Assembly (NCBI RefSeq): GCF_008370495.1 | Contig: NZ_VTUX01000008.1 | Span: forward strand, 62,001-126,000 | Direction: 5' to 3' | DNA length: 64,000 nt | Source of the DNA: Pseudohalioglobus sediminis | GTDB lineage: Bacteria; Pseudomonadota; Gammaproteobacteria; Pseudomonadales; Halieaceae | In this document: positions 1-64,000 of the stretch, in pieces | Position numbering within the stretch: position 1 is the first letter of the stretch | Layout: each line of letters begins with the position of its first letter | Notes under the pieces: model-generated | Databases searched by the model: none | Told to the model about the DNA's origin: nothing | The model's input: the letters and a program-made list of their open reading frames with translations, nothing else | Program-made: the position numbers and the translations under genes

Positions 1-717
1 GTCCCAGTGGGCACGGCGCTGCAGCCAGTCAGCATCCGACCAGGTGAACTCACTGGGCGCCTGTACCACCGAGGCGGTGGCCGGCCGCAGCTCGAAGGCG
101 TTACCGTAGGGGTCGGCCTTGAGATGCAGGGCACCCTGTTGATCGCGAACCTCGAATTTGTAATTGCTGCCCGCCGCCAGCCCGGGGATGAACAGCTCCC
201 AGACACCGCTGCCGCCACGCACCCGCATCGGGTGGGCCAGGCCATGCCAGCCATTGAAGTCACCCACCACGCTAACGCGCGTGGCATTGGGCGCCCAGGT
301 GGCGAAGCGCACCCCGGTAACCCCTTCATGCCGGCAGCAGTGGGCGCCGAGAATACGGTAGAGATGTTGGTGCCGGCCTTCGGCAAACAGGTGCAGATCG
401 AGATCGCCAATCAGCGTCCCGAAGCGGTAGGGATCCTCGAACTCACGCCAGTTACCGTCACCGCCGTGGCAGCGCAGGCGGTAGGCCGGCTCCGCCTTGC
501 AATCGATACTGATGGAGAACAGGTCGGTCTCGGGGGTGCGCTCCATGGGCAGGCGGGCATCCCCGGTGACAACCTCCACCGCGGCGGCACCGGGCAATAA
601 TGCCTTGATGTGCCATGTCCTGCCGCGGCGATGGCAGCCGAGCACGTCAAAAGGGTCGTGATGGTGGCCGGCCAGGAGCCGGCGTGCCGCGTCGCTGATT
701 GTGCGCCTCTTCTTCAC
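1..717 (-). CDS. glgB: 1,4-alpha-glucan branching enzyme GlgB (N-terminal part)
   Basis: Amino-terminal 239 codons; the catalytic GH13 barrel lies beyond the left edge of the window. GlgB makes the alpha-1,6 branches of glycogen. Translation from GTG at 717 gives the GlgB N-terminal signature GHHHDPFDVLG, then EDPYRFG, and the CBM48 module with GVTGVRFATWAPNA, RVSVVGDFNGW and WELFIPG. An in-frame stop lies a few codons upstream of the GTG, so the start is tightly limited, although no good Shine-Dalgarno is visible. The gene diverges from glgC and belongs to the glycogen cluster to the right. The match to the family is strong. Confidence 0.93.
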   Translation of the reverse strand, partial: MKKRRTISDAARRLLAGHHHDPFDVLGCHRRGRTWHIKALLPGAAAVEVVTGDARLPMERTPETDLFSISIDCKAEPAYRLRCHGGDGNWREFEDPYRFGTLIGDLDLHLFAEGRHQHLYRILGAHCCRHEGVTGVRFATWAPNATRVSVVGDFNGWHGLAHPMRVRGGSGVWELFIPGLAAGSNYKFEVRDQQGALHLKADPYGNAFELRPATASVVQAPSEFTWSDADWLQRRAHWD

Positions 718-736
718 TGTCGCAAATAATTATGTA

Positions 737-750
737 CTGATCTGAATCAA
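737..750. promoter_or_regulatory. FNR/Anr-like box between glgB and glgC
   Basis: CTGATCTGAATCAA fits the FNR-family palindrome TTGAT-N4-ATCAA at nine of ten positions. It lies 20 bp upstream of the glgB start and about 70 bp upstream of the predicted glgC transcription start. One-mismatch matches are expected about twice by chance in 64 kb, so the intergenic position is the main support. Confidence 0.3.
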
Positions 751-778
751 GTGGGAAAACGGGACAATTCCCGGTTCA

Positions 779-808
779 TTGACCACAATGTAACAGTAAC
801 CTCATAAA
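779..808 (+). promoter_or_regulatory. candidate sigma70 promoter for glgC
   Basis: TTGACC at 779-784 and CATAAA at 803-808 are separated by 18 bp, in the AT-richer gap between the divergent glgB and glgC. A GAAGG ribosome-binding site follows at 841-845, just before the ATG at 850. Confidence 0.35.
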
Positions 809-849
809 GTCACTTTACGCTAACTACAAAACAGTTCAATGAAGGCGCA

Positions 850-2118
850 ATGAATAATCCTGATTCTGTACGTTACGTGAGCCGCATCACCCGCAACACC
901 CTGGCCATGGTGCTGGCCGGCGGTCGTGGGTCGCGACTCAAGCAACTCACCCAGTGGCGAGCCAAGCCCGCGGTGCCCTTTGGTGGCAAATTCCGCATCA
1001 TCGACTTCCCGCTGTCCAATTGCGTCAACTCGGGGATTCGGCGGGTAGGTATCCTCACCCAGTACAAGTCACACAGCCTGAACCAGCATATCCAGCGCGG
1101 CTGGGGTTTCATGCGCGGCGAACTGGGCGAGTTCGTGGAACTGGTGCCGGCGCAGCAGCGCATGGAAACCTCCTGGTATGAGGGCACCGCGGACGCCATC
1201 TACCAGAACATCGATATCATCCGCGCCCACAATCCGGAGTACGTGCTGATACTCGCTGGCGACCACATCTACAAGATGGACTACGGCACCATGCTGGCGG
1301 CGCACGTCGAAAGTGGCGCCGACGTCACCGTAGGCTGCATCGAGGTACCACTGGAAGAGGCCTCCGCCTTCGGCGTCATGGCAATCGACGAAGATGGCCG
1401 CATCGTCGAGTTCGCCGAAAAACCCGCGCAGCCGCCGGCCATGCCCGGTCAGCCTGACAAGGCGCTGGCGTCCATGGGCATCTATGTATTCAGCAGGGAC
1501 GCCCTGATCGATGAATTGATCCGCGATGCCAATACCGACGGCTCCAGCCGCGACTTCGGCAACGACATCATTCCCTGCATTATCAAGCAGCGCCATGTCC
1601 GCGCCTTCCCGTTTCGCAACACCAGCACCGGCGGGCCAGCCTACTGGCGGGACGTGGGCACTGTAGACGCTTTCTGGTCCGCCAACCTGGAGCTTATCGG
1701 TATCAGCCCGGAATTGAACCTCTATGACCGGCGCTGGCCGATCTGGACCTACCAGGACCAGGTCCCGCCGGCGAAATTCATCTTTGATGACGAGGGGCGC
1801 CGCGGCATGGCCGTGGACTCCATGATCGCCGGTGGCTGCATCGTATCCGGCTCCTCGGTGCGCCACTCGATGCTGTTTTCCAATGTGCGCATCCACTCCT
1901 ATTGCAAGGTAGAGGATGCGGTAATCTTCCCCGACGTGGAAATCGGTCGCAACTGCCACATTCGCAAGGCCGTGATCGACAAACGCTGCGTGATTCCACC
2001 GGACACCCGGATCGGGCTGGACCCGGAAGAAGACGCGCGGCGCTTCCACGTATCCGAAGGTGGCGTGGTGCTGGTGACGCCGGAAATGCTGGGACAGAGG
2101 GTGCACCATGCCCTCTGA
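850..2118 (+). CDS. glgC: Glucose-1-phosphate adenylyltransferase GlgC
   Basis: Makes ADP-glucose from ATP and glucose-1-phosphate, the committed step of bacterial glycogen synthesis. The 422-residue length is normal. The nucleotidyltransferase loop LAGGRGSRL is at residues 22-30 and the [12 protein letters not shown] segment at 38-49. [11 protein letters not shown] and FAEKP follow, and the C-terminal left-handed beta-helix region ends in EEDARRF. The ATG at 850 has GAAGG a few bases upstream. The last codons overlap the start of the GH57 gene by 11 bp, so the two are probably co-transcribed. Confidence 0.96.
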
Positions 2119-3805
2119 CAAGCCCATGAAAGTCGCACTGTGCTGGCATATGCACCAGCCGGAGTACCGCAACATGGGTACCGGCACATTCCAGCTGCCC
2201 TGGACCTACCTGCATGCGGTCAAGGATTACGTGGACATGGCTGCCCACCTGGAGGCCCTGCCCCGGGCCAGGGCAGTGGTCAATTTCGCGCCCATACTGC
2301 TCGAGCAGATCGAGGCCTACGTGGCCCAGGTGAATGCGTTCTTCAACGGGCGAGGAGCGATCAAGGACGCCCTGCTGGCGAACCTGGTAGAACCGGCCCT
2401 GCCCGGGGACCCGGATTCACGACTGGAGCTGATGAAGCGCTGCCTGCAGGCCAACCGCGAGCATATGATCGAGCGCTTCGCGCCCTATCACCGGCTCGCC
2501 GACCTGGCGCAGTATTACCAGGCCCATCCGGAGTCACTGATTTATGCCTCCAACCAGTTCCTGGCGGACCTGCTGGTGTGGTACCACCTGGCCTGGGTCG
2601 CGGAGTCGGCGCGGCGCCAGGACCCGCGCGTGCAGGCACTGCAGGACAAGGGCTACAACTACACCATCCACGAGCGTCGCGAATTGCTGCACGTACTGCT
2701 GGAACTGATGCAATCAGTGATCCCACGCTATCGCGCACTGGCCAGGTCGGGCCAGGTCGAACTGACCATGAGCCCCTACGCGCACCCCATCGTGCCCTTG
2801 CTGCTGGATATGGAAAGCGCGCGCGAGGCGATGCCCGATGCGCACCTGCCCATCAATACCACCTACCCCGGCGGGGAAGAACGCGCTCGCTGGCACCTGC
2901 AGCAGGGTCTGGCCACCTTCGAGCGCGTTTTCAGCACGCGTCCGGCGGGCATCTGGCCATCAGAGGGCGGTGTCAGCCAGGCGGCGCTGGAGCTGTTTGC
3001 GGAGGCCGGCTTCACCTGGGCGGCCAGCGGCGCTGCCGTGCTCAATAACAGCCACCAGGCCGAGAACCACTCCTGCAGCCACCGCGTTTACCGTTTCGGC
3101 GATGCCGACATCGACTGCGTGTTTCGCGATGACGGGCTATCCGACCTGATCGGTTTCACCTATTCGGACTGGCACTCAGAGGACGCCGTCGCCAATCTTA
3201 CCGGCCACATGGAGCATATCGCCGAGCTTTGCCAGGATCGTGACGACTGCATGATCACCATCATCCTCGACGGTGAAAACGCCTGGGAGTACTACCCGGA
3301 AAATGCCTGGTACTTCCTCGACCACCTCTACCGGGCGCTGCTGGACAACCCGAAACTGGAACTGACCACGGTCGCAGATTTTATCTCCACATCCAAACCG
3401 CAGCCGTCGCATGAAGAAAAGCTGGTAGCCGGGAGCTGGGTATATGGCACTTTTTCCACCTGGATCGGCGCACCCGAAAAGAACCGGGCCTGGGACCTGC
3501 TGGTGGACGCCAAGCACTGCTTCGATGAGGTAGTGGCATCCGGCAGCCTCGGGCAGGAGCAACTGCGCGATGCCACCAGGCAACTGGCGATCTGCGAGGG
3601 CTCTGACTGGTTCTGGTGGTTCGGCGACTACAACCCGGGGCCCACCGTCAGCCAGTTTGACCAGCTGTATCGCATGCACCTCGCGCATCTTTACTACCTG
3701 CTGGGCGTGGAGGCCCCGGGCAACCTGTCCGAGGTCATCTCCCGCGGCGGTGGCCAGCCCAGCCGCGGCGGTGTCATGCGCCACCACGATCAGGACACCG
3801 CATAA
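2108..3805 (+). CDS. Glycoside hydrolase family 57 (alpha-amylase/glucan-processing type)
   Basis: A 565-residue cytosolic enzyme with no signal peptide. GH57 hallmarks are HMHQPEY near the N-terminus, GIWPSEGG holding the likely nucleophile Glu, and [11 protein letters not shown] holding the likely acid/base Asp. The family includes alpha-amylases, amylopullulanases, glucanotransferases and branching enzymes; sequence alone does not choose between them. Its position between glgC and malQ, overlapping both, argues for work on glycogen or maltodextrin. The start overlaps the end of glgC; an internal ATG six codons later is a possible alternative. Confidence 0.85.
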
Positions 3806-5289
3806 TGCCGCCCTTCACCGCCCGCAGGGCGGGTGTGCTGCTGCATCCCACCAGCCTGCCCGGCAGCGCCTATGGCGGTGACTTCGGCGCCGAGGCACGC
3901 CGCTTCGTCGACTTCCTGGCCGCAGCCGGCCTGTCGATCTGGCAAATGCTGCCACTGGGGCCCACCCATGACGACGGCTGCCCCTACCAGTCCTCGTCCG
4001 TGCATGCCGGCAATCCCGACCTGATCAACCTCGACTGGCTGGTCGAGCGCGACCTGCTGGAGCCGGCGCAGGCTGCGGCGGGCAGGCTCGACCCGCAGGC
4101 CAAACGCACGGCCCTTGACCAGGCCGCCGTCGTGTTCTTCGAGCAGCTGTTCAACGCTACCCAGTCGGAACTCACCCGCGCCTACAGTGACTTCACTACC
4201 GAGTCGGCATTCTGGCTGGAAGACTATGTCCGCTTCCAGGGTTTTCGCGACGCCGCCGGTCGCCAACCCTGGAGCACCTGGGAAGCGGGGCTGCGCAACT
4301 GCGAACCCGAGGCCTGCGCCAGGCGCGCGATGGAGCTGGCAGACCAGCTCAGCAAGCTGCGCTTCCGCCAGTTCATCTTTCACCGGCAGTGGCTGGAGTT
4401 GAAGCAGTACGCCAACGAGCGCGGCGTGCTGCTGTTCGGCGACATGCCGATATACGTGCACCTGGAGAGCGCTGACGTCTGGGCCCACCAGAAACAATTC
4501 GACCTTGACGACAACGGGCAGCCGTTAACGGTGACCGGGGTGCCGCCCGACTATTTTTCCGCCGAGGGCCAGCTGTGGGGCAACCCGCAATACAACTGGC
4601 AGTACATGCTGGCACACCATTTTGACTGGTGGCTGAAGCGCTTCACCTCGGCCGCGCGCATGTTCGACATCGTGCGCATCGATCACTTCAGGGCACTGGA
4701 GGCCTACTGGGAGATACCTGCTGGCGCCACCAGCGCCATCGGCGGCCGTTGGGTGCACAGCCCCGGCAGGGAACTGCTTGGCCTGGTACGCGAACACTGC
4801 CCGCGGCTGCGACTGGTAGCGGAAAACCTCGGCATCATCAGCCCCGAGGTGGAGGCGCTGCGCGAGCAATTCCAACTGCCGGGCATGCTGATCCTGCAGT
4901 TCGCCTTTGACGGCAACCCGGAGAACCCCTACCTGCTGCACCGCCACGAGGAAAACGACGTGGTGTACACCGGCACCCACGACAACGACACCAGCCTGGG
5001 CTGGTTCCAGAGCCTGGACGAGGCCACCCGCGAGCATGTTTGCCGCTACTTCGAGTGCCAGCCCGACGACATGCCCTGGGCGATGATCGACAGGGCCATG
5101 GCCTCACCCGCCGCCACCGCCATCGTACCCTGGCAGGACCTGCTCGGGCTTGACGGCCGGCACCGCATGAACACACCGGGCACCACCGAGGGCAACTGGC
5201 ACTGGCGCTTCCAGTGGCAGCAGGTACCCGAGGACCTGGCGCCACGCACACGCCAGCTGCTCAGCGACTATAATCGACTGACAGGCTGA
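3805..5289 (+). CDS. malQ: 4-alpha-glucanotransferase (amylomaltase) MalQ
   Basis: GH77 disproportionating enzyme that transfers glucan chains between malto-oligosaccharides. It starts on the A of the upstream TAA stop, indicating translational coupling. Family motifs are RRAGVLLHPTSLPG at the N-terminus, IVRIDHFRALEAYWEIP with the nucleophile Asp, VAENLG with the acid/base Glu, and YTGTHDNDT with the third catalytic Asp. The 494-residue length fits the short bacterial type. With GlgB, GlgC and the GH57 enzyme it forms a small synthesis and remodelling cluster; no glgA or glgP is within view. Confidence 0.94.
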   Translation: MPPFTARRAGVLLHPTSLPGSAYGGDFGAEARRFVDFLAAAGLSIWQMLPLGPTHDDGCPYQSSSVHAGNPDLINLDWLVERDLLEPAQAAAGRLDPQAKRTALDQAAVVFFEQLFNATQSELTRAYSDFTTESAFWLEDYVRFQGFRDAAGRQPWSTWEAGLRNCEPEACARRAMELADQLSKLRFRQFIFHRQWLELKQYANERGVLLFGDMPIYVHLESADVWAHQKQFDLDDNGQPLTVTGVPPDYFSAEGQLWGNPQYNWQYMLAHHFDWWLKRFTSAARMFDIVRIDHFRALEAYWEIPAGATSAIGGRWVHSPGRELLGLVREHCPRLRLVAENLGIISPEVEALREQFQLPGMLILQFAFDGNPENPYLLHRHEENDVVYTGTHDNDTSLGWFQSLDEATREHVCRYFECQPDDMPWAMIDRAMASPAATAIVPWQDLLGLDGRHRMNTPGTTEGNWHWRFQWQQVPEDLAPRTRQLLSDYNRLTG

Positions 5290-5369
5290 ATCCCGCTTTG
5301 CGTATTTTGCACACGGAACAGCCCTTATTTTGTGGTACCGTGCCGCCTTTTTTCACAGGAGTCTCTGCA

Positions 5370-7112
5370 ATGCGCCTGCTAGCACTGTCCGTTTTGCTGT
5401 TTACCGCCCCCGTTTTCGCCGCCGAGATACAGGTGACCGATGCGCAGGGCAAGCCATTGGCCCAGGCAATGGTAACCCGCACCCCGGTGGAGGTGCCGGC
5501 AGCAGACCTGAGTGACGACGGCTATGCCCCCCACGGGGTGACCAACGTGTCCGCGGTCACCGTGACCCGCTTCACCGACGCCGAAGGCAAGGCGGATATC
5601 ATCGCCGAGGGCAAATTCAGTTACCGGGTGCGCGCGCAGGGCTACCAGGACGCGTGGTTCAATGAGGCGCCAGAGTCTGTGGCACTTGCGCCAATGAACC
5701 AGACCCAGCTCTACGCCAGCTACCCCTCGAACGTGTGGCTGTCGCAGGTGGACTTCGACGGCGACGAGGCGCTCAAGCACACCTTCCAGCTCAATTGCGC
5801 TTTCTGCCACCAGCAGGCTTCTCCCTTCATGCGCAACGAGCGCACCATCGACCAGTGGGTCAGCATCATGGAGCGCATGAACACCTATGGCGCCCGCCTG
5901 CCGGAAGACGATATCGAGCCAGTGTCGAAGATCCTGCAGCGGGAATACCGGGAACTGCGCGAACACCCCGAGCGCGTGCCCGCCCCCCGCAAGTGGGAGG
6001 CGCACCTCTCTGAGGTAGAGATGACCGAATGGCCCATCGGTGACGGCTTTTCGCAGATGCACGATTTCCTGCTCCACCCCAATGGCATGGTCTACGTGGG
6101 CGACAACCTGTTTGACCGTATCTACGAAATCGATACCGAAACCGGCGAGTACACCGTGTACAAGGTGCCGCACTACGAGGATGCCGAACTCGGCGGCATT
6201 CTCGGCAATCGCTTTACCGTGTTCCCGAAGATGTACAACTATATGGGCGTGCACTCCTTCGCCTACTCGAAAAAGGACGGCAATATTTTCATCACGCCTT
6301 CCATGCAGCAGGCCCTGCTCGAATTCGATGTAGAGAAAAAGGAGTTCATCATTCACGACATGCCCGGGGGCTACTACCCGCACACCATCCGCACCGACGA
6401 CCAGGATCGCGTCTGGTTCACCCTGGCCCTGTCCTCCCAGGTGGCCATGTTTGATCGCAGCACCGGCGAATTCACGCTCTATGACCTGCCGGCCCGTGGT
6501 TTCAGGGAGTGGATGGTATTGAAAAGCCTGCCGCTGATTTTCAGCATCGACCCGGAAAATCGCCCCACCCCCTCACCGAATCGCGAGTCTACCGGGCTGC
6601 CCATGCCCTACGGTATCGATGTCGCGCCGGACGGCAGTGTGTGGGTCGCCAGGCTGTATGCCAACGACCTGGCGCACATCGACCCGGACAGTGGCGAGAT
6701 CACCATGATCGACTTTCCCTATGAAGGCCCCCGGCGCCTGCGCGCCGACGCCGATGGCAACATCTGGGTGGTCGCTTTCCAGAACGGCCTGCTGGTGAAA
6801 TACGACCCGCGGGAGAAGGCGTTTACCCGCTACGAACTGCCGGTGATAAACGAACTGCCCTACGCTCTGAACGTGGACCGCGACCGCGGCGTGGTGTGGG
6901 TCAACGGCAACCAGTCAGACACCATCCTCGGCTTCGACATCGCCACGGAGAGCTGGAAGGTCTACCCGATGCCCAGGCAGCGCTTTTTTACCCGCGATAT
7001 CGAGATCTCCGAGGAAGATGGCGCCATCTACACCAGCAACTCCCACTTCCCGACCTGGCAATCTGAAGGCGCGACACCCACCCTGCTGCGCATCACGCCA
7101 CTGGAAGAGTAA
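5370..7112 (+). CDS. Exported c-type cytochrome / NHL beta-propeller (streptogramin lyase-like) fusion
   Basis: A 580-residue exported protein. Residues 1-18 are a signal peptide. Next comes a carboxypeptidase-regulatory-like beta-sandwich (about 20-115), and then a heme c motif C143-A-F-C-H147 within a short cytochrome-like segment. The C-terminal half is a six-bladed NHL/Vgb-type propeller, with repeats such as WPIGDGFSQMHDFLLHPNG, DDQDRVWFTLALSSQ and VAPDGSVWVARL. The start at 5370 is chosen because CAGGAG sits 8 bp upstream and the signal peptide begins there. It leads an apparent operon with two quinoprotein genes and may be an electron acceptor or sensor for them. Function unproven. Confidence 0.75.
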   Translation: MRLLALSVLLFTAPVFAAEIQVTDAQGKPLAQAMVTRTPVEVPAADLSDDGYAPHGVTNVSAVTVTRFTDAEGKADIIAEGKFSYRVRAQGYQDAWFNEAPESVALAPMNQTQLYASYPSNVWLSQVDFDGDEALKHTFQLNCAFCHQQASPFMRNERTIDQWVSIMERMNTYGARLPEDDIEPVSKILQREYRELREHPERVPAPRKWEAHLSEVEMTEWPIGDGFSQMHDFLLHPNGMVYVGDNLFDRIYEIDTETGEYTVYKVPHYEDAELGGILGNRFTVFPKMYNYMGVHSFAYSKKDGNIFITPSMQQALLEFDVEKKEFIIHDMPGGYYPHTIRTDDQDRVWFTLALSSQVAMFDRSTGEFTLYDLPARGFREWMVLKSLPLIFSIDPENRPTPSPNRESTGLPMPYGIDVAPDGSVWVARLYANDLAHIDPDSGEITMIDFPYEGPRRLRADADGNIWVVAFQNGLLVKYDPREKAFTRYELPVINELPYALNVDRDRGVVWVNGNQSDTILGFDIATESWKVYPMPRQRFFTRDIEISEEDGAIYTSNSHFPTWQSEGATPTLLRITPLEE

Positions 7113-7117
7113 TAACG

Positions 7118-9016
7118 ATGCGGCAGATCCTCTTGTTGTGCGCATCGCTGTGCGCCGCATCAGCAGCGGCGCAGGACTGGCAGCACTACGGTGGCGACCC
7201 GGGTGGACGCCACTATTCGGCGGCGCAGCAGATCACGCGCGAAAATGTGGCGCAGCTGCAGGTGGCCTGGGTCCACCGCAGCGGAGACAGCGAGAAGCTG
7301 CCGGCGTGGATGGAAAACACCTCCGCCCAGGCCACGCCCATTCTGCTGCCGGCGGCAGCGGGGGAATCCCTGGTCTATTGCACGCCCTTCAACCGCATTA
7401 TCGCCCTGGACCCGGGCACCGGGGCGCAACGCTGGAGCCACGATCCCGGAATCAAACTGGAGGGCGAGCGCCCCTTCCGCTGCCGCGGTGTCACTTACCA
7501 CGAGGAGCTGCGCGTCGATGCGGGCGCCCCGTGCCGGCATCGCCTGTTCACCAATACCCATGATCGGCGCCTGCTGGCCGTCGACGCGCTGACCGGTGAA
7601 GCGTGCGCAGACTTTGGCGACAACGGCCAGGTGACGCTGCACGGTCACGGGCAGCCGGCCGACATGATCAGCAACTCTTCAGCACCGCTGGCCGCATCCG
7701 GCCTGGTGATCACCGGCTCCACGGTGGTGGATTTCCACTACGCCAGGGCACCGCGCGGGACGGTGCAGGCCTACGACAGCCTGAGCGGCGAGTTGCGCTG
7801 GCAATTCGACCCGCTCGAGGGGCACGCGGGCAGTGGCGGCGCCAACGTGTGGGCGCCCATGTCAGTGGACGAGTCCCTGGGGCTGGTCTACCTGCCCACC
7901 AGCGCACCCTCCCCCGATTACTACGGCGTAAACCGCCCCGGCACCAACCGCTACGCCAACAGCGTGGTCGCCCTGGACCTGGCCAGCGGTGCGGTGCGCT
8001 GGCATTTCCAGCACGTGCGTCACGACCTGTGGGACTACGACACACCGGCGCAGCCCATCCTGTTCGACTGGAACAAGCACGGCGACAGCGTGCCCGCGCT
8101 GGCGCAGCCCACCAAACAGGGCTTCGTATTCGTGCTCGATCGTCGCACCGGGGAGTCACTGTGGGAGATTACCGAACAGCCGGTGCCCCCGTCACAGGTG
8201 CCAGGTGAAATCGCGTCGCCCACCCAGCCCAAACCCATCGCCCCGCCACAGCTGCTGGACTCTTTCCTGATGCCACAACAGGCCTGGGGCCTGACCCCCT
8301 GGGACCGCGGCGACTGCGCGCGACAGCTGGACGAACTGGACAACCTCGGCCTGTTCACACCCCTCAGCGAGAAGCTGACGCTGATGCTGCCCGGCAGCCT
8401 CGGCGGCGCCAACTGGGGAGGCGGCGCCATCCTGGGGCAATCCGGTGTACTGATACTGAACGTCAACACGGCTCCGTTCACCGGCAGGCTGATTCCCGCC
8501 GACAACCGCAGCGGCGCACGCGATGCGCGCGACCATCCTACCGCTGGCCAGCGCATGCGCGTGCCCATGCAGGGCACGCCCTATGACGTGGAGGTCGGCA
8601 CCCTGGTCTCCCCGCTGGGTATTCCCTGCAGCCCTCCGCCCTGGGGCAAGCTGGTTGCCGTGGACCTGGTCAGGGGCAGCATACTGTGGGAGCAGCCCCT
8701 GGGCTCGATACACGAACTGGGGCCATTTCCGCTGCCTTTCCACATCAACTGGGGCACACCCAACCTGGGCGGGGGCATCGCCACGGCTGGCGGCCTGTTC
8801 TTTATCGGGGCCACCATGGACCGGCAGTTCCGCGCCTTCGATACGGAAAGTGGCGAGGTATTGTGGCGCCACACCCTGCCGATGGATGCCGCGGCCACGC
8901 CCATGACCTACATCTACCAGGGCCGCCAGTACGTGGTGGTCAACGCCGGCGGGCATGCCATGTTTGACCGCCCGCAGGGTGACTACCTGTACGCCTTTGC
9001 CCTGGACTCACAGTGA
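7118..9016 (+). CDS. Periplasmic PQQ-dependent dehydrogenase (glucose-dehydrogenase-like propeller)
   Basis: A 632-residue quinoprotein with signal peptide MRQILLLCASLCAASAAAQ and an eight-bladed propeller. It opens with DWQHYGGDPGGRHYS and ends with TPNLGGGIATAGGLFFIGA, both typical of the membrane-glucose-dehydrogenase/PQQ family. It has no N-terminal membrane anchor of the Gcd type, so it is probably soluble in the periplasm. Electrons presumably pass to the cytochromes encoded on either side. It begins 5 bp after the upstream gene. The substrate is unknown; an alcohol, sugar or aldehyde is likely from the family. Confidence 0.85.
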   Translation: MRQILLLCASLCAASAAAQDWQHYGGDPGGRHYSAAQQITRENVAQLQVAWVHRSGDSEKLPAWMENTSAQATPILLPAAAGESLVYCTPFNRIIALDPGTGAQRWSHDPGIKLEGERPFRCRGVTYHEELRVDAGAPCRHRLFTNTHDRRLLAVDALTGEACADFGDNGQVTLHGHGQPADMISNSSAPLAASGLVITGSTVVDFHYARAPRGTVQAYDSLSGELRWQFDPLEGHAGSGGANVWAPMSVDESLGLVYLPTSAPSPDYYGVNRPGTNRYANSVVALDLASGAVRWHFQHVRHDLWDYDTPAQPILFDWNKHGDSVPALAQPTKQGFVFVLDRRTGESLWEITEQPVPPSQVPGEIASPTQPKPIAPPQLLDSFLMPQQAWGLTPWDRGDCARQLDELDNLGLFTPLSEKLTLMLPGSLGGANWGGGAILGQSGVLILNVNTAPFTGRLIPADNRSGARDARDHPTAGQRMRVPMQGTPYDVEVGTLVSPLGIPCSPPPWGKLVAVDLVRGSILWEQPLGSIHELGPFPLPFHINWGTPNLGGGIATAGGLFFIGATMDRQFRAFDTESGEVLWRHTLPMDAAATPMTYIYQGRQYVVVNAGGHAMFDRPQGDYLYAFALDSQ

Positions 9017-9026
9017 GACGGATATC

Positions 9027-10982
9027 ATGAAGAAGGTACTGCTCGTTCTCCTGCTGCTGGTGCTCGGCGCGGGTGCCTGGCTGGCGCTGCAGGAGTCACC
9101 AATGAAGACCCTTGAGGGCATCGCCCTGCAGCATTCAGACAAACTGCCGCTGGCCTTTTTTGGCGAGCGCCTGTTCGACGAGCACTGCGCCAGTTGCCAC
9201 GACAACCCGCAGATGCACGCCCCCACGCGGCAGGCGCTGTCCGGATTCTCCCTCGACTCGGTCATGGTGGCGCTGACTTTCGGCAAGATGCAGCCCATGG
9301 CGGCGCACCTGAGCAAGATCGAAAAAGGCCTGATTTCCATTTATCTCACCGGTTCCGACAGCGGCCAATACGAGTGGCTGGCCGACAGTACCTGCAGCGC
9401 GCCGCCGGCCGACACCACCACCGGCTATGTGCGCAACTGGGGCCTGGATGCCGCCAACTCGCGCTTCGTCGCCCCCGCGCAAAGCAACATTACCCGCGAC
9501 AATGTCGGCACCCTGGAACTGGCCTGGGCCCTGGCCTTCCCCAAGGTCACCGATATGCGCTCACAGCCGGCCATCCTGGGCGACACCCTGTATTTCGGCG
9601 ACAAGACCGGCAGGCTCTACGCCATCGACCGCAAGCAGGGCTGTATCCAGGCCCATACCAAGGTGGCCAGCGGCATACGTTCTGCCATCACCGTGGCCGA
9701 GGACGGCAGCGGAGAACCGCTGCTGGTATTTGCCGACTCCATGGCCTTCGTCTATGCGGTTGACCCCGTCACTCTGGATATCCAGTGGAAAGCGGATGTG
9801 CGCCTGTTTGATACCTCCACCATTACCGGCTCGGTGAGTTACCACGCCGGTCGTCTCTACGTACCGGTCTCCTCTTACGAGGTCGCCGCAGCGGGCAACC
9901 CACAGCATGTCTGCTGTAAATCCCACGGCGGCGTGATCGCGCTGGACGCAGGTGACGGCGATCGCCTGTGGGAATGGCATGCCACAGCCGACGCCACCGA
10001 GCAGGGCGTGGACCGCGATGGCAAGCCCATGTTCGGGCCATCGGGCGTGTCCGTATGGAGCACCCCGACTATCGACGCCGGGCGCAACCGGCTCTACGTC
10101 GGCACCGGGGAAAACCTGTCACACCCGGCAACGGATACCTCGGACGCGGTCATCGCCCTCGACCTCGATACCGGCGAGCAGATCTGGTCCTACCAGGCCA
10201 CCGCGAATGATGTCTGGAACGCCGCCTGCCTCAGCGGCGGCGCCAACTGCCCGGAAAACGCCGGGGGCGACTTTGACATCGGCGCCTCGGTGATTCATGC
10301 GCAATTGCAGGACGGCAGCGAGCTGCTGCTGGTGGGCCAGAAGTCAGGGGATGCCATGGCCCTGGATATGGACGGCAAACTGCTGTGGAAGGCCCGCGTG
10401 AGCAACGCCGCCATCGGCCCGGACCTGCACCAGACCACCACTAACGGCGGTATTCACTGGGGTATGGCCCTGGCCGGGGAGACCCTGCTGGTGCCGGCGG
10501 CAGACCCGGAGCGACGCCGCCCGGGCTATGATCCCCGACCCGGCATCCACGCACTGCACGCGCGCAGCGGCGAGGTACTGTGGTTCCAGGGCGTCGAACG
10601 CGGCTGCTACCTCGCCGATGAAGACAAACCCCTGGTGGGCCTGCAAAACATGCGCGAGGGCAAGGACCGACCGCTGGAGGAGCAATATGCCTGTTCCTTC
10701 TTCTATGGCCTGTCGGCAGCAGCCACGGCCACCCGGGAAGTAGTCTTCAGCGGTGCCCTGAACGGCATCCTGCGCGCCTACGACGTGGCCACCGGCGAAT
10801 TGCTGTGGCAGACGGAAACCGCCAGGCCGTTTGCAACGGTGAACGGGGTGGAAGGGCATGGTGGCGCCATCGATGTGGATGGCCAGGTGCTGGCCGGGGA
10901 CTGGCTCTACGTGCAGTCGGGCTACTCGATGTTCGGGCAACTGCCCGGTAATGTGCTGCTGGCTTACCGGCTCAAGCAGTAA
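9027..10982 (+). CDS. Cytochrome c-PQQ quinohemoprotein, polyvinyl-alcohol-dehydrogenase-like
   Basis: A 651-residue protein with a hydrophobic signal or anchor (residues 1-21), a cytochrome c domain with heme motif C54-A-S-C57-H58, and a C-terminal PQQ-type propeller. The propeller carries an adjacent Cys pair in QHVCCKSHGG, like the vicinal cysteines of quinoprotein alcohol dehydrogenases. The cytochrome-then-propeller order matches polyvinyl alcohol dehydrogenases, which in marine bacteria are usually enzymes for other alcohols. The start at 9027 follows GAGACGG and gives the signal peptide. Probable third gene of the operon. Confidence 0.78.
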   Translation: MKKVLLVLLLLVLGAGAWLALQESPMKTLEGIALQHSDKLPLAFFGERLFDEHCASCHDNPQMHAPTRQALSGFSLDSVMVALTFGKMQPMAAHLSKIEKGLISIYLTGSDSGQYEWLADSTCSAPPADTTTGYVRNWGLDAANSRFVAPAQSNITRDNVGTLELAWALAFPKVTDMRSQPAILGDTLYFGDKTGRLYAIDRKQGCIQAHTKVASGIRSAITVAEDGSGEPLLVFADSMAFVYAVDPVTLDIQWKADVRLFDTSTITGSVSYHAGRLYVPVSSYEVAAAGNPQHVCCKSHGGVIALDAGDGDRLWEWHATADATEQGVDRDGKPMFGPSGVSVWSTPTIDAGRNRLYVGTGENLSHPATDTSDAVIALDLDTGEQIWSYQATANDVWNAACLSGGANCPENAGGDFDIGASVIHAQLQDGSELLLVGQKSGDAMALDMDGKLLWKARVSNAAIGPDLHQTTTNGGIHWGMALAGETLLVPAADPERRRPGYDPRPGIHALHARSGEVLWFQGVERGCYLADEDKPLVGLQNMREGKDRPLEEQYACSFFYGLSAAATATREVVFSGALNGILRAYDVATGELLWQTETARPFATVNGVEGHGGAIDVDGQVLAGDWLYVQSGYSMFGQLPGNVLLAYRLKQ

Positions 10983-11033
10983 CCTGGCCGCGCAGGCCCT
11001 GCGCGATTGCCCGCTTCCCGACCAGGACGACGC

Positions 11034-12428
11034 TCAGGCGGGTTTCTCTTCCGTATCAGGTGCTTCGCGCGGCAGGACATCCGCCACCGTGCTGGCGTTG
11101 CCATCGCGCACTGCGCGATAGTGCGGCGAGGTAATTTCCACCTGGTGGCCGTGGAATTCGTCGAGAATATTGGCGTGCAGGTTGGAGTAGATGCGCGGCA
11201 ACTCCTCCGGAGTGCGCGTCCAGCCGTTGATCTCGTAACTGACGTAGTTGTCGTCCAGCGAGGTTTGCAGCACGAACGGCTCCGGTGTCTCGGCAATGTG
11301 TTCGGTTTTTATCGCCGCCGCGATCAACAGTGCATTGACGGTTTGCCAGGGCACGTCATAGCCAATGGTCACACTGGTGTGCACCAGCAAACCGCGCTGG
11401 CCCATGTTCTTGCTGTAGTTGATGATGTTGTTGGTCAGCACCATCGAGTTGGGTATGGACACGATGACGTTTTTCAGCGTCTGGATACGGGTCACGAAAG
11501 TGCTGCGTTCCACTACCCTGCCGCGCGTGTCGGCCACTTCCACCTGGTCCCCGACGCTGAAAGCACGCGTATAGGTAAGCACGATACCGGCGATCACGTT
11601 GGCAACCGCCGTGGTTGAACCCAGGGATACCAATACCCCGACGAAGATGGAAATTCCCTGGAAGGCCGGTGAACTGGAGCCGGGAAGATAGGGAAAAATA
11701 ATCACCGCCGTGAGTGCGTAAACCAGCAACTTGATAATGCCGAAACTGGTATCGGCCCACTCGGGGTAGAAGTTCTTGAGGTAAATGCGGCGCGTACGGA
11801 TACCGTCGAAGATCAGGCCCAATGTTCGAATCATGAAGCGCGCGACGATAATGATGACGATAATCGTCACCAGGTTCGGCAGGTACTGCACAAACCCGTG
11901 CCAGATGTACACCACCGCATCGACGAAGGCGTTGATCATGCCCGCGGCCAGGCGCAGGGTCCAACCCGATGTCAACAACAGGCCGTTGATGGCGGAGAGT
12001 ATAAACAGCAGCGATAGCAGCCGGCCAACCCAGGTCCAGACCCCCATCCACAGGTTCTTCATGTCCGCCGAGGACAGCAGGTCCTGCGCCTGCAGGCGCA
12101 GCGCCTTGTAACGTTCTTCCGGCGTCTCTTCCATGCGCTTAAGCCGCCGCTTGACGTAGAACCGCGTCAGCAGCAGCAGAAGCAGTGAGACGCCGATGAT
12201 CACCGCGGCAATGGTCAGTCGCAGCAAGGGCGCGGTAGCATCCATCTGGTCAAAGAGCTGCAGGATGAACAGGGTGTCCTCATTGATCGGCATCACTTCG
12301 GCGATGGCCTGCTCAACGCTTGGCTCGGCAACGGGTGCTGGCTCGGTTACCTGGTTGGGATCTGGCATGGTGCGACTCTGGCTGGTATCTGGCAGGGCAA
12401 GCATAGCAGCCAACTGGCGCGCTGGCAT
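11034..12428 (-). CDS. MscS-family mechanosensitive ion channel
   Basis: A 464-residue inner-membrane protein with about five predicted membrane segments. The pore helix and MscS fold are visible in GVLVSLGSTTAVANVIAGI, followed by the beta domain with FSVGDQVEVADTRGRVVE and LKNVIVSIPNSMV. Such channels release solutes on hypo-osmotic shock. The start is uncertain: ATG at 12428 has an AGGG 7 bp upstream, but ATGs at 12404 and 12368 are also possible because the first 20 residues look unlike a membrane-protein N-terminus. It diverges from the glycosylase gene with only 46 bp between them. Confidence 0.88.
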   Translation of the reverse strand: MPARQLAAMLALPDTSQSRTMPDPNQVTEPAPVAEPSVEQAIAEVMPINEDTLFILQLFDQMDATAPLLRLTIAAVIIGVSLLLLLLTRFYVKRRLKRMEETPEERYKALRLQAQDLLSSADMKNLWMGVWTWVGRLLSLLFILSAINGLLLTSGWTLRLAAGMINAFVDAVVYIWHGFVQYLPNLVTIIVIIIVARFMIRTLGLIFDGIRTRRIYLKNFYPEWADTSFGIIKLLVYALTAVIIFPYLPGSSSPAFQGISIFVGVLVSLGSTTAVANVIAGIVLTYTRAFSVGDQVEVADTRGRVVERSTFVTRIQTLKNVIVSIPNSMVLTNNIINYSKNMGQRGLLVHTSVTIGYDVPWQTVNALLIAAAIKTEHIAETPEPFVLQTSLDDNYVSYEINGWTRTPEELPRIYSNLHANILDEFHGHQVEITSPHYRAVRDGNASTVADVLPREAPDTEEKPA

Positions 12429-12474
12429 CCCGCGACCCTACACTGGGCGGGCCGGCTGCACTACACTGTCGCCC

Positions 12475-13146
12475 ATGGAAAAATTCGAATTGATATATGA
12501 GCGCGCCTGCGAGCGCAAGGGCGGCGAAAAAGCACTGATGCGCCTGCTACCGGACTTTCGCAGTGCCCGCGCCCTGAACGCCACCCGCGATGATCGCTGG
12601 CTGGCGGAGATGACACGCTGCACCTTCCAGGCCGGTTTCGTCTGGCGTGTCATCAACCAGAAGTGGGATGATTTTGAAGAAATCTTTTTCGGCTTCGCTC
12701 CGGAAAAGGTGCTGCTACTGAGCCCGGACCAGATTGACAATATCGCCCGCAACCCGCGCATCGTGCGCAACCGGCAAAAGGTCCTCTGCGTGCAACACAA
12801 CGCGCTGTACGTCCGCGATGTTTCCCGGGAGCACGGCAGCTTCGGGCGCCTCGTCAGCGGCTGGCCACAGGAGGACCTGATTGGCCTGTTTACGCACCTG
12901 AAGAAACACGGCAGCCGCCTCGGCGGCATGACCGGGCAACGGGTGCTGCGCAACATGGGCAGGGACACGTTTATCCTCACCGGTGATGTCATCCGCTGCC
13001 TGCGTCGTGCGGGGCTGGAAATCAGCGACACCCCCAGCAGCCAGCGCGAACTCAGGTTGGCCCAGGACGCGTTCAATACCTGGCACAGTGAGACCGGGTT
13101 GCCGCTAAGCCATATCAGCCGTATCTGCGCCTGTTCCGTGGACTGA
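12475..13146 (+). CDS. DNA-3-methyladenine glycosylase I-like protein
   Basis: A 223-residue protein of the TAG fold. The segment LAEMTRCTFQAGFVWRVI corresponds to the region of classical TAG that holds the catalytic Glu, and KWDDFEEIFFGFAPEKV follows the family pattern. It lacks the N-terminal Cys and His of the TAG zinc site; near the C-terminus only HISRIC resembles a ligand pair. It is therefore a member of the divergent, zinc-less branch. Base excision of alkylated purines is the family role; the actual substrate is uncertain. No clear ribosome-binding site precedes the ATG. Confidence 0.72.
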   Translation: MEKFELIYERACERKGGEKALMRLLPDFRSARALNATRDDRWLAEMTRCTFQAGFVWRVINQKWDDFEEIFFGFAPEKVLLLSPDQIDNIARNPRIVRNRQKVLCVQHNALYVRDVSREHGSFGRLVSGWPQEDLIGLFTHLKKHGSRLGGMTGQRVLRNMGRDTFILTGDVIRCLRRAGLEISDTPSSQRELRLAQDAFNTWHSETGLPLSHISRICACSVD

Positions 13147-13222
13147 CACCCACCCGCCTGTCCTTTCGCGCCCTGTTATACCGCCCCGGTACAGCTGGGA
13201 ATACCGTCTTTGCAGTCCGGAT

Positions 13223-13236
13223 TTGATCCAGATCAA
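13223..13236. promoter_or_regulatory. Perfect FNR/Anr box upstream of the hsaA-like gene
   Basis: TTGATCCAGATCAA is an exact TTGAT-N4-ATCAA palindrome, the binding consensus of FNR/Anr regulators. It lies 108 bp before the ATG at 13344. A near-identical site with the same CCAG centre lies before the KshA-like gene. A perfect ten-base match is expected about 0.06 times by chance in 64 kb. Confidence 0.55.
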
Positions 13237-13343
13237 GCCATGGTTTGGCGTCCGCCGTGTTTAGCCAAAATGAGGTATGAGCCTGCAGCAGCGCAGCGCC
13301 ATAGTGAATCCTGACAGCAATAACACGCAACGAGGACAAGCCA

Positions 13344-14531
13344 ATGAATGCGCCCCAGATCACTAAATCCGAACAGCTCTACCAGTCAGCCCGGCAACTG
13401 GTACCGACACTGCGCGACCGCGCTGAAGAAACTGCAGCACTGGGTCACCTGCCCGAAGCGACCGTGCAGGCCATGCAGGAGGCGGGCTTTTTCCGCATCA
13501 TGCAGCCAGCGCGCTACGGCGGCTTCGAGATGGACCCGGAAGTGTTTTTCAAGGTACAGATAATCCTGGCGGAGGGCTGCATGTCTACCGCCTGGGTGCT
13601 GGGCGTGGTTGCCATACACAACTGGCAGCTGGCGCTGTTTGACGACCGCGCGCAACAGGATGTCTGGGGTGAAGACGACTCCACCCTGATTTCCTCGTCA
13701 TACATGCCAGTGGGCAAGGTAGAACATGTCGACGGCGGCTACAGGCTGTCCGGGCACTGGGGCTTCTCCTCTGGCTCCAAACACTGTGACTGGGCCTTCC
13801 TCGGGGCCATGGTACCGCCGAAAAACCCCGGAGAGGCGCCGGATTACCGCACCTTCCTGGTACCGCGCAGTGACTACGAGATCGTGGAGAACTGGAACGT
13901 CTCCGGCCTGGAAGGAACCGGCAGCCACGACATCACGGTGCAGGACGCCTTCGTCCCCGAGTACCGCACACACCGCTCCATACACGGGTTCGAGTGCAAC
14001 AGCCCCGGCAACGAGGTCAATGATCACTACATCTTCCGCCTGCCCTTCGGCCAGATATTCGTGCGCGCGGTATCTTCCTCCAGTATCGGCTGCCTCAAAG
14101 GTGTGATCGACAGTTATGTGCAGGTCAACAAGGAACGGGTAGGACTTAACGACGGCAACAAGGTCGCCCAGGACCCGGACGCGCGCATGGCGCTTGCCGA
14201 ATGCATCACCGCCGTGGACGAGTGCCAGACCATTATGTTCCGCAACTTCGATCGCATGGTCGAGGCCGCACGCACTGGCACCCAGCTCGACATCGAGGAA
14301 CGCATCAAGATGCGCTTCGACGCCGCACTGGTGTCGCGCAAGTGCACCGAGGCGATCAACCTGATGTTCAACGCCTGCGGCGCCCAGGGCATATTCCGCG
14401 ACCACCCGTTGAACCGCGCCTGGCTGGACATTAACGCGGGGCGCCAGCACGTGGCCAACAATCCGTTCAAGTTTGGCCGCAACGTCGGCGCGGTGATGAT
14501 GGGCGCAGACAACCAGGACTTCTTCCTCTAG
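13344..14531 (+). CDS. Flavin-dependent monooxygenase, oxygenase component (HsaA-like)
   Basis: A 395-residue acyl-CoA-dehydrogenase-fold protein of the two-component flavin monooxygenase group. The best recognised relative is HsaA, which hydroxylates the phenolic A ring of 3-HSA during steroid breakdown. Features are RIMQPARYGGFEMDP, SSSYMPVGKVEHVDGGY, the WGFSSGSKHCDWAFLG strand and the C-terminal HPLNRAWLDINAGRQH. Length equals HsaA. A GAGGA site lies 8 bp before the ATG. The flavin reductase partner (HsaB) is not in the window. The KshA-like gene next door supports a steroid role. Related p-hydroxyphenylacetate hydroxylases are an alternative. Confidence 0.75.
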   Translation: MNAPQITKSEQLYQSARQLVPTLRDRAEETAALGHLPEATVQAMQEAGFFRIMQPARYGGFEMDPEVFFKVQIILAEGCMSTAWVLGVVAIHNWQLALFDDRAQQDVWGEDDSTLISSSYMPVGKVEHVDGGYRLSGHWGFSSGSKHCDWAFLGAMVPPKNPGEAPDYRTFLVPRSDYEIVENWNVSGLEGTGSHDITVQDAFVPEYRTHRSIHGFECNSPGNEVNDHYIFRLPFGQIFVRAVSSSSIGCLKGVIDSYVQVNKERVGLNDGNKVAQDPDARMALAECITAVDECQTIMFRNFDRMVEAARTGTQLDIEERIKMRFDAALVSRKCTEAINLMFNACGAQGIFRDHPLNRAWLDINAGRQHVANNPFKFGRNVGAVMMGADNQDFFL

Positions 14532-14540
14532 CGCGAACAG

Positions 14541-14573
14541 GCGGGCGGTTTTACTCCTTGAACCGCCCGCTTT
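14541..14573 (+). terminator. Rho-independent-like terminator after the hsaA-like gene
   Basis: Perfect 10-bp stem GCGGGCGGTT/AACCGCCCGC with a 10-nt loop (14551-14560), followed only by TTT. It starts 10 bp after the stop codon, so the next gene needs its own promoter. Confidence 0.65.
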
Positions 14574-14585
14574 GACCCAGATCAA
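14572..14585. promoter_or_regulatory. FNR/Anr-like box upstream of the kshA-like gene
   Basis: TTGACCCAGATCAA matches TTGAT-N4-ATCAA at nine of ten positions and equals the site at 13223-13236 in 13 of 14 bases, including the spacer. It overlaps the end of the preceding terminator and lies 95 bp before the ATG. Confidence 0.45.
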
Positions 14586-14680
14586 CGTGGCCCGGGAATG
14601 GCCGCAGGTGGCCATGGCCCGTGCCATGAGAACCGGCAAGAATGAGCAGACACGCACTGTAAGCGAAGCGGAGACGGAAT

Positions 14681-15787
14681 ATGACAGCAGCAGAGAAAGC
14701 CATCAGGGCGAAGCGAGACCCTTATGTGATTCGCGCGGATGAGCGCGAGGAACGCTATGCGCGCGGTTGGTACGTGATTGGTGCCACCAACAGCGTGAAC
14801 CTCAAGCCGCGGGCGCTGAACGTATTCGGCACCAAGCTGGTGGCCTATCGCGGCAAGGAAGACGGCGAAGTGCATATTCTCGACGCCTACTGCCCGCACA
14901 TGGGCGGCGACCTTTGTGGCGGCGAGGTGAAGGGCAATTCCGTGATCTGCCCGTTCCACCTGTGGAGTTGGGGCGCCGACGGCGTCTGTGACGACATCCC
15001 CTATGCCAACAAGATACCCGACAAGGCTGTCATCAAGTCCTGGCCCGTGCTGGAGAAGAACGGCCTGATCTTTGTGTGGCAGGATCCGGAAGGCAACCCG
15101 CCCATTTCGGAGCAGGAGCCACAACGCATGGATGACTGGTACTCGGAGGAGTGGACCGACTGGGAAATGGAAGCCATACCCATCCAGTCACTGGGCCGCG
15201 AACTGGTAGACAACATGGCGGATATGGCGCACTTCGGCCCGATTCACTATTCCAGCGTGAAATCGTTCAAGAACACCATGGAAGGTCACCAGTTTGTGCA
15301 GTACATGGTGGGAGGCCACGAGATTCTCACCGAGGGCGACGAAGGGCTGATCACGTCGGTCGCGCGCTATGAGGGTCCGGCCTACATGACCACCACCATG
15401 ACCGGCCTGATGGATGGTCACCCGATGAAAGTCCACCTGCTGGTGAGCCACGTCCCCACGGACATGAACCAGTTCATCATCAACTTCGGGGTCATGATGC
15501 AGAAAGACCCGAAGGCCTCCAAGGCCCAGAACGCGGCCATGGTGCAGGAGTACATGGAGCGCAACATCGAATCCTTCCATCAGGATGTGGCGGTGTGGAA
15601 CAACAAGTGCATTATCGACAACCCGCTGCTCTGCGACGGAGACGGCCCGATCAACCTGGTGCGCAAGTGGTACAGCCAGTTCATGACCAACGTCGATGAC
15701 ATCCAGCCGGGCCAGGTCAAGTCGCGGGAACATGTCACCGTGGACGGTCCCTCGGTAGAGGAAGTCCGGGCCAAACAGGGATTCTGA
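14681..15787 (+). CDS. kshA: Rieske non-heme iron oxygenase, 3-ketosteroid 9-alpha-hydroxylase-like (KshA)
   Basis: A 368-residue oxygenase subunit. Rieske [2Fe-2S] ligands are C71/H73 in YCPHMGGD and C90/H93 in CPFHLWSW. The mononuclear iron site has DNMADMAHFGPIHY (H184, H189), and the later Asp in FHQDVAVW is the likely third ligand. The C-terminal IDNPLLCDGDGP and IRKWY-like segments are typical of KshA, which opens ring B of steroids together with a reductase (KshB). The reductase is not in the window. GGAG lies 7 bp before the ATG. A terminator separates it from the HsaA-like gene, so it is a single-gene unit. Confidence 0.83.
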   Translation: MTAAEKAIRAKRDPYVIRADEREERYARGWYVIGATNSVNLKPRALNVFGTKLVAYRGKEDGEVHILDAYCPHMGGDLCGGEVKGNSVICPFHLWSWGADGVCDDIPYANKIPDKAVIKSWPVLEKNGLIFVWQDPEGNPPISEQEPQRMDDWYSEEWTDWEMEAIPIQSLGRELVDNMADMAHFGPIHYSSVKSFKNTMEGHQFVQYMVGGHEILTEGDEGLITSVARYEGPAYMTTTMTGLMDGHPMKVHLLVSHVPTDMNQFIINFGVMMQKDPKASKAQNAAMVQEYMERNIESFHQDVAVWNNKCIIDNPLLCDGDGPINLVRKWYSQFMTNVDDIQPGQVKSREHVTVDGPSVEEVRAKQGF

Positions 15788-15815
15788 TCTCTCAGGGAAA
15801 AGCCTGCTGCCCCGG

Positions 15816-15840
15816 GGCCCATCACTGCGATGGGCCATTT
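15816..15840 (+). terminator. Terminator hairpin after the kshA-like gene
   Basis: GGCCCATC (15816-15823), a 5-nt loop, GATGGGCC (15829-15836), then ATTT. It lies between the convergent KshA-like gene and ctaA. Confidence 0.5.
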
Positions 15841-15879
15841 GCTTTCAACCTACCTGAACCGCCGTGAAACTCAGGCCGC

Positions 15880-16914
15880 TCAACCACCCTGCCGGCGCAA
15901 CACGTGCGCGCAGTAGACACCCGCAGTCAACAACAGCACGGCGCCACCCTGGTGGCTGGCAGCCAGCCAGACCGGCACGTGCAGTAACAGCGTGCTGATG
16001 CCCAGTACCACCTGCAACCAGAGCGCCGCCAGCAGCAACAGCATGGCGACAGTACCCCGAGGCCCCAGGCCCTTGCGCCAGCTGAGCAGCGCAAACACGT
16101 GCACCAGCACAAACAGGAAGTAGGCAAAAATACGGTGGTTGAACTGGATGGTGGTAATGTCTTCGAACGCCGCCAGCCACGCCGGTGACATCTCATACAG
16201 GCCCGGCGGAATGAAACTGGTGCCCATCAGCGGCCAGGTACTGTAGGCGTAACCGGCCCGGGTGCCCGCCACCAGCCCGCCACTGAGAATCATCAGGTAA
16301 ACCAGCACCGCCACCCACATGGCGAGATTGGCGAAACGGTGAGTGCCCTTACCGCCCGGGAAGAGCAAACCAAAGGCAAGCCACAGCATGTAGCCATAAA
16401 TCGCTACTGCGACACCGAGGTGCGCCGTTAACCGATACTGGCTGACACGGGGATCGTCCACCAGGCCGCTTTTCACCATGTACCAGCCCAGCAGGCCCTG
16501 GAAGCCGCCCATGAAAAACAGTATCCACAGCCTGGGCATCAACCCCGCACGTACCCGGCCTTTCATGGCAAAGTACACCATGGGCACGAAGTACAGCACG
16601 CCGATCAGGCGGCCCAGCACCCGGTGCAGGTACTCGTACATGAAGATGGACTTGAAGCCAGCCAGGTCCATACCGCGATTGACCTTCTGGTATTCGGGAA
16701 ACTGCCGGTACTTCTCAAAGGTAGCCAGCCAGGCCTCCTCGGAAAGCGGGGGAATGATGCCCATCAGCGGTTTCCACTCCACCATGGACAGGCCCGAGCC
16801 CGTGAGCCGGGTGACGCCACCGAGGATGATCATGCCGAAGATCACTGCTGCACAAAGCAACAGCCACGTGGCGATCTGGCGATCGTAATGAAGTTGTCTC
16901 TGGTTCGTTAACAT
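15880..16914 (-). CDS. ctaA: Heme A synthase CtaA/COX15
   Basis: Converts heme O to heme A for cytochrome oxidase. The 344-residue protein has eight predicted membrane helices in two related halves. Conserved histidine regions are visible as YEYLHRVLGRLIG, QYRLTAHLG, IQFNHRIFAY and ASHQGGAV. The N-terminal MIILGGVTRLTGSGLSMVEW is characteristic. Its length fits the type without the extracytoplasmic Cys-pair loop. No ctaB or cox genes are adjacent here, so it stands apart from the usual oxidase operon. Confidence 0.94.
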   Translation of the reverse strand: MLTNQRQLHYDRQIATWLLLCAAVIFGMIILGGVTRLTGSGLSMVEWKPLMGIIPPLSEEAWLATFEKYRQFPEYQKVNRGMDLAGFKSIFMYEYLHRVLGRLIGVLYFVPMVYFAMKGRVRAGLMPRLWILFFMGGFQGLLGWYMVKSGLVDDPRVSQYRLTAHLGVAVAIYGYMLWLAFGLLFPGGKGTHRFANLAMWVAVLVYLMILSGGLVAGTRAGYAYSTWPLMGTSFIPPGLYEMSPAWLAAFEDITTIQFNHRIFAYFLFVLVHVFALLSWRKGLGPRGTVAMLLLLAALWLQVVLGISTLLLHVPVWLAASHQGGAVLLLTAGVYCAHVLRRQGG

Positions 16915-16988
16915 TGCGTCTTCTGCCGTGTTCTATCTTACGACGCCAGCGGCTTAACGGTTCAGCCTACCCTGTCGCCGACAGGGCC

Positions 16989-18173
16989 CTAGATGCGTTC
17001 AAACAACGCCGCGATACCCTGGCCACCACCAATACACATGGTGGATACCGCGTAGCGGCCGCCTGTACGTTCCAGTTCATACAGCGCCTTCACCGTGATC
17101 AGCGCACCGGTGGCGCCGATAGGATGCCCCAGTGAAATGCCGGAGCCATTGGGGTTCACCTTTGCCGGATCCAGGCCGAGTTCCTTGACCACGGACAGCG
17201 CCTGCGCCGCGAAGGCCTCGTTGCATTCCCAGACGTCCACGTCGTCCTGGGCAACGCCGGTCTTCTGCAGCAGCTGCCGCACGGCCGGTGCGGGGCCGAT
17301 ACCCATGATGGCGGGATCGACCCCGGCCAGTGCGTAGCCGCACATACGCGCCAGCGGCTTCAGCCCCCTGGCTTCGGCCGCGCCTCTCTCCATCAACACC
17401 AGGGCGGAAGCAGCGTCGTTGATGCCGGAGGCGTTGGCCGCAGTCACACTGCCTTCTTTCTTGAATGCGGGCCGCAGGCCGGACAGCGATTCCGCGGTGG
17501 TGCCCGCGCGCACGTGCTCGTCGTGAGCAAACACCGTGACACCTTTGCGGGTCTTGACTTCGATAGGCAGTATCTGTTCCTTGAAGCGCCCCTCTTCCTG
17601 GGCCTGCTGCGCCCGGCGATGGCTCTCGGCCGCAAATTCGTCCTGCTCTTCGCGGCTGACGCTGTACTTGTCGGCGAGGTTTTCGGCGGTGACACCCATA
17701 TGGTAATCGTTCACGGGGCAGGTCAGGGCACCGATCATGGCGTCGACCATGGCGCCGTCGCCCATGCGCGCACCGAAGCGTGCATTCGGCAGCCAGTAAG
17801 GCACACGACTCATGGATTCTGCGCCGCCGGCAACCGCTGCATCGCAATCGCCCAGCAGGATCATCTGTGCAGCGGAGATAACGGCCTGCAGGCCGGAGCC
17901 GCAGAGGCGGTTAACGGTGAGCGCGGGGGTTTCGTTGGGCAACCCACCCTTCAGGGCCGCTACCCTGGACATGTACATATCGCGACGATCGGAGTGGGTG
18001 ACATTGCCGAACACGCAGTGACCGATGTCCTGCGGGTCGACGCCCGCACGCTTGACCGCCTCGGCAACGACCTGGCCTGCCAGCTCAGTGGCGGGCACGT
18101 CTTTCAGGCTGCCACCAAAGTCAGCGATGGCGGTGCGCACGCCGCTAAGGACTACTACTTCACGTTCACTCAT
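16989..18173 (-). CDS. Acetyl-CoA C-acetyltransferase (thiolase)
   Basis: A 394-residue thiolase. The acyl-accepting C91 sits in NRLCGSGLQA, the active-site His in GHPIGATG, and the second catalytic Cys in CIGGGQG near the C-terminus. Biosynthetic acetoacetyl-CoA thiolases (PhaA/AtoB) are the closest group by length and motifs. The start at 18173 is preferred because GGAGA lies about 6 bp upstream, better than an ATG 21 bp earlier. It follows acetoacetyl-CoA synthetase on the same strand after 83 bp. Together they would take acetoacetate to acetyl-CoA. Confidence 0.9.
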   Translation of the reverse strand: MSEREVVVLSGVRTAIADFGGSLKDVPATELAGQVVAEAVKRAGVDPQDIGHCVFGNVTHSDRRDMYMSRVAALKGGLPNETPALTVNRLCGSGLQAVISAAQMILLGDCDAAVAGGAESMSRVPYWLPNARFGARMGDGAMVDAMIGALTCPVNDYHMGVTAENLADKYSVSREEQDEFAAESHRRAQQAQEEGRFKEQILPIEVKTRKGVTVFAHDEHVRAGTTAESLSGLRPAFKKEGSVTAANASGINDAASALVLMERGAAEARGLKPLARMCGYALAGVDPAIMGIGPAPAVRQLLQKTGVAQDDVDVWECNEAFAAQALSVVKELGLDPAKVNPNGSGISLGHPIGATGALITVKALYELERTGGRYAVSTMCIGGGQGIAALFERI

Positions 18174-18256
18174 GTCTTTCTCCGAAAATTGCATTGCTGG
18201 CCCGGACTCGAGGCGGGCGCCACTTTACCAGATCGTCAGCGCGATTTCAGGCCCTC

Positions 18257-20206
<1,950 letters not shown>

Positions 20207-20234
20207 CGACTCGTCTCCTCAAACTGATTGCACA

Positions 20235-20253
20235 ATATGCGCCAGCGCCATAT
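20235..20253. promoter_or_regulatory. Candidate LysR-type operator
   Basis: ATATG-N9-CATAT is an interrupted palindrome containing the T-N11-A pattern of LysR-type sites. It lies in the 90-bp gap between the divergent acetoacetyl-CoA synthetase and LysR genes, where such regulators normally bind. Confidence 0.35.
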
Positions 20254-20296
20254 ATTTAACAAATTGATATTTCTAACGTTTATTTTTACTTTATTT

Positions 20297-21193
20297 ATGA
20301 ATGTCAGTCTTCGCCAGTTGCGCGCCTTCGTTACCCTCGCCCATAGCCGATCCTTTGCCGAGGCCAGCGAACTACTGCACCTGTCCCAATCGGCCTTGAG
20401 CCTGGCGATCAAGAAAATGGAGCAGACGGTGGGCGGCAGCCTGTTTGTGCGCTCTACCCGGTCACTGGAACTCAGTCCCGAGGGGCGCAACTTCCTGCCC
20501 ACCGCACGCAGATTACTGGCGGACTGGGACCAGGCCTTCGATGATCTGGGACGAAGCTTCAGCCTGCAGCAGGGCAAGATAAGTGTGGCAGTCATGCCAT
20601 CGTTTGCCATGAATCAGTTTCCGGAGGCGCTCGTCGCCTTTCGACAGGAGTACCCGCATATCAATATCGGCGTGGAAGATGTGGTGATGGAGGCGACGAT
20701 CGAGGCCGTGCGCACTGGCCAGGTGGACCTGGGCATCACCTTCGAGCCAGAACAGCTGGACGGTGTGGATTTCATACCGCTGTTCACTGATCGCTGGATC
20801 GCGCTGGTTCACCGCGCGTCTCCTTTGGCGGCTGAGGACCGGCTGACCTGGCAGCAGTTGGTGCAACAACCCTTTATTGCCATGAACCGCGGGTCGTGGT
20901 CTCGTGTCACCACGGAGGCAGCCATGGCCGCTGCGGGAGTCAGCCCCGGGCAGCTTCTGGAAGCCCACCAACTCGCCACCATCGGTCGGATGGTCTCTGT
21001 GGGCCTGGGTGGCGCCGTCGTGCCACAACTTTGCAGGGACCAGATGGAGGGCCTGGGTATTCTGTGCAAGCCCATCGACGGCCCCAGTATCGAGCGCCAG
21101 GTGGGCATCTTCACGCGTAAACGCCACGGACTGTCGCGAGCGTCTGAGGCGCTGGTCGGTCACCTGCAGCGGCATTTCACCGACGGGCTGTAG
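20297..21193 (+). CDS. LysR-family transcriptional regulator
   Basis: A 298-residue regulator. The winged helix-turn-helix starts SLRQLRAFVTLAHSRSFAEA and continues LHLSQSALSLAIKKME. The C-terminal type-2 periplasmic-binding fold senses an unknown effector. The ATG at 20297 is chosen because LysR proteins begin just before this motif; upstream in-frame codons run through very AT-rich DNA and look non-coding. Its divergence from acetoacetyl-CoA synthetase suggests that it regulates acetoacetate or short-chain fatty acid use. Confidence 0.88.
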   Translation: MNVSLRQLRAFVTLAHSRSFAEASELLHLSQSALSLAIKKMEQTVGGSLFVRSTRSLELSPEGRNFLPTARRLLADWDQAFDDLGRSFSLQQGKISVAVMPSFAMNQFPEALVAFRQEYPHINIGVEDVVMEATIEAVRTGQVDLGITFEPEQLDGVDFIPLFTDRWIALVHRASPLAAEDRLTWQQLVQQPFIAMNRGSWSRVTTEAAMAAAGVSPGQLLEAHQLATIGRMVSVGLGGAVVPQLCRDQMEGLGILCKPIDGPSIERQVGIFTRKRHGLSRASEALVGHLQRHFTDGL

Positions 21194-21207
21194 CCCCGGG
21201 CGCATCT

Positions 21208-21225
21208 GGCGTAGAATTCGCCTCC
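21208..21225 (+). promoter_or_regulatory. Candidate -10 region/shared motif upstream of uup
   Basis: The 18-mer GGCGTAGAATTCGCCTCC contains TAGAAT at 21212-21217 as a possible -10 box, 29 bp before the uup ATG. It equals the 18-mer before yheS at 16 of 18 positions. No good -35 is seen. Confidence 0.3.
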
Positions 21226-21245
21226 CACACCCGAACCGAATCCCC

Positions 21246-23138
21246 ATGCCACTGCTCAAACTCGATAAAGTCAGCCTGCACTTCGGCACCCACGCCATAC
21301 TCGACGCTGTCGATCTCACTATCGACAACGGCGACAAGCTTGGCCTGCTGGGGCGCAACGGTGCCGGCAAGACCACCCTGCTTAAACTGCTGGCGGGAGA
21401 GATCGCCGCAGACAGCGGCGAGCGCTGGCTGCGACCCGGTACGCGGCTGGCGCGACTCGAACAAACCCTGCCTGATGCGGCCGGGCTCTCCGTCTATGAC
21501 ACCGTGGCCGGCGGCCTGGAAGAAGCCGGGGCGCTACTGGCCGAATACCACCAGTTGATCCACGGCGATGACATGGATGCCCTGGCCCGGGTGCAGCAGC
21601 AGCTGGAAGCCGTCGACGGCTGGAACCTGCAGCAGCGCGTGGAAACCACACTGAGCCAACTGCAACTGCCGGCGGACGCGCTCATGAGTGAGCTGTCCGG
21701 CGGCTGGCGGCGGCGGGTCGCACTGGCGCGGGCACTGGTCAGCGAGCCCGACATCCTGTTGCTGGACGAGCCCACCAACCACCTCGACATCCCCGCCATT
21801 ACCTGGCTGGAAGAGCAGCTGCGCAACTTTCGCGGCTGCCTGATCCTGATCACCCACGATCGCCGCTTCCTGCAGAACGTGGTCAACAGTATTGCCGAGC
21901 TGGACCGGGGACACCTCACTGTCTGGCGAGGCGACTATCGCGGCTTCCTGCGTCACCGGGAGCAGGAACTGGAGGCCGAGGCGCGCGCCAACGAACTGTT
22001 CGACAAAAAGCTGGCGCAGGAAGAGGTGTGGATTCGCCAGGGTATCAAGGCCAGGCGTACGCGCAACGAGGGTCGGGTGCGCGCGCTCAAGGCCATGCGT
22101 GCAGAGCGCGGCGAGCGCCGCGAAAGACAGGGCCGCGCCGAGTTTGGCGTGGAGGAGGCATCCCGTTCCGGCAAGATTGTGGCGGAGCTGCAGCATGTCA
22201 GCCACGCCTACGGCGACAAAACCCTGCTCAGGGATTTCAACGCCATCATCCAGCGCGGTGATCGCATCGGTATCGTGGGGCCAAATGGCGCCGGCAAATC
22301 CACCCTGGTGAAGATCATGCTGGGAGAACTGACTCCCGACTCTGGCACGGTCAAGCTGGGCAGCAAGCTGGAAATCGCCTATTCGGACCAGCTGCGTGGC
22401 CAGCTGGACCCCGAGAAAAACCTCATCGACAACATCTGCGGTGGCCGCGACTTTATCGACATCGGCGGCAAGCAGCGCCATGCCATCTCCTATCTCGGCG
22501 ACTTCCTGTTCTCCCCGGAACGGGTGCGCACGCCGGTGAAAGCCCTTTCAGGCGGCGAGCAGAACCGGGCCATTCTCGCCCGCCTGTTCAGTAAACCCGC
22601 CAACCTGCTGGTCCTGGACGAGCCGACCAATGATCTCGACATCGAGACACTGGAGTTGCTGGAGGAAATCCTGCTCGAATTCGAAGGCACAGTGATTCTG
22701 GTCAGCCACGACCGGGAATTCATGGACAACGTGGTCACCAGCCTGTTGATTCTGGAGGGCGACGGTCACGTCGACGAACAGGCCGGCGGCTACGGCGATT
22801 GGGAAGCCCGCGGTGGCAGACTGAGTGACCTCTCGGCAACGGGCAAACGCAGGGAGGAAGCGGCGCCCCCCGCAGCGGCCAACACCACTAGCGAAAAACC
22901 GGCACCCGCACCGGCAAAGCAACGCAAGCTGTCCTACAAGGACCAGCGCGAGCTCGACGCGCTGCCGGCCCTGATCGAGACCCTGGAAACCCGCCAGCGC
23001 GAGCTGGAAGCGCAGGTCGCAGAGCCCGATTTCTACCAGGGCGAACACACGGCAGTGCAGCAGGTTTTAGGCGACCTGGCGGGTGTGCAGGAGGAACTTG
23101 AACAGGCCTTTGAGCGCTGGTCGGAATTGGAAGGCTGA
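21246..23138 (+). CDS. uup: ABC-F ATPase Uup
   Basis: A 630-residue tandem-ATPase ABC-F protein without membrane segments. The first cassette has GRNGAGKTT, LSGGWRRRVALARAL and DEPTNHLD; the second has GPNGAGKST, LSGGEQNRAIL and DEPTNDLD. A Pro/Ala-rich linker leads to a C-terminal coiled coil starting RKLSYKDQRELDALP, the mark of Uup. Uup binds branched DNA and ribosomes. The ATG at 21246 begins directly at the first cassette (MPLLKLDKVSLHFG). It lies close behind the LysR gene but probably has its own promoter. Confidence 0.93.
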   Translation: MPLLKLDKVSLHFGTHAILDAVDLTIDNGDKLGLLGRNGAGKTTLLKLLAGEIAADSGERWLRPGTRLARLEQTLPDAAGLSVYDTVAGGLEEAGALLAEYHQLIHGDDMDALARVQQQLEAVDGWNLQQRVETTLSQLQLPADALMSELSGGWRRRVALARALVSEPDILLLDEPTNHLDIPAITWLEEQLRNFRGCLILITHDRRFLQNVVNSIAELDRGHLTVWRGDYRGFLRHREQELEAEARANELFDKKLAQEEVWIRQGIKARRTRNEGRVRALKAMRAERGERRERQGRAEFGVEEASRSGKIVAELQHVSHAYGDKTLLRDFNAIIQRGDRIGIVGPNGAGKSTLVKIMLGELTPDSGTVKLGSKLEIAYSDQLRGQLDPEKNLIDNICGGRDFIDIGGKQRHAISYLGDFLFSPERVRTPVKALSGGEQNRAILARLFSKPANLLVLDEPTNDLDIETLELLEEILLEFEGTVILVSHDREFMDNVVTSLLILEGDGHVDEQAGGYGDWEARGGRLSDLSATGKRREEAAPPAAANTTSEKPAPAPAKQRKLSYKDQRELDALPALIETLETRQRELEAQVAEPDFYQGEHTAVQQVLGDLAGVQEELEQAFERWSELEG

Positions 23139-23192
23139 AACGCTTGAATGGAGGGCGCAGTGGCAGATGATTCATTTTCGTCGACGTCAGGC

Positions 23193-23382
23193 CCGGCAGC
23201 GGGGTTAGCTGTTTGAGACGACCACAAGCTCCGTCGCGTTTCCGGGCCGCTGCGTAACTCGGCAACGGTTGCTGTGCGCAACCGTTAAGCAGCCTCAGAC
23301 ATCCACAGCGGAAGTCCCCCGAAAACGCGACTACGCAAAAAGCGGTGGCCTGATTGTCTCTAACAGCTAACCCCACTGCCGG
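23193..23382. repeat. 190-bp imperfect palindrome (MITE-like)
   Basis: The ends 23193-23224 and 23351-23382 are inverted copies matching at 28 of 32 positions. Similarity continues inward in patches (GTCGCGTTT on both arms). The centre holds a perfect hairpin AACGGTTGC/GCAACCGTT with loop TGTGC at 23264-23286. No open reading frame and no clear target-site duplication were seen. It is a MITE-like or structured element, unlike the GGA-loop family next to it. Confidence 0.6.
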
Positions 23383-23452
23383 ACCTTCGTACAGTTGTTG
23401 CAATCGAATTTTTTTGAAGAACCGTTACACTTCCCAGCTAACGGATCAGGTG

Positions 23453-23575
23453 CTCAGTAGCCAGGTTCCGTTGCAGGAACGTCGGAGGCCATGGATGGCC
23501 CGGCCGGCGCTCCGGGGAGTCGAGGTGCCATGGATGGCGCGCTACCGTTTCCGGCAACGGAACCTGGCTGCTGAG
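23453..23575 (+). repeat. GGA-loop inverted-arm element, copy A
   Basis: 123 bp with terminal inverted arms of 27 bp (25 matching; 23453-23479 and its partner ending at 23575). The interior has two hairpins: GGCCA-TGGA-TGGCC, then GCCA-TGGA-TGGC, joined by a segment closely matching copy E (CGGCCGGCG then TCCGGG). It lies between the convergent uup and aminotransferase genes. Confidence 0.75.
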
Positions 23576-23667
23576 TGCCGAGCGGCCAGAGTGAAATCAC
23601 CAAAAAGTTCGGACCCAATATCTCAGGCAGCGCTATCCACATGGCCCCTGACGCTGGCGTGGCTGGC

Positions 23668-24855
23668 TTACAACACCGCCGCCACAGACTCAGCCAGGTA
23701 ATCGATATTGCCCGCGTTCACCCCCGCCACGTTGATGCGTGATGAGTTGAGCATGTAAACGGCGTACTCCTCACGCAACCTGACCGCCTGCTCCGCAGAG
23801 AGGCCCAGGAAAGAGAACATGCCCTTCTCCTTCTCTATGAAAGCAAAGTCACGATCACAAGCGGACTCCAGCTTCTGGCGCAATGTACTGCGTAGGCCAT
23901 TGATGCGCTCACACATCTGCAACAGTTCAGTCCGCCAGGCCTCGCCCAGTTGCGCGTCAGCCAGGATACGGCCGGCGATCAATGCTCCGTGCGCCGGCGG
24001 CATGGAGTAAATGCGGCGCGCTGCGACCAGTGCCTGGCTCACCAGCGCCTGGGCGTTATCCCGATCACGGCAGATGAAAAGCGTGACCCCGGTGCGCTCG
24101 CGGTAAAGCCCCATATTCTTGGAACAGGAACCCGCCACGATCATTTCCGGCAGGCGCTCCGCCAGCAGGCGCAGGCCCGCGGCATCCGCGTCCAGTCCGT
24201 CGCCCATACCCTGGTAGGCGATGTCGATGAACGGCAGGAAGCCCTGCGCTGCGGCCATATCCGCGACCACGCCCCACTGCTCCAGGGTCAGGTCGGCACC
24301 ACACGGATTGTGGCAGCAGCCATGCAGCAGCACCACGTCGCCCGCTCCGGCCTGTTTCAGGTCCTCGACCATGGCATCAAAATTTACGCCGTGACTGGAC
24401 GGATCGTAATAGCGATAGCTGGAGAACTGCAGGCCGACACTGCCCAGCAAGGGCAGGTGTACCGGCCACGTGGGGTCGCTGACCCATACCGTGGCGCCCG
24501 GTGCCGCCGCGTGAATAATTTCCGCACCGATGCGCAGTGCGCCACAACCACCCGGCGCCGACACACTGCTGACCCGCTTGTCCTGCAAGGCGACATGGTC
24601 GGCACCAAGCAGCAGTTCCTGCATGCCGGTATTGAAATCCGCGACGCCCGCCGCCGGCAGATACGCCTTGGTGGTCTCGTCGGCAGCCAGCGCGGCCTGG
24701 GCGTCACGTACGGCGTCGAATACCGGGCAGATGCCCTGCTCGTTCATGTAAATTCCGACGGTAAGGTCGACCTTTTCGGCGCGCGTGTCAGCGCGCGCAG
24801 CGGCGGCCAGCCCGAGAATGGGATCAGCGGGAAGCGCTTGCAGTTGGTCCAGCAT
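23668..24855 (-). CDS. Aspartate/aromatic aminotransferase, class I
   Basis: A 395-residue PLP enzyme of the AspC/TyrB group, which transfers the amino group between aspartate or aromatic amino acids and 2-oxoglutarate. The PLP lysine lies in GSCSKNMGLYRERTG. LHGCCHNPCGADLT and PFIDIAYQGMGDG are the conserved cofactor-binding segments. The N-terminal LQALPADPILGLAAAARAD is typical. Sequence alone does not decide between aspartate and tyrosine preference. It shares its strand with pepD 17 bp upstream, so the two may be one unit. Confidence 0.92.
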   Translation of the reverse strand: MLDQLQALPADPILGLAAAARADTRAEKVDLTVGIYMNEQGICPVFDAVRDAQAALAADETTKAYLPAAGVADFNTGMQELLLGADHVALQDKRVSSVSAPGGCGALRIGAEIIHAAAPGATVWVSDPTWPVHLPLLGSVGLQFSSYRYYDPSSHGVNFDAMVEDLKQAGAGDVVLLHGCCHNPCGADLTLEQWGVVADMAAAQGFLPFIDIAYQGMGDGLDADAAGLRLLAERLPEMIVAGSCSKNMGLYRERTGVTLFICRDRDNAQALVSQALVAARRIYSMPPAHGALIAGRILADAQLGEAWRTELLQMCERINGLRSTLRQKLESACDRDFAFIEKEKGMFSFLGLSAEQAVRLREEYAVYMLNSSRINVAGVNAGNIDYLAESVAAVL

Positions 24856-24872
24856 GGTTACGGTCCTTCAGT

Positions 24873-26315
24873 TCAGATATCAGCGAGTAGTTCAGTGAGG
24901 AAGCGCCAGAAAGGCTCTACCGTGTCTATTCTCAGGCGTTCGGAGGGGGAATGTGCTCCGCGAATGGTAGGCCCGAAGGACAGGGTATCAACGCCAGGGA
25001 GCTTGCTCTTGAGTATTCCACACTCCAGTCCGGCGTGAATCGCCTTGACCGCCGGACGCGCGCCAAACAGGTGCTGGTGCACGGCGCTGCCCTGCTCCAG
25101 CAGCGGACTGCTGAAATCGGGTTCCCAGCCGGGATAGCCCACATCTTCAGTGACCTCGAGGTCGTAGGCGCGCGCCAGCGCCAGCACGGCGTGCTGCAGC
25201 GGCAGCGATTGTTGTTCATTAAAGAAGCGATAGCTGGATTCGACATACAGCTCCCCGCGCTGCAGGCGCAGGATAGCCAGGTTGATACTGAGGTCTACCA
25301 GGTCCGCGGGTTGTTCCAGGCTGTAGGCCTGTGCGCCGTGCGGGAAGGCGGCGATCAGGTCGAGCAGGCGCAGCGAATCCACTGCATCCAGGGCGCTGTC
25401 CAGCTGTACCGACTGCAGTGCCAGTTCCACGCCGTGATCCGCAGCGGGCAGGTAGCCGAGCCACCGCTGCCGGGCGTTCTCCAAGTGTTCGGCGAGCCGG
25501 CCGGCGACCTCTGCGGGAACGGCGAACTCGACGACGCCTTCACGGGGGATAACATTGTGCGCAACACCCACCTCGATGCTGCCCAGGCGCAGGCCCGGAA
25601 GTCCGCGCAGGCACTCACCCAGCAGCTTGATGGCATTGCCCAACTGTTCGTGTATCTGCACACCCGAGTGGCCACCGGCCAGGCCGCGCAGGTTGAGCCG
25701 AAAGCACTCGGCATCGCCACGCAGGGGATCCTCGGCAAAACTGCGCGCAAACTGCCAACCGGCGCCACCGGCACAACCGATGTAGAGCTCGTTCCAGTCC
25801 TCGGTGTCGAGATTCAGCATCAGGCTTCCGCTCAACATGGACGCATCAAGGTTCAGCGCACCACCGAGCCCGGTTTCTTCATCCACGGTGAACAACAGCT
25901 CCAGGGGGGGATGAGTCACATCAGGATCAGTCATCAGGGCGATGGACGCTGCACAGCCCAGGCCGTTGTCCGCGCCAAGGGTGGTGCGATCGGCACCTAA
26001 CCAGCCGTCGTCGACTTTCAGCTGCAATGGGTCGCGGGTGAAATCATGCTCCACGTCATCGGTCTTCACGGTCACCATGTCCAGATGGTTCTGGATGATC
26101 ACGGTGGGCCGATCCTCGCGACCCGGCGACGCCGGCACATAGATCACCAGGTTGCCCGCGTCGTCCAGGCGCACGGGATGGCCGGCCTGCTGCGCCAGAT
26201 CGACAAGGTATTGCCTGACCGCGGCCTCCTGTTTGGAAGGACGCGGTATACGGGTGAACTGGTAGAAGTGTTCCCACAGATGCGCGGGGCGCTGGGGGTA
26301 GTTGTCGGGCTTCAT
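24873..26315 (-). CDS. pepD: Aminoacyl-histidine dipeptidase PepD (M20C peptidase)
   Basis: A 480-residue cytosolic zinc dipeptidase acting on Xaa-His and other dipeptides. Metal-site segments of the M20 family are NHLDMV, GADNGLG, DEETGLGG and the HSGVQIHE dimerisation region. The ATG at 26315 is chosen; an in-frame TTG two codons earlier is possible but less likely. The end is followed after 17 bp by the aminotransferase, suggesting an amino-acid salvage unit. Confidence 0.93.
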   Translation of the reverse strand: MKPDNYPQRPAHLWEHFYQFTRIPRPSKQEAAVRQYLVDLAQQAGHPVRLDDAGNLVIYVPASPGREDRPTVIIQNHLDMVTVKTDDVEHDFTRDPLQLKVDDGWLGADRTTLGADNGLGCAASIALMTDPDVTHPPLELLFTVDEETGLGGALNLDASMLSGSLMLNLDTEDWNELYIGCAGGAGWQFARSFAEDPLRGDAECFRLNLRGLAGGHSGVQIHEQLGNAIKLLGECLRGLPGLRLGSIEVGVAHNVIPREGVVEFAVPAEVAGRLAEHLENARQRWLGYLPAADHGVELALQSVQLDSALDAVDSLRLLDLIAAFPHGAQAYSLEQPADLVDLSINLAILRLQRGELYVESSYRFFNEQQSLPLQHAVLALARAYDLEVTEDVGYPGWEPDFSSPLLEQGSAVHQHLFGARPAVKAIHAGLECGILKSKLPGVDTLSFGPTIRGAHSPSERLRIDTVEPFWRFLTELLADI

Positions 26316-26466
26316 GAACAATCCGGTGTCGCTATGGCTAAAGGCGCCGGATTATAGCGCTGCTGGGCATTTTTCACACAATTTCAGCGCAATTTTTACC
26401 TCCAATCACGGTCTCATATTCCTAGACTACAATCGCAGCAATTTTTTACTTAAGAGTATTTGTACC

Positions 26467-26652
26467 ATGAAAAGAATAGACGATGGCAAGGTGAGCCTGG
26501 TGGAGTTCCTCTCCAGCATCAAGTTTTCCCGCAGCCGCAGCAACAAGAAGGCCAGCGATGCCGGCAAACGCTTCGCGTCCTTTGAACAGCGCGCACCGGT
26601 CAGCCAGCCTTTTGCCACAGAAGACTCTTACCTGATTCGCAGCGCCAACTAA
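26467..26652 (+). CDS. Small basic hypothetical protein (61 aa)
   Basis: Sixty-one codons from ATG at 26467, beginning MKRIDDGKVSLVEFLSSIKF and then a basic, Ser-rich stretch SRSRSNKKASDAGKR. There is no signal peptide or membrane segment. An AAGAG lies about 10 bp upstream and a TACAAT at 26428-26433 could be a -10 box. The flanking DNA is AT-rich on the 5' side. I do not recognise the family. Codon use resembles the neighbours, which favours a real gene. Confidence 0.5.
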   Translation: MKRIDDGKVSLVEFLSSIKFSRSRSNKKASDAGKRFASFEQRAPVSQPFATEDSYLIRSAN

Positions 26653-26676
26653 GTCCGGCTCACCGCGCTGGGCGCT

Positions 26677-27513
26677 TCAGGTAGCGTCAGTGATCCTGGC
26701 GAACGGCGCAGTGCGCCTGCTCTGGCATAGCGACCAGCGCTGGTCTGGCGCCACCAGGTGATTGGCAATCACGGCAAACACGATGGGGTTGAACGGAAAG
26801 CCCACGTGACTTGCCATCACCGCCATATTGGTGACATAGCGCGGGTCGCCCTCACAACGGGCGATGCCCTTGCCGACAATCCCGTCCGACTCACTGTACA
26901 GCGTCAGCACCGGCACACGCAGCTCACCGCCGCTGTAGGTGTAATCCACCCATCGCCGCAGCGCCTCCTCTGACTCACCCGCAGAATTGTCATTCATACG
27001 TGCCATCACGCTGTAGAGTGCCGTGCCCCTGGGGTCGCCAAAGGGCGTACCCAGCGTAATGACCTGGCGAATCCACTGCGGATAGCGGTGCGCCAGGGCC
27101 ACGGAATACAGCCCACCGAGACTCCAGCCTATCAGGGTGACCTTGCGCCCCGAGGCTTGCCACTCGCGTTCCAGCTGCACGGCGATTCGCTCTTCCAGCT
27201 GGGCGCGATGACGCATGAATTGCTCCATGCTGTCCGCTTTGGCCTCACTCGCATTGCGCCCCAGCCCCCACGGCACGGCGTTGTAGCCGCGATCACGCAG
27301 AAATTTCCGCAGCATGGCGGTGGAGCCGTCCGCACCCATGAAGCCGGGGATGGTCATAATGGTATGGCCATCACCCCTGGGCAGGGTCTTGAACACCCCC
27401 TTGCACAGCACCGACGTGCCAGCCTCCATGGCCACCCGCCCAAGTTCGCTGATACTGTGGCGCAGACGGGGTGGTCGGATATCGGCAACGTAATGGCTGT
27501 TGGGTGCGCGCAT
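26677..27513 (-). CDS. Alpha/beta-hydrolase (esterase/lipase-like)
   Basis: A 278-residue alpha/beta-hydrolase fold protein. The nucleophile elbow is GWSLGG with Ser131, the oxyanion region TIPGFMGADGSTAML, a likely catalytic Asp lies in LYSESDGIVG, and a likely His in NHLVAPDQRW. There is no clear signal peptide. The substrate is unknown; a lipase, thioesterase or polyhydroxyalkanoate-related esterase is possible. It is a single gene, divergent from cmoA and convergent with the small gene upstream. Confidence 0.78.
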   Translation of the reverse strand: MRAPNSHYVADIRPPRLRHSISELGRVAMEAGTSVLCKGVFKTLPRGDGHTIMTIPGFMGADGSTAMLRKFLRDRGYNAVPWGLGRNASEAKADSMEQFMRHRAQLEERIAVQLEREWQASGRKVTLIGWSLGGLYSVALAHRYPQWIRQVITLGTPFGDPRGTALYSVMARMNDNSAGESEEALRRWVDYTYSGGELRVPVLTLYSESDGIVGKGIARCEGDPRYVTNMAVMASHVGFPFNPIVFAVIANHLVAPDQRWSLCQSRRTAPFARITDAT

Positions 27514-27606
27514 CGGCAGGTCCTGCTGTGGCTCGTATAACCGTCATTCTGCGGGCTTTTGACATGCGGCAACAGGTCTTTGTGCAGCCGCCGGTTTAAC
27601 AATTCA

Positions 27607-27615
27607 TGCTAGAAT
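27607..27615 (+). promoter_or_regulatory. Extended -10 promoter for cmoA
   Basis: TGCTAGAAT has the TG-N-TAGAAT form of an extended -10 element, 55 bp before the cmoA ATG. No convincing -35 is needed or seen. Confidence 0.4.
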
Positions 27616-27669
27616 CGCGGCCTTGTTGAGCAGCGGCCATTAGCAGCGCGGAGGCATGCGGTAGCTAAA

Positions 27670-28401
27670 ATGACGGATTCCCGAGATACGATTTACGCTG
27701 ACCCACTGCGAGAGGCCGGCCTGTTCACCTTTGATGACAATGTGGCGCGTGTATTTCCCGACATGATCAAGCGCTCGGTTCCGGGCTACACCACCATTGT
27801 CGCCATGACTGGCCTGCTCGCGCAGCGATATGCCGCACCGGGCAGCAACCTGTACGATCTCGGCTGCTCTCTCGGCGCATCAAGCCTGGCCATGCGCCAG
27901 AACCTGGACCACCGCGACTGTCGCATCATCGGTGTCGACAATTCGAAGGCCATGCTCGAGCGCTGCCGCACCATTATCGAAACGGACACCCACGACACGC
28001 CCGTGGACCTGGTGTGCGCGGATATCGAAAATATCGCCATCGACAACGCCTCCGTGGTGGTGCTGAACTTCACCCTGCAGTTCATCCCCCTGGCCCAACG
28101 CGACGCGGTGATCAGGCACATATACAAGGGCCTGCGCCCGGGCGGGGTGATGGTACTGTCAGAAAAGGTCACCTTTGAAGATCCGCACCTCGACGAGCTG
28201 AATATCGCACTGCATCACGAGTTCAAGCGCGCCAACGGTTACAGCGAGCTGGAAATCGCCCAGAAACGCGCCGCCATAGAGAATGTGCTGCTCCCGGAGA
28301 CACTGGCCACCCACCGCGAGCGTATGGCAAACGCCGGGTTTTCCGCCTGCGATGTCTGGTTCCAGTGCTTCAATTTCGCCTCCATGGTGGCCCTGAAGTG
28401 A
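27670..28401 (+). CDS. cmoA: Carboxy-S-adenosyl-L-methionine synthase CmoA
   Basis: Makes carboxy-SAM from SAM and prephenate, the donor for wobble uridine-34 modification in tRNA. The 243-residue length is normal. Motifs include DNVARVFPDMIKRSVPGY, the SAM-binding YDLGCSLGAS, and NFTLQFIPLAQRD. It is followed by cmoB with a 4-base GTGA overlap, so the pair is translationally coupled. Confidence 0.96.
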   Translation: MTDSRDTIYADPLREAGLFTFDDNVARVFPDMIKRSVPGYTTIVAMTGLLAQRYAAPGSNLYDLGCSLGASSLAMRQNLDHRDCRIIGVDNSKAMLERCRTIIETDTHDTPVDLVCADIENIAIDNASVVVLNFTLQFIPLAQRDAVIRHIYKGLRPGGVMVLSEKVTFEDPHLDELNIALHHEFKRANGYSELEIAQKRAAIENVLLPETLATHRERMANAGFSACDVWFQCFNFASMVALK

Positions 28402-29393
28402 TCGACTACTCGCCACTTATCGACCGCTGGCAGGAGGGCGACCTGGCGCCCTGGGCCCGGGCACTGCCCGGGCGGATCGAGCAGGGCTTGTCGCAAAAGC
28501 GCTATGGAGACCTCGAGCGCTGGCTGGCCGCGCTGGACAGCCTGCCGGACATCGACGTGGCCAGCGTTCAGCTCGACAGCCCGCGCGTGGGCGCAAGCAG
28601 CAACCAACCCCTGCCCGCAGACCTATCCACCTCTCTGCGCGAGGCGCTGATGGGCCTGCACCCCTGGCGCAAGGGACCTTTTGAACTGTTCGGCGTGCAC
28701 ATCGATACGGAATGGCGTTCGGACTGGAAGTGGGAACGACTGCTGCCCGGGCTCGATCCATTGCCGGGACGCCGGGTACTCGACGTCGGCTGCGGCAGCG
28801 GCTATCACTGCTGGCGTATGCTCGGCGCAGGCGCACGCGAGGTTATCGGCATCGATCCCACGCCCCTGTTCGTGGTGCAGTTCTGGGCACTGCAGAAGTA
28901 CCTGCAGCAAGCTGCAGCCTGGGTGCTGCCCCTGGGCATCGAGCAGGTGCCGCCAAAGCTGCGTGCTTTTGACAGCGTATTTTCCATGGGTGTGCTGTAT
29001 CACCGGCGCTCGCCCATGGATCACCTGCTGGAGCTGCGTGACTGCCTGCGGCCCGGAGGCCAGCTGGTGCTGGAGACGCTCGTTATCGAAGGGGGCCCGG
29101 GGGCCGTGCTGGTGCCCGAGGGGCGCTATGCGCGCATGGGTAACGTCTGGTTCCTGCCCAGCTGCGACACCTTGCTGGGGTGGCTGCGCAAAACCGGGTT
29201 CGCCGATGCCAGGGTGGTGGATGTCGGCAATACCAGCACGGCGGAACAACGCACGACCGAATGGATGACCTTCCACTCACTGGCCAACTTCCTCGATCCC
29301 GACGACAGCAGCAAGACCATTGAGGGTTACACGGCTCCGCGTCGCGCCGTTATCACGGCGCGGGCGCCGGGCAATTGGGAGCCCGCTGATTGA
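28398..29393 (+). CDS. cmoB: tRNA U34 carboxymethyltransferase CmoB
   Basis: Transfers the carboxymethyl group from carboxy-SAM to 5-hydroxyuridine-34 of tRNA. The 331-residue protein has WRKGPF-like HPWRKGPFELFGVHIDTEW, VLDVGCGSGYHCWRM for cofactor binding, and FSMGVLYHRRSPMDHL. The GTG at 28398 overlaps the cmoA stop as GTGA, which fixes the start despite a possible upstream TTG. Confidence 0.95.
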   Translation: MIDYSPLIDRWQEGDLAPWARALPGRIEQGLSQKRYGDLERWLAALDSLPDIDVASVQLDSPRVGASSNQPLPADLSTSLREALMGLHPWRKGPFELFGVHIDTEWRSDWKWERLLPGLDPLPGRRVLDVGCGSGYHCWRMLGAGAREVIGIDPTPLFVVQFWALQKYLQQAAAWVLPLGIEQVPPKLRAFDSVFSMGVLYHRRSPMDHLLELRDCLRPGGQLVLETLVIEGGPGAVLVPEGRYARMGNVWFLPSCDTLLGWLRKTGFADARVVDVGNTSTAEQRTTEWMTFHSLANFLDPDDSSKTIEGYTAPRRAVITARAPGNWEPAD

Positions 29394-29428
29394 TTTGACC
29401 TGGGCTGGTGCAGCCGGGGAGGGCCGTG

Positions 29429-31135
29429 CTAGAAACGGTCCTTGACGGTCATCAGCAGCTGCACATCGTCCACGTCGTCGTCCTTGTTGAAGGGGAATGC
29501 CAGGTCGATGTGAATCACACTGCCCTTTTCCGCACGACTGGAATTGAGCCGGATACCAATACCGGCATTGGACAACACACCGCCATTGGAGCCGTTGTCC
29601 TCGCCCTCGAACCAGGCGCGCCCCACATCGAAGAACACCGCGTAGCCCACCCGCAGCAGTCGGAACGGATGCCAGTCAGAATAGTAGCGCTGTTCAATAT
29701 TGAACACCGCGGAGCGATCACCAACCTGGTAATTGCGCTCGTAGCCGCGCAGGCCGTTCTGGCCACCCAGGGTGAGCTGGTTATCACCAGTGAGACCATC
29801 GGTATAATCCAGGCGAATCCCGGAAAACAGCGCCCACTTCGCCGCCTGGCGCCAGTGGTAGCGGCTGTTTATCGTCAACCACATGTTTTCGAACTCGGCA
29901 TCGTCAGTCGACCAGAAGCCGGTGATTTCACTGTCGACCAGCCACAGGTCCCGATCCGTGACGCGCAGGGTATTGCCGTAGCGCCCGGAAAAATGCACCT
30001 GGTCACGCGTCGCCCCGAGCGCCTCTGCCGAGTAGCCGAGGTTCCACAGGTAATGCTCGCCGACATAGAGATCCTCGGTGCGGCCAAGGTAGTTCAGGTT
30101 GTGAATCTCCATGTACTCGTCCTCTATCGACTGGTAGCCAATAAAGGGGAAGCTGTACTCGCGATCCTCCGGTAACTCAGGCGGTGGGATCTCGGAGTCG
30201 GAGAAGGCGAACTCGTTGTTTTCATAGTGATAGCCCAGCAGCCAGCGGCCCACCTGCTTTTCCAGCTCTCGCTCGGTGGCTACACCACCAAAAAAGCGCA
30301 CCGATTGCTGCTGGTGATCAAATTCCTCCACCTCGTCGCCACGGAACCAGATGTTCTCTTCCCGCTCCCAATCCTCCAGGCGCATGCCCGCCGACCAACG
30401 CTCATAAACGGAGAAGAACGGGCGATTGAGGCGGAAGCGATAGTCGTGGCCATCGTCATTGTCGGTGAGCGACAGGCGCGTGCGCCAGCGACTGCCGGCC
30501 ACCGCCGGATCATCGTAAATCAGCGTGGTGCCCGAGCGCTCCTCGTCGCTGTCATAGCGTACGGCCACCTGCTTGCCCGTGCCGAGGAAGTTGGTGTCGC
30601 GAAAGCCCAGCGAGTATTCATTGGTGCCCCCGCTGCGCTTGAAATTGACGGTGGGCGTAAATGTCCAGATGTCCCGGGTGATGACCTCCAGGTCAACATA
30701 TTCGCCACAGCGCCGCCAGGGGCGCACGCGCGCATCGTAGAGAAACTTGAGGTCGCGCAGCACGCGTTCTGATTCGCGCACCATGGTAGCGAGATAATAA
30801 TCCCCCTCTTTTACCAGTAGCTGTTCGCGGATCACCCATTCCCGGGTCAGGCTGTGGAAGTCGTTGGCCCAGCGGTAGATCCCCGCGTTCTCACGCGGGT
30901 CCTCGCGGTCGAACACACGATAACGGGTAATGGTTATGGAGGATATGATCAGCCCATCGGGCAGGGACTCGGCAAAGCTGCGGTGCTCGGGAGAGGATTC
31001 GAAACGAAAGCTGTCGGATGGTTGCTGGGGCGGTACTTCCTGGCACTCCTGCGCCGCTGCCGGAATCGCCAGCATACACGCCAGCACCAGACACACTCCG
31101 GACCACCACAACTGTTGACGCCTTGCACTCCCCAT
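29429..31135 (-). CDS. Omp85-superfamily outer-membrane barrel protein (BamA/TamA-like, short)
   Basis: A 568-residue exported protein: signal peptide, one or two POTRA-like segments (about 50-150), then a 16-strand-type barrel with many alternating aromatic strands. The motif GLRGYERNYQ matches the conserved loop-6 VRGF/Y motif of Omp85 proteins, and the C-terminus ends in Phe (MTVKDRF). It is much shorter than BamA. It may insert or secrete a partner, but no partner gene is adjacent. ATG at 31135 is preferred for its signal peptide; an ATG at 31177 is the alternative. Confidence 0.75.
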   Translation of the reverse strand: MGSARRQQLWWSGVCLVLACMLAIPAAAQECQEVPPQQPSDSFRFESSPEHRSFAESLPDGLIISSITITRYRVFDREDPRENAGIYRWANDFHSLTREWVIREQLLVKEGDYYLATMVRESERVLRDLKFLYDARVRPWRRCGEYVDLEVITRDIWTFTPTVNFKRSGGTNEYSLGFRDTNFLGTGKQVAVRYDSDEERSGTTLIYDDPAVAGSRWRTRLSLTDNDDGHDYRFRLNRPFFSVYERWSAGMRLEDWEREENIWFRGDEVEEFDHQQQSVRFFGGVATERELEKQVGRWLLGYHYENNEFAFSDSEIPPPELPEDREYSFPFIGYQSIEDEYMEIHNLNYLGRTEDLYVGEHYLWNLGYSAEALGATRDQVHFSGRYGNTLRVTDRDLWLVDSEITGFWSTDDAEFENMWLTINSRYHWRQAAKWALFSGIRLDYTDGLTGDNQLTLGGQNGLRGYERNYQVGDRSAVFNIEQRYYSDWHPFRLLRVGYAVFFDVGRAWFEGEDNGSNGGVLSNAGIGIRLNSSRAEKGSVIHIDLAFPFNKDDDVDDVQLLMTVKDRF

Positions 31136-31258
31136 ACCCCGAAGATAGCCCTGTTGGGCTACGCTTACAATGCACATCCTGTACTCTGTAAACGTGGGCG
31201 GCTAGAATCGTGACTTTTCCGGCATAAGCCAGTCCGAAACGGGTCCAGCGGACCTTCG

Positions 31259-32878
31259 ATGGCGCATAACCATAAGGAGTCTTCCTTGTCTTCCCTCCCT
31301 GAGCAGCAGCTGGCATTGCTGCGGCAACCCGAACAACAGGATGTGCTGCGCGCCATAGGCCGCGGTATCGAGAAGGAGAGCCTGCGGGTAAACCCGGACG
31401 GATTTCTTGCACAAACCCCGCACCCCGCCAGCCTGGGCTCGGCGCTGACCCACGGCAGCATCACCACCGACTACTCTGAGGCCTTGCTGGAATTTATCAC
31501 CCCGGTGAGCACCAGCATCGATGACAGCCTGGAACAACTTGCGGATATTCACAGTTACGTTTACAGCCAGATCGGCGATGAAATCCTGTGGAGCACCTCG
31601 ATGCCCTGTCAACTCGGGGACGACAAGGATATCCCGGTGGCGCAGTACGGCAGTTCCAATGTCGCGCGCATGAAAACCGTCTACCGCTATGGCCTGGGGC
31701 ACCGCTACGGGCGGGTCATGCAGACCATCGCCGGCATCCACTACAATTTCTCCATGCCCGTCAGCTACTGGGAAGACAGCTGGCAGGCAGCTGGCCAACC
31801 CGGCACCCTGCAGGATTTCATCAGCGAGCGCTACCTGGGCCTGATTCGAAATTTCCGCCGTTATTCGTGGTTGCTGATCTACCTCTTTGGCGCGTCCCCG
31901 GCAGTTTGCGGCAGTTTCCTGCGCAACCGGGATAACCATGGCCTGCAACCCTTCGGTGACGGCCACAGCTTCCACCTGCCCTATGGCACCGCCCTGCGCA
32001 TGGGAGACCTGGGTTATAACAGTGATGCCCAGAAGGGTCTGCGCATCTGCTACAACTCCCTGCCCAATTACGTGGAAACGCTGCGCAGCGCCATTATGCA
32101 GCCACACCCCGCCTACGCCGGCTTCAGCAGCGGCGCCGGTGGTGACTACCAGCAATTGAACGACAGTCTGCTGCAAATCGAGAATGAGTTTTACAGCCCC
32201 ATAAGACCGAAGCGGGTAACCCACTCCGGGGAAACGCCACTGCATGCGTTGACGGAACGGGGCATAGAGTACATCGAGGTGCGCTGCGTGGACGTGAGCC
32301 CGTTCTCGCCACTGGGCCTGGATGCACAGGAGATCCGTTTTCTCGACACCTTCCTGCTTTACTGCCTGCTGCAGGACAGCCCACCCTGCGATGAAGAAGA
32401 GCAGGAAGGCATGGCAGCGAACCTCGCCGCCGTGGTCAACCGTGGCCGTGAACCCGGCCTGCGCCTGCGCACCTGGAGCGGCGAACGGCCGCTGCAGGAC
32501 TGGAGCCAGGACCTGCTCAACGCCATGGAAGATATCGCCGCCACCCTGGATGCAGCCCACACCGGCAGCCAGTACGGCGAATCGCTGCGCGAGCAAAGAG
32601 CGAAAGTGGCTGATCCGGAGCTGACACCCTCCGCGCGTGTCCTGCGAGAAATGCGGGAGAACAGCCAACCGTTTTTCCGCCTGGCCCTGGCCTACAGCCA
32701 GCGCTGGGCCGAGCATTTTCGCCAGCGCCAGCTATCGCCAGAGCAGATCGCGGATTTCGCGGCACAGGCAACTGAATCGCTGCAGGCGCAACAGGCGATA
32801 GAAGCCGGGGACACACTGGCCTTCGAGGACTACCTGGCAAACTACTACCAGCAGTACGCCACCCTGCCGCAGCCATGA
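31259..32878 (+). CDS. gshA: Glutamate-cysteine ligase GshA
   Basis: First step of glutathione synthesis. The 539-residue protein is of the gammaproteobacterial type 1: GIEKESLRVNPDG near residue 40, THGSITTDYSEALLEFITP, and HRYGRVMQTIAGIHYNFS. The next gene starts inside its stop codon (ATGA). gshB is not nearby. A TAGAAT at 31203-31208 may be the -10 of its promoter. Confidence 0.96.
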   Translation: MAHNHKESSLSSLPEQQLALLRQPEQQDVLRAIGRGIEKESLRVNPDGFLAQTPHPASLGSALTHGSITTDYSEALLEFITPVSTSIDDSLEQLADIHSYVYSQIGDEILWSTSMPCQLGDDKDIPVAQYGSSNVARMKTVYRYGLGHRYGRVMQTIAGIHYNFSMPVSYWEDSWQAAGQPGTLQDFISERYLGLIRNFRRYSWLLIYLFGASPAVCGSFLRNRDNHGLQPFGDGHSFHLPYGTALRMGDLGYNSDAQKGLRICYNSLPNYVETLRSAIMQPHPAYAGFSSGAGGDYQQLNDSLLQIENEFYSPIRPKRVTHSGETPLHALTERGIEYIEVRCVDVSPFSPLGLDAQEIRFLDTFLLYCLLQDSPPCDEEEQEGMAANLAAVVNRGREPGLRLRTWSGERPLQDWSQDLLNAMEDIAATLDAAHTGSQYGESLREQRAKVADPELTPSARVLREMRENSQPFFRLALAYSQRWAEHFRQRQLSPEQIADFAAQATESLQAQQAIEAGDTLAFEDYLANYYQQYATLPQP

Positions 32879-33468
32879 ACTTCCTGGCCCACTTTCACCT
32901 GGCCTGGCCCGAAGATACGCTGGTGGTCGGTGCCCTGGAGGGCGATTTCCTGAAAGGGCCGTTGCGGGGCAGGCTGCCGCGCGATATCGAGCGCGGTGTT
33001 GCCCTGCATCGCGCCATCGATGCCTACACCGACAGTCATCCACTGCTGCTGGATCTGCGCCGCGCCTTCCCGGAGCGGTTGCGCCGGTACACCAGCATCC
33101 TCGTGGACCTCAGCTTCGACCACTACCTCAGCCGCCACTGGAGCTGCTTCAGCAGCGTACCGCTGAGCGATTTTATCCCCGCGGTGCACGACCACCTGGA
33201 GAACCACCGGCATCATCTCAGCGAACGCGCGGAGCACATGCGCCAGCGGCTGGTGCACTACGACCTGCTGGGGCGGTACACTGACTGGGAAACCGTGCCA
33301 CAGAGTGCAGCCAGGGTGGGCGAACGCTTTACCCGCGGCAACCCCTTTGCAGCCATCGGGACCACGCTGGAAGCGGCCAGGCCGATGATGGAAGAGGCCT
33401 TCCTGGCATTCTATCCACAGTTGCTTGAATTCAGCGCAGAAAAGAAACACGGCCTCAGGGCCGGGTGA
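32875..33468 (+). CDS. Acyl carrier protein phosphodiesterase family protein (AcpH/DUF479)
   Basis: A 197-residue protein matching AcpH, which removes the phosphopantetheine arm from acyl carrier protein. The N-terminus MNFLAHFHLAWP and the HD-like segments LHRAIDAYTDSHP and LSFDHYLSRHW are characteristic. It overlaps the gshA stop by four bases. Biological activity is documented for E. coli AcpH; here it is inferred. Confidence 0.85.
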   Translation: MNFLAHFHLAWPEDTLVVGALEGDFLKGPLRGRLPRDIERGVALHRAIDAYTDSHPLLLDLRRAFPERLRRYTSILVDLSFDHYLSRHWSCFSSVPLSDFIPAVHDHLENHRHHLSERAEHMRQRLVHYDLLGRYTDWETVPQSAARVGERFTRGNPFAAIGTTLEAARPMMEEAFLAFYPQLLEFSAEKKHGLRAG

Positions 33469-33639
33469 GAGCGCGCCTGCTGGTGGGCTGGCCCCCACGC
33501 ATGATTTGCCCAGCCTACGACTCCGCCCCGGGGCGCCGGCTGAACTTATTCACGGGTGCGCCATCGAACATAGCGCGCTGTGTTGCATCGCCATGGAAAA
33601 GCCCCTAACTTAGCCGCTCGATACAGAGGAATATCATTC

Positions 33640-34149
33640 ATGTTGCAGTCTCTCTCCCCGCGCTGGGTGTTTGCAGGCCTGGTCCTGCTGGCCGTGGTGT
33701 CGATGGCTTTTGCCATGCTCTACCTCGAGCGCTTCCTGAACCTGGCAGCCTGCCCACTGTGCATGACGCAGCGGGTGTTCGTAGTGGCCTGGGGTGTGAT
33801 CGCGCTGCTCGCAGTGGTGCACAACCCGCGTGGCTGGGGCAACCGTGTCTACGGGGCGCTGTGCCTGCTCAGCGCAGCGCTTGGCGCTGCCGTAGCGGGG
33901 CGTCATGTCTGGCTGCAGCACCTGCCTCCTGAGGATGTGCCCGCTTGCGGACCCAGCCTGGAGTACATGCTCGACACCCTGCCGTTTACCGAGACCCTGT
34001 CGCTGGTGCTGATGGGGGATGGCAATTGCGCCGAAACCATGTGGACATTTATGGGCCTGAGCATCCCCGAGCAAACGCTGATCCTGTTTCTGGTGACGTG
34101 CCTGATCTGTGTATGGCAGACTCTGCGCACCTACCCGAAGGAAAGCTGA
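33640..34149 (+). CDS. dsbB: Disulfide bond formation protein DsbB
   Basis: Four-helix inner-membrane protein that reoxidises DsbA and passes electrons to quinone. The 169-residue protein has the first Cys pair C38-P-L-C41 and the second pair C103 and C130 in the long periplasmic loop, all at expected places. CAGAGGA lies 9 bp before the ATG at 33640. The rsd-like gene starts 1 bp after its stop. dsbA is not nearby. Confidence 0.94.
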   Translation: MLQSLSPRWVFAGLVLLAVVSMAFAMLYLERFLNLAACPLCMTQRVFVVAWGVIALLAVVHNPRGWGNRVYGALCLLSAALGAAVAGRHVWLQHLPPEDVPACGPSLEYMLDTLPFTETLSLVLMGDGNCAETMWTFMGLSIPEQTLILFLVTCLICVWQTLRTYPKES

Positions 34150-34150
34150 T

Positions 34151-34615
34151 ATGCCACACAGGAACCCGGAACAGCAGTTTGATGCCGTTGAGCGCCTGCT
34201 CACCGGCTGGCTGAAGGAGCGTCGGCAACTACTCGGCCTGTTTACCGAAATCGTGGTGGCCACCGAGGGTGGCGTGGGCAATGCTGCGGCCTATCGCGAA
34301 CGCCAGCGCGCCCTGTGCCAGGTGCTGGTGGACTACATCTCGGCGGGGCACTTCGAGGTTTATCACGAGTTGTTGGAGGAAGCGGAGAGCTTCGATGACG
34401 GTAGCAGCGCACTGGCCGCAAAAGTCATGCCCGCCATCGGCGACACCACCGAGGTGATCCTCGCCTACGAAGAGAAATATACCGACGAGGCCGTCGATAA
34501 CAGCAAGCTGAAACGCGATCTTTCCGCGCTTGGGGAGGTGCTGGAATCACGCTTCCAGCTCGAGGACCAGCTTATTGCCGGCCTGCACAACAGTCACCGG
34601 CGCCAGCTGGGCTGA
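34151..34615 (+). CDS. rsd: Rsd/AlgQ-family regulator of RNA polymerase sigma70
   Basis: A 154-residue helical protein of the Rsd/AlgQ family, which binds sigma70 and favours alternative sigma factors. The segments RLLTGWLKERRQLLGLF and FEVYHELLEE, together with the C-terminal helical stretch, match the family. In Pseudomonas, algQ also lies beside a dsbB homologue, so the order supports the call. The start at 34151 is 1 bp after dsbB; translational coupling is likely. Confidence 0.86.
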   Translation: MPHRNPEQQFDAVERLLTGWLKERRQLLGLFTEIVVATEGGVGNAAAYRERQRALCQVLVDYISAGHFEVYHELLEEAESFDDGSSALAAKVMPAIGDTTEVILAYEEKYTDEAVDNSKLKRDLSALGEVLESRFQLEDQLIAGLHNSHRRQLG

Positions 34616-34633
34616 CGCCGGATCCGTACCGTT

Positions 34634-35407
34634 TTACTCGGCTGCGCCTTCGCCTTCGGCTGCTTCAGCCTGGCTGGGGATGGAGATCAGTTCCACGTCG
34701 AAAACCAGCGCCGCATTGGGGCCGATCATCTGGCCGGCGCCACCGGCACCGTAGCCAAGCTCCGGGGGAATTGACAGCTTCCACTTGGAACCTACGGGCA
34801 TCAGTTGCAGTGCCTCGGTCCAACCCGGGATCACCTGGCCGACACCGAAGGTCACAGTCTGGCCGCGGCTGTAGGACGAATCGAACTCGGTGCCGTCAAC
34901 CAGCGTGCCACGATAGTGCACTTCCACTGTGTCTTCAGCGCTCGGTTTGGGGCCATCACCGGCCTCGATCACCTCGTACTGGAGGCCGCTTTCCGTGACC
35001 ACAACGCCTTCACGGGCCTTGTTCTCTTCCAGGTAAGCTGCTGCTGCGGCGGCATTGGCTTCAGCCAGGGCTGCCTGCGTTTCCTGCTGCTCAGCCATCA
35101 TTTTTTCCTGGTAAGACTGCATTTCAGCGGCAATCTCATCCTGGGTCATGCGACCTTCCTTGCCCTCAGCGCCATCACGGTAGCCGGCCACAAAGGCATC
35201 GATATCCATGGGCATGCCGTCCTGGGCCATGCGCTGGCCGAGGCCGAATGCGATACCGTAGCTGAGTCGCGCGTCGGACGATTCCAGGCTGACTTCAGCA
35301 GTAGCAGCGGCGGGTGCCGGCGCACTGTCGGTGCCGGCCGTCTGTTGGTTACATGCTTGCAGGCTGACCATTCCAACCAGCGCAAGCGGCAATGCGTACT
35401 TCTTCAT
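34634..35407 (-). CDS. FKBP-type peptidyl-prolyl isomerase lipoprotein (FkpA/Mip-like)
   Basis: A 257-residue lipoprotein: signal peptide with lipobox LQAC, a Pro/Ala-rich stretch, an N-terminal dimerisation region with RLSYGIAFGLGQRM, a long helix, and a C-terminal FKBP domain. The FKBP domain contains VEVHYRGTLVDGTEFDSSY, FGVGQVIPGWTEAL and IPPELGYGAGGAG. It catalyses proline isomerisation in folding periplasmic or outer-membrane proteins. The extreme C-terminus is rich in Ala and Glu. Single gene, divergent from yheS. Confidence 0.92.
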   Translation of the reverse strand: MKKYALPLALVGMVSLQACNQQTAGTDSAPAPAAATAEVSLESSDARLSYGIAFGLGQRMAQDGMPMDIDAFVAGYRDGAEGKEGRMTQDEIAAEMQSYQEKMMAEQQETQAALAEANAAAAAAYLEENKAREGVVVTESGLQYEVIEAGDGPKPSAEDTVEVHYRGTLVDGTEFDSSYSRGQTVTFGVGQVIPGWTEALQLMPVGSKWKLSIPPELGYGAGGAGQMIGPNAALVFDVELISIPSQAEAAEGEGAAE

Positions 35408-35619
35408 AAAGTTATTCCATCATTGAAAACTGTGGTGAGCATAGGGTTAAACCTGCCGCCCCCGCCAACCGATGACAACAGTCCCTGACATACCTGCCCG
35501 GGCAAAAGCTGAGTGGGTAGCGTGGGAAAGCAGAGCGCGCAAGCGGACGGCCAGTGTACTACCCGCCCCCGCCGGTTGCCACCCCCATGCCGAGTGGCGC
35601 TGGTTATGACAGCGCGCGC

Positions 35620-35637
35620 GGCGTAAAATTCGCCGCC
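35620..35637 (+). promoter_or_regulatory. Candidate -10 region/shared motif upstream of yheS
   Basis: The 18-mer GGCGTAAAATTCGCCGCC holds TAAAAT at 35624-35629. If this is the -10 box, transcription would start only a few bases before the ATG at 35640, giving a nearly leaderless mRNA. It matches the site before uup at 16 of 18 positions. Confidence 0.35.
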
Positions 35638-35639
35638 TG

Positions 35640-37529
35640 ATGATTATCTTGCGCGATATTGAACTGCGTCGTGGCAGCAAAATGCTGTTACGAGGGGCAG
35701 AAGTAACCATACAGCCGGGGCAGAACCTGGCCTTGATCGGTGCCAACGGCAGCGGCAAGTCCAGCCTGTTCGCCATGTTGCTGGGGCAACTGGAGCCGGA
35801 CAGCGGCGATATAAAAGGCACCAATAACCTGCGCCTGTCACATATGGCACAGGAAGTGCACGCCACGGGCCTCCCCGCCGGTGAATATGTATGGCGCGGG
35901 GACGCCGGGCTGGCGCAGCTCATGGATCGGCTCAGTGAGCTGGAGTCCGCCGGTGACTACGCGGCAGCGGCACCGCTGCACTCGGAACTGGAAGCTATCG
36001 ACGGCTACAGCGCACCACGGCGCGCAGAACTGCTGCTGCAGGGGCTTGGTTTTGCCGAGGATGCTGCGCAACGCCCAGTCAGCGATTTCTCCGGTGGCTG
36101 GCGTATTCGCCTGAACCTGGCCCGGGCGCTGATGACGCCCTCCGACATGCTGCTGCTCGATGAGCCCACCAATCACCTGGACCTGGACGCCACACTCTGG
36201 CTGCAGCAGTGGCTGCAGCAGTACACCGGGACACTGCTGATGATCTCCCATGACAGGGACTTCATCGACGCCACCTGTGAGCGCATCCTGCACATCGAGC
36301 AACAACAGCTGGCCAGCTACAAGGGCAATTACTCGCAGTTTGAAGCCCAGCGCGCCGAGCGGCTGGCCAACCAGCAGGCCAACTATGAGAAGCAACAACG
36401 GCGTATTGCCGAGATAGATGACTTCGTTCGCCGCTTCCGCTACAAGGCAACCAAGGCCAAGCAGGCACAGAGCCGGCTCAAGGAACTGGAGCGCATGCAG
36501 GCGATAGCACCGGCCCATATCGACTCGCCGTTTGACTTCAGTTTCCCCCCTGCAGACAAAACCAGCGACCCTTTGCTGCGCCTTGACGAGGCCACATTGG
36601 GCTATGGCGACACGCCGGTACTGCGGGGTATCGACCTGCAGCTGCGCCCCGGCAGCCGCTATGGTCTGCTCGGCCGCAACGGCGCGGGCAAGTCCACGCT
36701 GCTGAAATCCCTGGTTGGGCAACTGCCGCTGCTGGCAGGACAGCTCAGCCCGGGCGAGCACTGCCATATCGGTTACTTCGACCAACAGCAACTCGAAGCA
36801 CTGGACCTGGAGGCCAGCCCGGCACAGCATATCCAGCGCCTGAGCCCGGACGCGCGGGAGCAGGACATCCTCAATTTCCTCGGTGGTTTCAACTTCCGCG
36901 GCGACGCTGCCAGCAGCCCGGTGGCGCCATTTTCCGGCGGTGAAAAGGCCCGTCTCGCCCTGGCCATGGTGGTCTGGCAGCGCCCTAACCTGCTGGTGCT
37001 GGATGAGCCTACCAACCACCTGGACCTGGAGATGCGCCACGCCATGGAGATCGCACTGCAAGCCTACGAAGGGGCACTGATCCTGGTCAGCCACGATCGG
37101 CACATGCTGCGCAATACGGTTGAGGAACTGCTGCTGGTGGACAACGGCAGGGTAACCGCCTATCGCCAGGACCTGGCCGACTACGAGCAGTGGATTCTCG
37201 GGCGCTTTCGCGAGGACAAGCCGGCGCAGCAGAGCGGCGGCGAGACAGAGAGCTCACGCCGGGAGAAACGGCAACAGGCGGCAGCGGCGCGCGCCAGGCT
37301 GCGGCCACTGAAAAAACAGCTGGATAAGAACGAGGCCGAGATGGCCCGGGTGGAAGAGCAGCTCGCTACCATCCAGGAGCAACTCGGCGACAACGGACTG
37401 TATCAACCGGAGCGGCAGGCGGAACTCGCGCAATTGCTACAGGAAGAGGGAGCGCTGAAGACGCGCGCCAGTTCACTGGAAGAGGACTGGCTGGAACTGC
37501 AGGAGCAACTGGAAAGCGTCGACAGCTAA
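35640..37529 (+). CDS. yheS: ABC-F ATPase YheS
   Basis: A 629-residue ribosome-associated ABC-F protein. The first cassette has GANGSGKSS, FSGGWRIRLNLARAL and DEPTNHLDLD. Between the cassettes is a linker with a basic region FVRRFRYKATKAKQAQSR, as in YheS. The second cassette has GRNGAGKST, FSGGEKARLALAMVV and DEPTNHLDLE. A C-terminal coiled coil follows. There is no ribosome-binding site before the ATG. Its last bases overlap the end of the convergent sulfotransferase gene. Confidence 0.93.
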   Translation: MIILRDIELRRGSKMLLRGAEVTIQPGQNLALIGANGSGKSSLFAMLLGQLEPDSGDIKGTNNLRLSHMAQEVHATGLPAGEYVWRGDAGLAQLMDRLSELESAGDYAAAAPLHSELEAIDGYSAPRRAELLLQGLGFAEDAAQRPVSDFSGGWRIRLNLARALMTPSDMLLLDEPTNHLDLDATLWLQQWLQQYTGTLLMISHDRDFIDATCERILHIEQQQLASYKGNYSQFEAQRAERLANQQANYEKQQRRIAEIDDFVRRFRYKATKAKQAQSRLKELERMQAIAPAHIDSPFDFSFPPADKTSDPLLRLDEATLGYGDTPVLRGIDLQLRPGSRYGLLGRNGAGKSTLLKSLVGQLPLLAGQLSPGEHCHIGYFDQQQLEALDLEASPAQHIQRLSPDAREQDILNFLGGFNFRGDAASSPVAPFSGGEKARLALAMVVWQRPNLLVLDEPTNHLDLEMRHAMEIALQAYEGALILVSHDRHMLRNTVEELLLVDNGRVTAYRQDLADYEQWILGRFREDKPAQQSGGETESSRREKRQQAAAARARLRPLKKQLDKNEAEMARVEEQLATIQEQLGDNGLYQPERQAELAQLLQEEGALKTRASSLEEDWLELQEQLESVDS

Positions 37530-38623
37530 CGCGAGCCGCCCAGCGATCGGTATACCTTGCCACCCACCACGCGCACCCTGGTATAGAAAGCGATGAGCGG
37601 AGACATCAGCCCGTAGCGCATGCGTGAGTACTCCGCGATTTGCAGCGCCAGCGCCTCGATACTCTCTTCGCTGAAACTGTAGTAATCGGCATCCGGGGTC
37701 GGGCAATCGGCCGCCAGCTCGAGCTGGTAGTGCTCGCGCAGCCATTCGACATCGGGCTTCATGCTCTCTGTCACCTGTTGGTAAACCTCCGCAGGCGCCG
37801 TGTACTTGCGACCCGGGATTTTCGACAGTCGCGGGATTTCGTCCGCCCTGCGCAGGGGATTGCGCTTGCCATCCACCAGCACCGGGAGGCTGCGGTTCAG
37901 CGCACTGATAAGCAGCGCCGCTTCATGGCTCATGCTGGTATTGGACGGCGGGCGCGGCCGGAACGAGTCACCCACATCCACACCCATGTTTTCAAACATG
38001 GCGCCGGTCAGGCCGCGCGGGTGGGCCACCGCAGCGGCGAAGTCATACACCACCAGAGAGCCCTTGCCGAAGGCGTTCTCGACACGCTGGAACAGCGATT
38101 TGAAGCGGTAAAAAGGCGGATTCTGGTACAGGTCCTCGAGCACGCCGCCTATATTCAGGCGCTGCTGGATCTCACTGGACAGCGCGTGCACGGGGTGGCG
38201 CACGCAGGCAACTACCCTGACCTCTTCCGCATAGCCCCGCAACCATTCGGCCAGTTCCAGCATGTCCGGGCGGTAGAAATGGGCCACACTTTCCGCAGAC
38301 AACAGCAGGTTTGTCGCCTTCGATTTCCTGAAACCCTGCTCGAGACAGGCGCGCGTGCGCTTGTTGTAGGCGGCCAACTGCTCATCGGATTCCATGCCCC
38401 GGGCCGCCAGGCGCTGGCGCACATCGGGATGACCCGAAAACAGCGCGCGCAGCAGGATCGAATGGTTACCCTGGAAGTGGCGTTCATGGGGGAAACGGGT
38501 CGGGTAGTGGATATCGTAGCGCGACTCCAGCAGCCCGGCGTTGGCGAGAATGTCCCGTTGCACGGAGGTGGTACCGGTCTTGCCCAGGCCGATATGCAGG
38601 TAGAGTGTCTTGAATCGTTTCAC
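37526..38623 (-). CDS. Sulfotransferase-family protein
   Basis: A 365-residue cytosolic protein with the PAPS-binding P-loop near the N-terminus, HIGLGKTGTTS (residues 10-20), and a likely 3'-phosphate-binding segment VRHPVHALSSEIQQR. This is the sulfotransferase fold that moves sulfate from PAPS to an alcohol or sugar. The acceptor is unknown. It is a lone gene: no sulfate activation or polysaccharide genes are close by. It ends by overlapping yheS four bases tail to tail. Confidence 0.72.
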   Translation of the reverse strand: MKRFKTLYLHIGLGKTGTTSVQRDILANAGLLESRYDIHYPTRFPHERHFQGNHSILLRALFSGHPDVRQRLAARGMESDEQLAAYNKRTRACLEQGFRKSKATNLLLSAESVAHFYRPDMLELAEWLRGYAEEVRVVACVRHPVHALSSEIQQRLNIGGVLEDLYQNPPFYRFKSLFQRVENAFGKGSLVVYDFAAAVAHPRGLTGAMFENMGVDVGDSFRPRPPSNTSMSHEAALLISALNRSLPVLVDGKRNPLRRADEIPRLSKIPGRKYTAPAEVYQQVTESMKPDVEWLREHYQLELAADCPTPDADYYSFSEESIEALALQIAEYSRMRYGLMSPLIAFYTRVRVVGGKVYRSLGGSR

Positions 38624-38650
38624 TGAACAGTTCCGAAAAGTGCGCCGGCC

Positions 38651-38908
38651 CTAACGGGCAACAAGCGCCAGTTTCTCACATCGCGGAAGCCGCTTGATGG
38701 CTGCTTCCCGCTGCTGCGCACTGCTGCGATCGGCAGCAGACTCCGACCAGAGCAGGCTGACCGGGCGCCGGCCACTGGTGTATTTGGGGCCGCCGGCCAG
38801 ATCGCCGTTGTGCTGCCGCAGGCGCTTGTGGAGGTCACGCGCCACCCCGGTATACAGCGATCCGTCGGCGCACTGGAGTACATACACATACCAGCCTGGA
38901 GCTGCCAT
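38651..38908 (-). CDS. GIY-YIG nuclease family protein (YhbQ-like)
   Basis: An 85-residue single-domain GIY-YIG protein: WYVYVLQCADGSLYTGVARD holds the two strand motifs, followed by RLRQHN and KYTSGRRPV. The family catalyses DNA cleavage in some members; the role of the short stand-alone form is unclear. Its ATG overlaps the elbB stop by one base (TGATG), so it is coupled to elbB and is read from the short start, not an upstream one. Confidence 0.85.
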   Translation of the reverse strand: MAAPGWYVYVLQCADGSLYTGVARDLHKRLRQHNGDLAGGPKYTSGRRPVSLLWSESAADRSSAQQREAAIKRLPRCEKLALVAR

Positions 38909-39561
38909 CAGCTGAGGGCCAGCACCTCTTTCACACAGTCGCTGATACCCGCGTAGGCTTCGGAGACGCTGCCAGCGAGCATGTAGGCCGGTGTGGTGAC
39001 CAGTTTTTTCTCCGTATCCACCCGCGCCTCGCTGACGGGGCACTCGAGATGCTCGCCGCCCATCGCCTCGATTGCCGCGGCCACTTCCGCCTCGTTGCCG
39101 ATGGTGCAGCGTGAACCCTCTCCACAGATAGCAGCCGACATCACCGGGGCAATGCAAATCAGGCCGATAGGCTTACCAGCCTGGTGGAAGTCGCGTGCCA
39201 GCGCCAGAAAATCCGCCTGCACCGTCATCTGCGCACCGGCCACGGCAAAGTCACACAGGTTTTTGGCGGCACCGAAACCGCCTGGAACCACCAGCGCGTC
39301 GAAATCCGCTACCCTGGCATCGGTCAACGGCTTGATATTGCCCCTGGCGATGCGCGCCGCTTCCACCAACACATTGCGGCTCTCGCCGGCCACCGGCTCA
39401 CCGGTAAGGTGGTTGATGACATGCATCTGCTCCCGGTCCGGGGCAAAACACTGGTAGCTGGCGCCCTGCTGCTCGAGACTGAGCAAGGTCAGTACCGCCT
39501 CGTTGATTTCTGCCCCGTCGTATACGCCACACCCTGAAAGGACTACTGCCACCTTCGCCAT
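38908..39561 (-). CDS. elbB: Isoprenoid biosynthesis glyoxalase ElbB
   Basis: A 217-residue DJ-1/PfpI-fold protein. VVLSGCGVYDGAEINEAVL, YQCFAPDREQMHVINHLTG and GLICIAPVMSA are specific to ElbB; the DJ-1-type Cys lies in the last. Glyoxalase III activity and a role near isoprenoid metabolism are reported for E. coli ElbB. It precedes the GIY-YIG gene in one unit. Confidence 0.93.
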   Translation of the reverse strand: MAKVAVVLSGCGVYDGAEINEAVLTLLSLEQQGASYQCFAPDREQMHVINHLTGEPVAGESRNVLVEAARIARGNIKPLTDARVADFDALVVPGGFGAAKNLCDFAVAGAQMTVQADFLALARDFHQAGKPIGLICIAPVMSAAICGEGSRCTIGNEAEVAAAIEAMGGEHLECPVSEARVDTEKKLVTTPAYMLAGSVSEAYAGISDCVKEVLALS

Positions 39562-39615
39562 CTGCTGCCTCCTGAATAGGTTTTCCAGTGCAAATTCGAG
39601 CCGCTACTTTAGCAT

Positions 39616-41751
39616 TTACCCGCGCCGATTGAACCGGTGGTAGCGCTCAACCCAGTCCAGCAGGCGCTCGGGTTTGCGCGCCTTGCGCCACTCACCGGCG
39701 AGAAACTTGTTGCTCTCTCCCAGTGTGGGGTAAATATGGATAGTCCCCAGTATCTTGTTGAGGCCAATGCCGTGTTTCATGGCCAGCACAAACTCGCTGA
39801 CCAGGTCACCGGCATGGTAGCCGACGATCGTCGCCCCGAGGATGCGGTCGCTGCCCGGGCGGGTCAGCACCTTCACAAACCCCTCGGCCTCGCCATCGGC
39901 TATCGCCCGGTCGAGGTCACTGATGTCGTAGCGCGTCACCTCAAACTCGACGCCCTGCTCCAGGGCCTCCTGCTCATTGAGCCCCACCCTGCCCACCTCC
40001 GGGTCGGTAAAGGTGGCCCAGGGCACGACGGAATAATCCACGGCAAAACGGCGGAAGCGACCAAACAGCGCATTGACCGCTGCATACCAGGCCTGGTGAC
40101 TGGCCATGTGGGTAAACTGGTAGGGTCCGGCCACATCGCCCGCGGCGAATATGGTCGGCACGGCGGTACGCAGGTAATCGTCCACCTCAATGCGGCCCGC
40201 AGCATCAAGTTCGATACCGAGCTCCTCCAGGCCCAGGCCCTCCACATTGGCGGTGCGGCCAACAGCGAGCAGTACCCGTTCGAAGGACACATCTATGCGC
40301 TCACCATCCCGGCTGAGCTCACAGCTGGGCTCGGGGCCCGGGGTGAAGCGCCGCGGTTCCGCCGACGTCAGCACTTCTATACCCTGGCTGGCAAAGGCCT
40401 GCTGCACACGCTCTGATACATCCTCGTCCTCGCGCGGCATCACCCGGCTCGCGTGCGTGACCAGGGTCACGGCGACCCCCAGGGCGGCAAAGGCCTGGGC
40501 CAGCTCACAGCCTATCGGCCCGGCGCCCAGCACCAGCATGCTCGCCGGCCGCTCACGAATCTCCCAGACCGTATCCGAAGTGAGGTAATCGATGTCTTCG
40601 AGGCCGGGCACGTCGGGCACCCGCGGCCGCGCCCCGCTGGCGACAACGATATGCCGGGTACGGATGCGGCGCCCGTCCACCTCAACCTCCCAGGGGGAGA
40701 CAATCCGCGCCTCGCCCTGCAGGCAGTCCACCCCCAGCGAGGTGAAGCGTTCTACCGAATCATGTGGCTCGATTTTCTTTATCACCGACTGCACGCGCTG
40801 CATGACGTCCGGGAAACGAACCTCTACCTGCATCGGTGCCAGACCGAACTCTTCTGCCCGCTGCGCATAGCGGGCAATGCGGCCGGACCGGATCAGGGCC
40901 TTGGAAGGAACGCAGCCGGTATTCAGGCAGTCACCGCCCATCTTGTGGCGTTCGACAAGCGTCACCTTGGCCCTGACCGTCGCCGCGATCAGCGCAGTCA
41001 CCAGGCCCGCCGAACCGGCTCCGATGACTACCATGTTGGTATCGAAACTTTCCGGTTTATCCCAGGCGGCAAGGCGGCGACGCGCTGACAACCAGCCGAC
41101 GACCCACTTCGCCAACAGCGGGAACAACCCCAGCAGCACAAAAGAGCCGAGCAAACCCGGCGAGATGATCCCGGACAGGGATTCCAGCTGGCCCAGCTGC
41201 GTGCCCGCGTTCACATAGACCGCCGTGGCCGGCAGCATGCCCAGTTGCGACACCCAGTAATAGCGCCAGGTGGAGATCGGCAACAGCCCCATCAGCAGGT
41301 TGATAAGGAAAAACGGGAATATGGGCACCAGGCGCAGGGTGAACAGATAAAACGCCCCATCCCTGGCAAACCCTTCGTTTATCGCCTTCAGCGGCTTACC
41401 AAAGCGCCCCTGCACCCAGTCGCGCAGCAGCGTACGCGACACCAGGAAGGCGATGGTCGCTCCAATACTGCTGCCAAAGGACACCAGTAGCAGCGCGTAC
41501 CAGAAACCGAAAAGCGCTCCGCCAGCGAGCGTCATCACTGCCGCTCCGGGAACCGACAACCCGGTCACGGCGACATACACGACAAAATAGATCGCCCCGG
41601 CGAGCAGCGGATTGCGGGCATACCAGGCCTGCAACTCCCCGATGCGGGCCTGGGCCGTGCCCAGCTGCAGATACTGCCCCAGGTCGAAAGCAAACCAGGC
41701 AAACAGGGCGAGGCCAATTATCAGCAGAACCAGCAGTTGTTTTTTATTCAA
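39616..41751 (-). CDS. TVP38/DedA-like membrane domain fused to a FAD-dependent disulfide oxidoreductase
   Basis: About 711 residues in two parts. Residues 1-225 form a polytopic TVP38/TMEM64 (SNARE-associated) domain with VTGLSVPGAAVMTLAGGALFG. Residues 240-711 form a mercuric reductase-like flavoprotein: FAD loop VVIGAGSAG (about 241-249), redox Cys pair in GGDCLNTGCVPSKA (C275, C280), NAD loop LGAGPIGCELAQAF, and a C-terminal dimerisation domain. TTG at 41751 is taken as the start because it directly precedes the first helix (NKKQLLVLL) and the trxA promoter lies beyond it; a GTG at 41862 would add 37 unlikely residues. The substrate is unknown. Confidence 0.82.
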   Translation of the reverse strand: MNKKQLLVLLIIGLALFAWFAFDLGQYLQLGTAQARIGELQAWYARNPLLAGAIYFVVYVAVTGLSVPGAAVMTLAGGALFGFWYALLLVSFGSSIGATIAFLVSRTLLRDWVQGRFGKPLKAINEGFARDGAFYLFTLRLVPIFPFFLINLLMGLLPISTWRYYWVSQLGMLPATAVYVNAGTQLGQLESLSGIISPGLLGSFVLLGLFPLLAKWVVGWLSARRRLAAWDKPESFDTNMVVIGAGSAGLVTALIAATVRAKVTLVERHKMGGDCLNTGCVPSKALIRSGRIARYAQRAEEFGLAPMQVEVRFPDVMQRVQSVIKKIEPHDSVERFTSLGVDCLQGEARIVSPWEVEVDGRRIRTRHIVVASGARPRVPDVPGLEDIDYLTSDTVWEIRERPASMLVLGAGPIGCELAQAFAALGVAVTLVTHASRVMPREDEDVSERVQQAFASQGIEVLTSAEPRRFTPGPEPSCELSRDGERIDVSFERVLLAVGRTANVEGLGLEELGIELDAAGRIEVDDYLRTAVPTIFAAGDVAGPYQFTHMASHQAWYAAVNALFGRFRRFAVDYSVVPWATFTDPEVGRVGLNEQEALEQGVEFEVTRYDISDLDRAIADGEAEGFVKVLTRPGSDRILGATIVGYHAGDLVSEFVLAMKHGIGLNKILGTIHIYPTLGESNKFLAGEWRKARKPERLLDWVERYHRFNRRG

Positions 41752-41853
41752 GTTGACCCCATCAATTTGTTCAGCGCAACGGCAGGAATGGCGCGCAAGT
41801 CGAGTTATATCACAGAGCTCTAAGCTCAGAGCGAAAAACTCTGGCGCGGCAAC

Positions 41854-41881
41854 TTGTGCCACGACCGGCCGGTGGTATTAT
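41854..41881 (+). promoter_or_regulatory. Candidate promoter for trxA
   Basis: TTGTGC at 41854-41859, 16-bp gap, and an extended -10 TGGTATTAT at 41873-41881. It lies about 55 bp before the trxA ATG. Confidence 0.45.
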
Positions 41882-41935
41882 GGCCACCTTTGAAAACAGG
41901 CGGTATTGATTACCGCAGAGCAACTGGAGAACAGC

Positions 41936-42262
41936 ATGTCAGACAAGATAGTACACGTCAGCGACGCCACTTTTGACGCCGAAGTACTCAACTCAGACGT
42001 CCCCGTACTGGTGGATTTCTGGGCAGAGTGGTGCGGGCCCTGCAAGATGATCGCCCCGGTACTGGACGAAATCGCCGATGAATACGAAGGCCGATTGAAG
42101 ATTGCCAAGGTAGATGTCGACGCCAACCCCGAGATCCCGCCGAAGTTCGGCATTCGCGGCATCCCCACATTGATCGTATTCAAGGGCGGCAACGCGGAAG
42201 CAACCAAGGTGGGCGCCCTGTCAAAGTCGCAACTGACTGAATTCATTCAGGAAGTTGTTTAA
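41936..42262 (+). CDS. trxA: Thioredoxin TrxA
   Basis: A 108-residue thioredoxin with the WCGPC active site at residues 32-36 and the cis-Pro loop in [14 protein letters not shown]. It is a general cytosolic disulfide reductant. GGAGA lies 6 bp before the ATG at 41936. In many gammaproteobacteria trxA precedes rho; here ppk2 lies between them on the same strand. Confidence 0.97.
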
Positions 42263-42273
42263 TTGAAGCGGTA

Positions 42274-42287
42274 TTGATTCGCATCAT
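42274..42287. promoter_or_regulatory. FNR/Anr-like box upstream of ppk2
   Basis: TTGATTCGCATCAT fits TTGAT-N4-ATCAA at nine of ten positions. It lies 57 bp before the ppk2 GTG in an 81-bp gap after trxA. At this match level about two are expected by chance in the window. Confidence 0.3.
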
Positions 42288-42343
42288 TGCTTCGGCCACC
42301 TCCTCCGTGGCTTCATTAGAGTTTTTGCAACGGAGATACAGAA

Positions 42344-43300
42344 GTGGCCGAACAATCCCAACAAGCTCACCCCGTCGATAGCGCCAATGATCAGGCTGTG
42401 GCCGCAACCGAGCACGGCCCTTACAACCCACCTCAGCTGAAGGAAGAACTGGTTGGCACGCTGGATTCACCAGAAGCCATTCGCGACCTGTTCACCAGCG
42501 GTGTGTTTCCCTATGACTCCAAGATCAGCGCGAAAGAGTACGAAAGCACAAAACGCGCATTGCAGGTCGAACTGCTCAAAGTGCAGCGCTGGGTGAAAGA
42601 AACCGGCCAGAAAATCGTCGTTCTCTTTGAGGGCCGCGACGCGGCAGGCAAGGGCGGCACCATCAAGCGTTTCATGGAACACCTCAACCCTCGTGGTGCG
42701 CGGGTGGTGGCACTGGAGAAACCCTCCGAGCAGGAGCAGGGCCAATGGTACTTCCAGCGCTATGTGAAGCACCTGCCCACCCGGGGAGAGATCGTCATGT
42801 TCGACCGCAGCTGGTACAACCGCGCCGGCGTCGAGCGGGTGATGGAATTCTGCACCCCCGAGGATTACCTGGAGTTCATGCGCCAGACCCCGGAGCTGGA
42901 GCGCATGATGGTGCGCAGCGGTATCCGCCTGTTCAAGTACTGGTTCTCGGTGACCCGCGAAGAGCAGCACGCGCGATTCGACAAGCGCCGCAACGATCCG
43001 CTGAAACAATGGAAGCTGTCCCCTATCGACCAGGCCTCCATTGATAAGTGGGATGACTATACCGAAGCCAAGGAGGCGATGTTCTTCTACACTGACACCG
43101 CTGATGCGCCCTGGGCCATCGTCAAGTCCGCAGACAAGAAGCGCGCGCGCCTGGCCTGTATGCAACATTTCCTCAACAGCCTGGATTATCCGGGTAAAAA
43201 CCATGACGTGGTGAGGACCGACCCGTTGATCGTGGGCCAGAGCTCACATGTGATCGGCAAGTCACGGCACATTCTCGGCCCGTCACTGAGCGCCTGGTAA
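42344..43300 (+). CDS. ppk2: Polyphosphate kinase 2 (PPK2)
   Basis: A 318-residue PPK2 of the single-domain class I type, which uses polyphosphate to phosphorylate nucleoside diphosphates. Walker A is GRDAAGKGG at about 97-105, Walker B lies in EIVMFDRSWYNRAGVERVM, and the lid region contains KRRNDPLKQWKLSP. The GTG start has CGGAG about 9 bp upstream. The first 60 residues are a hydrophilic extension with PYNPPQLKEEL. Confidence 0.93.
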   Translation: MAEQSQQAHPVDSANDQAVAATEHGPYNPPQLKEELVGTLDSPEAIRDLFTSGVFPYDSKISAKEYESTKRALQVELLKVQRWVKETGQKIVVLFEGRDAAGKGGTIKRFMEHLNPRGARVVALEKPSEQEQGQWYFQRYVKHLPTRGEIVMFDRSWYNRAGVERVMEFCTPEDYLEFMRQTPELERMMVRSGIRLFKYWFSVTREEQHARFDKRRNDPLKQWKLSPIDQASIDKWDDYTEAKEAMFFYTDTADAPWAIVKSADKKRARLACMQHFLNSLDYPGKNHDVVRTDPLIVGQSSHVIGKSRHILGPSLSAW

Positions 43301-43317
43301 GGTTTCGCTCACCGGCA

Positions 43318-43373
43318 GTGCCGACGGCACCCGCTTCCGCAGCAAGCAACACCTGCGGGAGCGGCGCCGGCAC
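43318..43373. repeat. REP-like imperfect hairpin after ppk2
   Basis: GTGCCGACGGCACCCGCTTC pairs imperfectly with the segment CTGCGGGAGCGGCGCCGGCA. The GCGGGAGCGGC form recalls Pseudomonas REP sequences. There is no T-tract, so a simple terminator is less likely. It occupies the first part of the 319-bp ppk2-rho gap; the rest holds little beyond the rho promoter. Confidence 0.4.
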
Positions 43374-43555
43374 CGTTTAGTTATTTCATGCGTTCGGGGT
43401 AGGGCGGCCACACCGGGCCCGCCTGACAGCCCTGGCCACAAACTCGAAAAAACCTATAGACGACCCCGATTCCGCGTGCTACATTTCTCGTCGTTGCACA
43501 GTCCCGTGCAGCGATAATAACTCTGCCATTCAATTATTTAGCTTCACTCTGCCGC

Positions 43556-43583
43556 ATGACGCCGGCGCGTTGAATCGTATAAA
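43556..43583 (+). promoter_or_regulatory. Candidate promoter for rho
   Basis: TATAAA at 43578-43583 with ATGACG at 43556-43561 (16-bp gap). A start near 43590 would give a leader of about 30 nt before the rho ATG. Confidence 0.3.
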
Positions 43584-43619
43584 TCCTCCCCTTTCGAGCC
43601 TTCACTGCACCTGTAATCT

Positions 43620-44888
43620 ATGAATCTTACCGACCTGAAAACCAAATCCACCCAGGAACTTATCGACATTGCCAAGGAAATGGGCCTGGACAACATGGCC
43701 CGCTCCCGCAAGCAGGACATCATTTTCGCGATACTCAAGCGCCACGCGAAAAGCGGCGAAGACATCTACGGCGATGGCGTACTGGAAATTCTCCAGGATG
43801 GCTTCGGCTTCCTGCGCAGCGCTGACAGTTCCTACCTGGCGGGCCCGGACGATATCTACGTTTCGCCCAGCCAGATACGTCGCTTCAATTTGCGCACGGG
43901 GGACACGATCTCCGGCAAGATTCGCCCTCCCAAGGACAGCGAGCGCTATTTCGCCCTGCTCAAGGTCGGCGAGATCAACTTCAGCAAACCGGAGAGTGCC
44001 AAGCACAAGATCCTGTTTGAAAACCTCACACCGCTGTTCCCCGATCAGCGCCTGACGCTGGAGAAAGGCAACGGCAGTTCCGAGGACCTCACCGGCCGCA
44101 TCATCGACCTGGTAGCGCCTATCGGTAAGGGCCAGCGTGGACTGCTGGTGGCTCCGCCCAAGGCGGGCAAGACCATCATGATGCAGAACATGGCCCAGGC
44201 CATCATCAGCAACAACCCCGAGTGCTACATCATCGTACTGCTGATCGATGAACGCCCGGAGGAAGTCACCGAGATGCAGCGTTCAGTGGGCGCGCGCGGT
44301 GCCGAAGTTGTTGCTTCCACATTCGACGAACCCCCCTCACGTCACGTACAGGTCGCCGATATGGTGATCGAAAAGGCCAAGCGCCTGGTAGAACACAAGA
44401 AAGACGTGGTAATCCTGCTCGACTCCATCACCCGTCTCGCGCGGGCCTACAACACGGTGATCCCCTCCTCCGGCAAGGTACTGACCGGCGGCGTGGACGC
44501 GCATGCCCTGGAACGCCCCAAGCGTTTCTTTGGCGCTGCGCGGAATATCGAGGAAGGCGGCAGCCTTTCCATCATCGCTACCGCGCTGATTAACACCGGC
44601 TCGAAGATGGACGAGGTGATCTACGAGGAGTTCAAGGGCACCGGTAACATGGAACTGCACCTGGATCGCAAGGTGGCGGAGAAACGTGTCTACCCGGCTA
44701 TCAACATCCGCTCCTCCGGCACGCGCCGCGAGGAATTGCTCACTGGCGACGAGGAACTGCAGCGCATGTGGATCCTGCGCAAGCTGCTGCACGGCATGGA
44801 AGACCTGGCCGCAATCGAGTTCCTGATCGACAAGCTCAAGGACACCAAGACCAACGACGAGTTCTTCCTGTCGATGAAGCGGAAGTAG
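43620..44888 (+). CDS. rho: Transcription termination factor Rho
   Basis: Hexameric RNA-dependent ATPase that ends untranslated transcripts. The 422-residue length is normal. Features in order: Rho N-terminal domain [23 protein letters not shown]-binding fold with DGFGFLRS and [13 protein letters not shown], Walker A APPKAGKT, the Q-loop region, and the [19 protein letters not shown] segment. It is followed by the repeat-rich gap. Confidence 0.98.
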
Positions 44889-44911
44889 CGCTTCCATCTT
44901 TGAAAGCAAAG

Positions 44912-45246
44912 AGGGGTATTCCTTTTTAACTCCCCGCCCCAGGCAGGCTTAATCTACCTGCCGGGGACTGCGTAAAGCGCCATCCATGGCAGCTCGACTT
45001 CACACATACGTGCGCTCGCTTTGACCGGGATATTCTTTCTCCACTCCCCGCCCCAGGCAGGCGGTATTGCCCTGCCGGGGACTGCGTAAAGCGCCATCCA
45101 TGGCAGCACGTCTGCGCACATCCGTCCGTTCGGGTTGACCGGGATGCTCCTTTTCAACTCCCCACCCCAGGCAGGCTTAATCTACCTGCCGGGGACCGCG
45201 TAAAGCGCCATCCATGGCAGCTCGACTTCGCACATCCCTGTGCTCA
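44912..45246. repeat. 114-bp tandem repeat, three units
   Basis: The same block recurs with exact 114-bp spacing (AGGCAGG at 44941, 45055 and 45169). Each unit contains a hairpin with CCCCAGGCAGG paired to CCTGCCGGGG, then GCGTAAAGCGCCATCCATGG. The units differ by scattered substitutions, so the array is not very recent. On the minus strand each unit carries a GCCA-TGGA-TGGC hairpin. Copy 3 also forms half of element B3. Confidence 0.9.
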
Positions 45247-45280
45247 GACGTCCCCTGCAGGTAGATTAAGCCTGCCTGGG
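45166..45280 (-). repeat. GGA-loop inverted-arm element, copy B3
   Basis: Arms 45166-45195 and 45251-45280 are inverted copies with 29 of 30 matching. Read on the minus strand, the interior has GCACA-GGGA-TGTGC and then GCCA-TGGA-TGGC, followed by CGCTTTACGCGGTCCC, the same plan as copy C. The left arm belongs to the third tandem unit. Confidence 0.75.
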
Positions 45281-45350
45281 ACTGCAGTGTGGTCGTACTT
45301 CAGCCATGCTCGCCACTCCCGCTACTTGTAACTGTAGTGAGCAGTCGTGA

Positions 45351-45448
45351 GGCTGTACAGGTGCGTCGTGGGCGTGCGAGCACATGGATGTGCGAGCCCG
45401 AGTTGCCAAGGATGGCGCTTTTGCGGTCCACGACGCACCTGTACAGCC
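45351..45448 (+). repeat. GGA-loop inverted-arm element, copy C
   Basis: 98 bp bounded by perfect 21-bp inverted arms (45351-45371 and 45428-45448). The interior holds hairpin 1 GCACA-TGGA-TGTGC and hairpin 2 GCCA-AGGA-TGGC, then CGCTTTTGCGGTCC. The arms have no sequence in common with other copies. Confidence 0.85.
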
Positions 45449-45452
45449 GCGC

Positions 45453-45535
45453 GGCTGCGGCGAGCACAAATCCGAAACGCCGCAGCCCAAGCCTGCCAGG
45501 GATGGCGCTTTTTGGCGGTCCCCGGGAGCAACTTT
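45453..45535 (+). repeat. Partial GGA-loop element, copy D
   Basis: A 10-bp perfect hairpin (45453-45462 with 45478-45487) precedes a second-box sequence GCCA-GGGA-TGGC at 45496-45507 and CGCTTTTTGGCGGTCCC. No full outer arms were found, so it is degraded or rearranged. Confidence 0.5.
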
Positions 45536-45629
45536 CGAGTCGCCGGTGGCGGCCGTGGAACGAAAGATTGCGCACTACAATGCGAAAGTGTAGTGTCGAT
45601 TGGCACTGCATTCAGTAAAAGATCAAAAC

Positions 45630-47117
45630 GTGAAATACAAAGACCTCCGCGAGTTCATCGCCGAACTGGAAAGGCGCGGTGACCTGGTTCGCATCAACAC
45701 CGAAGTCGACCCCAACCTGGAAATGACCGAAATCGCCGACCGCACCCTGCGCGCCGGCGGACCCGCCCTGCTGTTTGAAAATCCCAAAGGCTTCACCACG
45801 CCCGTGCTCGCCAACCTGTTTGGCACCGAGCAACGCGTGGCACTGGGCATGGGCGCGGAAGAAGTCAGCGCGTTGCGTGAAATTGGCGAACTGCTGGCCT
45901 ACTTGCGGCAACCGGATCCTCCCAAGGGCATGCGCGACCTCGTGGACAAGGCGCCGGTGCTGAAAAAAGTGCTGAATATGGGCCCGAAAATGGTGCGAAA
46001 CCCGCCGTGCCAGTATCACGCCGTGCAGGGAGCAGACGTCGACCTGTACCAGTTGCCTGTGCAAACCTGCTGGCCGGGTGACGCCGGCCCGCTGGTGACC
46101 TGGCCCCTGGTGATCACGCGAGGACCGGAAAAAGAACGCCAGAACCTCGGCATCTATCGAATGCAACTGATTGGCCGCAACAAGCTGATCATGCGCTGGC
46201 TGTCACATCGCGGAGGCGCGCTGGACTACCGCGACTGGCAGATCAAACACCCCGGTGAGCGCTACCCGGTGGCGATCGCGCTGGGTGCTGACCCGGCGAC
46301 AACGCTGGGCGCGGTAACGCCAGTACCGGATGGGATTTCCGAGTACGCCTTCGCCGGGCTGCTGCGCGGGGGCAAGACCGAGATAGCCGAGTGTTTTACA
46401 CCCCTGTGTCGCGAACACGGCCTGCAGGTACCGGCATCGGCCGAGTATATTCTGGAAGGTTACCTGGAGCCGGGAGAGATGGCGGATGAAGGCCCCTTCG
46501 GCGACCATACCGGTTACTACAACGAGGTAGAGCGCTTCCCGGTGTTCACCGTGGAGGCCATCACCCATCGCGAAAACCCCATTTATCACAGCACCTACAC
46601 CGGGCGGCCACCAGATGAGCCGGCGGTGCTGGGTGTGGCCCTGAACGAGGTCTTCGTACCGTTGCTGCAGAAACAGTTTCCGGAAATCGTCGACTTTTAC
46701 CTGCCTCCGGAGGGCTGCTCCTACCGCATGGCAGTAGTGACGATGCGCAAGGAGTACCCGGGGCACGCCAAGCGCGTCATGTTGGGCGTCTGGTCATTCC
46801 TGCGCCAGTTCATGTACACCAAGTTTGTCATCGTCACCGACGAAGACGTCAACGCCCGTGACTGGAAGGATGTGATCTGGGCCATGACCACGCGCATGGA
46901 CCCACGGCGCGACTGCGTTTTCGTGGACAATACGCCCATCGATTATCTCGACTTCGCCTCCCCGGTTGCCGGCCTCGGCTCCAAGGTGGGCTTCGATGCA
47001 ACCAACAAGTGGCCCGGCGAAACCGATCGCGAATGGGGTGAACCGATCATGATGGATGAGACGGTCAAAGCACGGGTGGATGCCATGTGGGATGAACTGG
47101 GTATAGAACCGGGCTAG
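45630..47117 (+). CDS. ubiD: 4-hydroxy-3-polyprenylbenzoate decarboxylase UbiD
   Basis: Prenylated-FMN decarboxylase of ubiquinone synthesis. The 495-residue protein aligns end to end with E. coli Ubi[51 protein letters not shown], and the E-R-E type site in [15 protein letters not shown]. The GTG at 45630 is chosen because the family begins with the sequence following it. No Shine-Dalgarno is evident, and its upstream region is filled with the repeat elements. Confidence 0.96.
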
Positions 47118-47215
47118 TTCGCCAGTCACCGGCCCGTGAGGCCGTGGTTGTCACCGCAGACCGGTAACAACACAGGCAAAAAACGCAGGCTGCAAAACAG
47201 CAGGGGCCTCGCGCT

Positions 47216-48454
47216 TCAGCTTTTTGCCTGCACGGCCGACCGCTCCGGCATCGGCAATTCCGGCAGCCCGGTTTCGCGTAACAGCAGACCCTCGCGGTAA
47301 TAGGCTCCGGCAACTTTCGGCTCGCCCAGCGCCACCAGCAGGCGACCCAGCTCGGCACAGACTTCCGCAGTGCGCTCCTGCCGGTAGCTGCGTTCAAAAT
47401 AATCTCGCGCCTTGCCCCAGAGCTCTCCGCGCGCGGCCAGGCGGCCCAGGGTCAACAGCAGTTGCGCGTCATCAGGGTGCGCGGGCAGCCAGGCCTCCGC
47501 GGTGGCCAACTGTTTGGCGCTGTCCTGCCCGACCACATAGCCATACTCGCGTACCAGGTTGCTGTCCCAGTGTTGCTTCAGGGCCCGCACGATGACCTTG
47601 TCCGCCGCGGCGTAATGCTCACCCTGCACCAGCAGGTCGACATAGGCATAGATCACAGCGGGATCATTCTTTAAATGCGTGGGCACCTTCTGCCAGACCC
47701 GCTGCAGTGCGCTGGCAGCATCCACGTCGACTGCACTCGCGCTCAATTTCTGCGTGTACACCTCGCGCTCGAGTTCTTCCAGTGCCTCGGGTGACATTAC
47801 CTTGTACTTCTTCAGCTCCGGCAGCAGCGCGGCCAGTTCCGGCCAGTCCTTGAGACCGTAGTACGCGCGGTGCAGGAGGTCCAGCACGTAGGGATGGCGA
47901 CCGGCATTGCGGCGCGCCCTGACCAGGGTGGCCAGCGCCTGCTCGTACTTGCCGGAGTGCAGGCGCAACTCGGCCTGGGTCAACTCGACGGCGATACCGG
48001 CTTCGGATTCGGCGTCCTCCGCGGCGCCCAGGTACTCACGCATCTTGTCCGGTTCATTCAGGCGGTAGCTGGAACGGGCTGCCATCAGGTAATTGATAAG
48101 TGGCGCCTCACTGTTCCTGGCACCGCGCAACAGCTGGCGTCTGGCGCGAGTCCAGTTGCCCTCGATATAGCTGATCAGGCCGCGCGTGGTAAGACGCGAC
48201 GAGGCCCGCGCCCTGCGTCCACTCACCCAGCTGGTCAGCGATTGCTGGCCACCCACGAGGCGCCGGATCAGGCGCACCACCAGGTAGATCAGCAGTGTAA
48301 ATACGGTGAGCAATACCACGCCAACCCAGAGGCTGGTTTCCACCGTGTAGTTACCGTAAGCGACCAGTACGTAGCCCGGGTCGGTCTCGATGATGGCGAC
48401 CACACCGACCCCGGCCAGCAGGGCGATGAGTACCAGTATGAATAACCTGCGCAT
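47216..48454 (-). CDS. hemY: HemY family protein (heme biosynthesis operon)
   Basis: A 412-residue inner-membrane protein: two N-terminal membrane helices (residues 1-65), then a TPR-like helical domain facing the cytosol or periplasm. The early GDPGYVLVAYGNY-type motif appears as ETDPGYVLVAYGNYTVETS, typical of HemY. It ends the hemCDXY run. Its biochemical role is not settled; it is not the protoporphyrinogen oxidase of Bacillus with the same name. Confidence 0.92.
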   Translation of the reverse strand: MRRLFILVLIALLAGVGVVAIIETDPGYVLVAYGNYTVETSLWVGVVLLTVFTLLIYLVVRLIRRLVGGQQSLTSWVSGRRARASSRLTTRGLISYIEGNWTRARRQLLRGARNSEAPLINYLMAARSSYRLNEPDKMREYLGAAEDAESEAGIAVELTQAELRLHSGKYEQALATLVRARRNAGRHPYVLDLLHRAYYGLKDWPELAALLPELKKYKVMSPEALEELEREVYTQKLSASAVDVDAASALQRVWQKVPTHLKNDPAVIYAYVDLLVQGEHYAAADKVIVRALKQHWDSNLVREYGYVVGQDSAKQLATAEAWLPAHPDDAQLLLTLGRLAARGELWGKARDYFERSYRQERTAEVCAELGRLLVALGEPKVAGAYYREGLLLRETGLPELPMPERSAVQAKS

Positions 48455-48457
48455 GGC

Positions 48458-49651
48458 TTATTCGGCGCCTCCCTGTTGCAGGCGCTTCTTCACAGCCTGG
48501 TCCAAGGCATTCAGGGAACGCGACAGATCAGGCATGACTACCTGGATGGTCTGGCCTTCAAGACTGGTTATTTCCCTGGCCATGGCCCGCGCAGCAGCTT
48601 CATCCGTATCGAAGAACTGTGCCACCCAGTGCTGGGCGCGTTGCAGGCTTTCGGCATACAGGGTCTGGTTACCGGACAACAGGGCTACCTGCGCCTGCTC
48701 CAGTAACATGCGCAGATTCTGCCGCACCAGCCCTTCCCACTGCGGATCCATCAGTGCCTGCATCGGCACGTCACGACGACGGATCACGATGTAGTCGGAC
48801 AGTTTACTGGCCGCTTCTTCGTAGCCGCGCTGCAAGCGCACCTGCCAGTCATCAGCGGCTTCGAGTTCCGGCCGCTGTTCCTGCTCGGGTAGCTGGAAAA
48901 TACGCAATTGACCCGCCTGCTCCACAAGGGCGGACAGACGCAGATAGATACCTTCTACATCGACCTGGGGCACCGCGCGCAATGCGGCCTGCTCCGCTGC
49001 CACCGCGGCGCGCACCTCGTGCAGGCTGCTGTCGTCCAGTTGCCGGAGAATGGCGTCTGCGCTTTGCAGCAGTGCCAGTGCCGATTCCGTGTCGCGCGCC
49101 ATCAACACGCGCTGGTTGGCCAGGCGCAGCAGGTACTGGGCTTCGGCGCGCAACCAACTCTCGTGGTCATTGGCACTGAAGGCGGCGATCTGCTCGCCCT
49201 GCCGTTGTAACTGTTCTTCCAGGGTGCCCAGCTCCGCGGCCTGTTGCTGCACATCCGCCTGCGTTGACTGCACAGCACCGTTCAGCTCAGCCTGCAGCTT
49301 GCGCTCCAGTGCCTGCAATTCTGCCTGTTCACCCCCGGCAACAGACTCCAGCTCACTGATGCGCTGCAGCAGCGCCTGCTCCCTGAACAGCGCCTGCTGC
49401 ACCGACCAGGCCGCCGCACCGGCCAGCACCAGTATGAGTAACAGGGCCAACCACGCCACCAGGGAGGAACCGCCCTTCTTTGCCGGAGGCGGGGCCTGGG
49501 GCGGTGGCGCAGCACTGGGCCGGGCTTCCGGCGCGGGTGGCGCAGAGGCCGTGGTAACGCCGGTGCTGTCATCCTGGCCGGTGGCATCACTCGCGCCCTG
49601 TTCGGCGGTGGCCGGGGCTGACTCGGATGGCTTGTCTTTGTCTTCGCTCAC
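48458..49651 (-). CDS. hemX: HemX family membrane protein
   Basis: A 397-residue protein with a Pro/Ala/Ser-rich N-terminus, one membrane helix (SLVAWLALLLILVLAGAAA) and a long coiled-coil region. It matches HemX, annotated elsewhere as a uroporphyrinogen-III methyltransferase-like protein without proof. The GTG at 49651 is chosen because GGAGA lies 8 bp upstream and the start follows the hemD stop by 4 bp. It ends 3 bp before hemY. Confidence 0.88.
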   Translation of the reverse strand: MSEDKDKPSESAPATAEQGASDATGQDDSTGVTTASAPPAPEARPSAAPPPQAPPPAKKGGSSLVAWLALLLILVLAGAAAWSVQQALFREQALLQRISELESVAGGEQAELQALERKLQAELNGAVQSTQADVQQQAAELGTLEEQLQRQGEQIAAFSANDHESWLRAEAQYLLRLANQRVLMARDTESALALLQSADAILRQLDDSSLHEVRAAVAAEQAALRAVPQVDVEGIYLRLSALVEQAGQLRIFQLPEQEQRPELEAADDWQVRLQRGYEEAASKLSDYIVIRRRDVPMQALMDPQWEGLVRQNLRMLLEQAQVALLSGNQTLYAESLQRAQHWVAQFFDTDEAAARAMAREITSLEGQTIQVVMPDLSRSLNALDQAVKKRLQQGGAE

Positions 49652-49655
49652 TCTT

Positions 49656-50423
49656 TTATTCTCCAACTCGCCTCTGCAGCAATGCCTCCAGCATGGCACC
49701 GTCTGACGCATTAGCGGCTGTGGTGACATGACTGAAACCCGCTTCCTGCGCCTCTCCCGCTACGCGGTCCGAGGGCACGATAAGGTTGATATCCCTAAAC
49801 TTAGTGGTTTCTTTGTCGCTAAGCAACGTCAGCATATTGTTCAATCCCTCGCCGCTACTGATCAGCACCGCCCGCACGCCCTGGGATTGCAACAGTTCTG
49901 CCAGCCTGCCCGCGGGCAAATCCGGGCACCGGCGCTGGTAACAAGCGAGTTGATCAACCCTGGCACCGCGTTCTGCGAGCACGTCCCGCAGCGTCTGCCG
50001 GCCACCCACGCCCTTTACCAGCAGTACGCTATCACCCTCGGGCTGTTGCAGTTCGGGCAACGCCAGCAAACCCTCGCTGGTCATTTTTTGGCCAGGCGTC
50101 AGCGGGCACAGCCCGCGCTCGCGCAATAGCGCCGCCGTGGAATCGCCAATGGCATACCAGTTCAACCCGGTCGGCAACTGTGGCCAGTAGTTGTCTATCA
50201 CTTCAAGGCCGAAGCGAACCGCGTTGGCGCTGATAAAAATCACGTGCTGGTACTGGTCCAGATTCTGCACATGCTGCCGTGCAGCGGCGGGCAAGACCTC
50301 AACAGGCCGCAACAAGAGCAGTGGCTGGTGTACGCCGCGCCAGCCATTGCGCGCCAGCGCCGACAGCAACGGCCCCGCCTGTCCTTCCGGGCGGGTTACC
50401 AGGACCACGGACTCAGTCGCCAT
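49656..50423 (-). CDS. hemD: Uroporphyrinogen-III synthase HemD
   Basis: Cyclises hydroxymethylbilane to uroporphyrinogen III. The 255-residue protein shows the family's two Rossmann-like lobes: [45 protein letters not shown] and [15 protein letters not shown] at 50423 lies within the end of hemC, an 11-bp overlap that suggests coupling. Low general conservation is normal for HemD. Confidence 0.92.
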
Positions 50424-51345
50424 AGACTTCGGCGAGGATTGCTCCCGCGCCCTGCTGCAGCAGCGCTTCGGCAACGCTGATGCCAAGGGCTTCCGCATCG
50501 GCAGGCTCCGCCCGGCCCTCTGCGCGCAGCAGCTGCGATCCATCCGGCCGCCCTACCAGCCCGCGCAATAGCAGTTGCCCGTCCGCGAGATGCTGGGCAA
50601 AACAGGCGATAGGCACCTGGCAGCCACCATTGAGATGTTTGTTCAGGGCGCGCTCGGCAGTCACTCGCTGGGCAGTGGGCTCGTGATGCAAGGCCTGCAG
50701 CAGGGACAGGCCCTCGTCATCATCGGCGCGCAACTCGATGCCCACAGCGCCCTGGCCGCCGGCGGGCAATGAATCATCTACGGAAATGCTGTCGGCAATA
50801 CGGGCGGCAAAACCCAGGCGAATCAATCCGGCGGATGCCAGGATGATAGCGTCGTACTCACCGTCATCGAGTTTGCGCAGGCGTGTATTCACATTCCCGC
50901 GCAGGAAGCGCACTTCCAGGTCAGGGCGTCGGGCGCGCAGCTGGCACTCCCGGCGCAGGCTGGATGTACCGACGACCGCACCTGCGGGCAGCTGTTCGAG
51001 GGAGTCATACCGATTGCTGACGAAGGCGTCAGTCGGGTCTTCGCGCTCACAGATCACGCCCAGACCCAGGCCGTTAGGAAATTCCATGGGCACATCTTTC
51101 ATCGAGTGCACGGCAATGTCTGCTCTGCCGTCCAGCAGCGCGGTCTCCAGCTCCTTCACGAACAAGCCCTTGCCGCCCACTTTAGCCAGCGGCACATCGA
51201 GCAGCTGGTCGCCCCGTGACGTCATCCCGAGCAGCTGCACTTCCAGGTCGGGGTGAGCGCGCTTCAGCGCATCGCGCACGTATTCCGCCTGCCACAAGGC
51301 CAGCGGACTTTCCCTGGTGGCAATGGTGAGTGTACGGCTGGGCAT
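50413..51345 (-). CDS. hemC: Porphobilinogen deaminase HemC
   Basis: Builds hydroxymethylbilane from four porphobilinogens. The 310-residue protein has [17 protein letters not shown], the catalytic SMKDVP region, SSLRRECQL, and the dipyrromethane-binding Cys in [10 protein letters not shown]. It follows algR on the same strand after a 64-bp gap, the same order as in Pseudomonas. Confidence 0.97.
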
Positions 51346-51409
51346 GAATCGGGTTCCTTGATAGCTGCGCTCGGGGGAACGCCAATCATATCACTACGGC
51401 GGCTACCGT

Positions 51410-52144
51410 TCAGCGTTCGGCCAGGCGTTGCTTGACCGCACTGAGGTGGCGCCTGCTGATAGCGGGCTGCAGCTGCAGGCCATCGAGCACCACCCGCCAA
51501 CTGCCGTCTTCGCCCTTTTCCAGGCGCTCTACGTAGCGCAGTGCCACCAGGGCATTGCGGTGCACGCGAATAAACTGGCCGGAAAACTCCTGCTCCAGTT
51601 CTTTCAATGTCTCAGGCAGGAGCAGTTCCAGTTCGGCAGACATTGCGGTCACGTACTTCTGGCCCGCCACGAAACAGCGCACCGCATCCACCGGCATCGA
51701 TTCGAAACCACGGTGGGTGTGGCTGCTGATGGTGCGCCGGGCATCATCACCCGCATCTGCCTGTTGCAGACTGGCCAGTTGCAGACGGTTCACCCTTCCC
51801 GCTGCGTTCAGCGCGCGCTGCAGTTCACTCTCGCGCACGGGTTTCAAGAGGTAGGCAATGGCCTGGTGCTGCAGCGCCTGCAGAGCGTATTCATCGTAAG
51901 CGGTACAGAAAACAATCGCTGGCGGCGACGGCTGCTGATCAAGCTGCGCGGCCACTTCGATTCCGTCCATGCGCGGCATACGGATGTCCAGCAGTACCAG
52001 GTCAGGCTCTTCCTCGGCCACCATCTGCAGGGCCTGTGCGCCATCGGCTGCCTGCAGGCAACACGCCTCGGGCTCGACCCGCTGCAACAGGCGCAGCAGA
52101 CGCTCGCGCGCCAGCTGCTCATCGTCAACGATCAGGATCTTCAC
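51410..52144 (-). CDS. algR: LytTR-type response regulator AlgR
   Basis: A 244-residue response regulator. Receiver domain: ILIVDDEQLARERL, phospho-acceptor Asp in VLLDIRMPRMDG. A LytTR DNA-binding domain follows, with FIRVHRNALVALRYVE. The GTG start overlaps the algZ stop as GTGA, which fixes the start and couples the pair. In Pseudomonas AlgR controls alginate and pilus genes; here targets are unknown. Confidence 0.92.
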   Translation of the reverse strand: MKILIVDDEQLARERLLRLLQRVEPEACCLQAADGAQALQMVAEEEPDLVLLDIRMPRMDGIEVAAQLDQQPSPPAIVFCTAYDEYALQALQHQAIAYLLKPVRESELQRALNAAGRVNRLQLASLQQADAGDDARRTISSHTHRGFESMPVDAVRCFVAGQKYVTAMSAELELLLPETLKELEQEFSGQFIRVHRNALVALRYVERLEKGEDGSWRVVLDGLQLQPAISRRHLSAVKQRLAER

Positions 52145-53202
52145 TGCGACGGTTCCATCCTGTAGTTCAGCCGCACCCGGAAACATCCCCCGGAGGGATC
52201 AACCTGCAGACCAGCCTCGTCGCCGTACAGTCCCTGCAGTCGCTGCTCCACGTTTGCCAGTGCCATCTGGTTGCCCGTTCTCGCATCCGCGCCCTCGGGC
52301 ACGGGATTTTCCACCTGCGCGTACACCGTATCGCCTTCGCGTCCGAGATCGACCCTGATCGTGCCGCCCTCGGGCAAGCGTGCGATGCCGTGGTATACCG
52401 CATTTTCTACCAGCGGCTGCAGTACCAGGCTGGGCATGGCCAGCTCACGCAAGCCATCCTGCACCTGCCAGTGCACGGCGAGCCGGTCTCCCAGCCGCAG
52501 TTGCTCGATGCCCAGGTACAGCTCGCAGAGACGCAGCTCGTCCGCAACCGTGGTCACGCCGCGACTTTCCTTGAGACTGGCGCGAAACAACTCCGCCAGG
52601 TCCTCTACCGCCTGCTCCGCCGCATCCGGTCGCGACACGATGAGGCTGGCAATACTGTTGAGCGTATTGAACAGGAAGTGCGGGCGAATACGTGCACGCA
52701 GGGAATCGAGCCGCGCCTGCAACTCCATCTGTCGCTGCTGCAGCAACTGGTGCTGGAGGAAGAAGTAACGCAGGATAATCCCGCCAAGCACCAGAGAGAT
52801 CATGACGTTGCGCAGTACCCACCAGGGTGACTCGCCACCCCCTGAGAGCCAGGGGAAAAAATGCAGGACCAGCGCACTGGAAAGCGCAGTGACCGAGGCG
52901 ATCAGCCCCAGGCTGATGGCGGTAGCCGCGACCAGGTTGAGACGGCTCATCAGCGCCCGGCTCCGGCACATCAGCAGTGCGCTTAACAACACTACCCATT
53001 GCACGAACAGCGAGCAGGTGGCCAGCAGATCCCAGTCGAAAGCGGGCAGCGCGCTGCTGGCGAGGGTATAGACCATCACCATCAGCTGGGCCAGCAGGAT
53101 CATCATTAACACCGGTCGAGAAGCGCACAGGTCGGGGATGAAAAACTCCCCCAGTGCTGTCGTTTCCTGCTCTCGATCCCGGTCAGCCCGCGCTGGCTGC
53201 AT
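52141..53202 (-). CDS. algZ: Sensor histidine kinase AlgZ/FimS-like
   Basis: A 353-residue membrane kinase of the LytS/His_kinase group. About four membrane helices are followed by the phospho-acceptor segment [15 protein letters not shown] and an ATPase domain with [16 protein letters not shown] at 53202 is preferred over an upstream TTG since GAGGGG precedes it. It forms a coupled pair with algR and diverges from argH, as in Pseudomonas. Confidence 0.9.
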
Positions 53203-53226
53203 AGACGCGTCCCCTCGTGTCTTAGC

Positions 53227-53235
53227 TGGTATACT
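53227..53235 (+). promoter_or_regulatory. Extended -10 promoter for argH
   Basis: TGGTATACT has a good extended -10 form, in the 106-bp divergent gap between algZ and argH, and would give a leader of about 65 nt. The -35 region is poor. Confidence 0.45.
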
Positions 53236-53308
53236 TGCATCCCTTCGTGGCCCGGACAAGGTAAAAAGTCACGCCGGGCCAGGCAGTCGTTCAGCAACAG
53301 GATCTCAA

Positions 53309-54706
53309 ATGAGCAAGCAACAGGACACCAGTAAACTCTGGGGTGGACGCTTCAGCGAGCCCACCGACAGCTTCGTGCAACGCTTCACCGCCTCGGTGGA
53401 TTTCGACCAGCGCATGGCGGCAGAGGATATCGCCGGGTCGCTCGCCCACGCGAATATGTTGTGCGCCGTTGGCGTGCTCAGCGAAGATGAGTTGGGCCAG
53501 ATACAGGCAGGGCTGGCCACAGTGCAACGTGAAATCGACGACGGCACCTTCGCCTGGTCGGTGGAACTGGAAGACGTGCACATGAACATCGAGGCCCGGC
53601 TGACGGAATTGATCGGCGTGACCGGCAAGAAGCTGCACACCGGGCGCTCCCGCAACGACCAGGTGGCCACCGATATACGGCTCTACCTGCGCGCAGCCAT
53701 CGACCAGATTGCCACCGAGCTGACCCGCCTGCAGGAAGGCACTATCGCGCTGGCCGCGGAAAACACCGACACCATCATGCCGGGATTCACCCATCTGCAG
53801 ACGGCACAGCCGGTGTCCTTTGGCCACCACCTGCTGGCCTGGAATGAAATGCTGGAACGCGACCATGGCCGCCTGATGGATTGCCGGGCACGCATGAACC
53901 AGTCGCCCCTGGGCGCGGCCGCCCTCGCCGGCACCACCTACCCTATCGACCGCGAACAAACCGCTGCGGCACTGGGTTTCGACAAGCCCACCGAAAACTC
54001 CCTGGACTCGGTGTCCGACCGGGACTTCGCAATCGAATTCTGCGCCTTTGCCTCACTGCTGATGACGCATCTCTCGAGAATGTCCGAGGAACTGGTGATC
54101 TGGACATCGGCGCAGTTCAATTTTATCGAGCTGCCAGACCGCTTCTGTACTGGCTCTTCCATCATGCCGCAGAAAAAGAACCCGGACGTACCGGAACTGG
54201 TGCGCGGTAAGGTCGGCCGCGTCAACGGCCACCTGATCTCGCTGTTGACGCTGATGAAGAGCCAGCCGCTGGCCTACAACAAGGACAACCAGGAAGACAA
54301 GGAACCCCTGTTCGATACCGTCGATACGGTGCTGGACTGCCTGCGCGCCTTCGCTGACATGGTGCCGGCGATCAAACCGAGAGCGCAGCAGATGCGCGAG
54401 GCGGCACGCAGTGGCTTTTCCACCGCCACCGATCTCGCCGACTACCTGGTGGGACTGGGCCTGCCCTTCCGCGACGCCCACGAGGTAGTGGGAAAAGCAG
54501 TGGCACACGGTGTGGAGACGGGTCTGGACCTGGCGGAAATGGAACTGGCCACGCTGCAGGGTTTCTGCCCGGACATCGGTGAGGACGTGTTTGAGGTGCT
54601 GACTCTCGAGGGGTCAATCAGCGCGCGCGACCACCTCGGCGGCACCGCACCAAATCAGGTTGCCGCCGCGGCGCGGCGGGCCAGGGAGCGTCTGCAGTCG
54701 CGTTAA
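53309..54706 (+). CDS. argH: Argininosuccinate lyase ArgH
   Basis: Last step of arginine synthesis, releasing fumarate. The 465-residue protein begins [18 protein letters not shown] and contains [38 protein letters not shown] and the fumarase-family signature [15 protein letters not shown] at 53309 is the standard start. It is followed by the repeat-rich gap. Confidence 0.97.
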
Positions 54707-54741
54707 TTTAGTTAATTTGGTTGATTTGAGACCCGGCCATC

Positions 54742-54861
54742 AGGGCAGAAGATACCCTGTCGGGACCGGCAAAAGGCGTCATCCATGACAGCCTCGGGTT
54801 CCCGGAACGCCGGCCGTGCCTTCCATGGCCTCACACGCCCCGCCAGAGTATCTTCTGCCCT
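54742..54861 (-). repeat. GGA-loop inverted-arm element, copy E
   Basis: 120 bp with 23-bp arms (54742-54764 and 54839-54861; 21 matching, the outer 14 perfect). On the minus strand the interior reads GCCATGGAAGGC, then CGGCCGGCG..TCCGGG as in copy A, then GTCA-TGGA-TGAC and TTTTGCCGGTCCC. The stem GTCA/TGAC replaces the usual GCCA/TGGC, a paired change. Confidence 0.75.
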
Positions 54862-54930
54862 TATGTCCTAGTACGGAATCTCCACAGGCAGTTAAAGGGT
54901 TGCGAGGCTGCTGAACATGTCGATGCAGCG

Positions 54931-55041
54931 CGCAGGGCGCCACGGGCCATGACGGGGCGTGCGGCGCCATGGAGGGCGCCGCCCGAGGCTGTCATGGACG
55001 ACGCTGTTTGCCGGTCCCGGCATGGCCCGTGGCGTCCTGCG
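54931..55041 (+). repeat. GGA-loop inverted-arm element, copy F
   Basis: 111 bp with 21-bp arms (54931-54951 and 55021-55041; 20 matching). The interior has GGCGCC-ATGGAG-GGCGCC, then GTCA-TGGA-CGAC and CGCTGTTTGCCGGTCCC. It sits 69 bp after copy E in the opposite orientation. The two share a strongly similar interior but unrelated arms. Confidence 0.75.
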
Positions 55042-55078
55042 TGCGTGAGTACGGCACACAACCCATCAGACCCAAAAG

Positions 55079-56083
55079 TCAGTGTGGCGCATACCTCAGG
55101 CTGGCCTGGAAAGTGACATCCGGCGCCGTCTCCACCTGCACATCCTCGATAACGCTGAAGTCCACTGACCAGCGCTCGGCGAAGCGCCAGCGCGCGCCGA
55201 AGGTCAGCATAATCGCGTCGTCGCCTACACCATCGATGTCACTGTCCATAGGCGCGGCGTTAGCATCCACCTGGGCGAGCAGGGACCAGGCCTGCGCGAG
55301 GCGCCAGTCCAGGCTGAGCCCGGCAAACCACAAGTCCCGTTCCTGCGTTTGCGCAACCAGGTCGCTCTGCCCGGCGCGCAGGTATCCGACCTGGCCATGC
55401 CAGCGCAGCGGCAGGTCTGACTGCTGGTCGCCCGAGAAACGCAGGGCGATAAAAGCATCTTCGGCGCCGCTGCCAAGGAACTCGTCCTCGTCGCCGCTGG
55501 CGAATTTGTAGCCCAGGGCGACAGACGCTGACGACGAGCTGTCACCGTAGAAGCGGTAACTCAGGGACAGCGTGGCGTCGCCCAGTCCCGAGCTGTCGTC
55601 CTGCAGTGAGAACTGGTCAGCCCCCTGGTAACGGTAGTCCAGCAGGTCCCTGGGCACGTCGGAGCGCCCGCCGTCGGACATACCCCAGAAGTCATGCCAG
55701 TTGTCGATCAGGGAATCGAGGTGTCCACCGCTGTGGTCCAGCCAGGGCACCTCGAGCTGGAGGTCCCAGTCATGACCCAGGGCATAACGCACTTCCAGCG
55801 CCAGGCGCGCGGTTTCACCGTCGAAATTCAGCAGCTCCCGGGCGTTGGCCTCCGCCACGTAATGACTGGCAATGCTGCCGTGCGCGGCAAACGCCCAACT
55901 GCCTGCGGGGCCGATGTCAGCGCTGCGCTGGGAGGGCAGGCCAAACAGGCCTGCCACGGGGCTCAGGTTCTTGGCGTACAAGGGCTCACTCGCCTGCGTC
56001 ATCGTGGACACGCCGGCGAACAACAGGGCCAGCGGCCAGGCCCGCAGGGATGGGGCGCAGACCGATCCAATGATCATGGCCAT
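55079..56083 (-). CDS. DUF3187-family exported protein
   Basis: A 334-residue exported protein with a signal peptide ending near MTQASEP, then LYAKNLSPVAGLFGLPSQR, typical of DUF3187. The remainder has alternating patterns of an outer-membrane beta-barrel and ends in YAPH. Function unknown. The start overlaps the end of cyaY by 10 bp, so the two are likely co-transcribed; ATG at 56077 is an alternative. Confidence 0.75.
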   Translation of the reverse strand: MAMIIGSVCAPSLRAWPLALLFAGVSTMTQASEPLYAKNLSPVAGLFGLPSQRSADIGPAGSWAFAAHGSIASHYVAEANARELLNFDGETARLALEVRYALGHDWDLQLEVPWLDHSGGHLDSLIDNWHDFWGMSDGGRSDVPRDLLDYRYQGADQFSLQDDSSGLGDATLSLSYRFYGDSSSSASVALGYKFASGDEDEFLGSGAEDAFIALRFSGDQQSDLPLRWHGQVGYLRAGQSDLVAQTQERDLWFAGLSLDWRLAQAWSLLAQVDANAAPMDSDIDGVGDDAIMLTFGARWRFAERWSVDFSVIEDVQVETAPDVTFQASLRYAPH

Positions 56084-56397
56084 TGGAACTCGATTTCTCC
56101 CTGTGCCCGCATCTGCTCTACCACGAACGGGCGCAGCAGGCTGCCGTCACGCGTATTGCGCCAGTCGCCCGCGTCCGCGTCGTACTCGTAGTGGAAGCCG
56201 CCGGAGCGCGCCGCCAGCCACAGCTGGCGCACCGGGGGCTGACGGCTGAAGACCATGGTCGTGCCGTTCTCGAAGGTAACCGTCAGCACCCCGCCCCCGG
56301 CCTCGTAATCGAGGTCGGAGTCTACGTTGTCGAGCCCCACCTCCACGTCCTCGAAAGTGGCATTTACCAGTTCCCCAAATTCTGTTTCCGAAATCAC
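56074..56397 (-). CDS. cyaY: Iron donor protein CyaY (frataxin)
   Basis: A 107-residue frataxin homologue that regulates iron-sulfur cluster assembly. Acidic residues early on (EFGELVNATFEDVE) form the iron-binding ridge; VFSRQPPVRQLWLAARSGG and FHYEYD match the family. It starts with GTG. Its divergence from lptM-lysA-dapF is the usual gammaproteobacterial layout. Confidence 0.94.
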   Translation of the reverse strand: MISETEFGELVNATFEDVEVGLDNVDSDLDYEAGGGVLTVTFENGTTMVFSRQPPVRQLWLAARSGGFHYEYDADAGDWRNTRDGSLLRPFVVEQMRAQGEIEFQWP

Positions 56398-56463
56398 AAC
56401 ACCTTACCCGATGCAAAAGACGCTTCATGATACGACCTGCTCGCACCGCTTACTACCGGCAGG

Positions 56464-56469
56464 TATAAT
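56464..56469 (+). promoter_or_regulatory. -10 box for lptM-lysA
   Basis: A perfect TATAAT 27 bp before the lptM ATG. No clear -35 was found at the right distance. Confidence 0.4.
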
Positions 56470-56496
56470 CCCTGCTTTTGCACTTCGGGAGCACCC

Positions 56497-56655
56497 ATGC
56501 GCCACTTCACCATCCTGGCAATGCTGGCCCTGCTGGCTGGCTGCGGGCAAACCGGCCCGCTGTATATGCCGGGAGAGGCCCCGCCACCTGCGCCCTCGGA
56601 AGAGGAAGTGGAAGTGGAAACGACGACGGTATCCCCTGAAGACACTGCCCCCTAA
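56497..56655 (+). CDS. lptM: Small outer-membrane lipoprotein LptM (YifL)
   Basis: A 52-residue lipoprotein: signal peptide and lipobox LLAGCGQ, then GPLYMP, the conserved LptM core, and an acidic/Pro-rich tail. LptM assists maturation of LptD in E. coli. It lies between cyaY and lysA exactly as in other gammaproteobacteria. The stop is TAA at 56653-56655. Confidence 0.9.
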   Translation: MRHFTILAMLALLAGCGQTGPLYMPGEAPPPAPSEEEVEVETTTVSPEDTAP

Positions 56656-56674
56656 CCGGGCCGAGAGACACACC

Positions 56675-57931
56675 ATGGACTATTTCCCCTACCGGGACGG
56701 AGAGCTGCACGCCGAGGACGCGGCGCTCAGCAACATAGCAGAGCAATTTGGCACACCCTGCTACGTCTACTCCCGCGCGGCGCTGGAGAATGCGTTTCGC
56801 CAGTACCAGGAAGCGCTGTCAGGCTGCGACCACCTGATCTGCTACGCGGTCAAGGCCAACTCCAACCTGGCGGTGCTGGACACGCTGGCAAGGCTGGGCG
56901 CCGGGTTTGATATCGTCTCCGCCGGCGAACTGGAGCGCGTGATCGCAGCGGGCGGCGAACCGTCCCGGGTGGTGTTTTCCGGGGTGGCGAAAAAGCGTGA
57001 GGAAATGGCGCTGGCGCTGGAACTGGGTATCGCCTGCTTCAATGTGGAGTCCGCCGCAGAGCTGGAAGTGCTGGCCGACGTGGCCGGCGCAATGGGCCTG
57101 TGCGCCAGGATCTCCGTGCGCGTGAACCCGGATGTCGACGCCCAGACTCACCCCTATATCTCTACCGGCCTGCGCGAAAACAAGTTCGGTGTCACCACCG
57201 ACGAGGCCCTGCGCGTTTATCGGCGGGCAGCGGAGCTGGACAGCATCGAGGTGGTCGGTGTCGATTGCCATATTGGCTCACAACTGACCCAGATCAGCCC
57301 CTTTATCGATGCGCTCAAGAGACTGCTGGAGCTGGTGGACGAACTCGAGGCAGAGGGCATCACGCTGCGCCATCTCGACCTGGGGGGCGGCCTCGGTGTG
57401 TGTTATCGCGACGAGCAACCACCCTCTATTGGCGACTACATCGCAGCGGTGCGCGCCACGCTTGGCGAGCGCAAGGTGAAACTGGTGTTTGAGCCAGGCC
57501 GCTCCATCGCCGCCAATGCCGGCATCCTGCTGACCCGGGTGGAATACCTGAAAACCACCCCCGACCACCATTTCGCGCTGATCGATGCCGCCATGAATGA
57601 CATGATCCGGCCGGCGCTCTACGAGGCCTGGCTGGATATTCGGCAGGTCAACGCGGATGCTGACGGGCATCGCGCGCGCTGGGATATCGTCGGGCCGGTA
57701 TGTGAAACCGGGGATTTCCTCGGCAAGGATCGCGACCTGGCCCTGCGCCAGGGAGACCTGCTGGCGGTGTCGGGCGCTGGCGCCTATGGCTTTACCATGA
57801 GCTCGAACTACAATAGCCGGCCCCGGGCCGCGGAAGTCATGGTTGAGGGTGAGCATGTGCACCTGGTGCGTGAACGCGAGAGCTTCGCGGACATTATTCG
57901 CGGCGAGCACCGGCTGCCGCCGGGCAACTGA
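56675..57931 (+). CDS. lysA: Diaminopimelate decarboxylase LysA
   Basis: Last step of lysine synthesis. The 418-residue PLP enzyme has the cofactor Lys in [21 protein letters not shown], the GGGLGVCY phosphate loop, and [10 protein letters not shown] plus [19 protein letters not shown] at the C-terminus. ATG at 56675 follows GAGAG. It is 19 bp after lptM and 26 bp before dapF, so one operon is likely. Confidence 0.97.
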
Positions 57932-57957
57932 GCGCCAGGCGCAGGCAGGCTGTAGAT

Positions 57958-58788
57958 ATGCTACTCAAATTCACCAAGATGCACGGTGCCGGCAATGACT
58001 TCGTGGTCATAGACCTGATCAGCCAGCGTGCCCGGCTGCGCTCGCGGGATATACGCAAGCTCGCCGACCGGCATTTCGGCGTGGGTTGCGACCAGGTATT
58101 GCTGGTGGAGCCCCCCGGCAGCCCGGAGGTCGACTTTCGCTACCGGATTTTCAACGCCGATGGTGGCGAGGTGGAGCAATGCGGCAACGGCGCGCGCTGC
58201 TTCGCCCGCTTCGTTCGCGACAAGAAACTTACCGCCAAGCGGGATATTTCCGTGGAGACGGCGGCCGGGATAATCGTACTGCACGTGCGCGAAAACAATC
58301 AGGTCGAAGTCAATATGGGCGAGCCTGTGTTCGCTCCCGAGCAAGTGCCTTTCGAGGCGCCGCAACAGGCAGACTGTTACGCCGTGGATGTGGCCGGAAC
58401 CGAGCTGGAACTGGGCGTGCTGTCCATGGGCAATCCTCATGCGGTGCACCGGGTTGCCGACACCGCAGCACTGGATCTCGACCACATCGGACGCCAGCTG
58501 GAGAGCCACCCGCGCTTTCCGCAACGCGTCAACGCCGGGTTTATGCAGGTGGTGACAGCAAACGAAATCAATCTGCGCGTCTATGAGCGCGGCGTCGGCG
58601 AAACACTGGCCTGCGGCACCGGCGCCTGCGCGGCCGTGGTTTACGGCCTCCTGCGCGGCTGGCTGAGCGATACCGTGACAGTTAATCTTCCGGGCGGTAA
58701 GCTGTCCATATCCTGGGCCGGCAGTGGCCAGCCAGTGATAATGACCGGCCCGACCGCAACGGTTTTCGAGGGCACCATCAGGATCTGA
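57958..58788 (+). CDS. dapF: Diaminopimelate epimerase DapF
   Basis: Makes meso-diaminopimelate for cell wall and lysine. The 276-residue protein has [13 protein letters not shown], the two catalytic Cys in EQCGNGARC and LACGTGACA, and MGNPHAVH. It is part of the lysA-xerC run. Confidence 0.97.
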
Positions 58789-58830
58789 GGCAGACACCGG
58801 GGCAGCCTCTTCGACCAGGGGAACACAATA

Positions 58831-59523
58831 ATGGCAGCAGGGAAAGAACAGGCGGCAACCGTGTCGCAAGGCAGTGACTTGACTGAGGAACAGGTAAAAC
58901 AGTACCTGAGCGAGAACGGCGATTTCCTGCAACGGAACCCGGATATGCTTGATCACCTGCACATATCCCATGCGTCCGGCAGCGCCGTCTCACTGGTAGA
59001 GAAACAGGTCAGCATTCTGCGTGAGCGCAATATAGACATGCGCCACAGGCTCAAGGCCCTGACGACCAACGCCCGTGAAAACGACAAGCTCTACGACCAG
59101 ACCCGCAAACTGGTGCTATCCCTGCTCGATGCCGGCTCCCTGGACGAGCTGTATGAGGCGTTCATGCAGGCCATGTCCACCGACTTCAAGGTGGATTACG
59201 CCAGCATGATCCTGTTCGGGGAGCCCGGCGCAGAAAGCGCCTGCCGCATTGAGGATCCCACTGCGGCCCGGGAACAGATAGGCGCGCTACTCAAGGGCCG
59301 CAAACCGGTTTGCGGAGTGCTGCGCAAGGAAGAGCTCGCCTACCTGTTCCCGGATGCCGGGGAAGTGGGATCGGCCGCGCTGATGCCCATCACCAACGGC
59401 GAGGAACAGGGACTTATTGCCGTCGGCAGCGCTGATGCCAATCGCTACACCACCAATATGGGCACCCTGTTCCTCACGCACATTGCCGACGTCATCCAGC
59501 GGCTGCTGCCGCGGCTGCGCTGA
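58831..59523 (+). CDS. DUF484 family protein
   Basis: A 230-residue GAF-like protein with an N-terminal coiled coil. The start of the family is visible in VKQYLSENGDFLQRNPDML. It regularly sits between dapF and xerC in gammaproteobacteria (yigA position). Function unknown; a link to XerC activity has been proposed from context only. Confidence 0.88.
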   Translation: MAAGKEQAATVSQGSDLTEEQVKQYLSENGDFLQRNPDMLDHLHISHASGSAVSLVEKQVSILRERNIDMRHRLKALTTNARENDKLYDQTRKLVLSLLDAGSLDELYEAFMQAMSTDFKVDYASMILFGEPGAESACRIEDPTAAREQIGALLKGRKPVCGVLRKEELAYLFPDAGEVGSAALMPITNGEEQGLIAVGSADANRYTTNMGTLFLTHIADVIQRLLPRLR

Positions 59524-59527
59524 AACC

Positions 59528-60442
59528 ATGAGCGCCACGCTGGCGGAGTCCTGTGGGGAGTTCATCGACTACCTGAGGGACGTGCGCCAGCTGTCACAGC
59601 ACACGCTGAGCAACTACAGCCGCGATCTCGATTCACTGCAGCGTTTCAGCGCCAGCCAGGGGATCAGGAGCGCCCTGGATCTCGACGAATCGCACATCCG
59701 GGCGTGGGTCAGCCAGTTGCACCGGCGCGGCCTGGCCGGCAGCAGTATCCAGCGCAGCCTGTCGGCGGCGCGCTCTTTTTTCAACTACCTGGGGCGCATG
59801 AATGGCCACCCGCGCAACCCGGCTGCCAGCGTGCAGGCGCCACGCCGCCCACGGCGGCTGCCGAAAACACTGGACGCAGACCAGGTGGACAGTTACCTGA
59901 CCTTCCAGGATGAAGGCCCCACCGCGCTCCGTGACCGGGCCATCGCTGAACTGTTCTATTCCTCAGGCCTGCGCCTGGCTGAACTGGCGGCGATCAACAT
60001 GGATGATCTGGACCGGCACTCGGGGCTACTGACCGTCACCGGCAAGGGCAACAAGACCCGCACACTACCCGTTGGCAAGGCTGCGCTGGCAGCCATAGAA
60101 CAGTGGCTGCAGGTACGCCCTGAGCACACCGCCAGCGACGACGCGGACCGCGCGCTCTTCATCAGCAATCGCGGCCAGCGCATCAGCGCACGCAATATCC
60201 AGGCGCGCCTGAAACTGCAAGGCCGCAAGACCGGCATGCGCCAGGATGTGCATCCACACATGCTGCGCCACTCCTTCGCCAGCCACATGCTGGAATCATC
60301 CGGCGATCTGCGGGCGGTGCAGGAGTTACTGGGACATGCCAATATCTCCACCACACAGATATATACGCACCTGGATTTCCAGCACCTGGCAAAAGTCTAT
60401 GACGCCGCACACCCGCGCGCCAGGCGACGCAAAACGGATTAA
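59528..60442 (+). CDS. xerC: Tyrosine recombinase XerC
   Basis: Resolves chromosome dimers at dif with XerD. The 304-residue protein has an N-terminal SAM-like domain and the catalytic set: Arg in YSSGLRLAELA, Lys in GKGNKTR, HxxR in HMLRHSFASH, His in LLGHANISTTQIYTH, and the nucleophile Tyr in the last. ATG at 59528 follows DUF484 by 4 bp. Confidence 0.95.
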   Translation: MSATLAESCGEFIDYLRDVRQLSQHTLSNYSRDLDSLQRFSASQGIRSALDLDESHIRAWVSQLHRRGLAGSSIQRSLSAARSFFNYLGRMNGHPRNPAASVQAPRRPRRLPKTLDADQVDSYLTFQDEGPTALRDRAIAELFYSSGLRLAELAAINMDDLDRHSGLLTVTGKGNKTRTLPVGKAALAAIEQWLQVRPEHTASDDADRALFISNRGQRISARNIQARLKLQGRKTGMRQDVHPHMLRHSFASHMLESSGDLRAVQELLGHANISTTQIYTHLDFQHLAKVYDAAHPRARRRKTD

Positions 60443-60445
60443 GTG

Positions 60446-61529
<1,084 letters not shown>

Positions 61530-61532
61530 CTA

Positions 61533-61561
61533 ATAATAGGTGCTACGCTGGCAAGAGTAAA
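61533..61561 (-). promoter_or_regulatory. Candidate sigma70 promoter for the P-II gene
   Basis: On the minus strand, TTTACT (61561-61556) and TATTAT (61538-61533) are 17 bp apart, about 31 bp before the ATG. No sigma54 -24/-12 motif was found. Confidence 0.4.
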
Positions 61562-61593
61562 ATGGTTAGCGTACGCCCTGGATGACAGTACAA

Positions 61594-61613
61594 GGCCTCC
61601 GCAGACGGAGGCC
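61594..61613 (-). terminator. Hairpin after the IPTL-CTERM-like gene
   Basis: Perfect 8-bp stem GGCCTCCG/CGGAGGCC with a 4-base loop, 11 bp beyond the stop of the minus-strand gene. On that strand it is followed by TTGTAC, a weak T-run. Confidence 0.45.
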
Positions 61614-61624
61614 CTGCGCGATCG

Positions 61625-62194
61625 TCAGCGCTTGCCGGCACGTCCCGAACGCGCCAACAATCCGGTTGCACCCAGCAGCAGCGCCAGCATGCCCAGGCCA
61701 AAACCACCAAGTACAGGTATAGCGCGGGAATCACCCGGGACCGGCGGCGTCACCGGAGCGAGGATACTGCTGCAGGCGAGGTCTACGGTCTCCACATCGG
61801 CCGCAGAGCCATTGTTGCGCTCAAATTGCACTTCCAGCTGCGCCGTGGCGTTGATGCCCGGTGCGTTCGGGGCGCACTGGACGTTTACACTGCAGGTGTC
61901 AGCGGGAGAATTCGCGCTGAAGGCCGTGCCCACGCACAGTTGGCTGGCGGAAAAAAAGCCAGCGCTGTCGTTGAGAATCGCCACCGAGGTGACGCTGCCA
62001 TTATTGGCGTTGCCATCGAGGTCACCCGAGCCATTGAAGGTGATACCGATCACCGCGCTCTGTGAAGCCGGGCTGCCAACAGCCACACTGGCAAACGCCA
62101 GATTATCCGGATTCAGATCCAGGTTGATCTCGGCCGCAGCACCGGCAGAAAATAATCCCATTGCAGCAAAAGCCAGTATTCTTACATGTTTCAT
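61625..62194 (-). CDS. Exported ASH-like protein with IPTL-CTERM-type sorting tail
   Basis: A 189-residue protein: signal peptide (MKHVRILAFAAMGLFSAGAAA), a beta-sandwich of ASPM/SPD-2/Hydin type (LAFASVAVGSPASQSAVI, ending with NVQCAPNAPGINATAQLEV), and a C-terminal tail PPVPGDSRAIPVLGGFGLG followed by a hydrophobic helix and basic RSGRAGKR. The tail resembles IPTLxxWG-CTERM/exosortase signals, though Gly-Phe-Gly replaces the usual Trp-Gly. Start 62194 has GGA about 9 bp upstream. Role unknown, probably at the cell surface. Confidence 0.68.
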   Translation of the reverse strand: MKHVRILAFAAMGLFSAGAAAEINLDLNPDNLAFASVAVGSPASQSAVIGITFNGSGDLDGNANNGSVTSVAILNDSAGFFSASQLCVGTAFSANSPADTCSVNVQCAPNAPGINATAQLEVQFERNNGSAADVETVDLACSSILAPVTPPVPGDSRAIPVLGGFGLGMLALLLGATGLLARSGRAGKR

Positions 62195-62480
62195 CGGTAT
62201 TCCATCCCCAGAATGCAGGCCGTCAGGCCAGTTAACACAGTACAAATTGTTGCTTCTATTAGTACTTTATAATGTGTAAATATTGATTGAAAGGCCGAAA
62301 ACAATCAATATGCACTTTGCCACAAAAGCCGATTCCAGGCGGGCGCCAGGGGCCACTACGTGACCGTGCCTGGCGCCACAGCAGGGCACATTTTCCAGAA
62401 GCTGTATCGGAAGAAACAACAGCGGAACACGAGACGCGGTGACGCAGTCCTGACATTTCCGGGATAACGGGCGAACTACC

Positions 62481-64000
62481 ATGAATTACAGCAGCCTGGC
62501 GCTAGCCCTTTTCCTGCCCTGGCTGGTGGGATGGTTGACGCTGACGCTACTGTCGCAGCGCTCGGCAGCACACAACCAGGTCGCGTCCAACCTCGGTTTT
62601 GCACTGCCGGTGGGCACAGCACTGCTCTACCTGCTGCTGCGGCTGCAGCACCTTGTTCGCGGCGAGATACAGCTTACTGCCAGCCTGCTGGCGCTGGCAT
62701 GCCTCGCCCTGGCACTCGCCACTACAGCAGTTACCCGTCACCGCAGGCTCCCGGAGCTGCGCCCAGTGGCGGTGACAACCGCACCCCGCCAAACCCTGTG
62801 GCTGGCGCTGATCCTGCTGCTGCTCATCGGTCACCTTACCCTGGTCACGGTGGAAATCCTGTATCGACCGGTATACCCCTGGGACGCCTGGCTGAACTGG
62901 ATGTATCGCGCCAAGGCCTGGTTTTACACTGCCGCCTTCCTGCCAATGGACTCTCCACTGGACTGGAAAGCAGGCAACAGCAGCGCACTCTACAATGTCG
63001 CTGGCAGTCACTATCCAGAGTTTGTGCCGGGCCTGGCGCTGTGGACGGCGCTGGCCCTGGGCCAATGGAGCGACACCCTGGTGAATCTGCCAACTCTGGT
63101 ATGCGGCGTTGCCCTGGCGCTCGCACTGTACGGCGAGTGTCGCCGCGCCGGCACCTCCGCGGTACTGGCTTTGCTCGCCGCTACATCGCTTATTTCCTTA
63201 CCGCTGCTTGGGTCACACCTGGCACTGGCCGGCCAGGCCGACATCTGGATGGCCGCATTTACCGGGCTGGGCTTTATCAAGCTGATTGCGGGATTGCGCG
63301 CCGGGCATACCGGGCCGATCGCCATGGGTTTGCTGCTGATACTGTTCAGCGCGCTGGTAAAGCTGGAGGGACTGGCCTGGTTTTGCGTTGCGCTGTTAAC
63401 CCTCGCCCTGGCGCGATACCCCCGGCTCGCGTCAGCCGCGCTGCTGCTGGCAGCTATCGTGGCCGGTATTGCAGTGGCCGCAGGCGGCCTGTACGCCGAG
63501 TTGCCACTGCTTGGAGGCATCGGCCTCAAGGACGACAGGGTATTCGTGCCCCTGCTCGGCGACTTCGCCGTGCAGGGCGGATACCTGCTGGACGACTACT
63601 GGAGCAACTTTGTGGCGGGCAGCTCCTGGCACCTGCTGTGGCCCCTCCTGCTGCTTTCCGCGCTGGGGGCTATCCGCCTGCGCGGCAGCCCGCTGCGCCG
63701 CGTGGTCCCGGCATTCCTGGCAGCATTCACGCTGGCCCAGGTGCTGATTTTCGGCTTTACCGAACAGGGCCAGTGGGCTGAACACTGGACCGCCATAAAC
63801 CGGCTGCCTCTCCACTTCGCACCGGCCCTGGTGTTCTGCATCGCGCTGGTGGCTCATGAATACATGGCACAGCAGCGCGCCCCGGGGAAAAGGGAGATAG
63901 CGGTGCCGTTGTTGGGCGGATTGGCACTGACAGCCCTTATCTGTGCAGTGACACTGCTGCGCAGTGCAGGCGGCGAGGAACAAGCGGCACTGCGCTTTGA
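62481..64000 (+). CDS. Polytopic membrane protein, GT-C glycosyltransferase-like (partial)
   Basis: Open from ATG at 62481 to the right edge, over 506 codons, with at least ten hydrophobic helices. A conserved-looking extracytoplasmic segment ILYRPVYPWDAWLNWMYRAK with acidic residues, followed by SHYPEFVPGLALW, recalls GT-C enzymes that use polyprenyl-phosphate sugars. This is inference, since no defining motif is certain. The C-terminus is outside the window. There is no obvious ribosome-binding site. The 286-bp gap to its left is AT-rich with no gene seen. Confidence 0.6.
   Translation, partial: MNYSSLALALFLPWLVGWLTLTLLSQRSAAHNQVASNLGFALPVGTALLYLLLRLQHLVRGEIQLTASLLALACLALALATTAVTRHRRLPELRPVAVTTAPRQTLWLALILLLLIGHLTLVTVEILYRPVYPWDAWLNWMYRAKAWFYTAAFLPMDSPLDWKAGNSSALYNVAGSHYPEFVPGLALWTALALGQWSDTLVNLPTLVCGVALALALYGECRRAGTSAVLALLAATSLISLPLLGSHLALAGQADIWMAAFTGLGFIKLIAGLRAGHTGPIAMGLLLILFSALVKLEGLAWFCVALLTLALARYPRLASAALLLAAIVAGIAVAAGGLYAELPLLGGIGLKDDRVFVPLLGDFAVQGGYLLDDYWSNFVAGSSWHLLWPLLLLSALGAIRLRGSPLRRVVPAFLAAFTLAQVLIFGFTEQGQWAEHWTAINRLPLHFAPALVFCIALVAHEYMAQQRAPGKREIAVPLLGGLALTALICAVTLLRSAGGEEQAALRF

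Follow-up and report, generated by a model that had tools for sequence, protein, structure and literature searches.

Two-hairpin GGA-loop elements of Pseudohalioglobus sediminis as a divergent branch of the TwoAYGGAY family and candidate CsrA-binding RNAs

The window, a 64,000-nucleotide stretch of the Pseudohalioglobus sediminis genome, contains repeated elements whose inverted arms pair with each other and are mostly unlike from copy to copy, which raises the question of what these elements are and what keeps their arms complementary. A preliminary description had recognised five of them (A, B3, C, E, and F), and both the inverted arms and the structure were recovered in all five (Table 1). 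The arms, given there as 91-100% self-complementary, are 87-97% complementary here, a close figure that varies with the choice of arm ends; CGCTTTnGCnGGTCCC, which had been ascribed to element A, is absent from it, and A reads CGCGCTACCGTTTCC. Each element carries two GGA-loop hairpins. Hairpin 1 of A is followed by an additional CGGCCGGCGCTCCGGG hairpin, and an additional hairpin also lies next to hairpin 1 of E. B3 and C are divergent partners, as are E and F. The motif CANGGANGRCGC occurs nine times in the window versus 0.79 expected, and none of 100 shuffles reached nine. Besides these five elements, the window holds two truncated copies, B1 and B2, at a distance of 114 bp, and a 3'-half remnant; B1 keeps hairpin 2 and the 3' side, while its matching outer stem is gone.

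Table 1. Elements and flanking genes in the window, with scores against the models R1, R2, and RF01731
Feature	Position	Strand	Inverted arms (complementarity)	Remarks
Element A	23446..23582	+	23453-23479/23549-23575 (93%)	full, TwoAYGGAY-like; R2 70.7 bits (G000:C22:85446-85582); fold z -8.0
rho, transcription termination factor	43620..44888	+		left of B1-C; TIGR00767 698.6 bits, cut-off 509
B1	44934..45084	-		truncated tandem copy; R1 71.2 bits, core 44960-45028; R2 only 37.2 bits
B2	45048..45198	-		truncated tandem copy; R1 64.9 bits, core 45074-45142; R2 31.8 bits
Element B3	45162..45284	-	45166-45196/45250-45280 (97%)	full; R2 113.4 bits; RF01731 35.2 bits; fold z -10.8
Element C	45339..45460	+	45341-45371/45428-45458 (90%)	full; R2 108.1 bits; RF01731 31.9 bits; fold z -7.4
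3'-half remnant	45489..45525	+		hairpin 2 and tail only; R1 21.0 bits, model 34-68
ubiD, 4-hydroxy-3-polyprenylbenzoate decarboxylase	45600..47117	+		right of B1-C; NF008175 918.1 bits, cut-off 788
Element E	54732..54871	-	54735-54764/54839-54868 (87%)	full; R2 78.2 bits; fold z -6.5
Element F	54924..55048	+	54928-54956/55016-55044 (90%)	full; R2 97.9 bits; fold z -6.5

All five elements fold better than shuffled sequences (z from -6.5 to -10.8; 0 of 200 shuffles as good). The hairpin plan proposed for them held for the outer stem, which is present in the predicted best fold of 5/5 elements, but not throughout, as hairpin 1 of E pairs otherwise. In an alignment of 64 copies, hand-chosen from 122 listed and none with a large insertion, 92.0% of pair cells are paired versus 58.1% after shuffling (0/500), the covariation score is 0.815 versus 0.12-0.15 for slid structures, and two-sided changes occur in 31 of 31 outer-stem pairs, 94.8% of whose cells are paired. 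The paired changes noted earlier in the hairpin stems were also found, being two-sided in seven of eight pairs of hairpin 1 and two of four upper-stem pairs of hairpin 2. A and GGA are invariant in both loops in 64/64 rows, and the C-G pair closing the two loops is kept in 63/64 and 64/64 rows. In 42/64 and 41/64 rows, respectively, columns 40-57 and 41-56 form non-standard pairs, which on visual inspection are mostly G·A and A·G. A larger set of 132 elements was analysed from 138 model matches, leaving out the truncated B1 and B2, the remnant of a 3' half, the two second listings of the L010 pair, and one weak match (window position 59789). Outer-stem length in this set has a median of 30 bp and lies between 28 and 32 bp in 102 elements; among the 125 elements with stems of 25 or more, the stem middle (positions 9-17) is 94-97% Watson-Crick, and all four pair types are common in the stems of the aligned copies. 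The outer stem is thus fixed in length and free in sequence.

Arm mismatches are strand-biased, with 190 G·U versus 13 A·C among the 132 elements, and 105 versus three in the outer third of the stem (125 elements with stems of at least 25). This excess points to the NGGA strand as the selected single strand, as RNA or single-stranded DNA. Together with the covariation, it strongly supports the earlier proposal of selection on structure, and that this structure is selected in one strand, the NGGA-loop strand, is likewise strongly supported. G·T is a stabler mismatch in DNA too, so the bias is also compatible with single-stranded DNA.

The elements had been said to belong to no named family, which proved incorrect. 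According to model scores, loops, and predicted structure, they form a divergent branch within TwoAYGGAY (RF01731, Rfam clan CL00106), and the best copy of the window's genome (G000:C19:92216-92348) is a member of that family, scoring 52.7 bits against the gathering cut-off of 43 bits. Matches over this cut-off were found in 7/38 genomes, the window's own included, and 12/12 RF01731 matches in the window's genome coincide with R2 matches. Within the window, B3 and C score below the cut-off, and A, E, and F gave no RF01731 match at E<=1. Like TwoAYGGAY, the elements occur in gamma-proteobacteria and have two GGA-loop hairpins with ATGGAT-type loops and an outer stem that is poorly conserved in sequence; as in the available text on the family, one stem has tandem G·A (PMC4333381). 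Unlike the family, the window copies score under the cut-off and have loops relaxed to ANGGAN: A alone has strict AYGGAY in both loops, and B3, C, E, and F each have one strict and one ANGGAN loop. Other Rfam matches (microRNA, Ysr224, and isrG) are far under their own cut-offs and were rejected, as any long hairpin fits such models. In one Rfam scan, mir-1788 gave B3 a lower E-value than TwoAYGGAY did (31.6 of 57 bits), and another scan had a microRNA model at its head (36.5 of 197 bits); for two copies from outside the Halieaceae, Ysr224 was the top match (35 of 70 bits).

The TwoAYGGAY motif was published in 2010, and the table of that paper, as far as available, lists it as probably not cis-regulatory (PMC2864571); Rfam types it as cis-regulatory. 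It was later proposed to bind CsrA, in the accessible part of a report that also describes tandem GA in one stem (PMC4333381), and no demonstrated function of TwoAYGGAY was found in the available portions of the literature on the family. As far as those portions go, the present elements add to the published accounts their copy number (25 matches in this genome), shared gene positions, divergent pairs, and a near-constant 30 bp stem free in sequence.

A covariance model and a scan of related genomes, as suggested in the preliminary description, yielded 25 R2 matches in the window's genome and at least 397 in 42 genomes of the order, with no more than 24 candidates scored in each; R2 was built from the elements' own loci, and the arms raise its structural score. 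With at most 12 candidates scored per genome, R2 was positive in 18 of 299 genomes of the phylum (its own genome, ten of the same order, and seven of the same class). "Dispersed element family" is a fair description of these copies, except that inheritance in place accounts for most of them: among 85 loci examined, 46 belong to 16 clusters of shared gene position, which are chains (one links eight loci, with two each from G020 and one MAG), and the rho-ubiD position is occupied in seven genomes. On average, the arms of two copies are 0.43 identical at the best of five shifts, so the arms are not common between copies, and a MITE with fixed terminal inverted repeats was rejected. Arms at least 0.8 identical occur only within the Pseudohaliea lineage (L067, L074, L139, L141, L143, and L144), where some of the similar copies are at the same place and some elsewhere, the latter suggesting ongoing or recent spread.

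Such spread is what a mobile REP/REPIN-like DNA element would show, its inverted pairs acting as single-stranded DNA hairpins with one strand recognised by an enzyme such as a Y1 (RAYT) transposase. This reading is rather unlikely, although several observations agree with it. As many as 39 of 44 neighbouring pairs are divergent, 20 of these 39 with an estimated 5'-to-5' gap of 44-71 bp, just 4/78 elements lie between divergent genes, and Y1_Tnp is present in 22/38 genomes; a strand-biased mismatch spectrum is also typical of DNA hairpins. Moreover, L144 and L141 of Pseudohaliea G020, on different contigs, have arms 85% alike and are similar along 156 bp, roughly the length of one element, and the best different-place pair of G014 (L119/L117) reaches 78%. 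However, the shared gene positions speak against mobility, as do the arms in the window's genome (62% identity at most among 210 copy pairs), the lack of any match in plasmids (two core queries) or phages (one core query), and the presence of elements without Y1_Tnp (PF01797) in G010, G019, and G020, the last with recent-looking copies. Element carriers thus have no obligate Y1 transposase, unlike in REP/RAYT systems. The elements are intergenic, repeated, and in inverted pairs like REP, REPIN, and BIME, but differ in being about 125 nt long, with a variable stem, a conserved junction, and many shared positions. In the available text, REP is a short palindrome of 20-40 bp tagged GTAG or CGTC, unlike the present elements, whose variable outer stem encloses two hairpins (PMC3733652). 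Literature searches for palindromes in Halieaceae, for a REP sponge in connection with CsrA, and for intergenic repeats in Marinobacter found nothing relevant.

The reading that we favour, with about even confidence, is that the element is an RNA of about 125 nt whose GGA loops bind CsrA/RsmA, with the outer stem as a scaffold. Both hairpin loops usually fit CANGGANG, the CsrA site, with GGA in the loop; 119/132 cores have at least two such sites and 13/132 have one. A junction with two short protruding hairpins is closed by the outer helix, whose length of about 30 bp is fixed and whose sequence is free. Transcription through the intergenic gaps may produce RNA in which the NGGA strand is used, one CsrA/RsmA dimer would be held jointly by both loops, and the numerous copies might titrate CsrA or tag transcripts for it. 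If the outer stem acts as a rigid scaffold, its letters are expected to drift while pairing is kept. The CsrA gene is present in 36/38 genomes and in 33/33 high-quality genomes; G002 and G007 have CsrA and no element match, which indicates that CsrA control can do without the element. The CsrB, RsmY, and RsmZ sRNAs sequester CsrA through GGA hairpin loops with CANGGANG, which the elements share; those sRNAs come from few loci with many GGA hairpins each, whereas here every one of the scattered copies bears two hairpins on its stem of 30 bp. RF00166 and RF00195 (RsmZ/RsmY) scored over cut-off in 0/38 genomes, a weak negative given that no control genome passed either. No promoter signal was found upstream of the elements (16 TATAAT-like hexamers versus 28.8 expected), and divergent promoters inside the spacer of paired copies were rejected, as there is no -10 enrichment. 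A loose GacA-box-like pattern with three mismatches gave 33 matches, the 20 listed ones being scattered. High-copy genomes and positions common to species provide many orthologous copies with a named strand, so the proposed CsrA binding is open to direct testing in cultured Halieaceae.

The position of the elements allows a further explanation, in which the long helix stabilises transcript 3' ends or serves as an RNase III target, halting read-through into the opposing gene, with CsrA uninvolved. Among 78 elements both of whose neighbours have blastp support to another locus, a count that favours conserved loci, 57 point their 3' end at a convergent gene, the core end often lying 40-100 nt from its stop codon; the constant length of the rod and its almost pure Watson-Crick middle would also fit. 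We regard this explanation as decidedly unlikely, since it leaves the conserved CANGGANG loops and the junction unaccounted for, the 3'-end orientation may merely follow from divergent pairing, and L108, L132, and L042 are sense copies between co-directional genes.

As for the complementarity of the arms, it might be maintained mainly by template switching between them during replication rather than by selection, the core alone being functional. Such a mechanism has been published for RNA stems, according to the available part of the source (PMC8794818). The Watson-Crick middle of the stem with all four pair types would be expected from it, as would 44 paired double versus 25 single changes in nine closer comparisons (best-match shifts chosen), and in the pair L106/L134 the differences cluster in one arm, the other arm and flank being nearly identical. 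However, hairpin 1 of this pair also differs, and recombination with another copy is an equally good account. The excess of G·U over A·C needs strand-specific selection, stem length is sharply 30 bp, and the arms of L067/L143 change more slowly than fourfold sites (94% versus 67% identity), all of which makes template switching highly improbable as the main cause. A combined reading is possible, if doubtful, from these sequence patterns: paired CsrA-binding RNAs chromosome-wide would be inherited at fixed gene boundaries, their stems staying almost perfectly paired in part through recopying of one arm from the other by template switching. Letters would then turn over freely with shape and length held, and the family would be a natural test bed for the persistence of long RNA helices. 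A sequence-free stem in so many matches is unusually good material for weighing compensatory evolution against template switching.

Three other readings were set aside. Arms evolving faster than neutral found no general support because fourfold sites are near saturation in most orthologues; L108/L132 is an outlier (fourfold 81%, arms 50% and 39%). Insertion into pre-existing terminators or palindromes disagrees with the near-constant arm length, the recurring GAGG-like and CCGG-like borders, and arms that are mostly unlike even at the same gene boundary. The third reading was retroposition that leaves tandem tails at the 3' side; tandem arrays (score at least 60) begin within about 60 nt of the core 3' end in 12/132 elements, versus two beside the 5' edge.

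Inspection of the sequence and of its inverted arms confirmed that the five full elements of the preliminary description (A, B3, C, E and F) are present in the window where they had been placed, and all five fold far more stably than shuffled sequence, in agreement with the structure claimed for them. In element E, the predicted best fold gives hairpin 1 a pairing other than the claimed one. In the genome of Pseudohalioglobus sediminis (4.43 Mb), the core model R1, built from seven window copies, matched 24 sites at E<=1; the full-length model R2, made later, matched 25 at E<=0.1, of which 24 had E<=4.1e-4, including the truncated copies B1 and B2 and the 3'-half remnant. B1 and B2 lie in tandem with a spacing of 114 bp and retain hairpin 2, while the matching 5' arm is lost; the remaining arm is a short hairpin by itself (CCCAGGCAGG...CCTGCCGGGG). 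A segment adjoining element A resembles, by eye, a decayed inverted partner (CCGAAAACGCGACTACGCAAAAAGCGG).

Anatomy of the element, as aligned from 64 full copies, and coordinates of individual features
Feature	Coordinates	Description
5' border		frequently GAGG
5' arm		~23 nt, letters different in almost all copies
After 5' arm		GGGRCGT
Hairpin 1		lower and upper stem, frequently with tandem G·A between them; loop ANGGAN
Linker between hairpins		CGAG
Hairpin 2		lower stem, 3' bulge (e.g. GCTTTT), upper stem, loop ANGGAN (mostly ANGGAY)
After hairpin 2		GCGGTCCC, then complementary arm
3' border		frequently CCGG
B1 and B2	window 44934-45198	truncated copies
Remnant	window 45489-45525	3'-half copy
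Segment adjoining A	window 23310-23350	resembles inverted partner
Tandem row	G078:C1:94410-95646	five full elements and one partial
Compared copies	L106:3634-3717, L134:1544-1610	nearly identical 3' arm and flanks
Arrays at 3' or 5' edges (among others)	L140:1579, L105:1707, L129:1217, L106:1590, L124:1567, L107:1590, L114:1852, L139:1388	short tandem units

Pairing was counted on the same 64 copies. In the named structure 92.0% of cells were paired versus 58.1% after shuffling, and the covariation score was 0.815 versus 0.178 for shuffled sequence and 0.12-0.15 for slid structures. The covariation proposed earlier was borne out by two-sided changes in 41 of 46 pairs, and all 31 pairs of the outer stem vary in this way. 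The stem nevertheless keeps a nearly constant length, with a median of 30 bp and 102 of 132 elements in the range of 28-32 bp. The sequence CANGGANG, the usual reading of both loops, occurs at least twice in 119 of 132 cores and once in the other 13. Two loci of one genome (L163 and L164, G027) represent a subfamily with the junction AGCTC...GCAGCC replacing CGTC...CGAG.

Rfam at gathering thresholds gave no match in the window. The earlier statement that no named family resembles the elements nevertheless does not stand: TwoAYGGAY (RF01731) matches B3 at 35.2 bits and C at 31.9 bits, both below its cut-off of 43, and a whole-genome search placed another copy of the same genome above it, at 52.7 bits. 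MicroRNA models also match, one of them at a lower E-value on B3, all at no more than 55% of their own cut-off. Above the cut-off, RF01731 matched 7 of 38 genomes, whereas all 14 control genomes were without such a match. A table published in 2010 classes TwoAYGGAY as a probable RNA that is probably not cis-regulatory (PMC2864571). It was later described as having one stem with tandem G·A and an external stem that is not well conserved, and its matches to CsrA sites led to the proposal of a CsrA-binding sRNA (PMC4333381); in a preprint (PMC11661157) it is described as relatively unexplored. In the parts of this literature consulted, nothing was seen on copy number, on paired copies or on gene position.

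Non-Watson-Crick pairs of the arms, read on the NGGA strand, comprise 190 G·U, 13 A·C, 159 purine-purine and 15 pyrimidine-pyrimidine pairs, and the stem middle is almost all Watson-Crick (94-97%, positions 9-17, 125 elements). Because the opposite strand would read G·U as A·C, what selection acts on is the NGGA strand in single-stranded form, consistent with the earlier claim of selection on structure in RNA or single-stranded DNA. This count is no proof of RNA, since mismatches in DNA follow a similar order of stability; RNA is favoured over single-stranded DNA on the basis of the family and the loops. A CsrA gene was found in 36 of 38 genomes, and the best-supported reading of the sequences is a putative CsrA/RsmA-binding RNA. 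The CsrA-sequestering RNAs RsmZ and RsmY had no match above cut-off in the 38 genomes, which is weak evidence because the control genomes were all below cut-off as well. A search for TATAAT-like hexamers upstream of the elements found no promoter signal.

The element may alternatively be a transcript-end structure. For 78 elements with both neighbours supported, flanking genes were convergent in 34, co-directional in 40 (23 antisense, 17 sense) and divergent in four. A neighbouring copy lies within 400 bp of 87 of 132 elements, and 39 of 44 neighbouring copy pairs are arranged divergently.

The scan of related genomes proposed earlier gave R1 matches in 16 of 58 relatives, all from the family of P. 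sediminis; Pseudohaliea rubra, Pseudohalioglobus lutimaris and Mangrovimicrobium sediminis are among the named records of a pattern scan. Within the order, R2 matched 42 of 145 genomes, spread over 21 families, and in a sample of 299 genomes from the phylum it matched 18, namely P. sediminis itself, 10 of the same order and seven of the same class; the number of copies counted per genome was capped in these scans. Plasmids had no match to two queries and phages none to one. Gene position is shared by 46 of 85 loci, which form 16 clusters. The window B/C locus lies in the gap between rho and ubiD, and the corresponding gap likewise carries a single copy or two in G001, G004, G005, G006, G008 and G014; the model found no copy in this gap in eight other chosen genomes, and in G009 two copies lie beyond ubiD on its far side. 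As many gene positions are common to several genomes, and the rho-ubiD gap is filled in some and empty in others, the copies are largely inherited, with gain or loss. In L151, L157 and L234, the rho-ubiD gap contains another palindromic repeat besides the element, and its ends resemble GCGGGGATCCAG or CAGGGATCCAG.

Copies at the same gene position mostly have arms of unrelated sequence that still pair. Most orthologues are likewise close to saturation at fourfold-degenerate sites, and arm turnover therefore needs no more than ordinary drift with compensation. Between L067 and L143 the arms changed more slowly than fourfold sites; L108/L132 is an outlier in the opposite direction and was set apart from the ten closer comparisons. 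The other nine, two of which are between copies within one locus, had 44 paired double changes; single changes numbered 13 within paired states and 12 into or out of an unpaired state, and five double changes were unpaired on at least one side. The corresponding counts for L108/L132 were seven, five, five and four. Template switching, which has been published as a mechanism that creates and maintains RNA stems (PMC8794818), possibly contributes to this turnover. In L106 and L134, hairpin 1 differs and the 5' arm has a cluster of changes, giving the appearance of one element half replaced; the 3' arm and flanks are nearly identical, although the adjoining ubiD genes are only 51% alike at fourfold sites.

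The element may also be a mobile DNA element. In P. sediminis, none of 210 copy pairs exceeded 62% arm identity (mean of both arms). In the Pseudohaliea genome G020, loci L144 and L141 on different contigs have arms 85% alike and match at 88% over 156 bp, about one element with short flanks, and the tandem pair of L139 is 93% alike. The L144/L141 match and the L139 pair show that a unit about one element long was copied in the Pseudohaliea lineage. The RAYT-type transposase domain Y1_Tnp had no match in G020, and the three loci are a sign of recent spread in a genome without such a match. The reading as a putative CsrA/RsmA-binding RNA is compatible with units also spreading. The tandem row in G078 has one orientation and a spacing of ~228 bp. 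Short tandem arrays, with units of 7-54 bp that are never the same, begin by the 3' edge in 12 of 132 elements and by the 5' edge in two, and some of their units apparently repeat the 3' end of their own element.
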